From Strigamia acuminata (taxonomy: Eukaryota > Arthropoda > Chilopoda > Geophilomorpha > Linotaeniidae), in NCBI GenBank assembly GCA_949358305.1, contig OX442314.1, positions 21,445,060-21,509,059 of the forward strand: a stretch of 64,000 nucleotides of DNA, read 5' to 3'. Each line of letters starts with the position of its first letter. Positions within the stretch are counted from its first letter, which is position 1. The position numbers and the translations under genes are program-made. The notes beneath the pieces are model-generated. The model made no database searches. It worked only from the letters and a program-made list of their open reading frames with translations, and was not told the origin of the DNA. Shown here one piece after another: positions 1 to 64,000 of this stretch.

Positions 1-628
1 CGAAACTAATCCTTATAATCCGAAAATTTGTTGCTGTAAATGAAATACTCCGTAGATTTTTTTTGAGATTTTGGTGTGAATGCCAAAGTGAGGGATTTAA
101 AAGCACTTTATTTTAAAATCTTATGGTTTTTTTATTCACTTAATTCAACTATTTTTGGTCATTTCTGCGCTTAATTCATCAGTATTTGGTCATTTTTTCA
201 CTTAATTCATAAGTTTAAGACGTTTGGACATTTGGCACGCAATCCTATCTGCAATCCGCACTTGGTTTAAATTGAATGAGGATAGGATTGGATGGGCAAC
301 CATTTTTTTACGGATAGGATTGGATAATTGGTTTATCCATCGGAAATTTTTTGGATTGGATCTGCCGGGCAGAGAGGGGCACTGGGCAGAGAGAGGCGCT
401 GGGCAGAGAGTAACGCCAGATAGAAAGGGGCATCGGGCAGAGAGGAACGCCAGGTAGAAAGGGGCATCGGGCAGAGAGGGATACCGGGCAGAGAAGGGTG
501 CCAGGCGCCTCCTACAAAGTCTTCATGAGTGATTAGCTGAACTGATAGGCACGTTCCTACACATTGTTGATAGTATGTAAAATCACAGGTCAGGGGGCAC
601 CACCCTGGGTGCCATTTTTTCCCTAAAG
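1..628. other. AT-rich non-coding stretch with a G-rich tandem repeat
   Basis: No supportable gene. Between about 361 and 500 there is a degenerate tandem repeat built on gggcagagaggggc-like words separated by cgcc/catc variants. It gives a spurious open frame on the + strand. The rest is AT-rich with repeated words such as ggtcattt and cttaattca at 140-220. Confidence 0.6.
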
Positions 629-696
629 ATGCTTTTTTAGGTCCGAAAATGCATTATTAGGTCCAAAAATGCATTATTAGGTCCAAAAATGCATTA
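629..696. repeat. 20-bp minisatellite, left part
   Basis: About three head-to-tail units of ttattaggtccaaaaatgca, the first diverged. The array is cut at the TA dinucleotide 695-696 by a mariner-like insertion and resumes at 1662. Confidence 0.9.
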
Positions 697-1661
697 CAGA
701 GGGTGAATACTCAAAAATGAAACACTTTAAATGTGGAATTGCTCGTGATTGGCACACCACATTTCAATTTTGTTTGTTTCATCATTTAATCTGAACATTA
801 GTCTCGATTTACAAGAATGGACATAACTGTCAGTTCAAATATGGCGCCATGTCATGGTGCAGAAGTGGATGTTATGGTCAAAATGGTTTCCAAGGAGGGT
901 TACTCACAAAAACCGAAAAACAAATGCTTGAAAGTTGTTCGAGTGCCATCTAGCAGGTGAAAAGTGTGCAAATGTAGCAACATTTGATGATGCTTACATC
1001 TATCTTGACTACTGTAATGGTATTCGGAAAATTTGCTACGTTGTTCCTGGTAAAAATGTGCCAGAAGAGTGGCTTGTGAAAAGCTGGCCATGTGGCTTCA
1101 TGGTGATTGGAGGTTAGACTGGCAGAAGACGATTTCCACTTATCAGAATGCCAAAAAAAGTGAAAGGTAACTCAGTATACTACCGTGACTTCATACTAAA
1201 ATCATATTTGGACAAAAGAAATTCCTTTCCTGTATCCAGAAGAGATGAACAAAGTGACCTCACATCATGACAAAGCTTCCTCACACACTGCCAAGCTCAC
1301 CACAGTCTACCTTGAAAATCTGAAGGCTACAGTTAAGTTTAAATATTTTAGTTAAGAGGACATACCCACCAAATCATCAGACATCAGTCCCATGAACCTT
1401 TTTAGATTTGGTTTCTTAAAACAGCACCTGTTTCATCGAAAGACCAACACCATAGAAGGACTATGGAAAGTTGTTTGTGATGGATGGTCAACTCTTACAC
1501 CTGAGAAATGCAGAGAAGTGTTCCAGTCTTGGAAACAAGATGCAGGGCTGTTAGTGTACTCCATGGGAGACACATTGGACAAACTAAGACAATTCGCTGA
1601 CGTGTATTAAAGGAAATAAATTAAAAATTGCAGTGTTTCATATTTGAGTATTCACCCTCTG
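697..1661 (+). mobile_element. Tc1/mariner-like transposon, about 965 bp, with TIRs and TA duplication
   Basis: The left end begins cagagggtgaatactcaaaa and the right end (about 1632-1661) is its near-exact inverted complement, giving terminal inverted repeats of about 30 bp. Both ends abut a TA (695-696 and 1662-1663), the target duplication expected of Tc1/mariner elements. Both flanks are the same 20-bp minisatellite, so the pre-insertion site is obvious. The interior carries a broken transposase reading frame. A full-length mariner is about 1.3 kb, so this copy is internally deleted or N-terminally truncated and is probably not autonomous. Confidence 0.9.
935..1610 (+). pseudogene. Degenerate mariner-type transposase
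   Basis: Two open segments (935-1117 and 1392-1610) in different frames are joined by frameshifted sequence. The first has FDDAYIYLDYCNGIRK, which resembles the first catalytic Asp block (…DEAxxxL…) of DDD/DDE transposases. The second starts after the block SSDISPMNLFRFGFLK, which resembles the conserved third catalytic motif (PDLxPxDxxxxxxLK), and continues with the C-terminal helix region typical of the family. There is no helix-turn-helix N-terminal domain. Frameshifts and stops between the blocks mean no active enzyme is encoded. The family assignment rests on these two motif resemblances plus the TIR/TA structure. Confidence 0.7.
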
Positions 1662-1804
1662 TATTAGGTCCAAAAATGCATTATTAGGTCCAAAAATGCA
1701 TTATTAGGTCCAAAAATGCATTATTAGGTCCAAAAATGCATTATTAAGTCCAAAAATGCATTATTAGGTCCAAAAATGCATTATTAGGTCCAAAAATGCA
1801 TTTT
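1662..1804. repeat. 20-bp minisatellite, right part
   Basis: About seven units of ttattaggtccaaaaatgca, with one unit reading ttattaagtcc. It is the continuation of the array at 629-696 on the far side of the mariner-like insertion. Confidence 0.93.
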
Positions 1805-2238
1805 TTGATTCGAATTTATTTTTTACAAAAATGCTTACTGTAACTTCTTTTAAAGGGGGGGTGGGAGTGGGGCGCCAGCATGCCCAAAAAACACAAATAC
1901 ACTACAAGTATACCCTAGGCAGTGCTGGACTGGCCCGGAAGGCTACCGGGAATTTCCCGGTGGCCCGTGGCAACCCCACCGTAGCCTGACCCTGTGGCCC
2001 GACCCATTCAGATTTCCCGGTACTAAATTTGTACACAGTCCCAAAATAATTTTTTTTAAATTACGACAAGAGGTAAGGGGCTGATTTTTTTTAAGCCCAG
2101 GGCGCTGAAAAGTTTTAAGAAGGCCCTGGAGCCCACTAACTAAACTGAACACCATTACCATATTATTACCATTTCTAGATCAATATAACATTTGTACGTG
2201 TGGTAATTATAATTACAGCTATATTTTACTTATTACAG
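1805..2238. other. Non-coding; possible dispersed-repeat fragment
   Basis: No gene seen. The GC-richer block 1920-2135 (gcagtgctggactggcccgg followed by repeated tttcccggt and ggcccg words) differs in composition from its surroundings and looks like a transposable-element fragment. I could not find paired ends. Confidence 0.4.
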
Positions 2239-2502
2239 AGAGCACATTAGACATACGATGCAAGAAAATCAAATCCTTTTTTACGTGATTGTGGCATGTG
2301 CAGTGGTGCTTGTCTGCTTTTTGGTAGCAGCAATGGTATTCTGTTGTTGTAACAACTCTAATTCAAATCCTATAGAAGATGTAGCACCTGTTGTCGACCC
2401 TGAAGAAAATGTTTTGATACGATCGGATTGAACCGCTCGCAGCTAGCGAACACTTAATTGGTTGAGAAACCACCGCCATCTTACGATAATTTAAAAATGT
2501 AA
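2239..2502 (+). pseudogene. Broken PPxY membrane-protein gene (cluster member 1)
   Basis: After an acceptor (ttattacag, ending 2238) an open frame gives a short ectodomain, a hydrophobic span from about residue 8 of the M at 2258 (FYVIVACAVVLVCFLVAAMV) and FCCCNN. This is the layout of the intact neighbours downstream. The frame hits TGA at 2429-2431. The family C-terminus EKPPPSYDNLKM then appears at 2464-2502 in another frame, directly after an in-frame TAA at 2455. Joining them needs two frame changes, at about 2430 and 2457, and no intron fits in that short space. No signal-peptide exon was identified. It is most likely a decayed paralog. The alternatives are a truncated protein lacking PPxY or sequence error. 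Confidence 0.7.
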
Positions 2503-3137
2503 AAATCTGAACATACATAAATAATTAAATGTAAAATGTAAAAGTAAAAAAATGTCTTTTTTTTATTATAAATTTTCGTGCAATACCTTGTTCAATTTAC
2601 GGTAAAATTTCAAAATTGAGTTCTGTACTCCGTATTATTGTATTTTTGCGAATGGCCGAATAATAGGTGGGAGATTCGGGAAGATTTGGTAAGATTCAGT
2701 ACCATTTTTTTTCCCAAAATTATACATTTTTTTCCAAATATTTTTATAAAACAAAAAAAAGATCAAAATATTAACAAATATATTTTATTTCTCTTGAACA
2801 CATGAAAGCCTATCTGGAGCGAGAAAATTCAAGTGAAAAAGATTCAGAATCTTTTTGGGATTCAGAAGATTCTGTTCAGGAGATTCAGAAATAATCTCAT
2901 GCAAATCAGCCCGGGATATTACGCGATATTGCGAGATCATAGCCAAATCTAAGATTCGGGATTCCATAATCATGAAGATTCAGAGGAATTCTGAAAGATT
3001 CAAAATTCCCGTGAGAAAGGTTCCGGCGATTGTCATACCCCGCGCAAATAAAACGTAACATGATATCACCTCTCATCACATCTCTGCTGTCCTTGCAATA
3101 AATGACATCTGGAAATTTTCTATTGTCGATAAACGAA
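2503..3137. other. Intergenic, nothing recognised
   Basis: AT-rich. A block at 2650-3000 is rich in the word agattcag/gattcagaa, a short degenerate simple repeat that creates overlapping spurious frames on both strands. No gene is supported before the MAM gene start at 3138. Confidence 0.5.
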
Positions 3138-6043
3138 ATGGCCAACTTTTCCATATGGTTTATAGCGTGCATCTTAGTGGGTTTTGTTTCAAACGGTGAG
3201 TTACAAACTATTACTAAAATACATAGAACAAAATAATTCTTATGATGTATTAGAAAATATATATACATTATAAATTAGATTCACACTCTCGATCTTTCGG
3301 AAAAGTTACTGCACCAGTTGATACTGGTTTCAGGCAGAGCAGTTATTTTAATGCTTGGCAAATTGTAAACAAAACTAACAACATGACCCAACCTATGCAA
3401 GGTAACTTTTAAAAATGTAGAAATAAATATAAAGTGGAACACAATCGATTATTAATAATAATTCCTAACGTTTTTAAATTTCGTTTCACGCAAAAGAGAC
3501 TTCCATATTTACCACCAATACTACTAACCAGGTACGCAGTGTTTACTACGTGCTTAAAGATTCCAGCGTTACTATTTCATTTTCGTACGCAATTTACCGA
3601 AAAAATTCACATTCCAAGACAAAATTAATACTTCAGCAAGAATACGATAACGGAACAGTAAATAAGATATTTGAAAGTCATGAAACAAATGGAAAAATGC
3701 AAACAAAATTGATTTGCTGTCCTCATGCTCAAATACCATACAGGGTAATTAAAGTTTAAGCTAGTATATAAGGAATTTAATAACAAGAAACAGTATTACA
3801 CCTTGCGGTTCATTAACTTAAACAAAACATACCATAATTCAAAATACCGGTATTTCAGTTTGCTTTTTACGCTGAAGTAACAGAAAACGACCAAATTGAT
3901 TTTGGCGAGATTGAAATGTTAAAAGTTCACGGTAAGAAAAAAAAAAACATCCTCTTGAAAAACAGAAATAACAGGATTAATTCGAATCAGGTTGTTTCCA
4001 AACATCAAGCACAGTCGAATGCAGTTTTGATGACCTTTGCGACTGGACAATTGAAACCAAAGGAACAGAGTGGAAAATTGCAGGCAAAAACGATCCGACT
4101 GTAACCAAACCTGGTAAATATACATCAATATCAACATTGCAGTATAACAAATATTTATTTGTTTATAATATCTACATTTCCTCACAGTCAATGATCATAA
4201 TGACAACTTTCTATCGCTAACTTACAACTCCAGCAATTCCCAACAACAAATCCAGTTGAGCGAAATCACAACAACAGCAATGTCCAATCATTCGTCCTAT
4301 TTGCAAATATCATTTGCATATTTTATTCTCTCTTCAACAACCTCTACACCCGGATTAAAATTAAAAATTACTCACCAAAACACTCACTGGATATTTGATT
4401 CTCGAAAAATGAGAACAGATACCCAGAATTGGAAAAATGAAACTATTTGTACAAACGTTGACACCAAGGTCAAATAAGTTCCTAACACTCGTACAATATT
4501 ACAAAATTTCCATAATAATAATCAAATAACCTAATTTTTAGAACATCTACACTGGCACCCAAGTTATCTTTCAAGGAGAGGTTCAAGAAGGAACTGCAAT
4601 TGGTCTTGACAATGTTACAGTTGGAGAATGTCTTAACAGATTAAGTCTCAAGTGTTCGTTTGACAATGATGTTTGTGGCTGGAGTATGGCTTCAACAAGT
4701 TATGATGCAGCGTGGGAAATAATAAGAGAATCGCCACACATCTCACCAAGAAATCAAAGTACCTTAAATTAATATATTTGTTTTGTTGTGTATTTTAGTG
4801 TGCATTTTTTCTTCAGACAACCCGTTTCTTCGAATTAGTCCAAGCAACGAAACAAAACAATTTGCGCGACTTTCAAGTCCTTTATTACTTGCTTCGAATT
4901 TTCTTCATTTTATCATGTGGTATTTTGTAAATGATAACCAAAAAGAAAATAGCACGCTTAAAATTGGATTGTCGTCGTCTTCTGCGCCATTTTCTCTGCT
5001 GTGGAGCTACGAGCGACGTGAAAATGTTAATGCACAATGGAGAGAAATTAATTTAAACATCACAGATATTCGAGAAGATTCCAAAGTTAGCGATAAATTA
5101 CTTTTTTAAGTTGGCTAACCTGTAATCATTTTTTTTTTACTTCAAGATTTTAATCAATGCCATGGTTCACCCAGGATCATATCTCGCGATTGACGATATT
5201 GATATTCTTTATGAAGGAAACAGGATTAATGATAAACCAACAAGTACTAACTAATAAAAAGCAATTCTTCGATCAAACTGCCCACATACCGTATTACCCC
5301 GCTTTAAGCTGCATGCCGTCGGATATGGCTTTACCAGGATTTTGGAATTTCAGTTTATACCGGCAAAGTGAAACATGCCGGTACAAGTGAAAAAGCTGGT
5401 GAATAATTACTCTGTATTGTTAGCATTTGAGCCTGAAATCTGAGTTTTCTTAATTTTCTGAAAATTATTACTAAAAATTTGTATAGATTTAGGCAGATTT
5501 CCTACTGTTATGAACGGGCTTTTATCGTTTGTGAACGAAGTTCATTCTTCCATAAAATGTGACAAAAAACATGTTAATTTTTTTAAATAAATTCGAAAAG
5601 TGAACGTTCATGAACTTGGAAAAAATTAGATAAACGCGAATGTGAACTTTGTAGGTCATGAACGCGAACTTGAGCGTGTTCATACTTTAGTGAACGAGAA
5701 ACAACACAGAAAACAGGGTAATAGGAAGAGACATCCAAATAGCATGATAAAAATCAGGACCCTATAATGAAGCAGTAGGCAAACTTTCAGTTACTACAAT
5801 TAATGAAAATTCAAATAAATATTTTCAGAAAGGATTGAAGATGATGACACTACTTCAAAGAACATACTTTACACAAGTATCGCAGCAGATGACCAAACCG
5901 CAACAAAATTAATAAACAAAAGTATCACAGAGACGAGATATCGTAAAGTATCTGGCAATGGAGAGAAAACGTTTCACATTTTACAAAAGGATTGTTTAAT
6001 CCAACTAATAACTGCATTTTTCATTTTGTGCAACCTTAAGTAG
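3138..6043 (+). CDS. MAM-domain protein, ten exons, secreted or GPI/membrane-tethered
   Basis: Exons 3138-3195, 3279-3401, 3497-3744, 3859-3931, 4015-4113, 4188-4468, 4542-4758, 4817-5085, 5147-5243 and 5829-6043 join in frame with GT-AG borders to give about 559 residues. Exon 1 is a signal peptide (MANFSIWFIACILVGFVSN). Three MAM-type modules follow. The first is divergent and ends FGEIEML. The second starts with ECSFDDLCDWT and ends AIGLDNVTVGEC. The third starts with KCSFDNDVCGWS and ends YLAIDDIDIL. MAM domains are adhesive extracellular folds found in receptors and matrix proteins. The last exon encodes an S/T/D-rich stalk and ends in a short hydrophobic run (LIQLITAFFILCNLK*), suggesting a GPI-anchor signal or C-terminal tether. 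The donor at 5243 (ACAA/GTACTA) is the weakest join. If it is unused, translation stops four codons later. Confidence 0.85.
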
Positions 6044-6354
6044 AATATTTGCTTGCATGTAAAGCAGTAAAGCAAATTCAATTAAGATTTTTAATATAAA
6101 AACTACTGCAACACAAATATATAAATAAAATAACATCTGAGTACGAAAAAAACCAATAATAATTGTATTTCACGCCCAATGGAAGTCAATTAGAGAAATT
6201 GTTGCCTATATACGGAAAACGGCTCTAAATCAACAGTAAATGAAAATTTAGCCAAAAAAATGTGAGGAAAATATTCCCAAGAAAAACCCAGGACCAAAAC
6301 CAAAGTTAATACCGTACACGCTACAAATAGTACGAGAACACAACGACAAGACTT
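6044..6354. other. Intergenic, nothing recognised
   Basis: AT-rich downstream flank of the MAM gene. aataaa-type hexamers near 6121-6127 may serve as its polyadenylation signal. No gene is seen. Confidence 0.4.
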
Positions 6355-6470
6355 GTGTTTTTAGCACATCTACACAGACATCCAAGTTTTTTCCAAGAAG
6401 GGGTTCTTACGAAGCAACTGCGATTGGTATTGGCAATGTTACATAAAGAATATCTTCAAATAAATTTGTT
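6355..6470 (+). pseudogene. Decayed duplicate of a MAM exon
   Basis: The sequence from the acceptor-like ttttag at about 6358-6363 runs parallel to MAM exon 7 at 4536-4650: acatctacac, ccaagtt, tttcaag/tttccaag, gaactgcaattggt/caactgcgattggt and gacaatgttaca/ggcaatgttaca all recur in the same order with small indels. The reading frame is broken by frameshifts and stops. It is a relic of a tandem duplication of the upstream gene. Confidence 0.7.
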
Positions 6471-7581
6471 CTTTATCGAATCATGTGCGATGTCAATGTA
6501 TTATGATTTTATCACCAGGTTAGGCAAAATTAGTCACCAATCAAGTAGCTAAAAGTCCAATTTGGAGGTGGCAAATTGGTTAACCTCAGATATTTGGCTA
6601 AATATTCAATTATAATTTTTAATTGATGCAGTTATGATAAGTCAAAAAAATCACATTTTGAATTTTGAATAAATTGTACAATGTGTTAGTATTATTTTTA
6701 CAAAATCAATTTCCAAATTTTGGCATGATGCGGGGAATTTGACTTTTCATTCGCCACACCTGTGGCCAGGAGTAGACAAAAATAAAAATAATTCCGGCGC
6801 CAGTTTCTTTTTCTCAAGAGCCAGCATATCTATTTTGCAAATACGAGCAAAGAAATTCAGACGCCAGGTAAACATTTTCAGGCGTCTTGGCGACCCAACA
6901 CCCGGTATTTGTCCACCCCTGCCCGTGACCAGCTGACCGCCTTAAAAATAGGTTGCCCACTTCTTTTTCCCGAAAATCAAAACGATAATAATAGTAGAAA
7001 TAATAATAATAATACGTACTCACTATTTGCGCAAAATGCAGTCCTCATCGTGATTCTATAAACAAACAAAAAAAACATAAATTTTCTCTTCTAAAAATTT
7101 CAATTCCAGTAATTATTACCACCGATATATTTTTTGTCAGGTAGTCTGCATAAAACTTACACGTCCTGCGATTAATAAAACTATAATGTGCCTTTGGTTT
7201 TTCCCTGTAACCAAACCCCGTTTCAAAGTACATCATTCGTCACATCCGCATGTTTTACTACACAGAAGTCATTCATCGCATTGCCAGGTAAGAACCTAAT
7301 CATTTCTATGTCAATATTAGAGCTACTGTATATTCAAAAATTACTCCTCATTTTCAAATTGCTTCGCCAATGTGAACAAACAGTATTCATTGTTTCCGAT
7401 AATTAAAATGGCCATGTTTATGATTAAAATAAAAATAAAAAAACAAGATGTGGGAAGCAAATGCAAAATGGGAAGTGGTTTCTCAATACCCCTATTCATT
7501 TGACGTTTATTAAAAACATTCCAGGAACCTAAATATTCTTATCTATACTTTTTGAAACTCAAATGTTTATTCTAAACCTTT
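6471..7581. other. Intergenic, nothing firm
   Basis: AT-rich sequence without a supportable gene. A stretch at 7182-7287 ends in a good donor (gccag/gtaaga), but no compatible downstream exon was found. It could be an orphaned first exon of a lost cluster member. A taataat simple repeat lies near 6990-7015. Confidence 0.4.
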
Positions 7582-7997
7582 ATGGCTCGGTTTTCAATAA
7601 ATCCACATCTGTTTCTCCTCTCATTTTGCATACGAGGTAAGTTTCAGTATCAAGTTTTGAATTTTCATTTAAATTTATCATTATTTTTTTTTTTTTTACA
7701 TTTATTCAAGGTGTTTTAGCATCAAGTGATATCGTTTTGCTGTATTTACCACCAGTATCAGTATTTGCTTTATTTGGAATTGCTATAGCCTACGTAATAT
7801 CTCAGATTTATTGCTCATCTTGTTGTAAAAAATCGCAAACTGATCTCGTGTGTCACGTGAACGCGACTGAAGAAGAATTTCAACTTGGAAACATTAATGA
7901 AACGTTATTAATAAACATACCACTCAATGCTAGCGATTCGGTGCAACCGGGGTACACACCACCACCGTCGTACCAATTTCTATTCCTGAATAAATGA
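7582..7997 (+). CDS. Single-pass membrane protein with PPPSY tail (cluster member 2)
   Basis: Two exons, 7582-7636 and 7711-7997, joined in phase 1 give 113 residues. Exon 1 is a signal peptide (MARFSINPHLFLLSFC). The mature ectodomain is only about 12 residues. The membrane span (about residues 30-50, SVFALFGIAIAYVISQIY) is followed by CSSCCKK, likely palmitoylation or juxtamembrane cysteines. The tail ends GYTPPPSYQFLFLNK. PPxY is the classic ligand of WW domains in NEDD4-family ubiquitin ligases, and YQFL also fits the YxxPhi endocytic signal. The small size, cysteines and PPxY recall Shisa/WBP1/VOPP1-like transmembrane adaptors, but I do not recognise a specific ortholog. Very similar to the genes at 8734 and 9956. 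Confidence 0.85.
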
Positions 7998-8160
7998 TTG
8001 ACAGTTAAATTATTACAAAGTCTGTTCGTCATTGCTGTTTCTCTTGTGCCAAGCAAAATTCAGGTGTAAGAAAATTTTCAAATCGCGAACAAATAGTTAA
8101 AAATGTTAAACCCAAATTTTCCGAGTTTGCTATGAGTTCAATTGCCGAAATTTAAATATA

Positions 8161-8330
8161 CCGTCGAAACTCTTTATAGCATATCGCGATATAACGAATT
8201 ATCGTTATAACGAATGCCTAAAAATGGCCGGTTTGGTTGGCCTTGTTAAAAATTTCGATATAACGAATTCTCGTTAAAATGAATCGATTTTTCGGGTCCC
8301 TTGCAATTCGTTATAAAGATTTTCGACTGT
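8161..8330. mobile_element. MITE with cgtcgaaactc ends
   Basis: A 170-bp element whose ends are inverted (…gtcgaaactctttata at the left, its complement tttcgactg at the right), flanked by TA and full of ataacgaatt words. A second copy in the opposite orientation lies at 54985-55165, sharing ttgcaagggacccgaaaa and ccaaacc…gccatttttaggtattcgttat. It looks like a non-autonomous Tc1/mariner-type MITE. Confidence 0.85.
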
Positions 8331-8733
8331 ATACTTATAAAAAAAATCAAACATTAATCTTAACTACACCAAAAAATATTTATCTCTCCTATCGTTCGGC
8401 TATGGATACCAAGAAAATTACCAAGCAACAAATAAGTAACGAAAGAATTAGTTTGGTAAAGAAAATCAATCACTGCAACCAACCACCCATTCAAGTTAAT
8501 GACGTGACAGGATGGACAACTGTGCACACGAACAGGATATAATTGTCACCATTTATTTTTATTTTAGCTGGATTTTTCCCATGTCTACGAAACACATTTC
8601 TAAGAATGACTTTTTAGTTCCCGACCCTTTCCACCTTTATTAAAACCATATCACATTTCTAAATACTGTTACACCAGAACTCAAGGCAGCTTGAGGTAAA
8701 GCTAATTGGATATTCTTCACTTTCAACACATGT
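8331..8733. other. Intergenic between cluster members 2 and 3
   Basis: Nothing coding is supported. The open frame 8279-8542 begins inside the MITE and shows no recognisable protein features. Confidence 0.5.
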
Positions 8734-9087
8734 ATGGCTCAGTTATTTCTGTATTTGTGTTACATTTTGTCACTTTACATTACAGGTAAGTTGATAATGT
8801 GGAAATGCAGTTTTGATTTATGTAGTGTTAATGAGTTGAACTTTTAATTGACATTAGAAGTTTCGGCGTCAAATGATGTTTGGATTTGGGCGCCAGCAAT
8901 GGGATATGTGTTTTTTGGTGTAATAGTAGTTTATGCCATTGTAAAATCATGTTGTATGATATTTTGTAAAACACCGGAAAATACTATTAATGTGAATGTT
9001 AATACAACACCGATAAATGTAAGCAAGCGAATAAGTGATGTTCCACCTCCGTCATATCAAGATCTGTTTCCTTCCTTTCCTAATTAA
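8734..9087 (+). CDS. Single-pass membrane protein with PPPSY tail (cluster member 3)
   Basis: Exons 8734-8785 and 8858-9087, phase-1 junction, 93 residues. Exon 1 (MAQLFLYLCYILSLYIT) is a signal peptide. The ectodomain is about 10 residues (EVSASNDVWIW). The span APAMGYVFFGVIVVYAIVK is followed by SCCMIFCK. The short cytoplasmic tail is N/V/T-rich and ends SDVPPPSYQDLFPSFPN. It has the same exon plan, spacing and terminal motif as its neighbours on each side, so it arose by tandem duplication. Predicted role, by motif only: an adaptor offering PPxY to WW-domain ligases, with an overlapping YQDL sorting signal. The start at 8734 was chosen over the ATG at 8730 because it gives the signal peptide and the correct phase. 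Confidence 0.85.
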
Positions 9088-9955
9088 TGAATCTAATCAT
9101 TTTGTAAACATTGGAGTATAACTAAATAATTGACTTGCTCATACTATTGTTATCACGATAAAACTCTTTATTACTAGGATTTCATATCAATCTCATTTAC
9201 CACACCTTCAAACAGTCCAATATTATCTCAAGTGGATAAAAAAATCTAGAAAAAATTATACTTGAAATTTTTTTTATTTAAATTTTTTTAAAAAAAATTA
9301 AAAATTTGTAATTTAAGAAATTATATTTTGGAATTTTCGTGGAACTGTGGAGATTTTTGAGACGTCCTGAACCCCTGATGCCGGCATTGTGCATGGCTGA
9401 ACATTTATTCAAGAACTGATTAGATAAACTGACATTTCATGACAATTTTCTGGAAAATCCAATCAGATATTAACTCAAATCACTTGGAATATTCCAAACA
9501 CTCCTATTACTACGCTTAGACGAAACATAACACCTCTTAATCAAGTAACTTTGCACTTTTTGTGTGCTATTGCCACAGGATTCTAGACTAGTGAAATATA
9601 TTATGCGAAATACCGAGACAGCTTGACCCTCAAACTTGGAAACGGATGTATTTACAACATTGAAACTAAAAAAAGGTAATCCGTTTTGTGTTAATCTTTA
9701 ACCAACCAAATCTATAAATAAAAAAAATGGAAATTTGTGTCCATTCATCCGGTATGATTATTCAAACTGACACACTTGGTTTTCCCACAATCAATTCCTG
9801 TTTTCTAACATAAAGCCACCTCCGCAGATAACATTTTTCTAACTGTAGTTTCTTCGTATTGGCGAGACCTTTATCAACAGTAAATAATCTGCTAGGCGCG
9901 TCTAGCAGAACATTTTTAAAAATAACTCCAGAGATGCAATGTAAACAGATACAGA
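9088..9955. other. Intergenic, nothing recognised
   Basis: AT-rich with an A/T homopolymer-rich block at 9240-9330. No coding feature is supported. Antisense frames here are unsupported. Confidence 0.5.
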
Positions 9956-10379
9956 ATGGATCATTTTTCAATTCAACGACCAATTTTTTTCCTTTTGCTT
10001 GACATTCTAGGTGAGTTTGAATAAATCCAATCTAAATTAATAAAAACAATTATTATCATCATTATTTTTGTCACCTTCATTTTCATCAGGTGTAGTTTCG
10101 GGTTCAAATACTGACGTTTGGCCCTACCTGCCACCGACAATTGGATTAAGTTTATTCTGTTTCGTTGTGCTTGTTGTCATCATTCAGTCATGTTGTGCGT
10201 CGTGTTGTCAGAAGCGAGAAAGTGTTGCTAACTGTTCCATTAATGGCACCAGTGAACCATTTGACTATGGAACCAATCAATCAACATCAGCACACATTCC
10301 TTGTTGTTCTAAACATTTTGTGCAGCCGGGATTTACTCCACCACCGTCGTATCAAAATCTTTTTCCTGATGAATGTTAA
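9956..10379 (+). CDS. Single-pass membrane protein with PPPSY tail (cluster member 4)
   Basis: Exons 9956-10010 and 10090-10379, phase 1, 114 residues. The signal peptide MDHFSIQRPIFFLLLDIL shares the M-x-x-F-S-I opening with member 2 and with the MAM gene. The short ectodomain (VVSGSNTDVWPYLPP) precedes a span (IGLSLFCFVVLVVIIQ) and the block SCCASCCQK. The tail has two N-x-S/T-like sites, irrelevant if cytoplasmic, and ends VQPGFTPPPSYQNLFPDEC, nearly the same as member 2 (VQPGYTPPPSYQFLF). Members 2 and 4 are therefore the closest pair. Polyadenylation-type aataaa is absent, but aatataaa occurs at 10420-10431. Confidence 0.86.
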
Positions 10380-10624
10380 AGAAAAACGAAACAATTATTG
10401 ATATTGTCATTTGTTGTAAATATAAATATAAAGATTTTTGTTTTATACATTGAAAGAAATACAAAAAAAAAAACGTAAATTGCAACATAGTGTCATCACT
10501 TCTTATCATTTGTTATTTTTTGCCACTGAGCTAGAAAATGTGAAATCAGTTTTATCAACAAACAATTAAACGTCATTTGCAAAAAATATCAATCACATGA
10601 GCACAAAAGTCAATAGTTGGAAAA

Positions 10625-11523
10625 ATGGTGAATGTTGGATGTACATTTTTCACTCTTCTTTGGGTGATTTTCACTTTCATTCAAGGTGATTATATATATT
10701 TAGCGTATATAATGGGTTTTGTATTCGTTTAAGTTTACATATACACTAGTATCTAAATGCATTATGATTTATTTCAAGTTTAAACATGAAAAACAAAACA
10801 ACCCTTTCGTAAGACTAATACCAGAGTAATTCAGCAATACCTGTGCATTCATATATTCATTTTATTATATTATTTAACTTACCGCGCTCAATCACCTGAC
10901 TCCATCGTAGTTTTTGTCACTTCAATCGGCAGCCATTTGCACTCACCTAATTGGCCCAAAACCCGTCACGTGCTCAAAACCAAATAAATAATCGTCGAAA
11001 TTTGTTTCTGAGTTCATACATAATTTAACTCAAAAATTTTGTTCAGTTTTTAAATTATTTTCCTTTTCAGTTTCTTAATATCATTTATTTTAATCCTATA
11101 GAATCGCAATCCTTTCGCCCCGATGATGGCAACAACCACCACAAACATCCTCATCACCATGGCCACAGCAAAATGGGCGCGTTTTATGTCATCGCAAGCG
11201 TTATATTTATATTCTTGATCTTACTCTTTATTTACTATTGTTTGCGAAAACATGCAAAGAGGCATCATCCAAATTGCCCGGCGCACCGTAGAAATAGGAC
11301 CACTCATCTAAGATACGCCCGATTTCCGATGTCAGCCGACAATTGCCAATATTGCTCCACACACTATCAACCACCGGCAATGTACGGATCTGTTGCTACA
11401 TCAAATCCTAACGCCAGCACGATGCCGATACCAAACGTAACGATTGCCCCGCCGGACTACAGTTACCTTTATCCACAAAAACCAGTTCAACCGGGACCGG
11501 GAGTCCATCAAATGACAAAATAA
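10625..11523 (+). CDS. Single-pass membrane protein with His-rich ectodomain and PPDY (cluster member 5)
   Basis: Exons 10625-10685 and 11102-11523, phase 1, 160 residues. The signal peptide is MVNVGCTFFTLLWVIFTFIQ. The ectodomain contains NNHHKHPHHHGHS, a histidine cluster that could bind Zn or Cu. The span AFYVIASVIFIFLILLFIYY is followed by CLRKHAKRHHPNCPAHRR (basic and His/Cys-rich). The tail carries a second C-x2-C (NCQYCSTHY), QPPAMY and the PPxY-type APPDYSYLYPQKP, in which YSYL again fits YxxPhi. It differs from members 2-4 by its longer tail and metal-ligand-like residues. An alternative acceptor at about 11070 would lengthen the ectodomain. The assignment to the cluster family is by architecture. 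The function is unknown. Confidence 0.83.
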
Positions 11524-12042
11524 AGTTCACTTTTCTTGATGTTTAAGTGAAATTAACTGCAATTAACTGCAGTAAAATATTGTATAATAAATTAATAGTT
11601 AAGTCATTTCATTATTGACAAGGAATAATTCTATAACTACAATTTCAAAGTTCATTACAATCACATTTATTTATACAACAAAACTTGTATGTAAATAAAA
11701 ACAAAAAACTCTTTGTCAAAGTCATAAACATCATATTATGAATAGTACTATATTATGTAAATAAAAATAATATGCTAAGTATTTCAAAATAAAAAGATAA
11801 TAACAAACTATCATTTCTATTCGGACATTAAAAAATAGATTGATCTTGAACAATTTTACTGTTTACTGCTTCATATATATCTTAAGTATATAATATTATT
11901 TTATATACAAACAAATCATGTATGCCACACAAAAAAAATCGAAAAATCCATAATATTAAAAATCTCATTTTAGGTCAGGAAGAAGTCAATTGAACGCACG
12001 AAACGTACATGATAAAATCACTTATATAATTTGTACTCTCCA
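11524..12042. other. Convergent intergenic stretch
   Basis: AT-rich region between the converging genes at 10625 (+) and 12043 (-). aataaa-like signals occur on both strands (e.g. 11587, 11693 and 11760). No gene is seen. Confidence 0.5.
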
Positions 12043-12975
12043 TTAAACATCTGGCGAACTCATGTCCTCGCTACTGCTACTGCTTCCGAACAGATCATCG
12101 TAAGATGGCGGCGGCTCGCCGTTGTTGGGCAAAGCGCACGCCACAGCAGTCAAAGTAGCCGAAGTCATCACATCCTTGAAAGGATTAGTTAAATCCTCCA
12201 CGCCGGACGAGGACGAGGAAACGGAAGAAACGTTCAGTTCCATAATCCTTTGGAGTCTTTCGCATCGAAGTTGCGCCACACTGGACACCTGAGCGGACGG
12301 TGCCGACTTGACACTTGTTTCTGAGCTGTCCGAAGTCTGCCTCGGAAACTCGCGAAATATTCTCTGGTTCTGAGCAGACGTCGGTTGCGACACGATGGAT
12401 TCTGTCGAATGGTAGGAAGGCGGAGGACTGTTGGCTGAAGCGATGGTTAGGGTTACACTTTGGTAAGGGTCGGCGCAAAGTGTCTGTTCCGATCCCGAAT
12501 CGATACTCAAGCAAGGAGGCGGCGTGGGCTCTATCACTGGAACAGGCGTCTCGAAAGTCGACTGACTGTGAGTCCGCTCGCTCGCTCGACTAAGTCTTTG
12601 TACTGTGATGGGGCGGTTGTTGGGCCCGATGATAGTGGCGCTGCCGTTGTGGAGGCCGTTGCTGCGAACGGATCTCGTTCTGTTGAGGTTTCGAGCGTTG
12701 TTGGTCATGTTCGGATGAGGTCTGGCCGGCGACGACACGTAGGTTGTTAGAAATGCTAGTTGCGTCATGGGTCCGCCCGTGGTGGGTAAAATGCGCAGTC
12801 GTTCACGATTTATTTCCGATAATTCAAGTATTCGAGAGAATCGCGAGGAGGAGTCGAGACGGACGAGAATGAAGTTCCAGATGTTGCGGCAGCACACGTG
12901 ACACAGCCATAGAACCACGAGACCGACCATGAAAACGGCGCTTAGGATGCACACTTTCCCCGTCACTGTAATCAT
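12043..12975 (-). CDS. Large PPxY membrane protein, 310 residues (cluster member 6)
   Basis: A single long open frame begins MITVTGKVCILSAV. A hydrophobic span (about residues 8-27, VCILSAVFMVGLVVLWLCHV) runs directly into CCRN and then a tail of about 280 residues rich in S/T/N/P. The tail holds TPPPC, SPPPSYHS (about residue 183) and the terminal EPPPSYDDLFGSSSSSEDMSSPDV. This gives two PPxY motifs and an acidic Ser cluster resembling CK2/trafficking sites. It has no cleavable signal peptide as drawn. However, the codons ATT ACA G just after the ATG form an acceptor (attacag), so the exon could instead be spliced in phase 1 to an upstream signal-peptide exon, even to the exons of the gene at 13239-15205. 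GC is higher than in the surroundings. Probably an adaptor scaffold for WW-domain proteins. Confidence 0.8.
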   Translation of the reverse strand: MITVTGKVCILSAVFMVGLVVLWLCHVCCRNIWNFILVRLDSSSRFSRILELSEINRERLRILPTTGGPMTQLAFLTTYVSSPARPHPNMTNNARNLNRTRSVRSNGLHNGSATIIGPNNRPITVQRLSRASERTHSQSTFETPVPVIEPTPPPCLSIDSGSEQTLCADPYQSVTLTIASANSPPPSYHSTESIVSQPTSAQNQRIFREFPRQTSDSSETSVKSAPSAQVSSVAQLRCERLQRIMELNVSSVSSSSSGVEDLTNPFKDVMTSATLTAVACALPNNGEPPPSYDDLFGSSSSSEDMSSPDV

Positions 12976-13238
12976 GTCTTGATTTTACATAAATAAGTTA
13001 AAAATGTACACGTGTTTTAGAAAATTCATTGTGTATATATATTTATCTAGTTGGTTTTTCTTTCGTTTGTTGTCGTTAATGAAAAATAAAAATAAAAATC
13101 CAAAAATAGAAATATTAAAAAAAATGGCTACGTATGTATTCGTAGAGAAGGGCTGGAGAAATCACATAAATGACTTGACACGATTATGATTGGTAGCAAT
13201 CTCACAACACTTTGTAGTTTTGCGTTAATTCGCACTTA

Positions 13239-15205
13239 TCAAGATTTATTGGCTTCCACAGTCGCACCGAACAACGATCGGTAGGATGGAGGTGGTTCAT
13301 CACTGGTCCCGTCTGCAGAGTTCTTGTTGGCAACAGAAGAATAAGGCGGAAGACTGTTGCTGCGTAAGACGCCAATATGCCGCTCACGATTAGTTAATTG
13401 AGCTTCATCGTCAAGAGATTCCATGGGTAAGCTTAAGGTTGGCGAGATTTCACTGTGATCATTTTGATTGGCCCGTTGCTGGATGAATGTTCGGCAGCAC
13501 CAACAGGCAAAAGCTCCTGACAAGGCAATGATGAGAGATGTGAATAGAGCGATGATAAAAGCACCGAAGTTAAAAGACGATGATTTGTCATCCCACGGAT
13601 TGACTGCAAAGAAAAATATTTAAATGTTTACTAAATTTGGATAATTTAGAGAAATTGATGTTTTATTTTAAGTTGAAACAACAACAGTTGTTTGCTTTGT
13701 GCGCGTAAAAATATCACTGAATATGAGGACAGGATAAAAGGGTTGGCACGAACATGGAACCGAAATAATCTGGATAAATAAATTACAATTCTTGTCTAAT
13801 AAAACTTTCTTTAGATTGCGCGCACGACATTTGAGTGCAGAGACGATGAGATGGAGGGAAAATCGGCAGGGCGGTTCCAGAAAAGTACAAGGGCCCCTTG
13901 TACTTTTCTGGAATAAAAATGGCCACCCCTTGTCAAGGGGTGGCCATTTTTATTCCATTTTTCACACAGAAATTGAATTTTTTGGTAAAAAATTAAATTT
14001 TTTGTGAATTTTTTGGTAAAAAATTCAATTTTTTGTGAATTTTTTGGTAAAAAATTCAATTTTTGTGAATTTTTTGGTAAAAAATTGAATTTTTGTGAAT
14101 TTTTTCGTAAAAAAATTGAATTTTTTGTAATTTTTTTTTACGTAATAGTTTGTTTTAATATTTATCAAACCTTGAGACACAATTCGCCTTAAGTTTCAGC
14201 AAATAAAAAAGTTTATTAAAATAAGTTGCCTAAAATATCATGGAAATGTTAAAACTAATAAAACGCTGCCTCGAGGTTGTTGCACTTAAATCACAAGATG
14301 ATTGATAACACAAAAATGCAGGTATTTCACTAGGGGCAACAAAATATCCCCCTCCCCCCCCCAAAAAAAAAAAAAACAAAAAAAAAAAAAAACATCCAGA
14401 CAACAAGCAACAAGTGTATGTGGCTAACATACAAATAAACTATTGCAGAAAAAACAATCCAAGGTTTCGATTGTTACGTAATCCATTGCAGCTATTTAAA
14501 CTCAATTAATTTTAAACCATCACCTCCACAATTGATTCTTAAAATGTTTTTGAAACTGAACACTTGTGCCAATAGATATTATGACGTGATATTGTGCAAC
14601 AAATATGAATAACTTATATTATGACTAAGCACATTTCCAAGAAGAACAACAGAAATTTAGATTCTTTTAACTTACATAAAGTAAAAGCACACAATTGTGC
14701 AAAATGTGTTTACATGTGTGTAAATACTGTATATAAATTAATTTTGAGAGTAATTTTTCCCGATGGGAGTATTTACGGCCATAAAAAGTAAAAACAACAC
14801 AAATTCACACAACAAAACTGAAATAAAACTTTCGTGTCAATTATCATTCGTGTATCGTTTGAATTTCTCTTTTTCTCACCTGCAGGTGTTGGTGGTTGTT
14901 GTGTGGTTGTTGGTAAATACTTTGGTTTTAAATCTGATCCTGGCCAACTTTCACATTTACCCTTAAAAAAATCTACAAATCCACATTTTTTCTTGTACGG
15001 TTTTCCTTCTTTAAAACTGTCATCTGTAAACAAAAAAAAATAAGAAAAGAAAAATTAATTGATTTTTGAAATATTATTTATAAAAATAAATACGAATTCG
15101 TTGCGCACAGTTGGTTGACAATTTACCTGAGTCGTAAGTCGCAGAAAACGTTAGTAATCCGTACAAATACATTGTCAACAATACAACTTCACAACACCTG
15201 ATCAT
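13239..15205 (-). CDS. Three-exon PPxY membrane protein with Cys ectodomain (cluster member 7)
   Basis: On the minus strand, exons 15205-15127, 15023-14880 and 13603-13239 join in phase 1 to give 195 residues. Exon 1 is a signal peptide (MIRCCEVVLLTMYLYGLLTF). Exon 2 encodes a 48-residue ectodomain with two cysteines in a K/C/F/G-rich core (KKKCGFVDFFKGKCESW) and a T/Q/P stalk. Exon 3 encodes the span (FGAFIIALFTSLIIALSGAF), ACWCCRTF, then a tail with LPPYSSV and the terminal EPPPSYRSLFGATVEANKS. This is the only cluster member with a separate ectodomain exon and a stalk, which makes it closest in plan to Shisa-type proteins. The intron 13604-14879 contains large palindromes. The gene lies tail-to-head behind member 6. 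Confidence 0.87.
13875..13956. repeat. Two abutting near-perfect palindromes
   Basis: Palindrome 1 (13875-13913) has 19-bp arms based on ttccagaaaagtacaaggg around one central base. Palindrome 2 (13910-13956) has 23-bp arms based on ggaataaaaatggccacccc around one base. They share the ggaa junction. RNA from either strand would fold into two adjacent hairpins. Probably a foldback or MITE remnant in the intron of the gene at 13239-15205. Confidence 0.92.
13971..14133. repeat. AT-rich tandem repeat, unit about 31 bp
   Basis: Five units of gaattttttggtaaaaaatt followed by caattttttgt, with single-base variants (aaattt, caattt, gaattt). Each unit is itself an imperfect inverted repeat. Intronic. 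Confidence 0.88.
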
Positions 15206-17032
15206 TGTTCACGTTTAAAGAAAACTACTACTGCGTATGTAACGTCAAGCTGTATCCCCTAGCACTCAGCACGTAAACACAGCATCCATAGCTGCCAGCA
15301 CCACGGCCCTCATTCGCATTGGGCTGTGTTTTTCCGTCAACCAATATATTATTAGAAACATCTGCTAGGGTGACATTATCGGTTGTTTACTAAGAACAAT
15401 TACAGTATGAATGAGAAAAATAGTTTGTTTATTTAACAGGATTGACGTGTTTTGCACAAACTTCTAAAACTTTTTTAATAAATGTCACTTGGAGCCAGCC
15501 TTTAAATCTACTTCGGCCTTCTTTAGGGGATTTCGATACGGAAATTGTTTGACGTCATTCGTGACACACTTTGCCATGAAATTAATGACTCAGAATGACG
15601 TCAATCCATGACCTTGGTTTAAAAGTAAAAAGCAACAAACAAAAATACTCTCAGCAATGGCTGCACCGAAAAATTTAATTTCAAACTAAAAATCTTTTTT
15701 TATTGTGACTATCTTGTCACGCACTGAAAAGTAAATCATGCAACGAATGTACAGGATTTGAAAAATAGAGTAAAAACACTGAAAAGTAGTACTTGAATCA
15801 GAAATATTAAAATGTGAAAAGCAAAAATAGTACTGGTAGTTAATATTTACAAAAAGCTGCAATTGCAATATTTAAGTACAGTATGTACAAATTAGAGGCA
15901 CTGTTGCATCTAACTGGTGTTTGAAACGTTTGAGTTTGAACTGAGAGATGTAATAGTCAGTAGTAATTACTGTCCACATCTGAGGGAAAAAAATTACATT
16001 ATAGATTCCAAAAAGTTGAGAAAGAAAAAATGTTTGTGTGCATTTCTTCTTGTAATTTTAACTCAATCTATTTTTGTAACAGAAAAATTGTATAAAAATA
16101 CATAGATAGATAACTGCAAGATGCAAAATATAAAGTTCAAAATTAGGTAATAGATAGTAATGAGAATATCACAAAATGACAAAAGCCTACTATATGAATT
16201 GCAAAACGTGACAAAATGTCTACCTTCAGATGCCTAACTACTTTTCAACCTAGAGCTAGGTGATTTCAATTTATACCACACCATTCCTATTTTGTATCAT
16301 AAGTTTAAAATATAAAAGTTTGTAGAATGAGTATAGATGTTGCAACGTTGCAAAATCAACCAGCTGTTCAACAGAAAAACCAACAAATTAAATATCAGAA
16401 ATTTGAGAAATGGTTTTAAAGCCAACCATAACACGTGAACATTTTTTAATGGAGGAAAGGAAAGGAAACTAATAACATGTAAATGTCTTTCAGATATTGA
16501 AATATCTACATGAATGTCCCACCAGCTGCCAATCAATATACTGTATGTCAAAATATCTCAATTCATCATGCATTTCCATACCTAAATAAAACATTTGTCT
16601 TTCTAAGAATGTTCTATCAGTGGGTAACTTTTAAGTGGTGGCATGTGTCTGCAGTACTGAAGTTCTAGAAAAATAACTTGTAAAACTTAATATTCCATAA
16701 TTATCAAACTTTCTGGACATTTGGAACTTACAAAAAAAATAATGTCTATAAATTTTTCCCCAAACTCCAGCACAAGTACAGACACAAATTTCTCAAATAA
16801 CTGATTTAAACCCACCCACTTTAATTATTTCAAATAAAAAAATAATAATATCAGCCCAAAATGTCATTTGACTTATAATTCAATTTTCTACCAGTTACCA
16901 GTATACAAAAATCACGTCCCACGTCAATCACACCTGATGAAAATATTCTAAGCAAGAAAAAAATAATTGAAGCTTTTATCAAACAGTAGATGTACATTGA
17001 GACAAGAAGAGGCACTGTTTGCATCACGTGGA
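15206..17032. other. Intergenic, nothing recognised
   Basis: 1.8 kb of AT-rich DNA between minus-strand genes. Short hydrophobic open frames (e.g. 16297-16551) lack a start context, splice partners or family motifs. This is the likely promoter region of the gene ending upstream at 15205. Confidence 0.45.
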
Positions 17033-17640
17033 TTACTGTTTTGACTGTGTTCTTGATGAAGTCCCAAAAATCTCTTCGTAAGGTGGCGGTGGTTCTTCGT
17101 CAAAAGGCGGTGGCGGATCACCGTATAAAACTGTAACCGGTCTAGCTTGCAAGTTACTAGATGGCACCATGACCATGACGGGTACCTCTATCTGAAAAGT
17201 ACCGCCGGTGATTGGCAGAAGTGGGTGATGTCGAGGTACGTTTGATGGACGGGAAGTTGGAACGACTCGCGAACTGGAGGAAGAGCGCACTTTGACAGCG
17301 CCATTCTGCACGCTGGCTCTGCGCATGCTCGATGGCGGATGGGAGAAGTACGGCTTGTGATGATGAGTGCTTATTGCAGACAGTCGTCGTCCGTCTTGGA
17401 CTTGGATTTTGTTCAAACTTAACAATTGTTCCAACGTGTGTGGTTGTGCTTGCATAGGAATGTTTTCGTCTAGTGTTGGCGACGGTTGGTCTTGTTCTCG
17501 TGTCGGTTTTTTAATGCATTTTGTTATTTTTCTCATTATCCAAACGAAGAATACCAGAGAGATGAAGGTGAATATAAAGACGAGAACTGACATGACGGAA
17601 TTGATAAGATTGATTTTCACGCCCTCAATAACTTCATCGC
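17033..17640 (-). CDS. PPxY membrane protein, terminal exon, at least 202 residues (cluster member 8, partial)
   Basis: The open frame starts at an acceptor (ttccag, exon from 17640) in phase 1, the family's usual junction. It gives a short acidic ectodomain (DEVIEGVKINLINS), a span (VMSVLVFIFTFISLVFFVWI), a basic patch (RKITKCIKKPTR) and a long S/P/H-rich tail ending GDPPPPFDEEPPPPYEEIFG then TSSRTQSKQ. The PPPPY with YEEI is the PPxY/YxxPhi combination. PPPPF just before it looks like a mutated duplicate. The tail contains RRxS-type sites (RRLS, RRAS), plausible basophilic kinase sites. I could not identify the signal-peptide exon upstream on the minus strand, so the 5' end is missing. Confidence 0.8.
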
Positions 17641-20071
17641 CTGGAAATATAAATCAGAGAAGTTTTTGAAGCGAAACTTCATTTTTTTTTTTTAAATTTA
17701 TTTATTTAGAAAAAAAAATTTAAAAAAGAAAAAGAATTTAAAAAAATTAAAATTAAAATCAGTTTATTTTTATTTCTGAGAATTTTGAATTTCTTCTTTG
17801 TTTTACTGCGCATGCCTAGCAAGGTGTGTTTCAAAGGCTTAACAATGGCGGCCACAAGCGAGTGCGCCCAGGTTGGGCTTATCTTAAGTGCTTTTACGAT
17901 TTTTAAATATTTTATAACGTGCATATGATACGTACAATTGTTTTTCTTAAAATGCATTAAAGTATGAATTTTTTAAACCAAATTTAAACCGTAAAACAAT
18001 AAATAGGCGTGTTTTCAAATCTTATTTTCCATCATGATGTTCAAATCTTTGCAGCAATGTTTTTGCAATATTTTTTCCAAATAAAAAAAAAATAATAATA
18101 ACATTGAAAATAAAAATACGAACAAAAATATTTTTAAAATAAATAATAATAATTTACTACACAATTACGTATCTAAAAATATCTACGGAAATAAATCGAA
18201 ATAAGAAATTTGACGCAACATCATTAGGCCTAAACAGTAATCACAACTATGGTTCGATAAACACAAAACAACTAACCCTAATTAGATTCTTTCCACTTCA
18301 ATTTGCGACATAAAATCATTCTTATCACATCCATTTCAATTGATATCTTCACCGCGACACGATTTTCACAAATCTCTTCTTTGAAAAGCCACTGCGGACG
18401 TTGGCTTTCCAACACGACTCCATTTTGGTAGGCGTGGCATTCGCATTACGTCATCTAAAAATAATGTCTAATCAATACTCAAGAGCGGAATGGCAAAGCG
18501 AATGTATAGTGCCTCATTTTTGCAAATTCCGTCAACAGAATTGCCACCAACGAACCTATTTTTTTCTTAAAAAGATAAAGAAAATAAAAAAAAAACTGCA
18601 AACAATGTTTTTAAATGGTTAAATTGCGTGTTTTATTCAATTTATTCACGGGAAATGTGCAAACCGAATTAAGTGTGTCTGAGTGAACGATTTTACTCCA
18701 GACACCGAGCGACCAATTAAATATTTAATGGCTTAAGAATACAGATGTCGTAAAAATAGCCGCAAATCGTGATTAATTAACGGATCCGTTACCGTCGATT
18801 ATATAAATAATTAAATTAAAAGTTCATTAATTTTTCACGCGTACAGTTGAAAATAAGTGTGTGATTGACATTTAAAGATGCTGTAGATCTGGGTGTGACC
18901 GACTTGGATAATTACGAGCTCCAACGTTAACAGAGATAAGCAGTGAAGCCACTTTTAGCGCTGAAAACATTAGTTTTAGTAAAATTAAAATTCACCGTAG
19001 AAAATCAATCAAATCTTATCAATATTATTTTTCTATCTCGCTCAAATTAAACATTGAAAGCTCCTGAACACCTTTATTCAAGTTTATTGCCACAGTATTA
19101 AAATAAAAGCTAACATAAACGTAAAATTAATTAACAAAACAATCTACTCAATTACAGAAAAAAAATAAAACAATAAATTCTTCGACAACGTACACAGTAC
19201 AACATGCAAAACACTTTGTGTAATTGCACTACATCTTCTAAACAAACCAAATTTTAACTACAATTTCTCTACCGAGTTAATCTATAATCACATTTTTCTA
19301 ACATTTTAAATATATATATACAGCAACAAATAGTTTGAGCACACACATACAACATGGACATAAATTGTTAAGCCTATACTTTCGTTTTCTACACAGTAGA
19401 CATATCTAAACAATTGCTTTGGCTTTTCGATTTGCAATCTTTTCTCAACTCTCTTAAATTTCAATTTTTCAACCTTGTTTCTTACAAAAACCACATACAA
19501 AAGGAATGGAAGACACATAACTACTCTTGCATGTAGCAATGACCAATAAAACTGTGCACTTTTCATCTTCATTTCTCAAGCAGTTTATGTAGCATTAATC
19601 TCCGGTCAGAAAAAAGTAATCCTTTTGACATTAGATATAAAAGAAAAATAGCAATTTCAAAGCATAGATTGGTTATATAAAAATAAAAAATAAAAATACA
19701 TGTTGTAACATTCGCACAAATGCCATTAATCTTTAAAATATCAAAGTATAGGTTTAAAATTATAAATTTTCAATCGTATTTGATAGTCAAGAGTTTTCGG
19801 GCGTTGTAAATTCACGTTAACAATTGGAGAGTTCACTTTTGGAGTCTTTCTTGCACAAATTGGTGCACAAATTGCAATTTTTCATACTTTATTAGTGTTG
19901 CCATGACAGTAACACATTCGATTTTAATTAATCAATTATAAAACTTGCGTATACCGATGGCATTTCAAGTGGAACAGAAAAAAAGCAATGTAATTCCAAG
20001 TGTGAACTCAACTGTAAATTTACGGTTTTTGTGTTTTTGACTTGCAGCTGCATCCAGAGTCCAGACTGATG
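17641..20071. other. Intergenic, no supported gene
   Basis: 2.4 kb of AT-rich sequence. It should contain the missing first exon of the gene at 17033-17640, but no candidate combined a signal peptide, the right phase and a good donor. The open frames at 17706-17957 and 19306-19572 (both minus) are unsupported. Confidence 0.45.
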
Positions 20072-20362
20072 TTACAAGAGAGGTAAAATGACTTCCCATC
20101 CTGATCCCGCCATGTCAATTTCGGCACTGTGACTGACGGATGTAATCGAATAAATTGGCCCTTGAGTGGGTAGTGTTTCCGGTATGCTCGTAGCATCGTT
20201 TCGTGATTGTGGAAAAAAATGATCGTTACACGTGCATCGTTGCATTTTATTTTGTTGCGCACAAAAATGTCGGTTAAGTAGACAGAGTAGATAGGCCAAA
20301 CCTACAAAAGATGCTAAACCAATGCCAAAACGAATAAGAAACGTTTCTATTTCGTCAGACAT
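20072..20362 (-). CDS. Small membrane protein of the CTC subfamily (cluster member 9)
   Basis: The ATG at 20362 lies immediately after an acceptor (gtttttcag/ATG), so the 5' leader is spliced or trans-spliced on. The 96-residue product starts MSDEIETFLIRFGIGLASFV, whose hydrophobic span continues to LAYLLCLLN, followed by RHFCAQQNKMQRCTCNDHFF. It lines up with the neighbour at 21058-21351: x-TFLxRFxIGL, then the span, a basic K/R stretch and R-x-CTC. It has no signal peptide and no PPxY. The tail is S/T-rich and ends GSGWEVILPLL. It is either a divergent cluster member that lost PPxY or a separate small-membrane-protein family. I do not recognise an ortholog. Confidence 0.7.
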   Translation of the reverse strand: MSDEIETFLIRFGIGLASFVGLAYLLCLLNRHFCAQQNKMQRCTCNDHFFPQSRNDATSIPETLPTQGPIYSITSVSHSAEIDMAGSGWEVILPLL

Positions 20363-21057
20363 CTGAAAAACATCAAAAACAACAACAACAACAAAAAAAA
20401 ACATTAATTTGCTTAATTTTCTTTTTTATATAAAATTAATTTTTTTTTTTAAATTTATTACCGTTTTTCATTTAAAATACTGGTAGATGCTAGTGATGTC
20501 ACATTTTATTAACTGCCAGCGGTATGGCGTCGTTATTAATATATAAGAACTTAGAAATTCATTTGGGTTAAGAGTTTCAATCTCATAAGATATTAAATTT
20601 GTATGTGACCTTTCTACAAAAAAGAAAATAAAATGTAAAATAAAAAAAATGAAATTAAAACGTAAAAATAGAGAAAACTAGGTAACAAAACAAAATAAAT
20701 TCCCATGGCAGATCGCGTGACCAAAAAGAATTTATGTTCACAATGCATAAACAATAAACTAACTCCATCACGTCAACCCATTGAATTACTTTCGTTTTTT
20801 TAGAACGGAAATAAACAATTGTTTCAAAAGAAATCATCAACTCACCAAACCAGACAATTTTTTTTAATTTTTATTAAAAAGTGCGAATATAGACCTATCT
20901 TCTTAGAACACTCTGGTGTCAAAGTGCGTCACTAAAACTGATTCCGTCGTCGTCAGTTTCTAAGTGATTACTTGACAATTTTCAAAAATATCAAATTACG
21001 TTTTCTTTGAGCGACATTCGTGTGTAAAACAATTCGAAACATTACAATTCCAGTCGT

Positions 21058-21351
21058 TTACACGCTGAATAAAGGTATGGCCATGTCCGACGAGCACACT
21101 CCAGGTACACAATGCATTGTATTCGGTATGATCTCTGCAGAACCTTCTTTGATTTCCTTCTGGTAATTGCGCGAGTCGAATTCAGGCGGAGGTGGTATAA
21201 GATAATTTCGTGGCGGACATGTACACGGCGGCCTGTTCAATTTCTTCACTCTAAGCAAATATGATCTAATGCTGCACCACAAAATAGCCAAAAGTAAAAG
21301 AATCCCGAGTCCAATGGCAAATCGGAACAAAAAAGTTGCAGTTGCATCCAT
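21058..21351 (-). CDS. Small membrane protein of the CTC subfamily with PPPPEF (cluster member 10)
   Basis: 97 residues from the ATG at 21351. An acceptor (cttaaaccag) lies 17 bases upstream in the leader. The N-terminal sequence MDATATFLFRFAIGLGILLL leads into a span to LAILWCSIRSYLL, then RVKKLNRPPCTCPPRNYLIP and PPPEFDSRNYQKE. The paired cysteines (CTC) after a K/R stretch match the paralog at 20072-20362. PPPPEF occupies the place of a PPxY with Phe instead of Tyr, so WW binding would be expected to be weakened. The two genes are adjacent, have the same orientation and are about 0.7 kb apart, consistent with tandem duplication. Confidence 0.75.
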   Translation of the reverse strand: MDATATFLFRFAIGLGILLLLAILWCSIRSYLLRVKKLNRPPCTCPPRNYLIPPPPEFDSRNYQKEIKEGSAEIIPNTMHCVPGVCSSDMAIPLFSV

Positions 21352-24300
21352 TTAGATGATTGACAGCCTGGTTTAAGAAAAGGAAACAATGATTATAATT
21401 AACGGACCGCAAAACACGGCAGTGTGTTTCTAAATTGATGTTGCTATGGGAATAAGTGAAGCAATTATCGAGAGAAAAAAAAACAAAAAGCATGTGAAAA
21501 CTTTGTTACCGTTAATTATTTCATTTAAAAAAGAAACATTGCGAGTTGCACATTGAAATTAAACGAAAAAAATAGAAACATCGCAAGAAAATATAAACTT
21601 TTTTCTCGAAATATGACGAATTTGAAATTGTATTGTTATTGTTAATAAATATTCAGTTTTCGTGGCCGCAAACCGAAAATAAACAATCCGCGATAGTATG
21701 TTTGACGGCATTTATTTTGCGAACATGCTAGAGAAATGCGGAAAAAACTACGAACCTGAAATATGAGAAATTCCTCATCGAACTCAACAGCAAACTCCGC
21801 CTGGCTGGTTTGCTTTCTGGCCAGGCAAGCCACAGATGTTCATCTGCTCTAAAACGTCACGGCTTCGTGAGCAAGTGACGTCATCAGTTTAAGAATTGTT
21901 ACCATAGTTACTCTCAAGAGAATTTGTCTTAGAAGATCTACCTTCATTTAATCCCAAAGATTTCAATAACCAATTTAAAAAAAATAAAAAAATAATATCC
22001 AAAAACATATAAGCCTAATGAAATACGAAACAAAAAATTTATAAACTCCATCAGTTCGATTTGATCCAAAAATACCAGGCGGAATTAATGGCTGATACAC
22101 GATACAGCCATTTTTTTTAATACGTATTTAGAGAGTGAGAGAGATAAGAAGTGGAATGATATCGATTTTCGTTAATTTATTCTTGACCTATAACTGAATG
22201 ACATTTTGGTGATACTCCAGGTGACTTGGGTTAGATTAGCTAATTATTAATTAACAATAGAATACCGCTGTCTGTTGGAATGTATTTAATTAAAGCGAGA
22301 CAAACATTCCTCAAACTGATGAAACAATCCAGCAAAACAACAAAAAATAAACAAACATTTTCTCGGTTCGACCTCGATTTAACTCGCCAAATAAACAAGT
22401 GAAATAGCGAAATATGAAAACACTCGTCTCACGCCTGTTGAACAGTATTTACTACAAGTTAGCACTATTTTTAGAAAGCGATTTGGCACAGCTATGATGT
22501 GTATTTCAGCATTTATTTCTCTTGAAGACATTCCCAAAGTTCAATGCGCAAATCATTCGAATGATGCCCGCCCCGATGGGGCGATCCCAGCGCATCTAAA
22601 ATAGATTTGAGGCACGGCTCGAGTCAACTCAAGTGTAATGCAAAGAGGTCCGTAAAAAAAGTCATCAAATATGAATCTAATTTAAAATGCCACGTCTGTT
22701 TTCAGGGGTTTTTTATCAATTGATAAAATTCTACATGCACTTTCATTATTAAAAAATGCAGTTTCTGTATGATTAAATGCATATTCATATATAAAAATTC
22801 ATTTTCTGTAAGATATATATAAAACTCATAAAATATACATCAATAAAATACCTATGAAAGAAAGTACGTCGTTGAACTGCATTCAAAACAATTTAAAGCT
22901 GGAAACTCAAAATATTTGTTCGCGGTCGAGGTACGTTTTGTCCTGAGTAAATATTTTCGCATACATTCTGTATTCGGCCATTTATCTTATTAAAATTCCT
23001 ATTTCTCATTTTAAATTCATAAAATTTCAAATAAACCAAGAATTTGCTTTAAAATAAGTCATAAATGCAGTCAAAACACAGTAAAAGTGAATTTATATGC
23101 GTGGAACGACATTTTTCACTTTTATTAATACAAATTTACCCTTAATCAAAGTTTAAACAGTTTGTTAACTGGCTCCATCTATTGTTAATGCTTTATTTTT
23201 ATTATTACCCATAATGCTTTTGTATCATATCTTGTTGTCATCCATATTTATTAAACCTAAGTTATCAGTTTGCTGTGGTTTAACTCAATTTCCACATCAA
23301 ACAAAAGAATCTGTCAACATGGGAATGTCAACTAATAAGAAAAGCAAGTTTTGTCAAAAAAATATTGCTTTGTCGAGGACAGTGAAATCTAAATATAAAC
23401 AACCCTTCTAAAATCCTCATTCCACGAGAGATTTATAACGTTTAGTTCAGTTTACAACCGCAATGCTGGTGTAGCGTTACAAATGGCCAAATCATATTTC
23501 AGCACGCCTGTCTAATCACGTAGTCCGACAATTCAAGTTTAACTGTCCATGCGAAGACACACATTCGTGTTACATCAATGTGGCTAAAAATCCACAGGGG
23601 TCTGAAATTTAAACCAAAACCACAGAAAAATCGCCAAACTCGTTTTGTTTTATCTCTACGCACAAATTTCAACATCCGGCAAGTTTACCATACATCTCCA
23701 GGTTTGCACGCAACTGGGGAAAAAATAAATAAGTCCACTTCCTCATTAAATTAAGGATTATTTATGGTCCAGAAAAACGATAATGCTGGTAATCTCACTT
23801 GGGAATTTTCCTAAGCTGGTGTAATTTTGTTTTTTTATGTAATTTTCTATATTTTGGACAGAAAACATAATTTATCCACAGTTACTCCAGATTCAGACAG
23901 TTTCGCAATAGCATAAATACAAAACAAAACGCCAATAAATAGAGAACAATATAAATGTCTCAATGTCGATTTCATTCTCTAGGTCGATCGATGGTTTTCA
24001 TTCAGCAATGGACAAAAAATGTTATGAGTTTTCTTCTTTGAAATTAAAAAAATCTCTAATTACAATTTAAAAAAAAAAAATTTTTTGAAACAAAAATTTA
24101 TCATTTCTTGCATAATTTTTCAATAAGATGTGAAGAAAACAGTTTAGATGGTTGGGTCAACCAAGTTAATTTCGTTTCAAAAAATGGGTGCAGCTTCCGA
24201 GACGAACAAGAGAAGTTTATTTCTTGGGGTTGTTGGTATGATCTTATGGTTTCACATTTCAGTTGAAACTAATTGTTGAAAAGGTGGCATCGACTCGATG

Positions 24301-25354
24301 TCAGCAAAACCAAACAAAGTCTTTTCAGTAATTTGATCTGTTCGTTACAAAGCAAACATTACATTACGTGCCGCTCTAAGCCAACACTCCTGAGTGCACA
24401 TTTTTTCCTTTAAAACTCAGTTAAAATCCTTTTATCTATCCGCTCTCCACGTTGCAATTCGAAAATTTTCCAAATCAAGTATCTATACAGACGAAAAACA
24501 ACTTTTTGTCTGTAATAATCTGCTCGATTGCTGAGATTGCAATAAGACAAGAAAGCAATACTGAAAATCGATAATTTGTGAGACAGATAAATTCACATCA
24601 AAACTAATCACGCCGAACTCAAAGTATTGATTTTCACAGCATCGCACAACTTTATTTATTTATTTTTGAAATTGAAAAAAAATATCCATTTTTATTAAAT
24701 AATACCTATAAACCGTTGTTATTAAAGGCTCAGAAAATCCGGGAGAAAATGGCACCCTTTTACGGCGGCTTTTCCGCGTACGGAAAGCAACAACCGCTCC
24801 TTCTAATCCGGAGATTATTTCAGATTTCAGCTTTACAACATTAAACATCGAACAATGACTGAACGAGTCATTTAAGAAAGCAATTTCACTGTAATACCGA
24901 ATATTTATTTACCTACTTTACTTTTTTATTATGGGCTCGTCACTAGTGCTCATTGAAATAGGATATTATTGAACAAAGACCAGGTGAGCCATGTTATTTA
25001 TTACATTTTCCTTTGTATTAGTTAAACTGAAATATTTTAATATTGCAATGCACGTAAAACTTACTCTCTACTCCTTTAAAAGTTAACCTTCTATTAATAA
25101 CTTAATGTAAGTAAATAGAAACTGGCCAGAGTGTGACTCAGAGAGCTCTTATATGGCTCATAAGTTGCTTCTAGTAACATTAAAACCCTTATTTATTAAT
25201 GACATCATTCAGAATATCTTGATGGACTTCTACCGAATTTTATTTGCTCTCAAAATGAAGTGATAAATTTATTTCATTTTGTGACATCACTAACATATCA
25301 GTATATATAAAAGAAAAAAAAGTAATTTTACCTTATCTTGTCTATACATTCTAG
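21352..25354. other. Four-kilobase gene-poor stretch
   Basis: AT-rich sequence with no exon I can support on either strand. Short open frames (e.g. 21642-21833 minus, 24660-24848 minus, 23214-23411 plus) have no family motifs or splice partners. It may hold regulatory DNA for the flanking minus-strand genes. A gagagaga run is at about 22133-22143. Confidence 0.5.
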
Positions 25355-26239
25355 TTAATAATGATATAAAGACAATAGGAAGATAAATTGAATAAAAACT
25401 GACCTTGAATCCACAACTTCATCGTATGGAGGAGGAGGTTCATCATCAATAGGAAGTGAAGTATCCATGTGATTCACATTATTGGTTTGCTGTGAACACG
25501 GTGAAGTCAAAAGATTTGGGCAGCATTTCTTCGTGAGATCTTTGAAGCAGTAACAACATGCCCAAAATAATTCCGGGTTCATACACAAAATGCCGACGAA
25601 AACGAGAAACACAAGAATCACGACGATCAAAGCTGTCCAGCCTATGTAGGAAATGTCGTCACCTGATAAGAGTTAGAAAAGAAAACATGTAAGAATTAAT
25701 CAAAATAAAAAATTGAAGGGAAAAATCCCTTTTGCAATTCACTTCTGACATTTCATCATATCAAATAATAAAATAAAATAAAAAAAAATAAGAAAAACAG
25801 CATTGGCTGATAACATTTAACTCATTATCTTTCGTTGTTTGAGAAATTGACAAGAAAAAGCAATACTGTCATTTAATAAATTACATATAACTTCCATTCC
25901 TTTTGCAAATTGCTAATTGCAATTCCACATTGAGTATTGACTTGGAACTATGTAAATGAAATAATTGTTTGCTTAGCCTAAATACTGCTGTGAGAAAATC
26001 GCACTCATTTGAAAATCCAAACGTTAAGACTGTCCAAAAATACATTTCAACTCACATATTAACAGCTTTTGTTCAATCATTCCGTAGGAAATTGTGCCAA
26101 AACTTGTTAATTATCAACATCTGTCGATAATCTGCAGGTGTTTACTTATTTTCTAGAAAAAATTACCTTGAGCTAGGCCAACTCCGAAACCACTGAAGAA
26201 CAAAACGACAAACAAAAAGCGAATAAAAGAGAATTCCAT
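25355..26239 (-). CDS. PPPPY membrane protein with Cys-rich juxtamembrane region (cluster member 11)
   Basis: Minus-strand exons 26239-26167 and 25662-25355, phase 1, about 126 residues. The signal peptide is MEFSFIRFLFVVLFFSGFGVGLAQ. The mature ectodomain is very short (GDDISYIGW), followed by a span (ALIVVILVFLVFVGIL), then CMNPELFWACCYCFKDLTKK and CC. This is the highest cysteine density in the cluster. The tail carries DDEPPPPYDEVVDSR. A good donor follows VVDS (AAG/GTCAGT, exon end 25404), so the drawn last residues (SVFIQFIFLLSLYHY) may be intron read-through, with a further 3' exon I could not place. YDEV is compatible with YxxPhi. Confidence 0.8.
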
Positions 26240-26986
26240 CGGAGTTTCAATCTCATCATTCCCGCATCTAAAAATAACTGATCTCAACCGACGACTATTT
26301 CAAGGTGTCTTAAGAACAAGACGCGTCATCTGAGTGAGTCGACCGTCCGTGGTCACGAGATGTAATTTGATATGTTATCTTAGGGAGAAAAGCTTTCTAA
26401 TTCCCTTACAACAAGGAAGTCAAAACAAAACATGTTTGGACATTTGATCGGCTGCACTGCACGGCTCCCTATCTGCCATGACAGTTTTGATTAACTACGG
26501 GAGCGCGTTAGAACCATTGTGAATTTTCGAATGCGAAAATAAAACAAAATCGAATTTCAACGTTTATAAACAATAAATTTGAAATTTAGAACTCGCAGTT
26601 CGTGTTCTGACACGCACACACTGTAATTCACTTAAGCAATTTCATGTATTTGTGTATTTAATTGAATATGAAATAAGTTGGACGATTTCAAATGTGATTC
26701 CGTGAGAAATAAAAATCATGTACGGAGGTGCAGAAGGAATATCACAAAATGGATAGAATGTTTTGCTTTCGCTCTTCGTGTTTTAATATTATTTCGGTTT
26801 ATATTTTCGTTCCAGACTCTTCATTTCGACGAGTTTTTGTGTAATAAATACGAAATAAATTTTAAAATAAAATTTGTGCATTTTTATTAAAAAAGGGGTT
26901 TGAATTGAGGGTACATCACAAACTTCCATTTGCCAACTCAACCAAATCCTATCTACGTCATTCATCTGAGTGGGAGGGGTCTTAAG

Positions 26987-27564
26987 ATGGCGATGAGGAT
27001 GGCAACAATTATAGCCTCTTCTGTTGTTTTGTTTATATTTGTTCAACAGTCTCAAGCTTATCTTCCCGGACGACATGGTAAGAAATACAAAGCGCCATCT
27101 GGCGCTGATAAACATTTTTTGTTACAAATTTAATTTCTATTTTAAGTTGACTTTAAAAAGAAAAGGAAAAAAAAAATTTTCAAGTGTTTCAACAAGATTA
27201 AATCAAAGCTGTTGCTCAAATGAATGTTGTGAGAGGAAAATTAACTGTAGTCAAATAATCACAATAATATATTTATTTACGTGTAAAAAATCGGCAGTTT
27301 TCCGGAAATAAATTTCATAATTTTGTTAATTCCATTTTTCCCTCTCTCTCTTTATTTCCAGCTATTAGCCCGTCAGTTTCCGTCGAATTAATGGCAGGAA
27401 TGGTGTTGCTACTGATCTGCTTTCTCGTCCTACCAGCTATCTTGGCATTGTTGTGTTTTTGTGCGTATGTCAAACTACAGTCGCATTGTTCTAAACCAAA
27501 ACCCAAGATTTCCAGATTGAAACTCGAATTCGACGAGCAGAAAGAACGCTTGCTTTACATCTAA
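26987..27564 (+). CDS. Small membrane protein lacking PPxY (cluster member 12)
   Basis: Exons 26987-27077 and 27362-27564, phase-1 junction, 97 residues. Exon 1 is a signal peptide (MAMRMATIIASSVVLFIFVQ, then QSQA). The ectodomain is about 20 residues (YLPGRHGAISPSVSVELM). The span GMVLLLICFLVLPAILALL is followed by CFCAYVK and HC. The tail is short and basic, ending KISRLKLEFDEQKERLLYI*, with no proline motif. The exon plan, phase and juxtamembrane cysteines match the PPxY genes, so it is probably a family member whose tail has been lost or replaced. It is head-to-head with member 11: the two ATGs are about 750 bp apart and share a promoter region. It might act as a dominant partner without ligase binding, but that is only a guess. 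Confidence 0.78.
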
Positions 27565-28315
27565 ACATTCAAATCCCACCCAAAAAAAAAAAAACAATAC
27601 TTTTGTGATATATTACTTAAAACCATTAGTGTGAGTGTGTGTACTTCCGGTTGTAACAAGAACTTGCCTCTATCTACTGGGTAGAATCGGTAAGTCATCT
27701 TTCATTTATCCATATTAGTAATGTAGTTAGAAAAATAAACAAACATTGAGTGTTAACAGAAGTATGGTCATTTTAAATTTAATCTCCATCTGCATCTGCA
27801 TGTTTTGTAGATCATGTGATTCAAGTTCCAACTTCCCTCGTACAAATTTCACGCCAAAAGTGAAAGTAAACTAATAATTCTATGCTCGTGATTGTGACCC
27901 ATGATGTAATTATCCTGTACTCAGCCTTTGTGTCATTGTATACACACCATTGTACATTTTTGTTATATATGTATATTTTTGGTGGACATTTTTCTTCCTC
28001 AAGATTTTCCTAGTGTCTGTCTCTAGACTAACAAATCACTGTAGACTAACTAGCATGTGCGCCTGTTTCTATTTACTCATGTCAAATATTGGAAATAATT
28101 TTGTGTAATGTGATGTCAATTTAGTTAATAAAAGATTAAAAATAATAACCACAGCATCCTGTTTATGTTTTTGTTGGTTAAATATATAAAAGTGATTCAC
28201 GTGTGGATTTTTCCACATTTATTGATTTATTTATTTATTGATAATTAATTAATTTTTTTAAAAAAAAAAATATGTCGCCTTGTGTCTGCTCTTTATCTTT
28301 TCATCTAGACAAGAC
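27565..28315. other. 3' region and intergenic
   Basis: No gene is seen. The sequence at 27585-28150 is typical 3' UTR-like DNA, with aataaa-type signals near 27733 and 28127. Confidence 0.5.
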
Positions 28316-29712
28316 ATGTTCCACACTTTCCTAACAAATGTGCCCGTTCTGTTTCAGAGAATCAATTTTCTTGCATCTGGCAACTCATTCTTGTTACAAC
28401 GTAGCTTGTGTTCGCTCGGTTTCGTTCTACCGAGGGGCGAACGCAACCACGTGACAGGTGACATCATCAAAACATTGCAAATGGAGATGCAGAGAAGACA
28501 AGCTGCCCAGTTGTGCTGCACTTTCATCCTGTGCAGCCAACTGAAAGGGGCAGTTGCTTCAATAGTTGATGAGCCAGGTAAATAGTTCAATTATCTCAAC
28601 GCATGCGCAATTAATACAATTCTAATCTGGTTGTGTGGTGATTGAATGAGATGATGTAGACTATCGTCAAACTATCCTCATAATACCCAATTATTTCTCT
28701 TTATTTTTTTAAAATCTCACTTAATTGTATGAAAACAATCAAATTGTTAACAATTTCTATCGATGCGAATGAGATAAATAACCAATTAAATATATAGAAA
28801 TCGTAGATGGATGCACAGTAATTGTTTCTCATCATTTAGAAATTAACGAAGTTTACGTAATTGTGTAATCCAAATATATGCTTTTATGAGTATTGATTGG
28901 GTCGATATTTCATTATGACACTTCATAAATAATTTATTTTATACGTTTTTACCTTTTATTGGACATTTTTATAATATTTTTGTTGATTTAGTGCGGTGGT
29001 CAATACATAAATGTGACAGATTTGATTTATAGAAAAATAAAATAAAAATAAAATAATTAATTATTAAATATGTTTCACCGTTTATTTATTGTCCTCAGGA
29101 TGGAATCCCAAATCATCGACAGAACTGTTTTTGGGCCTCCTTCCATATCTACTTGTCTTCGTTGTCGTCCCCATTTGCCTTCTTCTTGTGTGTTGGTGTT
29201 CTAAATACGTCCTTCGCGTGTGCTGCAAACGTGTCCACCAACAACACACGCCCGCGTTTCTTCATCGATTCTTCCCGACCACGACACCGACCCCGACCCC
29301 GACACCAACATCGACGGCCGCACCGACATCACTCGCAGTCACACAACCGCAACAGCAGCCACCGGAAACGCTCTTCACCAACTACACCAACTACAATCCC
29401 ATGTTAGAAGGAGAACTAGACTTGTTCCCCATAAGTTACAACACCGAAGAATCTCGACAGCAACAGTGCCGAAGAAACCAACAATTCATTAGTGTCACGT
29501 GCAACTTCATACGAGCAGAAGCCATCAGTCGGACCAACGATAGTGTCAACGAAGAGAGTCGAGTTGACGATCCGCCGCCATACTACCCGGAAGACCCGCC
29601 GCCATCTTACGACACGTTATATTCGGAAAAGATCATCGAAGACAACACGGCTTCGTCCAAAGGAGAAATGGAAATTGACAATGGAACTGAAAACAGTGTT
29701 TGTGTCAATTAA
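28316..29712 (+). CDS. PPxY membrane protein with Cys ectodomain and two PPxY-type motifs (cluster member 13)
   Basis: Exons 28316-28577 and 29099-29712, phase 1, 291 residues. Exon 1 encodes MFHTFLTNVPVLF…, a weakly hydrophobic N-terminus, and an 87-residue ectodomain with QRSLCSLGFVLPRGER and AAQLCCTFILCSQLKGA (four cysteines). Exon 2 begins GWNPKSSTELF, followed by a span (LLPYLLVFVVVPICLLLVCW), then CSKYVLRVCCKR, a PTPTPT/Q-rich tail, and RVDDPPPYYPEDPPPSYDTLYSE with an acidic end. The initiator is uncertain: an acceptor-like catctag lies just before the ATG at 28316, suggesting a spliced leader. Three overlapping alternate frames of exon 2 are shadows created by the PT repeats. It is the largest ectodomain in the cluster. 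Confidence 0.8.
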
Positions 29713-30085
29713 AAGTACAAAATGTGGCATGTGCTCGTCATGGGATGCTTGATGGTTGCCTGCACGTTTTATAGCCAGGTGGCGTAATTTTTTTGCCCTG
29801 GTGGCAGGATGAAATATTTTGAAATGCTTCCAATGGTCGAAATTGATCAGTGTGTTTCTCATGTGAAAATATCAAGTTAATTCTTCATAGTTTTCTTCAT
29901 TTTCATATTAGTTAGGGTTTAGAATGAGTTTTTGTAATATTTTTATGCAGAAGTTAGAAAAGTATAATTTTATACATTTTTTTTTATGGTTTTAAAAGTT
30001 TTTAGAAATTTACCGTAAATGCTCTCATGGAGTGCAGGATGCTCATTGAGCGCGGTTACCCTTACAACACAAGTCTAAAATCGAC
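29713..30085. other. 3' flank, nothing recognised
   Basis: AT-rich downstream sequence of the gene ending at 29712. No coding feature. Confidence 0.5.
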
Positions 30086-30556
30086 CAAAACCACTAAATT
30101 CAATATCCAAATTGAACAAAACGACTAAAATAAATGTCTAAATTGAACAAAACGACTAAAATAAATGTCTAAATTGAACAAAACGACTAAAATAAGTGTC
30201 TAAATTGAACAAATAGACTAAAATAAATGTCTAAATTGAACAAAATGACTAAAATAAATGTCTAAATTGAACAAAATGACTAAAATAAATGTCTAAATTG
30301 AACAAAACGACTAAAATAAATGTCTAAATTGAACAAAATGACTAAAATAAATGTCTAAATTGAACAAAACGATTAAAATAAATGTCTAAATTGAACAAAA
30401 TGACTAAAATAAATGTCTAAATTGATCAAGAACACTAAAATAAATGTCTAAATTGAACAAAATGACTAAAATAAATGTCTAAATTGAACAAAACGACTAA
30501 AATAAATGTCTAAATTGAACAAAACGACTAAAATAAATGTCTAAATTGAACAAACC
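30086..30556. repeat. 31-bp minisatellite, about 15 units
   Basis: Head-to-tail units of gactaaaataaatgtctaaa followed by ttgaacaaaac. Units recur every 31 bp from about 30092, with single-base variants (aaaatgacta versus aaaacgacta, one ttgatcaagaac unit near 30425). The edges are diverged units. Non-coding. Confidence 0.95.
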
Positions 30557-32016
30557 GATGGAATTCAATAAAAAAATTGCAGGTTCTATCAAGAGAGTAT
30601 TTACGCTAAGTTTTTTTAATTTTCCTATTAATTTATTATTATAAGTTGACGAATTTAAAGAATCGTCATAATTACTGATTGAGATTTCAAAATCAGATGT
30701 TGGATTTCATATTTGATCAATGACATATCATGTGTTGGTACTGTGTACAAATCTATCCAGATCTTCCTAAAATGAGAAATGTTTCCATCCTTCCAGTTTT
30801 CACCCGATTACTAGAATGACTCGAATTAGGAATACAAAGTAAAATACAAATAATTCAAGAAGCAGAAGTGAACAGTATTGTCATCAACATGTAATACTGA
30901 TAGTGCATTAGCACAATGTTGTGTAAAGCACATAATACATTTTGTGCAAACCTACATTTTATCTCCAGTGACAAAAATAAATAAACAGATGTATTGCTAT
31001 ATCATTTGTATAAATAGAACTCTACTGTTATCAACTTAATTTCTTGGCCATTATATTCCAACGAATTATTTTCATGTTTACTGCAATCTAAATTTGATTT
31101 TCCATTCTTGACTGTTAAGTTTGTGGAATATTTAACTATACAAATGTAAGTATGCACAAACGGTGTATTAATATTGTACGTATCTTAACAACTGTGTTTA
31201 CTTTTCTCAATTTCGATATCTAGACTGCAATTCTGTCTTCTGGACAATATTTTTTAGTACTATTCTAACTGTTTTAATGGCTTTTATTCCAATTGACCAA
31301 TTTTAGCCACAAGCTCAACGTTAAAAATGTTTTACTAAAATTAGTCAGTTGAAAATTAAGAAAAAGTGTAGAAAAAAGTGTCGCAAAGCCATCAAAAACG
31401 TTTCAATTACAAGAAATACTCTTTACGTTCACATAACTGTGTGTAAAAAAAGACAAATGTAGCCTTATTTCATTCTAAATGTCCAGAAGTTGCAATCAAT
31501 GTAGGCCTGTTATCGGCCGATTGTACAATTGTCTCGAGAATTAATGCATTTCTTTAAAAATCAAATTAAAAATAAAAATGGTGGATGTTTGTAAATGTTG
31601 TGTAGATATTTATCTAAAGATTTAATGTTTTCAATTATAAAGACTTTTGAAAATGTAAAACAGATTAAAGCCGTAAAAACAAAAATCAAAATATCAATAG
31701 CTATTAAAGCTATAGTTGTTGTAACAACTAAATACTGGAATAAAAAATTTGTTCTATACGAAAAAAATAACAGAAAGAATAAACGGAAAATATCGATTAA
31801 ATTTCAACTTTAAAGCCAAACTAGGTCAGTGGATAACGCCAAGGTTGTCTCAAAGGCACACACAACATTTTGAAATATCAATGCCCCCAGTGCCAATTTA
31901 CATAATTACAAAACTGTTAATAACAATTATCATAATTTGTTTATAATATAAACAAAAAATTCAATTCGAATGATACATCTTTGTTGTTAATAGTATTAGA
32001 AATTGAAAAAGTGAAA
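30557..32016. other. Intergenic, nothing recognised
   Basis: AT-rich sequence. The open frames 31595-31813 and 31749-31946 (plus) are lysine/isoleucine-rich products of A-rich DNA with no supporting features. Confidence 0.5.
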
Positions 32017-33553
32017 TTAAAATCCATCGATACTCCAAAAATGAACCTTCTGATCGCCACATACAGCAATGATGGGAAGTTTGCAATGCCACGATAATCC
32101 ATCAACAACTAACAATTGAGCGTTTAGGCAAACTTGCCAATTCGACTGTGAAAACAACAAGAAAACAAAAACCATCACTCAAAACTCATTCTTCTACTGA
32201 CTGCATTCAAAAGGTTGTGTTTCAGCTATTTTAGGCGTATATGTTTTTGTTTTGTTATGTTAAAAAACAAAAACAAAAACAAAAACACTTAAAACACCAT
32301 TGTTTGAATGCAGCCAGTACAAACACAAGTACAAACACAACTTACCTGTCCAGGTTTTATTCGGAAGACTTTAATTTGATTGTTTGGTCGTCCAATTGTA
32401 CAAATTAGCGATTCGTTAGTCGGGCACCAACGAAATGATTGTGATAGTTCCATGTGTACTGTATGACTATCGATTGGACGGCTAAATAAATAAAAAAGGT
32501 TGAAGAAAAAAATGTTTTTTTTATTTTTATTTTAAATGTATTAAATCTTTCAAACCTCGATCTCGATGTATCCCAAATACAACAATCTGATCCCGCTGCA
32601 CAACCCACTTGTAGACTATTGAGTAGACACCAGTCCGCCATCAGCAGAGGCTGTTTATTCGAGTCTAATGACATCAAGGGTTGTTGCGTGATCAAATTGT
32701 AAAACCGTATAACTCCTTTTTTCTCAGCAACCATCAACTAAGAAAATAATTTTTTAAATTTAATTAGATTAAATTTTTATTTTTTTTTTTATTTTACCTT
32801 TTCCGATTCATTTTTATGCCACCGAACCGACATGCCAGCAGATTTCAATATAAACGAACAGCAACATTTTCCATCCACGTTGAATACACGACACGTGTTG
32901 TCGTCGCTGACACTCGCGATTCTATCTCCTTTTTCTGGCTCGAAAGCAATATCATTAATGTACGATCTGTGCCCCCCAATTACCTACAAAGAAAACCAAC
33001 GACAGATTAATTTCCACTTTTAATGAATAATGAATAATGATGGCCAAATTTACGAACTTTAACGACATCGTCGTTTTTCAAATCAGTTTTGAAAATTCGA
33101 ATCATGTGATCAGCACAGGAAGCAGCAAAACTGTAATTTAAAAATACAAATACAAAATAAATTCAAAATTTTTTTTTAATTAAATAAATAAAAACAGTAA
33201 AGGATTTTTTTTTTACACGACTTGTCTGGGCATTAAATCCAAATTCGTTTGTGGACTCCAGCACAGCGATAGAATTCTCGTTCCGTGTTGAAAATCTCGC
33301 ACGTGGACGTATTCGAGATTTTCGACGTCGACAGCATCGTCCTAAATTAAAAGAATTAACACAATTAAACGAATTATCCTTACATTGTAGCTCGCGAGCG
33401 ACCACTTACCGGAAAAGTACATTTTCCTATTTCGATTCTATCGGTAGTTGCTATAGCAATCAACGATCCGCACCAATTAAATGGGGAAAATTCAGCTAGG
33501 TAAACACGATCTTTTAAGTCAATATTCCAATTGCTACGTTTCGTTGTTTCCAT
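32017..33553 (-). CDS. NUP37: Nucleoporin NUP37, seven exons, complete
   Basis: Exons 33553-33410, 33341-33217, 33130-33058, 32983-32798, 32737-32556, 32478-32346 and 32145-32017 join in frame to 323 residues, close to the roughly 326 of the human protein. Diagnostic blocks match NUP37 along its whole length: VYLAEFSPFNWCGSLIAIAT, VKVIGGHRSYINDIAFEP, RIASVSDDNTCRVFNVDGK, LMVAEKKGVIRFYNLITQQP, WDTSRS and VCGDQKVHFWSI. NUP37 is a WD40 beta-propeller subunit of the Y-shaped (NUP107-160) nuclear pore subcomplex. The donor of exon 3 (AAA/GTTCGT) is non-ideal but is fixed by the reading frame. The start is an ATG matching the family N-terminus. The next gene begins 460 bp away on the other strand, a likely shared promoter. 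Confidence 0.96.
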
Positions 33554-34015
33554 CTCAATTTAAATCCTGGCGGCCAAGTACCGCGCCGTTACGAGATCTA
33601 GGAAGCGGAAATGGAAAGTAAACGGATGCCCGAAGCACGACACCCTGTGTTAAATTCTGGCGGTTAGGCGCGAAATACAAAAAAAAATATTAAAACTCAA
33701 AAGGAATACATTTGTCAGATTAATTTTTCGTGTTTTAAGTAGGAAAATTAAAAATAAATTTATATTTAGTCAGTTAGGTCATGTCCTCCATTATAATTTT
33801 AAAAGGAAAATCCCTTAGTATATTTATATTTATATTCAACTGAGCTGAGAAACATGGCGGCCGAGTTTGGCTACTACTTCAAAATAATTTACAACAAATA
33901 AAAAAATAGAATGTGATATCTCATTATTACATGGAAAGGCTGCAATAATAAATAAACGCATGATATTCTAAACCAAACTCCCTACTTTTAAGGAAAAGAC
34001 TTTAAATCCAAAAAA

Positions 34016-34936
34016 ATGGGTTTAGTTACAATCTTAACTGCTTGTTTTGGATTCATAAGTTTAATTTCAATTCCTACTTATTATAAGTATAAAGGTTCAA
34101 ATTCTGTATCATTGTGAGTGGATAACATTAATAAACCTTAAGACTTACAACTATCAGTAGCACACACAATTAAGGCAAATTTTCATCAGCTTCCAGAAAA
34201 TATTTTGGGATACTGAAGAAGAGTGGAACATAAAGGACTGGTTTTCGACCATGTTTACACTTTCTTCCTTCGCTAACTCTCCGAGCCAGGAAGTGGTTCG
34301 TCTGTGGGGATGGACTTTAAAGTTGCCACCATGTTGGGATACTGGTAACCATTTCTAACGATCTATTTTTCAAATGTTTGCTTTACTCATTCACTTTCAG
34401 TAGCTACGTTCATGATAATGATGTGGTTGTACAGTTACTTACTTAATGTTTGGTGTGCTGACTTGTGGAATGACTTAATGGAGTTTCCAAGATTTGTAAA
34501 AAAAAAAAAATAATAATAACACATTCCAAATATATCAAAATGTACATTTTGCAGAGAAATGCTATCAATTCCCTGATTCTTTTGCTCGTTATAGCCCCAG
34601 CCGCTGGATTTAGTGTAAATATGAAATGATATAAACAAAAATAATCCTTAATCGTTGTAAAAATGCCATAACTTCCATTGAAAGGCTTCTCAAAGTAGCG
34701 AGTCAAAATTAACCGATTCAAAGGCGAATTTGGATAAATTATATATGGATTCAACACGAGAGCAAGTAGATGACAAAACACAAGTATAATCTCATTTAAC
34801 GTATGTAATTTTCTGTTAATAATCAAAATATTGATTTCAGGATTCAGACACGGAGGACAACAGACTACTGAAGTACGAGGAAACCGTAGCAGCAATGTTA
34901 GAGCAAATAAACCTGGAAGATGACGGATCGGATTGA
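34016..34936 (+). CDS. Multi-pass membrane protein, 200 residues, unrecognised
   Basis: Exons 34016-34113, 34190-34344, 34401-34495, 34555-34614, 34685-34783 and 34841-34936 join in frame (phases 2, 1, 0, 0, 0). Hydrophobic segments lie at the N-terminus (LVTILTACFGFISLISIPTY), in exon 3 (ATFMIMMWLYSYLL) and in exon 4 (AINSLILLLVIAPAAGF). Between them is a Trp-rich region (KIFWDTEEEWNIKDWF, LWGWTLKLPPCW). The C-terminal 65 residues are hydrophilic and acidic, ending YEETVAAMLEQINLEDDGSD. Exon phases and lack of stops make it convincingly coding. I cannot assign a family. An aataaa signal is at about 34978. It is divergent from NUP37 and could share its promoter. Confidence 0.82.
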
Positions 34937-35654
34937 CTTTATTACTTGGAATGAGATTGCTTAAAATTGTTCAGAAAAATAAAATAAAATATTATTTTCT
35001 TTGAAAGAAAGAAATTATCTCATTTTAAAATTAAAATTTATTACATTGATTTCTGTCATAGACAGAAAACGGGCAAATAAACACACATATCTTACAATAA
35101 ATGCTATTTGTAATAGAATATTCAATATGAATTTCATTTACATAAAAATATAATTGTTTTTAAAAACCATCTAACTACATATATTCAAATAATCTGCATA
35201 TAAATTGCACACTATCACTCCATTCACATGGTTATAATTGCTCACTACACGTCTCAAATTTCTCCCCTTCCAAATACACTCGCCTATAATAGATATTAGA
35301 ACCATATAAATGTAGTATTATTATTAGATTTGAAAAGAAACTAACCCACAAAATGTGTTTATTAACAAGACTGTCGGCACGCAAAATAAAATTATACTTC
35401 AAATGCAATATTTGTATAATTACACAGGAAAAATATTGCAAAATAAAGCTATTAAATATATACTCTAGTTAAGTTTTAAATCATTAAAGATCTTGGAAAC
35501 TGTGTAAATTTTTTGCTTCAAATAAATAAATAAAAAATATACCAGCAAAGTGGGCTTGTTAATGTTATTAGATACGAGTAAATGCAATTATCTTAATTCA
35601 ACATTGTTCCCAATTTTGTGTGATAAAACAAATCTCAAATCTCTTCGTACGCAC
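34937..35654. other. Convergent intergenic stretch
   Basis: 3' ends of the 34016 gene (+) and TCP11L1 (-). AT-rich, with aataaa on both strands. Nothing coding is supported. Confidence 0.5.
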
Positions 35655-37829
35655 CTACTTCGATTCTAGCGAATCACTACCCTTACAATTTGATTTCTGA
35701 CTGGTTACCCGACTACCAGTGAGACCCGCGATAATGTCTACGTAGTAATCACCAAACACCGAACGATTGTGCGAAACCAATCGGAGAAATTGACCGGCCA
35801 GACGAGACAACTCTTGCTGCATGGTCGACAACCCCGGCGGAATTCGTATTGGACTTGCTGTCGAGCTCAAAACCTGACCGATGAACTCCAAGATTCGCAG
35901 CCCTATGCAAAACAAATAAAATAAATTTCTAAAAACATAAAAATATAATCAAACACACAAAACTTACTGACTAAACCTCGAATCCGAGCGTTAGGCAGCG
36001 CCAACTCTTCAATTTGTCCGGTTAAATTTTTCTGCGCACTTTCGTCGAGAGGCTTAAAACCATGTTTACCCAAACATTCGTTCACTTCTTTCACTACTTG
36101 AATAGCGACGCTGCTAGTAGTTTCATTCAAACTACGATCAAAAACAATTACACCAATAGAACCGCAGATAAAATTTGATAGAATTTACCTCGACAATTCC
36201 GCACTATTAAGCAAAACAGTGACGTGCTCTTTCAATTGTTCTTTGAACTGGGTCAGCCCGGAAATGGCTGGGCCAACGGAGCTGAATGTCACCAACAACA
36301 TCGAAGCAACGAGCGAAATATTCTGAACACGTTTGCGCAGATCCAAAAATCGGCTTTTATCCATCAATAAAGTCTACGAATAAATATTTAAATTTAAAAA
36401 TTAAAAATTACCAGAACAATTTAACAAAATTACCTCTGGAAAAACCCAATCATCGTTCCATTCCAGCAATGCACAATAAGCTTTCATTATCACATTATTT
36501 GTGGACAAAATCTTGTCCGTACTCGCGTCACTCGACATGGCTTGTTCCATGACATGTTTCACGGTAAGCTCATCGACAACTCTTTCAAACCAACATTTGG
36601 TGTATTGTAAACCATTCACTTGAGTACCGAGAAATTCGGCAAATTTCTCCTTTTCGTATTCGATCGAATGTTGTTGAATGTGCGGACGCAATTGCTGTAT
36701 CGTAAAATTTGCCATGTCCAATTTCATTATGTCCAACGTCTTAAGAATTTCCCTGCAAAACAAATCCATTTGATAAATCCAGCCGAAAAACCCCTCGTCC
36801 GTGCCTATGCCTACCTATACATGGCCACAACATTAGTAATGTCCACCAGTTCTCTTATCTTCTCATCCCGAATGGGTGCGCATAACTTCGCCATGACGGA
36901 AATGATATACTGCGCATAACGATTAAAATCCAAAGCGTCATTTTCGGCTTGATGACGAATTAAATCGACATCTAAAACTTCGTTAATTTGTTCCTTAATT
37001 TTTGTATGGTGAGGAAGCAAGAGACTCAAAAGACCCTATTTAAAGCGCGAATTAATAAGGATTCAAGTGATTCTCGTTGGCATCTACCTCCTTAATTTCA
37101 TTCAATAAAATCATAGCGTGTTGATAATTCGCGGGACTTTCGGTCAACTGTTCTTCAAAAGCATCCCAAAACGCTTTATGAACAGTTTCTTTGATCTGTC
37201 TTTCCAAGCTGTCTTCCGGTGGCTCCACTTTCTCCAGTTTAAAATCTTTATCAACCGCTATTTCGTGCGCGAGCGCCATATTGGTTACGCCGTTCGCAGC
37301 TTTCATGATTTGCTCCAATGAGACAAATCGAGGCGGCGAACCTGAACAAAAATTAAAAATATTTTAAATATGTCCCACAATTTATACCGTATTACCCCAC
37401 TTTGGAAGCCATGCCCTAAAATGCAAGTTTGCCATCTCTTATAAGTCGAATTCCTGCTGGAAAATTGGGGCTCGCGATTTTAGGATATGCCCTCCAAAGC
37501 GGGGTAATACGGCATAAATAATATTATTTCTTACAAGCTAAACCCGGCAACATGAAACCTTGCGGCGAACCATCAACACGTTGTCTTTTTTCAGAATCAG
37601 TTTTGCCATTTGCTAATTCTTCGTCGCTGCCACTTTCGCTGCTCAAGCATCGTCCGCGTGTCGACTCGTGTCCGTTGACGCCATTTTTCAAATCTTCTTC
37701 CTCGCTTCTGTCAGAAATCGGACTCTCGCAATCGGCGCCTTTACCGCCCTTAATTGCAACCGATTTCGATTTTTCCTTATCAATTTTGGCATCGCCTTCA
37801 AAATGCTTTCCATTTTCCTTTTCAGCCAT
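35655..37829 (-). CDS. TCP11L1: T-complex protein 11-like protein 1 (TCP11L1), seven coding exons
   Basis: Exons 37829-37535, 37341-37088, 37035-36815, 36752-36434, 36373-36189, 36131-35968 and 35902-35655 join in frame to about 561 residues. The N-terminus is charged and low-complexity (S/E/K/D-rich). The TCP11 domain follows with strongly conserved blocks: SPPRFVSLEQIMKAANGVTN, MALAHEIAVD, VHKAFWDAFEEQL, INEVLDVDLI, AKLCAPIRDEKI, ILKTLDIMKLDMANF, VEYE-like SIEYEKEKF, LLVTFSSVGPAISG and QQELSRLAGQFLRLVSHNR. These match vertebrate TCP11L1 in order. The family includes testis and signalling proteins, and biochemical roles are poorly known. An acceptor (cttacag/tt) directly precedes the ATG, so at least one upstream leader exon exists. 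Intron 1 carries a MITE. Confidence 0.95.
37386..37515. mobile_element. MITE with taccgtattacccc ends in TCP11L1 intron 1
   Basis: The left arm taccgtattaccccactttgg and the right arm (ccaaagcggggtaatacggc) are inverted complements with few mismatches, about 130 bp overall. The related words accgtattaccccgctttaa at 5287-5307 show a partial second copy in the last intron of the MAM gene. Confidence 0.85.
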
Positions 37830-39001
37830 AACTGTAAGAATTGATTTTATAATAATCAAGTAAACACATTTAATTGACATCCTGTTATTTAACTAAGCAG
37901 CAGGTTCAGAACAGAACACTGAACTTACTCATAAAAATTAAATTATTTTCTCTAGCATACATTTCCACGGTAAAACTTGATTTAGCAAAGGTTTTACCTT
38001 GAACAGCAATGTGTGCATTTGTTTTTTTTTATTTTAAATGTAGATACATTACCTATTTTGTCAAATATTCGACTCAAGTTGAATGGATGCCGTTGAGGAT
38101 TCAAATCTAAGATCAAAGACACAAAGAAGTCGTCAATCAACTGGATTAATGCGCCAGAAGAAAAGAAGAAGAAAAAAAAAACAAGTTCACCCACACTAAT
38201 TTGTAATTAGATAATACACCATGTATAATTTCCTGACCAGAAATGCGACTTCAATATAAATAACAGACACACGAACAAAAATGTCACTAAGAGATTTGTT
38301 TAACGCTTTAAGTACATAGCAACCAAAACAAAATTCTTAATTTAAAAAAAAATGTAACTAACACAAGGTCGAACGTGTATTTCCTTGCCTTTAAATTGAC
38401 CTTAAAATCAAGGTAAATTTCTCCCTTTTTCCAAGTTCGGTGCACGACGATTTTTCTTTTTTTTTTCTTTATGAATGACTTGCGCTTTTTGATAAGGTAA
38501 AATAAATTTAAAATAAGCCTAAAAATTCCATTACATGAAAAAATTCAAGTTTTACAAAATAAATTAATTTTGGCATCACGTTATAATAATAGAAATATGA
38601 ATGGCGACGCAGATGGTGCGTACAAGTGGTTTAAAGCATTCCACTGATGATTCAACATAAACATGATTGGCAAACTTTCAAATGATGCGAGTTAAATAAA
38701 CAAAATAAAAAGTTAATCTTATCTCGCAAACTATAAAATACACACACTATATTGTGACAACTGTATGATAGGTTCAAACAACTGTCATAAAACAAACATT
38801 TAATTACATTTCCCTGCTATTAATTCACCTTATTTCGTCCTGCTGCCAAATTCACCTCTGGGATGGGTTGTTTTTTGTCGGGTTAATATCCTAAATGAAA
38901 AGAAGTTTGACAAATCAATGAATAACTATAGAGATTAAAATGCAAAAAAAAGGGGGAAAAAATACCAATACCAAATAAAACGTCCTTTAAGTAAAAAAAA
39001 A
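37830..39001. other. 5' region of TCP11L1, possible leader exons
   Basis: No coding sequence is supported. Donor-like sites on the minus strand at about 37999 (gttcaag/gtaaaa) and 38053 (aaaatag/gtaatg) suggest untranslated leader exons of TCP11L1. Confidence 0.4.
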
Positions 39002-39793
39002 TTACTTTGAAGCTTGTTCGCCTTCAGCCCATTCACCGACCTTAAAAAATAATAAAATAATAAAAAATAAATAAATTAAAGGACAAAGTTGTGCTAGTTT
39101 TAAATTCAGTAAAAGTATTTTAAGTTTGGTTCATTAATTTTTATTATTTGTTGTTGTCTTAACCTGTTTGCCAACCCAAGTGTGAAATTCGACAAGTAGA
39201 GCGTAATTTTCTGTTGTTTTTTTTTTTAAAAAAAGTAAAAATTTAAAAAATTCATAACAAAAAATTAAATTTCTGTGATTTTTTTTTAATTTTTTCTCGA
39301 ATCGTCAACAAATTTCCAAAATTCTCGGTAAAGTATTGTAAACAAATCTGTTCCAAGTTAAAATCTGCCCGAAATTATGTAAGCCAAGTTTCTATTTATA
39401 ATTTTATATATACAAAACGTGCCCGTGAAAGAAAATTTCGCTTTAAATTTAGCCCACCACGACCACGATCGTCCGCACAAAGGAAACGAAAAATTTGTGG
39501 AATTTCGTTTGTTTGCTTTACAAATCATGTTTTGTTTTTTAACGCATTGTCAATGCAGGTGAATAATATAGTAACGTCCTTCGTGGTGTAAATGGGTAGA
39601 ATCTTACCGAGTTGAAGGCGGATGTCGTTGGAATTCTGTTAAAAAAGTCGTATCACTTTGTGATGGTGGTCCAAAAATGCGGACAAAAGGCAAAACACGG
39701 ATTAAAAATCCAAATGACGCTTTCCCCAGGCTTGCACGGGAAGTTGTGATCAGATGGTACCTCACGTGACCAAGTGTTGTTGTTTGACGTCAT
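39002..39793 (-). CDS. Four-exon micro-gene encoding about 48 residues
   Basis: Minus-strand exons 39793-39761, 39635-39608 (28 nt), 39210-39164 and 39040-39002 have GT-AG borders, compatible phases (0, 1, 0) and together encode 48 residues. The sequence starts MTSNNNTWSRE, continues NSNDIRLQLENYALLVEFHT and WVGKQVGEWAEGEQASK*. The C-terminal half is amphipathic and acidic with three Trp/Phe positions, unlike translated intron. Exon 4 has a good pyrimidine-rich acceptor. The ATG is embedded in TGACGTCA (a CRE palindrome) next to CACGTG, so this region could instead be promoter DNA with exon 1 mis-drawn. No family recognised. It lies between TCP11L1 and the SRP RNA array. Confidence 0.55.
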
Positions 39794-39794
39794 G
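39787..39794. promoter_or_regulatory. CRE-like palindrome
   Basis: Sequence TGACGTCA, the perfect consensus for CREB/ATF factors, with an E-box CACGTG about 20 bp away (39764-39769). It overlaps the proposed start codon of the micro-gene. A candidate promoter element for the micro-gene or the divergent region. Confidence 0.4.
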
Positions 39795-40102
39795 GAAATT
39801 AATGGCGCTTGTTGTCAAGGGAAGAAACACAAAGAAATCGAAATCTCGAAAATCACAAATAAAGAAAATATGAAATATTGCAACATTATATTCTTGACGG
39901 AATATGTAAATTTAAAAAAAAAAATTAATTTAATTTTAAGAATTTTAAAAATAGAAAACACAATTTTAGCTTTTAAAACCCATCACTAGATGGCGGTAGT
40001 TTCCAAAAAGAAATTTTCCAAAATAAAGAAAATCCGAGTGCAAAATGCTGGAAACAATCAGAAAAACTAAAAACAAACAACAATTCATGTTTCAAAAGCA
40101 AC

Positions 40103-40403
40103 AAAAAGGATGAGGTTCGATTATTTTGAATGGGCTACCGACCACCGCCTATTCACAGGCGCGATCCCACTACTGCACAATACGGGAGATTTTGGCTGCT
40201 ATGTCACCATCCTGGCCCGATTCACTCCTCCTTAGACAACCTGGAGATCCAAGACTCCTCTCGGACCCCCATGTTGATACCATGCTTAGTGTGGACACCC
40301 GCTCAACATAGGACAGTAGCCGACAGAACTCCCACTCTCAAACCGTCCGCTCACCCACACCTCCAAGTAGCTGGATTACAGGAGCGAGCCACCACTCCCA
40401 GAT
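40103..40403 (-). ncRNA. 7SL (SRP) RNA gene, copy 1
   Basis: The complement of this interval follows metazoan 7SL RNA end to end. The 5' Alu-domain part runs CTGGGAGTGGTGGCTCGCTC then CTGTAATCCAGCTACTTGG. The L1.2/helix 4-type element is GTGTCCACACTAAGC…ATGG. Helix 6/8 has AGGTTGTCTAAGGAGGAGTG, a GTGA tetraloop closed by ATG/CAT, and the invariant S-domain stretch CAGTAGTGGGATCGCGCCTG followed by TGAATAG. It ends in five Ts (pol III terminator) at 40103-40107. SRP RNA is the scaffold of the signal recognition particle that targets secretory proteins. This copy differs from copy 3 at canonical positions (CCACACTAAG versus CCGCACTAAG) and lacks a clear TATA box, so it may be a weak gene or pseudogene. 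Confidence 0.9.
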
Positions 40404-41022
40404 ACTAACATCGCGGCAAAACAGACCTCATATGCCGTATCCGGAAAGAAAGAGAAACAATATAGGAAAACATCAGGAAAAACAAGCCATTTGAGAAGAC
40501 TTTTAAATAAAACTGATTGAGAACTGTGTTTATTTGTGTTATTTGTCTCAAATAACAATTGTTGTGATTTTTGTTAAAAAATATTAAGTTGTGTTTTTAA
40601 TTCTGCTTTTTTTGTCTGTAGAAGAAATCAAGGAACGTGTTTTTTGATACGCATTTGAAATTAAAGTACAGTATAAATAATAAAGAGGAACGTTTTTATT
40701 CATCCACCTTCGTCACGTGATCCTTTGTTATTTGACATCATCTGAATAATGGTGCCTGCAATCAGGCAATAAATAAATCACAATTCGTAAGTAATTTTCT
40801 AATGCTGATGTGGAATTTCCCCAAATGATTTAATTTGATTTATCTCCGCATTTTATAAAATAAAAACAACAACAACAAAAATTAAGTTTTTAAAATTCGT
40901 CGCTAGACGGCGATGAATTTTAAAGTAAAAAATAAATTTGGAAATAGAGAAAATTCGTGCGAGATGCTGGAAAAAACATGAGGAAAAATATAAACAAGGT
41001 AAGTTACAACTTTAAAAATAAC

Positions 41023-41324
41023 AAAAAAGGATGAGGTTCGACTATATTGAATGGGCTACCAACCACTGCCTATTCACAGGCGCGATCCCACTACTGCACA
41101 GTACGGGAGATTTTGGCTGCTATGTCACCATCCTGGCCCGATTCACTCCTCCTTAGACAACCTGGAGATCCAAGACTCCTCTCGGACCCCCATGTTGATA
41201 CCATGCTTAGTGTGGACACCCGCTCAACATAGGACAGTAGCCGACAGAACTCCCACTCTCAAACCGTCCGCTCACCCACACCTCCAAGTAGCTGGATTAC
41301 AGGAGCGAGCCACCACTCCCAGAT
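41023..41324 (-). ncRNA. 7SL (SRP) RNA gene, copy 2 (chimeric)
   Basis: Same structure as copy 1, terminated by six Ts (41023-41028). Its 3' part (41023 to about 41101) carries the variants of copy 3 (aaccactgcc, cacagtacgg). From 41141 onward towards the RNA 5' end it carries the variants of copy 1 (attcactcc, ctcggaccc, gagcgagcc). It therefore looks like the product of unequal crossing-over between copies 1 and 3, with the breakpoint between 41101 and 41141. The upstream sequence is the same as for copy 1, with no TATA box at -25 to -30. Confidence 0.9.
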
Positions 41325-41943
41325 ACTAACATCGCGGCAAAACAGACCTCATATGCCGTATCCGGAAAGAAAGAGAAACAATATAGGAAAACATCAGGAA
41401 AAACAAGCCATTTGAGAAGACTTTTAAATAAAACTGATTGAGAACTGTGTTTATTTGTGTTATTTGTCTCAAATAACAATTGTTGTGATTTTTGTTAAAA
41501 AATATTAAGTTGTGTTTTTAATTCTGCTTTTTTTGTCTGTAGAAGAAATCAAGGAACGTGTTTTTTGATACGCATTTGAAATTAAAGTACAGTATAAATA
41601 ATAAAGAGGAACGTTTTTATTCATCCACCTTCGTCACGTGATCCTTTGTTATTTGACATCATCTGAATAATGGTGCCTGCAATCAGGCAATAAATAAATC
41701 ACAATTCGTAAGTAATTTTCTAATGCTGATGTGGAATTTCCCCAAATGATTTAATTTGATTTATCTCCGCATTTTATAAAATAAAAACAACAACAACAAA
41801 AATTAAGTTTTTAAAATTCGTCGCTAGACGGCGATGAATTTTAAAGTAAAAAATAAATTTGGAAATAGAGAAAATTCGTGCGAGATGCTGGAAAAAACAT
41901 GAGGAAAAATATAAACAAGGTAAGTTACAACTTTAAAAATAAC

Positions 41944-42245
41944 AAAAAAGGATGAGGTTCGACTATATTGAATGGGCTACCAACCACTGCCTATTCACAG
42001 GCGCGATCCCACTACTGCACAGTACGGGAGATTTTGGCTGCTATGTCACCATCCTGGCCCGGTTCACTCCTCCTTAGACAACCTGGAAATCCAAGACTCC
42101 TCCCGGATCACCATGTTGATACCGTGCTTAGTGCGGACGCCCGATCAACATAGGACGGTGGCCGACAGAACTCCCACTCTCAAGCCGTCCGCTCACCCAT
42201 GCTTCCAAGCAGCTGGATTACAGGAGTGCGCCACCACTCCCAGCC
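41944..42245 (-). ncRNA. 7SL (SRP) RNA gene, copy 3 (most canonical)
   Basis: About 300 nt, the usual animal 7SL length. On the minus strand it begins GGCTGGGAGTGGTGGCGCAC and contains TGTAATCCAGCTGCTTGG. It retains the canonical GTCCGCACTAAG loop, TCAACATGGTGATCC, GAGTGAACCGGGCCAGG, the GTGA-capped helix 8, and CAGTAGTGGGATCGCGCCTG with TGAATAG. It ends AATATAGTCGAACCTCATCC followed by TTTTTT. These positions correspond to the most conserved parts of human 7SL. A TATATATA box is 23-30 bp upstream of the inferred 5' end. This is the best candidate for the functional gene. The open frames on the + strand here are spurious. Confidence 0.95.
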
Positions 42246-42267
42246 AACAATCTATGCACAAAACTCC

Positions 42268-42275
42268 TATATATA
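42268..42275 (-). promoter_or_regulatory. TATA box of 7SL RNA copy 3
   Basis: TATATATA at -23 to -30 from the inferred RNA start (42245). External TATA-type elements upstream of 7SL genes are used with internal elements by RNA polymerase III. Not present upstream of copies 1 and 2. Confidence 0.65.
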
Positions 42276-42674
42276 CCTAATAATTTACATTGCTTTTCTT
42301 TTTTATTGAATATTAAAATTATTATGGGCGTAAATTGAGCAATGGATGGTCGAAAATCACTTTTTATTTTGTGTAATTAAAATAAAAAATTTTTTAAAAA
42401 AAATTTAAATTTTTGTTTGTTTGTAAAATTTTGAAATTGGACATACAAAAATAAAATTTTAAAAAGACGAGCAAAATCAATTCCTATTTCAGCTTAATTT
42501 TTAAAAATATCAAGGCCAAGATCGGTTTTACGTAAATTTTTAATTTTTTAATTGTAATAACCGTCATCAGGTGGCGGTACAGTAGAACATGGCTCCTGTT
42601 GATGTCTCCGTGCGAGGGATTTTCAAAGACTTATGATTCTTAACGTCTGTTTCTTCCCGATTTGTATTCTTACA
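42276..42674. other. Intergenic between 7SL copy 3 and DEPDC7
   Basis: AT-rich region. The block 42584-42672, just before the DEPDC7 start, contains a short upstream ATG frame (42590, stopping at the TGA about 45 nt later), a possible uORF in the DEPDC7 leader. Confidence 0.4.
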
Positions 42675-44768
42675 ATGAACGGTGAGTAATATTAGTAGAA
42701 AACGAAATGTTTGCACTTTTATTCTCCGTTGTACGATACATTTTAAAGCTTCTATTTTATGTGTCATGGCAGGTGCACAATTCCAAGGACAATTTGTATC
42801 ATGTTCTTGCGATGACTACCTGCACTAAAAATGCAATAATACCTACAGACAAAATATAAATCCGACTTAAATCGCAAACAACAAAATAAAAATAATAAAA
42901 AAAACAAAAAAATCATTCAAAATATTTTTCTTTTCTAATTAAAACAGATCCGTTCAAAGCAACTGCATTATGGACTGCCATTTTGAATTACCTCAACAGC
43001 AATCTTCTAACGAAGAAATACCGTCACCGATTAAGAAGCTACGAACAAAGTTTTACAGGCACCGAAGCCGTGGATGTGATCAGCAAATTTCTCACCGAAA
43101 ACGCGTCCACTTTACTCAACGACAAAAAAATCGACCGTCACAACGCGTTGAAAGTGTGCCAAGTTTTACTCAAGGAAAACGTATTCGAATCGTCGAACCA
43201 CACTCGAGACAGCGACAAAACATTCGAAGACAGTGCCACTAAATTCTACAGATTCTCCGCCACGCGTAAAACCGAAACAACCAGCCGTGCTTCGTCCAGT
43301 TTAAGACGCGCCTTGCAGCACGAAAGCGACGAAGTCAAATCCACTTTTTACGAATCAACACCGGAGATTATCGCCAACCCGTACGCGGAAAACGAGCAAC
43401 AGCAACATTTCACCAAGAGCAATCGCTCCTCAATACGTAAACTCAGACCGGGACCCGTTTTGAAACGTTTGACGAGTTTCTCGCACTTGGTCAGACCCAG
43501 AGAGGATTCCATGAGACGAATCTCTGAGGTTTCTACGGATAAACGTCACTTGGAGGTGGAATTGACTTCCGTTTGCCCGTTGAAGCGGAGCTGGAGCGTC
43601 GCAACGCTGTCAGCCAGCAGCGAGAGTTTGAGTAAAAGGAAACATCCGATGGATGACATGCGCGAGAGTCTTTTGAAGAAACTCGCGCTCGCTCGGCTTT
43701 TATCGCTCATCGAAGTTCCCTATCTCGAAGATTTATTGCCACTCGTTAACGATAAAAGTGATTTTTGCGATGTCGATGCTGGATCGGGACCTGCGCGTTC
43801 GTTTTTGTCCGAGATGACTGTTTACGATGATAAGTGGTTGTCGGCTGCTCAGAGTTGCGTCGATGTGCCTTTGGGTTCGTGTAGACCGGCTGTGAGTTGG
43901 TCGAAAAAGGAATGGAAAAAAGCCGCGTTTAAGTTGGTGGTTCGGCATTTGAATAAAAATAAAACGGCGCTGGTACCTGCAGCTTTCCAAGTGAGTTTTT
44001 GGAATAAAAACATGAAAATCGATGTAAAATTTGATATTTATTGTGTTTTTCGTCCATTTTCAGACGGTGTTTCTCCAGATTTATGCTCTTTTGAAGGAAA
44101 ATAAAATCGAAATTGCTTTGCAAGCTTTACAATTTGCATGTCTCATGTTACGCCACGATCAGCGAATCAAATTGCAACAAGTTTTGGTGTTCATGAATAG
44201 CGTTGAAGCGGATAATTCAGTTCAATTGAGTAAAACTGTATGTATTAAAAAAGACAATATGGCTTGTAATTTTTTAAAATTTATTTTGATTTTTGGTTTA
44301 TTTTGCTCAAGGTTTCCAATCAACATGTTGTTATGCGAGAACTTGGACCGTGTATTATGAATTTTGCATTGCTGGGACCGGAACAAGCGTTTATAACTAT
44401 TTATTTCATGTTTAAGCAATATAAAATACTTTTCAAAGTTCCTGATGATTTACTGTTAGAGGTGAAAAGAATTTCAAATTCAAATGATTCAGATACCGCT
44501 TCGGCAGGTAATTGGGATAATGTTGTGTTAATTTCTATTTATTTATTTATTTATTTATTCATTTTTTGCAGAATATTCAACATGTGAAAGAGTTTCGTTG
44601 GATGTTTACGAAAAGCAAAAAAATCAAACGACAGAAGCGTCTTTGCGAGGTTTACTCGAGATGAAGTTGAGGGATCATGTCGTGTCGAGTCGAGAGAAGT
44701 CCAAGTGGTTGCATAAATTCCAAAAATCTCATTTAGAAATTTATAATTCTTATTTGAAAAAGCAGTAA
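42675..44768 (+). CDS. DEPDC7: DEP domain-containing protein 7 (DEPDC7-like), five coding exons
   Basis: Exons 42675-42681 (only 7 nt), 42948-43990, 44064-44237, 44312-44507 and 44572-44768 join in frame to about 538 residues (human about 511). The DEP domain is at residues about 3-100: DPFKATALWTAILNYLNSNL, RRHRL-like YRHRLRSYEQSF, TGTEAVDVISKFL, VCQVLLKENVFES and KFYRFS. A variable S/R/K-rich linker follows, then the C-terminal alpha-helical region shared with DEPDC1/DEPDC7: LLSLIEVPYLEDLL, DKWLSAAQSC, EIALQALQFACLML and LFKVPDDLL. DEP domains mediate membrane/GPCR-linked targeting in signalling proteins. The tiny first coding exon (M-N, then a split Asp codon) is inferred from phase and is the least certain part. 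Confidence 0.92.
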
Positions 44769-47700
44769 TTTTGTGTTTTTTATCGATATTTTTATACATA
44801 TTTTTCTACCACAATTTCCAATAAATTTTTTTTTGAGTGAAATAAAAAAATGAAATTAATCGAAATAAATTGTTTCGTTTTAAAAATAAAAAAGGAGGAA
44901 AAATCTGTTCTGATTTACATCGTCTTGACCTAAATTTCAGAACTCAAAGGCCAATATTCCACGGCTCATTACATTCGGATTAGAAAATGATTGTACCTGT
45001 CAGAAGACTGGTTTTAGAAGAATAAATTTCTAATGACCCGGATGCATCACAATGAAAAATACAAAAATAAATCACAAATTAATCAATTTATTCACTATAG
45101 ACACAAACAAAATAAGAATTCACACGCAAAATAAAACAAAAACACAAAAATAAATATTTTTTCGACATACTCATGAATTAGTTTTCGATTTACGTGATAA
45201 ATTCGACCCGTTTCCTCATTTAATTTTTTTCTTCTCAATTTTCTAGCCGTTGCGACACGTCGCACATCTCACCGTATAAGGTCATTCCTAATGACTCAAC
45301 TGTGCAACGTTTTCAACAACAAAAAAGCAGTTTTCTGTATCGAGTATTCCCAACTGACATTGATAAAGTAGTCGTTATTGTGACCCCCGTTGAACTCAAC
45401 AGTCTGTGCACACATCTTGACATCACGTTTGAAACAAATCCAATTTTTTTTATTGTAAATTTGTCTTCCACAATTCAGTGCACTTTTCTAAGTAAACTGT
45501 TTAACACTCGACTCACATTTTTGCAAGTGGCTTGCAACAACACTTCCTGCACCAAGTCCCACAAACTTTCAAGTGATTAGCCTATTAAAGACACGTGTAG
45601 TGCAGATGTCAGCCCCCACATGTGAACATCAGCTGTTTATACCATAAATTATTACATTTCTCTCCAAGGTCCTTAATTTATTTTTCCACGCAAATCCCTT
45701 TTGATTCTTTTGGAATATTCATTTGATGTCACCATCATTAAAAATAAATTACATTTGGGTGGAGTTGAGGTTATAAAGCGAACAAAGAAAAAGGTTAAGT
45801 GTATTTCACATATATATATATATGTTTTTTATATTATTTTTTTCAGTATTTTTTAAAAAAGTATTAGTTTTTGATAACTTCATCTTTAACAAATTCAATT
45901 CATTCAATAAAAACAAATTCAAACTGTTTCCCAACTTCCTTGTTAGATAAGAAAATTGACCCGATTTATTTTGTTAACAAGTTGAATATTAGCGCAAAAA
46001 ATATTATATATTTAAAGCACTTTATTTCTACTTCCATTTTCCTTTTCAATTCAATAGCCAAAAAAGCAAGCACACCTTTCATGTTATTTTCTTTTTTACT
46101 TATCGATCTGCATTCCTTTACTGGTCACAACTATCCATTTTCCATTTCTGGTAAAAGTGCGCAAAGCGCCATCTCGAATCAAATCTCCGCTACAGGAAAA
46201 TCAAACAAAGAAAAAATCATTTTTTATTCAAGGATTTAATATTTTGTAACGTCACTCGATCTCGGTTCATTTGGATCAAGGCCGTATTATGTAATAGTCA
46301 TGACATCACGGAGTTTAATGGCCAATAAGACAACTGCAGCAGATAAGTCAGTGAGCAGACGAAACTAGCATTACTTGGACGTGGACGACGAGTGAGTTTT
46401 CTCTCTTTTAGGTGAGTTTATTCTCACAATCTTTTTACTTACAATCTCGAATTTAATATTAAAAAAAACTTCTGCCAATACAATTCCAATTTCCGATCGG
46501 TTTAATAGATAAATGTTTCATTTCCGCTTTCCATAAAGCAATATTTCGAAAATCCAACCACATAAATTGGTCAAATGGTTTAAATTCTCTATAACTAGAC
46601 GCACAACAAATCAAAACTAATCTGCTCTTATACAATTACTTAACCTCCACTTATAATATTCATGTTTACTTATAATTAAACCCTGCCCATGGCAATCAGT
46701 CTGAACATTCCACACCTAAATTTCACATAAACAATACTGAAACTATTTAAAAAATGAAAAACAAGAGTACAAATGAATTCCACGTGAACTACAACCACCA
46801 ATCAATAAATAGGCCATCCCTGCAGGTGTTTTTAAAACCTTCCTCAAACTACCATCAACCCTCTCAAAACACAAAAAAAGGTGAAAACATTTAAACTGAA
46901 ATGCTAAATAGTTTTTAATATATATAATCTGTCCCTATAAATAGAGGAAATAACCAATACTATTGATTTTCCTATAAAATTTTTTCTTACTTGTTGATAT
47001 TTTAGTCACTATGCAACTAAGTTTAAATTCTGTCAACAAATTGATGTCAATTATTATTGTGAGTTGGTGGGGACCTTGAAAGAAATTCAACTTCCTTTTA
47101 TGGAAAACAGCCTGCAGGGAGTATTGTGGACGTCATTTCTCACTTGTTAGACATGTGTAAGGGGTACAAGACACAGGTGGGAGGTGTTTTAAACAAGGTC
47201 AAGTGCTAATTTGGTATTCAGGTCATGTCTTAAAGCTGACTCATCACTAGAATCTAGTTGAAAATGGTTTGGGAAACCATGTTTGGGTGATTATTTAATT
47301 TATTTATGTTTGTTATTTCATATCTGCATATATGTGCTGTATTGATTATTGGAGATGTTAGGCCTGGATTTTTGCATGGTAATTTTTTACAAAAATGGAA
47401 GCAAATAAAATAATTATCTTTTTTGAAGCAACCACAACATGTGTTGTGGGTTTGGTTCGCTTTTGTTGTTTGCATTGATCAACATTTTGCATGGAAGATT
47501 TTTAGGACACGAGTGATGTGAACATTTGTTCAGTTTGAGTTTAATTGTGTAATTGTTTTATTTGGGGGGTGAGAAAAATAGACATGATGTCACTTGACAC
47601 TATTAAAATTCCATTGACTTTAATTTGACCAACAATCTCACCAGTAGGGAAAAAAGTATAAAAGGAAAATAAAGTAGGTCTGATTCAAGATAAAGTTTCC

Positions 47701-48621
47701 TCTTATTTTATATTCTGTTCAAGGAATAAGAAATGTTTATTTTTAAAAAAAAAATTAAAAAAAAATTACGTAAATCTATAAAAAAAATTAGACCTAAATC
47801 TAACTCATAAATCAATAAAATATGTGCAATTAATAATTCATAAATTTAAAATCAAAATTATATACATTTATAAAAAAAAATATTGTATTTATATATATTG
47901 ACATTCAATTTAAAATTAACATAAAATCATTTTTCTTATCTAGTCTCACAAGTTGGGCCACCTACGCTTTAACCTAGGTCTCGTACCTTATATAGCTTTT
48001 ACCTCAGGGTGGAGTTTGAAAAAATCGGTTTGAAAGACGCCCACAATTCATCTCCCAAAAAAAAACATTAAACGCATTCAAATTGGTTAAGAAAAATTTG
48101 ATGAAATATTACAAGTTGATAACCTCGTTTTCACTTCAGGGTATGAAGTTTATCACGTCACATTATACTTACTTAGTCCATTAATTTTGCTTAACTTTAA
48201 TGCGTTATGTCACTAATTTTCTTTAACTCATCTTAAGCAACAACGATGCAATTTGCGCATGCTCCGTTGAAAAATCACTCCGATCTCAGCTGCCCACAAG
48301 CTAATTAATAATTAAATTTCATTTAGATTAAGTAATTTATTTCACTTGATTTTACTTTAATCAACCAATGTGGATCCAAATTCTTATAACTGTTTTTAAA
48401 CTTTGTTATTTTGTTACTGAAATTTCCCCTTGAGAATTTCCTAAGAAAGTTCGGTCGTATAACATGGAGGAACAATTTGTATTGGATCGACTTAGTGACC
48501 CTAGTTCACATCATACCTCTATCGAGATTTGGATTCTTCTTCATCATCACCAACACTGCGACAGATCAATAAATTTAATTGTTCCCTTCTTTCTATTTAC
48601 AGAACTGTCATCGAAGACAAG
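44769..48621. other. Intergenic between DEPDC7 and the STPGR locus
   Basis: 3.8 kb of mostly AT-rich DNA, no exon supported. Acceptor/donor-like sites at about 46390-46415 and the tttctatttacag acceptor ending 48602 suggest leader exons for the STPGR gene. An ORF at 48464-48709 overlaps its first coding exon in another frame and is not supported. A tatata run is at 45811-45823, and A-rich low-complexity sequence at 47740-47900. Confidence 0.5.
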
Positions 48622-51160
48622 ATGGGTTACAGGGAAGGTACATGGACGCCGACCAAACGTCGGGGACCTATTGCTGCCGAATTCAATGGTCCTGGACCAG
48701 CTGCCGTGACATTGCCTTCTCTATTTGGCACCACTCAACGAGATCCATCCAAATCTAAAGCTCCTGCTTTCACTTTCCGACCTCGGTAAAATTATAATTA
48801 TCGCTCACTTTTTATCAGTTTATCATATAATGTGATTTAATTTTTCAGAATCAACGAGAAACTCGAATTACCCGGTCCTGGACCTGGCAAATATCTGACC
48901 GCTGGTGTCACGCGTAAAGGAAGAGAGTCACCGGCAGCGCCAACGCTCTCCGGACGGATGAAGGGAGATAAACCGTTTAATACTCCGGCACCCAATGCGT
49001 ATCATTCCGAAAAGGGCGATGATTCGGTACATGACAAGGCACCTTTGTTCTCATTTGGAGTTAAAATTAAGGATCCTAAATTGGCTGATATACCAGGTAA
49101 ATTATTTTTTTTATAAAGTAATTGTTCAGGTCACTGATAAATCTGTAATCGTTCACTACGATATAATGTAATCAGATACCTAGGTCTTGATTCATTTAAC
49201 TTAGAAATTGAATGTAGTAATAATCGATGAAGTCGATTGAATGCCATTAGGTGCAGGGGCGTACCTACCGGGTGTGGTGTTTATAGGGTGTGCAAAAGCA
49301 CTATAATTTGCTTTTGGATGCCATAACATCTTCTGTAGGATGATGAAGGTAAATCAATAATAAGGATGAATAAAATTAGTTAATTCATTCAGTTAAATTC
49401 TTTTCCCATTTCATTCACAGATCAAAATTTATAGCGGGCACAGACCAGGTGGTTACGCTCCTGATAAGGTGCAGTCAATCTTGTGAAAGACAAAGTCAAC
49501 ATTTTATGATTAAGTCACTTTTTCCGGCACTGTAATACTTTGTTCGAACCAGAAAGTTTGGGCTAGCCCAAAGTTTAAATCTAGTTCTGGTTCTTGGTGC
49601 GAATGCATCTAGCCCACAATTATCAAGTTTAAAATTTTTTAAACTAGATAATTCTAATCCAGTTGTGTGAACTAGATAATTGCCAAAGAACTAGATAACT
49701 GCCAAGGTCACTTCCCACAATTCTGTGAGTAACATGGTCTATTGGCGTAGATCTATAGATATGTGGCTTTTTGCTTTTTGGTGCAAACGCTCTAGCCTGA
49801 ACTTTTTAAGCCAATATCAGGCCAGAACCAGATTTAAACTTAGGGCTAGCCCAAACCTTCTGGTGCGAACGCGGTATAACGCAAAACGTATCGTCAGAGT
49901 CGCGATATCAATGGAATTCTGTAACGTAGACTTTGGCTTTCAAGGTTGAATGCACCGAATGTTTGATTGTGTTATTAACTTTAATATTATTGATCTGAAT
50001 GGACCCAACTTAATTAGCTTCCAATATCTACCAATTGGACAAGGGTTACAAGTTAATAACTAAACGACCTCCTAGCTTTATTTTAGGAATAAAACCTGAT
50101 GTTAAAGCTAACCAAGGTCCAGGTAAGGCTATAAGAACTAATTAAATGAAGTCAAACTAAACTATTTTAAAAACAACACTCTTTCTTGTTTATTGTGGAA
50201 TCAGGCCCTAATGCTTACGCCGTCAATAACAAAATGAGTGGTCCTAAGTATTCACTTGGCATTAGGCCCAAGTCGTCTACTCAAACTCCTACACCAGGTA
50301 GGCTTTTTAAACACTACATTCCACAGCATTAAAATTAATGAAAAGTGTGTATCAATTACAAACGTACACAATTTTAATTTTAATTTTGGGAGTGTTGGAA
50401 AGGCTTAGCTCAATTTAAATTGCTGTATTGGCTTTCAATATGTGTATGTGTAATGCAGTGCCGGATTAAATCCTGTTGAGGCACCTAGGCAGTCGAAATC
50501 TCGGGATCCCCCCCTGTAAATTATCTCCTAATACGTTTTTGATTTTACCAACCAACAGTTTGTTATAGCGGGACCCCTAAAAGGCGTGGGGCCCATAGAG
50601 CAGTGCCTAATCTGCCTATTTGGTAATCCAGCACTGGTGTAATGAACACTTAGATAATTTCTTGTTTACAAAATTTGGCACTTTAAAATAGTTCTAATAT
50701 AGTTCAGGGATTCCCAACCCCTACGTCACGACCAAAAGTTGGATCGTGAGCAAAAAAGGTTGCGAACTCCTGATATAGTTACACCAACTAACAAATGCTT
50801 CCAATTGCTAAATGCTTACTAATATCTAACATGTACTAGCTCCAAATGTTTACCAGCCTAATAGCGGACTAAATGTTATAAGGAAAAGGGCTCCCAGCTG
50901 TATCCTAGGAATGAAACACCGCACTAAAACTAATGAAAACCCAGGTAAGGGAAAACTGTACTGTGTATTGTCGTGTCGTTGTATATGTGTTTATTTAAGA
51001 AAAAAACTTATATAAACTAAATCTAGATAAGTTCTTTAATGTAATCTTAAATTGGTTATAAAACCAGCCTCCAATGCATACATCATCAGTAATAAAATGA
51101 GTGGTGCTATGTTTTCCTTTGGCATTAGGCCCAAGACATCTGTTCCTTTCTCCACACCAG
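48622..51160 (+). CDS. ODF3/SHIPPO-like STPGR protein, 5' exons
   Basis: Exons 48622-48785, 48849-49096, 50087-50122, 50205-50297, 50840-50944 and 51068-51160 are all in frame, and all phase 1 after the second. The start MGYREGTWTPTKRRGPIAAE parallels the M-G-T-W-x-P-x-R-x-R-G-P-I opening of ODF3/CIMAP1 sperm-tail proteins. STPGR (sperm-tail PG-rich) units follow: FNGPGPAAV, ELPGPGPGKYLT, NTPAPNAYHSEKGDDSVHDK, NQGPGPNAYAVNNKMSG, APNVYQPN and ASNAYIISNKMSG. Such proteins decorate ciliary/flagellar microtubules and outer dense fibres. Exons 50205 and 51068 (93 nt each) are recent duplicates (KMSG…GIRPK). The last exon has a donor and no stop. Its phase allows joining to 51717 or to the array from 53450. 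Confidence 0.88.
49541..49875. mobile_element. Inverted-repeat element in STPGR intron
   Basis: The left arm (gttcgaaccagaaagtttgg then gctagccc and aaagtttaaatct, 49542-49584) is inverted relative to the right arm (agatttaaacttagggctag then cccaaaccttctggtgcgaac, about 49829-49870). This is a MITE-like structure of about 330 bp. Internal copies of aactagataa are also repeated. Confidence 0.75.
50456..50636. mobile_element. hAT-type MITE, 181 bp, with 8-bp target duplication
   Basis: The termini cagtgccggattaaatcc and (inverted) cagtgctggattaccaaa are hAT-like. The flanks are identical 8-mers gtgtaatg (50448-50455 and 50637-50644), the hAT-length target-site duplication. It lies in an STPGR intron. 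Confidence 0.9.
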
Positions 51161-51563
51161 GTAAAAAATGTCAATTTTGAAATGTTTATACCATAGAACC
51201 GTACACAAGCCTTGATTCTTTTTGAATTTCTAATCACAAGCAATTAGGTCTCGTCTATTCATTGTAATTATGCATAATTTGACAGTTGTGTGTTTTGTTT
51301 TCAAACTGTACGAATTAATTGTCACCTGAATGAAAAAGTTTATTTTTGAATTTTGATGGTATAGTAATTATTTGAAAAATTTCAAAAAAAAATAACAAAA
51401 GAATAATTAATCACCACTAGATGGCACAGTTGAGTTGGATCTTAGCATTCCTGTTGCCATGGCAGCAGGAAAACCTTGTTCTTCGGAAGCAAATTAAGCA
51501 GTATTTTCTGTCATGATCATTTTCCATTTCTAAATTTTTAGTCTAAGCGAAAAAAAATTAAAA

Positions 51564-53134
51564 ATGACTGCCTCTGGTTCATCGACTACGAGGCCATTTT
51601 CGAGCGGCATTGTTATTCGAGATCCAAACCGTAAGACCCGAGAATCCTGAATACATTTGATAAAAACAAATTCGTGTTCAAAGGCTTAAACGATTTTCTT
51701 TTTCTTTAAAATGCAGCGGTTAATAAATTTTATGACGCAAAATGGAGACCTTTGTCTGCGGGAGCAGCAACTACTTCAAAACACATGATGCTCAAAGAAG
51801 GTAGTTGGAAGTACTATGTCATTTTTTATTCTTTTTTCCCGAGAAAGGGATTGGAATTGCTGTGTTTCATTTCAATTGTAAGGTCACACTCAAGATTGTC
51901 CATGTTACGACCGATGGTTGAGGCACAAAGAAACGAGAGAGAGGGTGATGAAGGAGAGAGACACGATGCCAGGTTAAGAGATATGTTTAGTCGTGTTGTG
52001 TTTGTTACCAATGCGTTTACTAAAAATGGTTTGATTTTATTCATTCCATCGTTTAACAGCGGGTTATGGAAATTTATTACATAACTTGCGGTTAAACGAC
52101 TGGGCGGGCGGTGTGAATTCGTGACCAGTATGGTTAATAGGAGTTCTAAAAGCACATAAGCGTTTAGCTTTGGTCGTATCAACCGATTTTCTTATTTTTA
52201 TTTCTTATTTTTATTTATTTAAGCCAAATTATAAGCTTTTGCTTAACCAATTTGAAAGCATTTAATGTTTTCACACACAAATCAACTTGAAATAAGAAAT
52301 TAAACCAATTAATGTCAAAAGTGCTAATGAACTTACATAATCTATGAAATATTATGGCCTTATCGTTAACAAATGGGGGAAAAAAAGTCGTCATAATATT
52401 TTTTCATGAACAAGGTCCTGGAGCGTACACGATTAAAGATGATTTGCAGAGAGTTCGGACACCATGTTGGAATTGTGTCGGAAGAAAAGATCCGAAAGTT
52501 CATCTCAAAGGACCAGGTATATAAGAAATGATAAGCATCAAGTAGATTATGGGTTTACACGATTGATTTAGCACCGAATGCTTACAATGTGAGTGGATTG
52601 GTCCACAAAGGTGGGATGCCGCACGCCTTGGCTGCACACATGTTTGGGAAGGCAAAAGATTTTTCCACAAAGAGAATTTCAGACACTCCAGGTGAATTAA
52701 ATTTAAATTAGTCGCGGAATGTAATGAAGAGTAATGATTTTTCCCTACGCAAGCTCCAAACCATTACAAAATTCCAACCCCATTTGAGTCGTTGAGTTCA
52801 AAATGGAAACGAGAGATCGAGATGAAAAGACAAGGCAGTTAATTAACATAGGGAAGAGAAATATTTTTTAAAAAATAATATTAATGGTTTGTTGATTTTG
52901 TTTTTTAGTTCCAAAAAACTGTTTATTTTGCCCTTCGAGAAGTAAATCCAGAAATGCGATCAAATCTGAAGCAGGTTAAATATAAATAAGAAAAGAAAGT
53001 CGAAATTAAATGACTGGTTTTTACTGCTGAGTTTTATCCCATTAGATGTTGCGGACAAAGAGAGCAACACAGGTTCTTACCGCCTCTATTGGGGCTCGGA
53101 CACGTTTAGGGGGAAATATTACATGGATAATTGA
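51564..53134 (+). CDS. Smaller STPGR-type protein, nested or tandem gene, seven exons
   Basis: Exons 51564-51630, 51717-51800, 52415-52516, 52572-52691, 52754-52837, 52909-52974 and 53046-53134, all phase 1, encode about 203 residues. The N-terminus MTASGSSTTRPFSSGIVIRD follows an acceptor (tttttag) in the leader. PG-type units include GPGAYTIKDDLQRVRTP, KGPAPNAYNVSGLVHKGG and SDTPAPNHYKIP. The C-terminal exons carry KNCLFCPSRSK and end FRGKYYMDN*. The donor at 52837 (GGCA/GTTAAT) is weak. If it is unused, the protein stops at TAA 52840-52842. An aataaa at about 53317 supports a transcript end here. Because the exons share phase 1 with the large flanking array, they might also be alternatively spliced into it. 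Confidence 0.78.
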
Positions 53135-53449
53135 TGCTAAATTGAAGCTAAATTAAAATACCAAAAAAATTGAAAATGTATTATAGTTTTGTAATGTATA
53201 GAACGATGAAAAGAAATTTAAGGTGATAGTGAAATTAAAAAAGGTAAAAGCCAAATTGAAATATTTGTGTTGGCTCACTTATTATTATTATTAATTTTTA
53301 TAACTATAAAACTCAATAAAACATCTTTTGGTGATTTTTTTAAAAAAAGTATGTATTTTTTTATATGTATCTTATGTTTGGTGACAATTAATAGATATGA
53401 ATCTTTAATCAAGTGATTAACACACAATTATTTTATGCTCTCGACCCAG

Positions 53450-56400
53450 CTCCAAATGCTTATAAGCCTGAAAAGAGTCTGTCAGTTGCTTACAAGAGTG
53501 CGCCCAAATTCACATTTGGAGAAAAACTTAAAGCTGGTAAAGTGTTTAATACTCCAGGTAAGTTCAGCTTCAGTTGCGTTTTTTAAATTTATTTTTTTAT
53601 TTTTTTTTAAATCGTTTTTTATGTAAATTTTTAGCATTTCTGTAATTATTTTTATTTTTTTACTTGCATGATTAATTAGCGCCAAATGCCTACAGCCCTG
53701 ACAAAAGTGATGGAAATGTTCACGAATCAGCTCCACTCTATTCTTTTGGTGCAAAGATTAAGGATCCGAATCAATTTAACGTTCCAGGTAATATACAAAT
53801 GGAAACAGAATTATTCGAACCTCGGTCATACGAACAACCGATTAACCGAACATTAACATTAACCGATGTGTTAGATTTTATTATCGATTTTTACTCGATT
53901 TTTTCTTTTCATATACAATTGTGGAAATTAAATAATAATATTCCTTATATCGTTTTATATCGCTTGTTTAGTTTACATGTATGTAAACAAATCGGTTTTA
54001 TGAACACCCATGTCGCCCGATTAGTTCGGAAAATCTCGGAAAATCGACGGTCTACTGTACATCTGCTGCGGTGCACTGCAGTGTAGTGGATTTGCAACAA
54101 ATGGGGCCTGGGTTGGAAGTAGGAAATCGCTATCTTTGTAATTTTGGGGTTCTCGTGAGCAGGGTGAAAAAAAATCTGGTCTGGGAAAAAAGAAAGTTAT
54201 TAAACCAAGCTAAAATGGCACAGCTGTCTTATTATTGTAAAGATCCAATCTTCTGTGAATCTGTACTCAACTGCATGCTATGGAATGAAGCAACATGCAT
54301 CTGACATCACCAGATTATTTGATGTGAATTGAATGCTACTATGGCTGAGACTAGGCGACGACGCAGTTGAGTGCATGTTTCCAAGGAGATAATTTAATTG
54401 CGTCACTAACAAAGTCATCTTTTCAATGTCGCATAAATTATAAGAAATAGCTAGTCGGCAAAAGGAAATTGCTTTAGGCACATTTTGTTTTATTTATTAT
54501 TTTAATTTAAATTTTAAATTTTTTTTTTAATTTTTAATTCATTGTTAGATTGATTATGCTTGACTTTCCAAAAATTAATTATTGTTTTGTTGATTTTTTT
54601 TATTTTATTCTATGATTAATTAGCTCCAAATGCCTACAGCCCTGACAAAAGTGATGGAAAGGTTCACGAATCAGCTCCGCTTTATTCTTTCGGTGCAAAG
54701 ATAAAAGACCCGAGTAGATTTAATGTTCCAGGTAAGATAAACATTCCGTACTCACTATTCATACAGGCAACACTATGATAAGCCGTTGCAGTCGTTCTCA
54801 CGTACACTGTAAAAGATAATTCAGTATTTTTTACGGAAAAACTGCAGGCAGCAGGGTTGCCAGGAATTTTCTGCGGACGTGTGTAGACTAAGTTTTGCCC
54901 TAAATTTACTGAAAACAACAAAATCTTCGTAAAAATATTAATTCTGGTTGCACAATTTTCTATATATTTACTGAATTAACATTGCAGTCGAAACTCTATA
55001 ACGAATTGCAAGGGACCCGAAAATCAATTCGTTATAATGAGAATTCGTTATATTGAAATTTTTTAACATGGTGTTCTATGGCCAGCCAACCAAACCAGCC
55101 ATTTTTAGGTATTCGTTATACTGATAATTTGTTATATCGCGATTTGTTATAAAGAGTTTCGACTGTATTAATATTACCCCAGTAGCACGGATGATCGATT
55201 AAACATCGCATTTATGCAGATACGATATTAAACATCGCATTTATGCAGATACGATATTAAACATCGCATTTATGCAGATACGATATTAAAGAAATTATTA
55301 AATAAATTGTTAGCGTATATAATTTAATCAGTAGTATAGTTTCATTGCTATTTAATTCTAATTATTATTATTTGGCTTTTTTTCTACTCTTGCAATAATT
55401 AGCTCCAAATGCGTATAGTCCTGATAAAAGTGATGGAAAGGTTCACGAATCTGCTCCACTTTACTCTTTCGGTGCAAAGATTAAGGACCCGAGTCCATTT
55501 AACGTTCCAGGTAATATAAATACAGTAGCATTAGAATCAAATGAAAAGATTACGTAGGTACTTAGCCAATGCCTCTCAATACTCAAATGGAATTGCTTTT
55601 AAAAATCCTGCTTTGTATAGCTCTACAATAGGAATGAAAAGTTGAAGCAGAGCACTTCAAAAGTGTTTAGGTTTTTTTCCAGAACTTCTTTATTTAGATT
55701 TTTTTAAATAAATTCTTTGTAACATGAGAAATAAATTTGCCAAATCTATTGAGAAAGTTATCATAAAATACAGTATAAATAATGTTTTGATGATTTTTGT
55801 TTTTATGATCAGCTCCAAACGCCTACAATCCTGACAAAAGTGATGGAAACGTTCACGAATCAGCTCCACTTTATTCTTTCGGTGCAAAAATTCAAGATCC
55901 GTGTCCATTTAATGTTCCAGGTAATATCGAAATTTAATTGAGCACAACAGATTTGCGAAGCGTAGAATACGCGCGATGGGCCCCAACTTATGGCGCGCAC
56001 TTAATGCATCACAAATACCAGATGCTAAACCTAATAATGTCCCAGGTGAGCATAATTTTAAGTGAAATTCGTAGCATAAGTATGAAATAGAAATCTACAT
56101 TAAAAATGGATAGGAGTCATAATTATTTTATTTTAAAAATACGACTTAAAATCTGATTTCAAACTAGATAAAAACTCAAATTCAATCAGTTTTTACTTTC
56201 TTAACATTAAACTCAAATGCCGTACAAGAAATAATGTTGCAATTTCTAAGAAGTAGACAAACAAATAAATCTATATATATACTTGTATGTATACTGGATC
56301 TTGTCAACAGAGTTGAAAGGATTCCTAGTTGAAATGGATTGCATTGAAAGTCACCTTCGTCTCCTAAGGAAACGAGTATTCTTTGAAAGAATCCTAATGG

Positions 56401-59400
56401 TTGCCGGTAATCGGCATTGGCGATAGTTCAAAATTTGCGTATCGGCAAGGTCGAATTTTTTCTTTTCTTCACACATCAAAAACAACATTAAGATTAAGTT
56501 ATAAATATACGTGACTTTTAATTAGTTTGACGTTGGCTTCTAGAAAAGTTTGGGGGAGACGGGGGAGACTGTGGACACCGAAGCACTAAGTGAACACAAG
56601 AATATCATATCAGATCCAACAATTTCAATTATAAAGTCTAAAGGTGCGTTTTCATATGCGTCTTTTTTTCTATCACGCCACTCTAAAAATCACACACAGT
56701 GCGTTCACGTGCGGTTTTTCCGCTTAGCTTTACAACGGAGCCATTTTCATGTGAGAGGTCGCTAGTCACGTCACCGGCACATTTTCAAAATGGCTGCTTG
56801 AATGTCTAGGAAACAGGTTATTAAAAAAAAGTTGAAAGAAACTTCAACATTAATATTGGAAAATGCACACAAATTAAGAAATAAATATTGAGTTCCTTCA
56901 ATTTTTTTTCAGATATTTTTGAATTAATTTTTCTATTGCACGTGGTGAAAAATCTCAGCCAATGGAAACAATTTACCAAAACTCAACTTCCCATTGGCCC
57001 AAGATAGTCACGTGGTCTGTATTGTGGTGGTTACAAATCGCGTGCGATTCATTTTTCCGCTTTGTTGAAAATGACAAGGTGCGCAATTTTTGTTAAGCGA
57101 TTTTTAAGATTTGCGCGCGATTGACTAAATAATCGCATATGAAAACGCACCTTAACTCGGACTACAACCATGTTGTAGCCGTTCTCAAATAATAGCCGAG
57201 GTTCTTATTCGAGGGTGACTCTTGATCGGTAAAATATGGTAATCTAACTTTTAATTGATAACTTTGCTTATTATTGTAATCTCAGCTCCCAATTCTTACA
57301 ATCTCGAGAAAAGTGATCAAATTGTCCATGAAAAATCGCTGAACTACTCGTTTGGAATTAAACTACCCGATGCTAAACCTAATAATGTCCCAGGTGAGCA
57401 AAAGTGTATTAAAGAGTTATGTGTAAAAGAAAATTGATGGGAATCAGCCTTTGGTATTACTGGTTGAAAGGATTCCCATTTCTCTGAAGTTCACTAAGAA
57501 CGTTCGATTCCTTTATACACATCTAAAACTACTTTAATATTAAGTTAAATAATGCTTCAGCTTTAATTACAATTGTATTTACTCTTAATTAGCCCCAAAT
57601 GCTTATAGTCCTGACAAAGGTGACGGCAAGGTTAATGAATCAGCGCCAGTTTACTCTTTTGGTGCAAAGATTAAGGACCCGAGTCCATTTAACGTTCCAG
57701 GTACAGTACAGTAGTATATTTATTTCACACAGTAATACAGCACTGTGCTAAGTAGTTTACCATTATAAAAGCTTTGAAATTTATTCGACTTTTCTGAATG
57801 CAAATAATAGTAATAATTAATATAAAATATGTTGTTTTTTACTTGTATTTTAATTAGCTCCAAATGCTTACAGTCCTGACAAAAGTGAAGGAAAAGTTAA
57901 TGAATCGGCTCCAGTTTACTCTTTTGGTGCAAAGATTAAAGACCCAAGCCCATTTAATGTTCCAGGTAATGAGAATTTTAATACAATACAGTGCCAGCTT
58001 GTATCTCACAAAATCTTATGCGAAAATGAAACTTTTTGGTGTGAGTGTAAATGACCAATCGTGAAGGTACTGAATGTGATTTATTTCACCGAAACGATGT
58101 CATTTAGTGAGTTACTGCAAGAAGTTTGGTGGTGACATCAATTAGTATAACTATTTTGAATTTATTTCGCTATGCTTTAATCGTATTAAACCTCTAAAAT
58201 GCTAATATTGTTCCTTTTAATCTTAGCTCCTAACTCTTACAATCTCGAGAAAAGTGATCAAATTGTTCATGAAAAATCGCTGAACTACTCGTTTGGAATT
58301 AAACTACCCGATGCTAAACCTAATAATGTCCCAGGTGAGCAAAATCTTAAGTGTATTAAAGAGTTATGTGTAAAAGAAAATTGATGGGGATCAGCTCTTA
58401 GTATTCCTGGTTGAAAGGATTCCCATTTGTCTGAAAGTCGCAAGAACGCTCGTTTGGCTTTATACACGCATCAGAAACTGTAATAGGAATAAGTTCTAAC
58501 AAAAGTATATTTCAATTACAATTATTATACTTATTATATTATATTACGATTAAATAGCTCCAAATGCCTACAGTCCTGACAAAAGTGACAGAAAGGTGAA
58601 TGAATCACCGCCACTTTACTCTTTTGGTGCAAAGATTAAGGACCCGAGTCCATTTAATGTTCCAGGTAATCAGAAATTTAATACAGTGCAGCTTGAGTGT
58701 GAAAAGTGTGTGTGAATATAAAGTAAAGAGACTATAGAGAATGAGAGATTAGTTATTATTGGACTAGTATTTATTAGTTAATGTAAGCAGTGTGGTGGAA
58801 AAACTAATACGCACCTCTCTTTAATATTTCTTTGGGTTATACTTAAAAAAATTAAACCTAATTTGCTAATTTTGCTTGTAATCTCAGCTCCTAATTCCTA
58901 CAACCCTGAAAAAAGTGACCAAATTGTTCATGAAAAATCTCACAACTACTCATTTGGGATTAAACTTCCAGATGTTAAACCTAATAATGTTCCAGGTGAG
59001 AATAATCTTGAGTAAAATAGATAGCATGAAGTAGAGAGCAGCATTCTAAATGATGTTAAACCAGATTTCCTGGTTAAAAGAGTTCACTTTTCTATAAACA
59101 TCGGTAAGAAGCTTTGATTCCTTAACATATCAAGTTATATTAAGTCATAAATACAATTATACCGGACGTATAATTATAATTATATTTACAATTAATTAGC
59201 TCCAAATGCCTATAGTCCTGACAAAAGCGACGGCAAGGTTAATCAATCAGCGCCAGTTTACTCTATGGGTGCAAAGATTAAGGACCCGAGTCCATTTAAC
59301 GTTCCAGGTACAGTACAGTAGTTTTATTTCACACAGTAATACAGCACTGTGCTAAGTAGTTTGACATAATAGAAGCATTGAAGTTTATTCGACTTTTCTA

Positions 59401-62400
59401 AACGCAAATACTAGTAATCAATCAAATTTGTTCTTTTTTACTTGTATCGTTAATTAGCACCAAATGCCTACAATCCTGACAAAAGTGATGAAAACGTGCA
59501 CGAATCAGCTCCATTTTACTCTTTCGGTTCGAAGATTAAGGACCCAAGCCCGTTTAATGTTCCAGGTAACCACATTTTTAATACAATACAGTGAAGTGTG
59601 GGTAAAGTAAAATATCATGAGAACGAATGTGAATAATCTAAAATGAGGAGATAAACAGAAGTGGCGTAGTTAATTAGCATCTACATTCAATAATTAACTG
59701 TGCTGTACTTAAATTAATCTAACTTTTAATTGCTATTTTTGCTTGTTGTGAACTCAGCTCCTAATTCTTACAATCCTGAGAAAAGTGACCAAGTTGTCCA
59801 TGAAAAATCACGCAATTACTCATTTGGAATTAAACTACCAGATGCTAAACCCAATAATGTTCCAGGTGAGCTTAATCTTAAGTGCATTCAACATTTGTAA
59901 AGTTTATTTCTTTACAATCGTTAATTTGTTGTACTATCTAAAGGACACAATAGGATTAAGTTATTGTATTATTATACTTATTATATTTATGATTAATTAG
60001 CACCAAATGCGTATAGTCCTGACAAAAGTGATGGAAAGGTTAATGAATCAGCTCCACTTTATTCTTTTGGTGCAAAGATTAAGGATCCGAGCCCATTTAA
60101 TGTCCCAGGTAATCATAAAATAAATAGAGTACCGGTACGGCTTAAAAGTAAAAAAAAATCTCGTGAGTGCATGTAAAGTAAAGAGACTTGAGCATGAGAT
60201 GAAACTGGGTGAGTGACTATTGACTATTAATGAGCTGATAAAGTGTGGTGGCGAAATTAATTAGCATCTCTCTTTAATGTGCATTTGGGCTATAACTTAA
60301 TTTAACTACTAATTACTAATTTTGGTTGTTGTAATCTTAGCTCCCAATTCTTACAATCCTGAGAAAAGTGACCAAGTTGTTCACGAAAAATCGCACAACT
60401 ACTCATTTGGAATTAAACTACCTGATGCTAAACCTAATAACATCCCAGGTGAGCGCAATCTTAATTACAATTCTTAGCACAAGTGTGAAGGATAAAACTA
60501 CATAATACTTTGAATGTTTATAAACATTAATATTTCGTGTATTTGGTCGTATGTGTCTTTATTGTGGCCAACTTATGCGTTATTTGAACGGCTAAAATAT
60601 GAAATCAATCTTCGTTCACATGTAGGCCTACTGTATTGCGAGTATTTTTATAAAGCTTGTCTGTTTTTATGTTGATTGTAATGTAAGTTACTTCTAAATG
60701 GTCTATATTTAGTTGATGCTGTGAGTAAAAACAAGTAAAAAAAAAAAAAAATTAAAAAAAAATTCAACCAAAAAAATAATTTTAGCTTTTCTGTGTGGTT
60801 TGTTCATATAAAATGAAGACTAAAATATTTGCTCTTTTTCGTTGCTCTATGCAAAAAATCTGTCAAGCAAGCATCCCTTCAGACGTGCAACTGCAAACAT
60901 TGCGGTCGTGTTTGCATTCTGTAGAATAGCAAACAATTTTAAATTATTGCTTCAAGTACTTCTGATGTTTGCCAACATTGTGAGGTTCTATACATATGCA
61001 ATCTGATTACAAGCTGAATATAAATTCAAACAGAATCAGATTTTGGCAGAATTTGAAAAGAAATACGTAGTTTAGAAATCCTGGTTAAAGAAATTTCCAG
61101 TCGAAAGAATCTCCATAAAATGTATTAAGTTTCCGCATACTTGATGTTAAATTACAGTGGTTATAATTTTGCCTTTTTTTACCTTTGTGATTAATTAGCG
61201 CCAAATGCCTACAGTCGTGACAAAAAATAAAAGGCGCATTTATGCATATGACATAAAGATAGAGTTATACCGTAATTAACATTAATAAATACTTATTTTA
61301 TTTATGATAAATTAGCTCCAAATGCTTACAATCCAGACAAAAGTGATGGAACGGTTAATGAATCAGCTCCACTTTACTCTTTTGGTGCAAAGATTAAGGA
61401 CCCGAGTCCATTCAATGTGCCAGGTAAATCAAAATTAAATACAGTTTAGCTTGAGTGTAAAAATATCTCGTGAGTGAAAGATGAAATTTGTGGCTGAATG
61501 TAAAGAAAAGAGATATGGACATGAGATGAAAGATAGTTACCTTAAAATTCCGATTCTAAGACGGACCTTTTTCCCAAAAAACCATATCGGAAAGTGTAGG
61601 GTGCGTCTTAGAATCGGAATTTTACATTATTATTGATTCTGAATGAGCTAATGTAAGGAGTTTGGTGGCGAAAGTAATTTGTGCTATACATTAAATAATT
61701 CAACTACTAATTGCTATTTTTGGTTATTGTCAACTCAGCTCCCAACTCTTATAATCCTGAAAAAAGTGACCAAGTTATCCATGAAAAATCTCACAACTAC
61801 TCTTTTGGAATTAAACTGCCAGATGCTAAACTTAATAATTTTCCAGGTGAGCGTAATCTTAAGTGAAATAATCTAACAACTTAAAATGAAACGGAGTCTC
61901 TTGACTCTTAATAAGATAATGTAAGGAAGTGGGGGCGAAATGAATTTGTGCCAATCATAAAATTAAACTTCTAATTAATGTTTTTGCTTGTGCAATCTCA
62001 GCTCCTAATTCTTACAACCCTGAAAAAAGTGACCAAGTTGTCCATGAAAAATCGCACAACTACTCATTTGGAATTAAACTACCTGATGCTAAACCTAATA
62101 ACATCCCAGGTGAGCGTAATATTAATTGGAATTCTTAGCATAAGTATGAAATAGAAACGTGTATTAAAAATGTGTATACCGTATTGAAAAGAAAATAATG
62201 GTAAAAGATATACTTCCAGCAGCTCGATGCTAAACCTAATATTATCCCAGGTGAGGGTAATCTTAAGAGTGAAGTTGAGACATCTGGGGAAATGTTTGGA
62301 ATTAGAAAAAATCAACCGCCGAATGAAAGAATTTTAGTTATTGTCACCGATTAAACGAGTCATCTGGCAAATGAAACAAGAACATCTCGATTTTTCTTAT

Positions 62401-64000
62401 TTACTGGAGTTGTATTGCCTCTTTCCCTTTTCATTCCAAGAGTTTTCTCAACCAAGAATCCTAATTACAGTTGAGCAAATGTCGCGATCACGTTTGCGTG
62501 AGGTTCAGTTGCAAACAGTTTTAAAATGTTACAGTAATTACGCGCTGGGACACTGTAAGCGTCAATATTGATCGCCACGTTTCTTGGGAAATATTTGTTA
62601 AGCAAAAGGAAGAAGCAAGAAAGATAAAGTGATGGTTTCACTACATTTGCGTTTATTTCTTACACGCTTCTTCCATTGCTCGCAGCCAGTCATAGAAACA
62701 TCATCTTAAGGGGAGATGAACACCACAAATTAAATAAGGAATAAATTTATTGCCACTTCTTTTGTACATGATTATAGTTGTTACAAATTATATACTTTTA
62801 TGTTTGATTAGCTCCAAATGCCTACAACCCTGACAAGAGTGATGGAAATGTACACGAATCGGCTCCACTTTACTCCTTCGGTGCGAAGATTAAGGACCCA
62901 AGCCCATTTAATGTTCCAGGTAATCACAAATTTAATACAATTCAATTAATATCTTAGATTTGGGTGTGAATAACCCAAAATGAAGAGAGTTAAGCAAGGG
63001 GGTAACGTAATAACCGCGGAAATAATAATCGCGGAAACAAATGACAAATTTAAAATCTGGACATCATAAACTGAATAATTGCGGAATGAATAACCGAGGA
63101 ATTTAAAAATTGGTTACTGAGAAACCGCAGAATTTTAAAATGGAAAAAATTTCAATACTGGGATTTGTTTAAAAAAAACTAGTAAGGTTAGGTTTGCGGG
63201 GGGGTCATGGGGGGGGGGGGGGGGCACTAGCTTCCTCTCGTTAGGCATTCTTAGGAATTCGCAACAACGAAATTGCGCAACCGGGGAATGATCAAGCGCG
63301 GAATGAATAAGCGCCGAAAGTTGTCCGGATGGGAGATGGGATTTAAAATTGATGAGTAAATTAGCTACAAGTGCTTACAATCCAGACAAAAGTGATGGAA
63401 AGGTTAATGAATCAGCGCCACTTTTCTCTTTTAGTGCAAAGATTAATGACCCTAGTCCGTTTAATGTTCCAGGTACTATGAAATTAAATACAGTTCAACT
63501 TGAATGTAAAAATATCTTGTGTGTGAAAGTTGAAATTTGTGTGAATGTAAAGTGAAGAGACTTGAGCATGAGATGAAGCGGAGTGATTTACTATTGACTC
63601 TTAATAGGCTAATGTAAGGGATTTGGTGCCGAAATTAATTTGTGATATTCATAAAATAATGCAACTACTAATTGCTATTTTTGGTTATGGTGAATTCAGC
63701 TCCTAATTCTTACAACCCTGAAAAAAGTGACCAAGTTGTCCATGAAAAATCACGCAATTACTCATTTGGAATTAAACTGCCAGATGCTAAGCCCAATAAT
63801 GTTCCAGGTGAGCTCAATCTTAAGTGCATTTAACATAAGTAAAATTTATTGGTTTACAAATTAATGGTAAACAATCGTGGATTTGTTGTACTATCTAACA
63901 GACACAATAGAATTAAGTTAACTCATTTTTATACTTATTATATTTATGATTAATTAGCACCAAATGCGTATAGTCCTGACAAAAGTGATGGAAAGATTAA
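53450..64000 (+). CDS. Array of 108-bp STPGR exons (22 complete plus one cut by the window end)
   Basis: Every exon starts …ag/CNCC(A)AAT, is exactly 108 nt (36 residues), enters and leaves in phase 1, and ends CCAG/GT. Starts: 53450, 53680, 54624, 55403, 55813, 57286, 57593, 57858, 58227, 58558, 58888, 59200, 59458, 59758, 60001, 60341, 61316, 61739, 62002, 62812, 63365, 63700 and 63958 (cut). Type A reads APNAYSPDKSDGKVNESAPL then YSFGAKIKDPSPFNVPG. Type B reads APNSYNPEKSDQVVHEKSHN then YSFGIKLPDAKPNNVPG. Each is one STPGR-like unit (PG-P/A-PNxY core), as in ODF3/SHIPPO microtubule-associated flagellar proteins. No start or stop is present, so it presumably continues from the 48622-51160 exons. 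Exon 53450 (KPEKSLSVAYKSAPKFTF) is a third, older type. The total would exceed 1,000 residues, far beyond ODF3 (about 250). Confidence 0.9.
54985..55165. mobile_element. MITE, second copy (inverted relative to 8161-8330)
   Basis: Begins cagtcgaaactctataacga and ends …aaagagtttcgactg. The internal sequence matches the copy at 8161-8330 in reverse orientation. Lies in an array intron. Confidence 0.87.
55197..55287. repeat. Three tandem copies of a 30-bp unit
   Basis: Units of ttaaacatcgcatttatgca followed by gatacgata, three in a row, directly after the MITE. A short related string (gcgcatttatgcatatgac) occurs near 61233. Confidence 0.85.
55975..56046 (+). pseudogene. Decayed type B STPGR exon
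   Basis: Only the 3' third is recognisable: ccagatgctaaacctaataa then tgtcccag/gtgagc is identical to the end of type B exons (PDAKPNNVPG), including the donor. The 5' part, with its acceptor and the PNSY core, is absent. Confidence 0.75.
56642..57152. mobile_element. PIF/Harbinger-like MITE, 511 bp, with TAA duplication
   Basis: The terminal inverted repeats aggtgcgttttcatatgcg and cgcatatgaaaacgcacct are perfect complements and are flanked by TAA on both sides (56639-56641 and 57153-57155). The 3-bp TWA-type target duplication fits Harbinger elements. There is no transposase inside, so it is non-autonomous. Confidence 0.88.
61200..61230 (+). pseudogene. Truncated type A STPGR exon
   Basis: A normal acceptor (attaattag) and the first ten codons (APNAYSRDKK) are followed by TAA and unrelated sequence. 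The remaining 75 nt and the donor are missing. If included, it would terminate the protein, so it must be skipped. Confidence 0.8.
61543..61624. mobile_element. Short foldback/MITE in array intron
   Basis: Arms taaaattccgattctaagac (61543-61562) and gtcttagaatcggaatttta (61605-61624) are perfect complements 42 bp apart. Confidence 0.85.
62217..62252 (+). pseudogene. Decayed type B STPGR exon
   Basis: gatgctaaacctaatattat then cccag/gtgagg matches the 3' end of type B exons (DAKPN-x-x-PG) with its donor. The 5' two-thirds is gone. It lies about 100 bp downstream of the intact type B exon at 62002. Confidence 0.75.

Follow-up and report, generated by a model that had tools for sequence, protein, structure and literature searches.

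Single PY adaptors are known, among them Comm, NDFIP and WBP1L, and in Drosophila comm, comm2 and comm3 are neighbours. Commissureless proteins (Drosophila comm and comm2) are close in form to those reported here, being likewise short and single-pass, with cytosolic PY motifs and no Cys-rich ectodomain. The Comm motifs PPCY and LPSY are reported to act with Nedd4 (PMC12101832, PMC5578492) and to be required for Robo1 ubiquitination (PMC12101832), while WBP1L is described as an adaptor for CXCR4, and PY binding as relieving E3 autoinhibition (PMC11399591). The STMC6 or Shisa-like group (Shisa, WBP1, WBP1L, VOPP1, CYYR1 and TMEM92) is defined by six conserved extracellular cysteines (PMC6125347), and shares with the present proteins a single span and a proline-rich PY tail, which in that group is reported to bind WW domains or a ligase (PMC6125347, PMC11399591). 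Other small membrane PY proteins are PRRG1-4 and yeast Rcr1/2, described as binding NEDD4 or Rsp5 (PMC5578492, PMC11753899). TMEM207, which is without a Cys-rich domain, and herpesvirus PY proteins (PMC5849660, PMC6125347) are likened to our proteins by description only, and these sources describe them as single genes, unlike the array. Among the matches listed from the openly licensed literature, no tandem array of two dozen genes with one extended PY signature was found.

Such an array was located in the centipede Strigamia acuminata, where it covers 84 kb of chromosome 1 at about 21,390,425-21,474,771. The window, the 64,000-nucleotide part of this chromosome which was analysed, contained 29.7 kb of it, and 54.6 kb lay to the left (positions are those of the window, negative when left of it). 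The sequence confirms that the cluster exists, at roughly three times the size first described: the 13 places named in the original prediction all exist in the window sequence, and the extent of 27 kb given there was too small. Open reading frames with a span and then PPxY numbered 24 in the 84 kb, including 15 in the part left of the window; the rest of the 264 kb read contiguously, 180 kb in all, had none, and neither did six 10-kb samples or any one of 20 first-order shuffles. Six frames of the cluster had the control motif Y.PP behind a span. In genome-wide pattern searches PPPxYxxLF gave 32 matches, 12 of them inside the cluster (three within remnants) and 20 outside counted by pattern alone, and the reversed control pattern gave 22. 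For PPxYxxL(F/Y)P, 16 of 29 matches fell in the cluster (three within remnants), which makes up 0.04% of the genome, and the argument rests on this position because the reversed control was large (17 and 161 matches on the two strands). Two of the 13 outside matches were inspected as genes, and both were genes with a span and a PY motif on C4.

Seven of the named places are on the forward strand. A (2239..2500) is a frameshifted remnant of a PPxY gene with its PPPSY out of frame, and it is 68% identical to a paralogue at -9025..-8756, whose frame is open; it could also be aligned as DNA. B (exons 7582-7636 and 7711-7997) encodes a signal peptide, one span and the tail TPPPSYQFLF, and was matched in tblastn by exon 2 of D (E 1.5e-16). 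C (exons 8734-8785 and 8858-9088) ends in VPPPSYQDLFP, and its 3' part together with downstream DNA has a second copy about 57 kb away at 89.5% identity. The tail of D (exons 9956-10010 and 10090-10379) is TPPPSYQNLFP, and E (exons 10625-10685 and 11102-11523) combines a His-rich ectodomain with APPDYSYLYP. Farther to the right, L (exons 26987-27077 and 27362-27564) has a signal peptide and a span, and M (exons 28481-28577 and 29099-29712), for which 28481 is a better start than the 28316 given earlier, carries DPPPYY and DPPPSYDTLY.

The reverse strand holds F (12043..12975), a last or only coding exon of about 310 aa with two PPPSY motifs, the final one in EPPPSYDDLF; its own signal exon was looked for and none was found. 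G (13239..15205) has three exons, with a signal peptide in exon 1 (15205-15127), a two-Cys ectodomain in the middle exon (15023-14880), which was taken from sequence reading, and a span, LPPY and EPPPSYRSLF in the last (13604-13239). H (17033..17643) contains a span, PPPPF and the tail EPPPPYEEIF, with a tentative signal exon at 18970-18916. I (20072..20362) and its paralogue J (21058..21351) are small, single-span genes of one coding exon each, with no signal exon. K (exons 26239-26167 and 25661-25355) has a Cys-rich juxtamembrane part and EPPPPYDEVV. Thus a span followed by PPxY in frame, expected for all 13 genes, was present in nine (B to H, K and M); A is a remnant, and PPxY was absent from I, J and L.

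A shared exon plan had also been proposed. On the predicted exons, as all the exon models are, a signal-peptide exon ending in phase 1 fits B, C, D, E, G, K, L and M, making eight of the 13, or nine with the tentative exon of H; for F no such exon was found, and I and J read as one coding exon each. Over the whole array such an exon was present or possible for 10 of the 24 PPxY frames; it was searched for and not found in 14, including 13 of the 15 frames in the left-hand part.

Protein form was compared in a set of 29 (the 24 PPxY proteins, I, J, L and the two C4 proteins). K+R counts were higher after the span than before it in all 29, so a cytosolic tail is predicted by charge only, and 24 of 29 had at least two Cys around the inner half of the span. 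By reading, the ectodomain of most PPxY proteins is almost absent, with few residues. The extended tail PPxYxx(L/I)(F/Y) was found in 19 of the 24 PPxY proteins, and two of the other five carry LPxYxxL(F/Y) instead. In eight chosen pairs identity was 51/63 in the PY core versus 153/416 in the remaining tail (Fisher 4e-11), a count which overstates selection on the motif because the proteins were chosen for PPxY and the pairs share members. The PY tag by itself does not account for the array, since at least eight small span genes without PPxY lie in the cluster or at its edge and five of the 24 PPxY proteins are without the extended form.

None of the 24 PPxY proteins reached a cut-off in Pfam scans. 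The best score for WBP-1 (PF11669, cut-off 28.1 bits) was that of G, 18.7 bits (E 0.0028), below the cut-off, and this model had two matches in the genome, both off the cluster and both below the cut-off. For Comm (PF15957, cut-off 27 bits) one member scored 14.2 bits (E 0.053), which is below the cut-off; the best genomic match (E 0.51) lay outside the cluster and none inside. Likewise one member scored 11.4 bits with CYYR1 (PF10873, cut-off 31 bits) and one had E 0.017 with the RCR model, both below the cut-off. Shisa_N had one match over the cut-off genome-wide, on C3, and none in the cluster. No family named VOPP1 appeared in the Pfam scans of these 24 proteins, which also gave no Gla match, unlike PRRG1-4, and NCBIfam (three proteins) and PDB (one protein) returned nothing useful. 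A six-Cys ectodomain was not seen in the members by reading, G having two Cys, though undetected upstream exons are possible. By the Pfam cut-offs the proteins were rejected as members of the Shisa, WBP1, Comm and CYYR1 families; the mostly near-absent ectodomain also speaks against placing them with Shisa or WBP1.

Of the nine paralogue pairs compared, seven had a Ks greater than Ka (Fisher 2e-6 to 0.024), with ratios that are rough in four of the seven because Ks is above 1; the pairs B/C and U7/U9 were left out of the Fisher tests as their Ks was saturated. Purifying selection is therefore shown in several pairs. Birth and death of genes by duplication is evident in the array from its segmental duplications and from no fewer than eight remnants. 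With the motif masked, z was above 5 in just 17 of 406 protein pairs, seven of the 17 being between groups, so descent of all the groups from one ancestor is not established; homology is clear within groups and weak outside the motif between them. The description as a locally expanded, diversifying single-pass set was supported by these duplications and Ks values, the 24 frames and the tail predicted to be cytosolic.

WW and HECT matches occurred together at C3:24.3226-24.3252 Mb, C6:4.587-4.592 Mb and C5:5.671-5.674 Mb, and possibly at a fourth site, C1:32.296-32.313 Mb, so the genome has at least three WW-HECT ligase loci. The array probably represents tandem-expanded Commissureless/WBP1L-like adaptors which recruit such ligases to membrane cargo. 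The span and the short outer part would determine in which membrane compartment the protein resides and which cargo it pairs with, and the PY tail would dock a ligase of Nedd4, Su(dx) or Smurf type through one of its WW domains. Docking may relieve autoinhibition, and the ligase would then ubiquitinate the cargo, and also the adaptor, and so send the cargo to endosomes, in the way reported for Commissureless with Robo1 and WBP1L with CXCR4. Duplication would preserve the tag and vary the rest, giving many cargo or tissue specificities over few shared ligases. Expression, WW binding, ligase identity, relief of autoinhibition and cargo are parts which we infer. The PPPxYxxL form recurs in the ENaC peptide TAPPPAYATLG, whose structure with a WW domain of Nedd4 has been solved (PMC8509885).

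PY proteins can alternatively be substrates, decoys or ligase inhibitors. The tails might thus act as brakes or triggers, causing self-ubiquitination of WW-HECT ligases or sequestering them at membranes and so setting the ligase level per cell type; PRRG1 is reported to promote NEDD4 self-ubiquitination via PPXY (PMC11753899), CYYR1 to promote WWP1 degradation (PMC11399591) and herpesvirus membrane PY proteins to lower Itch (PMC5849660), and PY proteins are many where ligase loci are few. All the sequence evidence for this is common to the adaptor reading, and the diversification of span and outer part beside one common end motif would be left unexplained, so we consider it unlikely. Binding and tethering of other WW proteins at membranes, of WWOX or Yorkie/YAP type, would agree with the reported binding of WWOX by WBP1, VOPP1 and TMEM207 through PPxY (PMC6125347), and 18 of the 28 genomic WW matches (E<=0.01) had no adjoining HECT match; the extended PPxYxxL recalls the ENaC-Nedd4 ligand, though it leaves room for other WW domains, and this alternative is judged quite improbable.

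PPxY is also a known viral late domain (PMC8402826, PMC6874086), and proteins so small, with little else in them, could be budding tags which shed vesicles through Nedd4 and ESCRT. No capsid-like part was seen in the genes, no Pfam domain above cut-off accompanied the motif in the 24 proteins, and the sole retroelement read was an insertion between two genes, which makes budding very unlikely. Weak similarity between groups outside the motif, and the span neighbours without it, would suit small genes that are not related and whose PPxY tails arose by coincidence. Such coincidence was rejected and is hardly credible, given the genome-wide concentration of the patterns in the cluster, the 24 frames against none in the 180 kb, the samples and the shuffles; the segmental duplications and the seven pairs with Ks above Ka also oppose it.

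Beyond adaptors as such, the array may tentatively be regarded as a combinatorial cargo-selection locus of a myriapod lineage, where dozens of interchangeable membrane front ends bear the same ligase tag. If so, few WW-HECT ligases would be aimed at different receptors, by a logic comparable to the substrate-receptor expansions of cullin ligases, here built on PY adaptors instead. Should the proteins work in this way, the locus would be a natural experiment on the evolution of ligase specificity, with the same tag on different front ends, and with young duplicates, old duplicates and dead copies next to one another. The locus is relevant, too, to whether Comm-like regulation exists in non-insect arthropods, a 2017 source having reported that Comm homologues were not found outside insects (PMC5578492). 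Two array members, at -34.8 kb and, with LPTY, at -32.2 kb, carry LPxY and PPCY together.

In a 264-kb stretch without any N (the window with 100 kb of flanking DNA to the left and right), 24 open frames with a membrane span followed by a PPxY (PY) motif were identified, all of them within window positions -54,634 to 29,712 (84.3 kb; negative positions lie left of the window start). To be counted, a frame had to be open for at least 45 aa and have PPxY after a 19-residue stretch of mean hydropathy at least 1.9. The cluster was thus not confined to 27 kb (2239..29712) as originally predicted, with frames reaching far to the left. No such frame existed in the other 180 kb of the stretch, in six sampled 10-kb stretches elsewhere (L028-L033) or in 20 first-order shuffles of the cluster, and the control motif Y.PP after a span was observed in six frames of the cluster. 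A minisatellite (30073-30558, 31-base unit, 15.6 copies) lies directly past the right end.

The genome searched was the 237,517,015-base assembly, with the window at C1:21445060-21509059; the S. acuminata genome note of the Darwin Tree of Life gives a 237.5-Mb span (PMC10556566). For a DNA pattern of PPPxYxxLF, 12 of the 32 genome-wide matches were inside the cluster, and the reversed pattern gave 22 matches in the whole genome. For PPxYxxL(F/Y)P, 16 of 29 were inside, and the reversed control gave inflated numbers, 17 on one strand and 161 on the other. Of the cluster matches, three for each pattern lie in remnants. Among the outside matches of both searches, the two examined (among 13 outside for PPxYxxL(F/Y)P) were a gene pair on C4 (5.1254-5.1293 Mb), each with a span, cysteines and the tail PPKYDDLFP or PPTYEELFP. 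This pair (L027, C4:5122001-5132000) is away from the array, with its PPxYxxLFP tails behind apparently longer ectodomains, and a genome search with one of the two genes (E<=1) gave the self-match and no other.

All 13 gene places of the original prediction were real, and a span followed by an in-frame PPxY was present in nine. The copy at 2239 was a remnant, with the part from ATG to span open and PPPSY in another frame, and genes 20072, 21058 and 26987 had the span with PPxY absent. The single exon plan with a signal-peptide exon ending in phase 1 fitted genes 7582, 8734, 9956, 10625, 13239, 25355, 26987 and 28481, and tentatively 17033; all start sites and first exons are predicted. Gene 13239 has a symmetric 1-1 middle exon with two cysteines between the signal and span exons (15023-14880, coordinates by reading). 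For gene 12043 no signal exon of its own was found in the stretch searched; either an ATG within the gene or the signal exon of gene 13239 (at 15205) could serve instead.

Two gene designs, with and without a detected phase-1 signal-peptide exon, were found among the 24 PPxY genes. The exon was firm for seven genes of the window, tentative for an eighth, and a candidate for two genes upstream (-47.1 and -37.3 kb), ten in all. It was not detected in 14, which were gene 12043 and 13 upstream genes, most of the latter with an ATG immediately 5' of the span; the upstream search ran over set stretches and admitted phase-1 exons 37-200 nt long that had a fair donor. By reading, PPxY is absent from at least eight further small span genes in the array or at its edge (20072, 21058, 26987, and about -55.8, -51.7, -45.7, -33.4 and -31.5 kb).

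Topology was compared in 29 proteins, composed of the 24 PPxY proteins, those of genes 20072, 21058 and 26987, and the two from C4. In all 29, the 15 residues following the span contained more Lys and Arg than those preceding it (totals 93 vs 16), an excess that predicts a PY tail on the cytosolic side. At least two cysteines surrounded the inner half of the span in 24 of the 29. The form PPxYxx(L/I)(F/Y) occurred in 19 of the 24 PPxY proteins, and LPxYxxL(F/Y) plus PPCY in two further ones.

The Pfam cut-off was reached by none of the 24 PPxY proteins, scanned as 19 and 5 with two rescanned as longer models. Sub-threshold matches to the PY-adaptor families WBP-1 (E 0.0028), RCR (0.017), Comm (0.053) and CYYR1 (0.42) indicate likeness of form, because unrelated membrane families were also matched below threshold. 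Membership in Shisa or WBP1, for which a family search had been proposed, was not supported, with WBP-1 below the cut-off and the one Shisa_N match over cut-off genome-wide located on C3 and none in the cluster. The genome search for Comm gave no match below E 0.5; PMC5578492 states that no Comm homologues had been found outside insects. Six cysteines define the STMC6 proteins (PMC6125347), a set that by reading is absent from the array proteins. In the available text of the S. maritima genome paper neither PPxY nor commissureless occurs. Among openly licensed papers, none was found for Strigamia with commissureless or with PPxY, none described a PPxY tandem array by title or start of abstract, and PPxY with gene cluster returned no use of PPxY among the matches listed. 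A small cluster presumably formed by comm, comm2 and comm3 in Drosophila would be the nearest precedent.

Self-comparison of the array DNA revealed segmental duplications of -29.8 to -24.0 kb with -20.7 to -12.9 kb (pieces 80-94% identical), -21.8 to -20.8 with -11.8 to -10.7 kb (87%), and -10.7 to -7.6 with -1.4 to 3.5 kb (pieces 85-92%), and the 3' part of gene 8734 with its downstream DNA had a copy about 57 kb away (89.5%). Searches with tblastn located at least eight remnants (about -48.8, -29.7, -21.6, -20.9, -20.7, -12.0, -1.4 and 2.2 kb). Two groups were each represented by one member in genome searches, and all matches lay in the cluster. After masking of the motif, z was above 5 for 17 of 406 pairs, ten within obvious groups and seven between groups; judged from the clustering, all groups likely had a single origin. 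Ks was saturated in two of nine paralogue pairs and higher than Ka in the other seven, with Ka/Ks of 0.15 to 0.50 (Fisher 2e-6 to 0.024), single ratios being rough because pairs share members and Ks > 1 in four of the seven. Identity was 51/63 in the PY core vs 153/416 in the tail remainder of eight chosen pairs (p 4e-11), a contrast which overstates the case because the proteins were selected by their PPxY and the pairs have members in common.

An LTR retroelement (L016, -6402..-1630) with a 1416-aa open frame is located between two array genes, and its identical 168-base ends suggest a recent insertion. A duplicated gene fragment (L014/L015, -26774..-26165 and -17618..-17011, minus strand) lies inside a segmental duplication, 94% identical over this part, and presumably resembles an ionotropic receptor (IR); one piece scanned had no Pfam match. 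IR expansion was reported in the S. maritima paper.

HECT gave 44 exon-level matches (E<=1e-5) and WW 28 (E<=0.01), 25 over cut-off. WW and HECT matches lay together, on one strand, at C3:24.3226-24.3252 Mb (four WW), C6:4.587-4.592 Mb (three), C5:5.671-5.674 Mb (two) and perhaps C1:32.296-32.313 Mb (one, about 12 kb away). From these figures, which are lower bounds, we infer three or four WW-HECT ligases, which may correspond to Nedd4, Su(dx) and Smurf.

The array proteins would probably recruit such a ligase to cargo, a reading favoured because of the precedents of Comm, WBP1L and the ENaC peptide. PY motifs of Drosophila Comm were required for ubiquitination and clearance of Robo1 (PMC12101832), although in work cited in PMC5578492 regulation of Robo at the midline did not require the Nedd4 interaction. 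For WBP1L, a role as CXCR4 adaptor of NEDD4-type ligases has been reported, as has relief of E3 autoinhibition by PY binding (PMC11399591). TAPPPAYATLG, the ENaC peptide in a solved structure with a Nedd4 WW domain (PMC8509885), contains PPPxYxxL, as do many array tails. The main alternative, that the array proteins regulate the ligase itself, as PRRG1 drives NEDD4 self-ubiquitination instead (PMC11753899), seems rather unlikely beside recruitment to cargo.

Other features were observed in the window. Between 2239 and 7582, a gene at 3139-6050 (+) has a signal-peptide exon and a MAM domain (PF00629, E 3e-17); its hydrophobic C-terminus could, by reading, be a GPI signal, and a second copy of its first-exon region lies at -8.7 to -7.6 kb. 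A possible DNA transposon transposase remnant was read at 840-1610, adjoined by a 20-base tandem repeat (1662-1802). At 40100-42300, three direct repeats resemble one another, are spaced by 921 bases and carry the same open frames; the first two are nearly identical. Many small exons at 48500-63600 encode repeats of the type APNAYSPDKS...SFGAKIKDP...VPG, presumably resembling SHIPPO/ODF3-like proteins.
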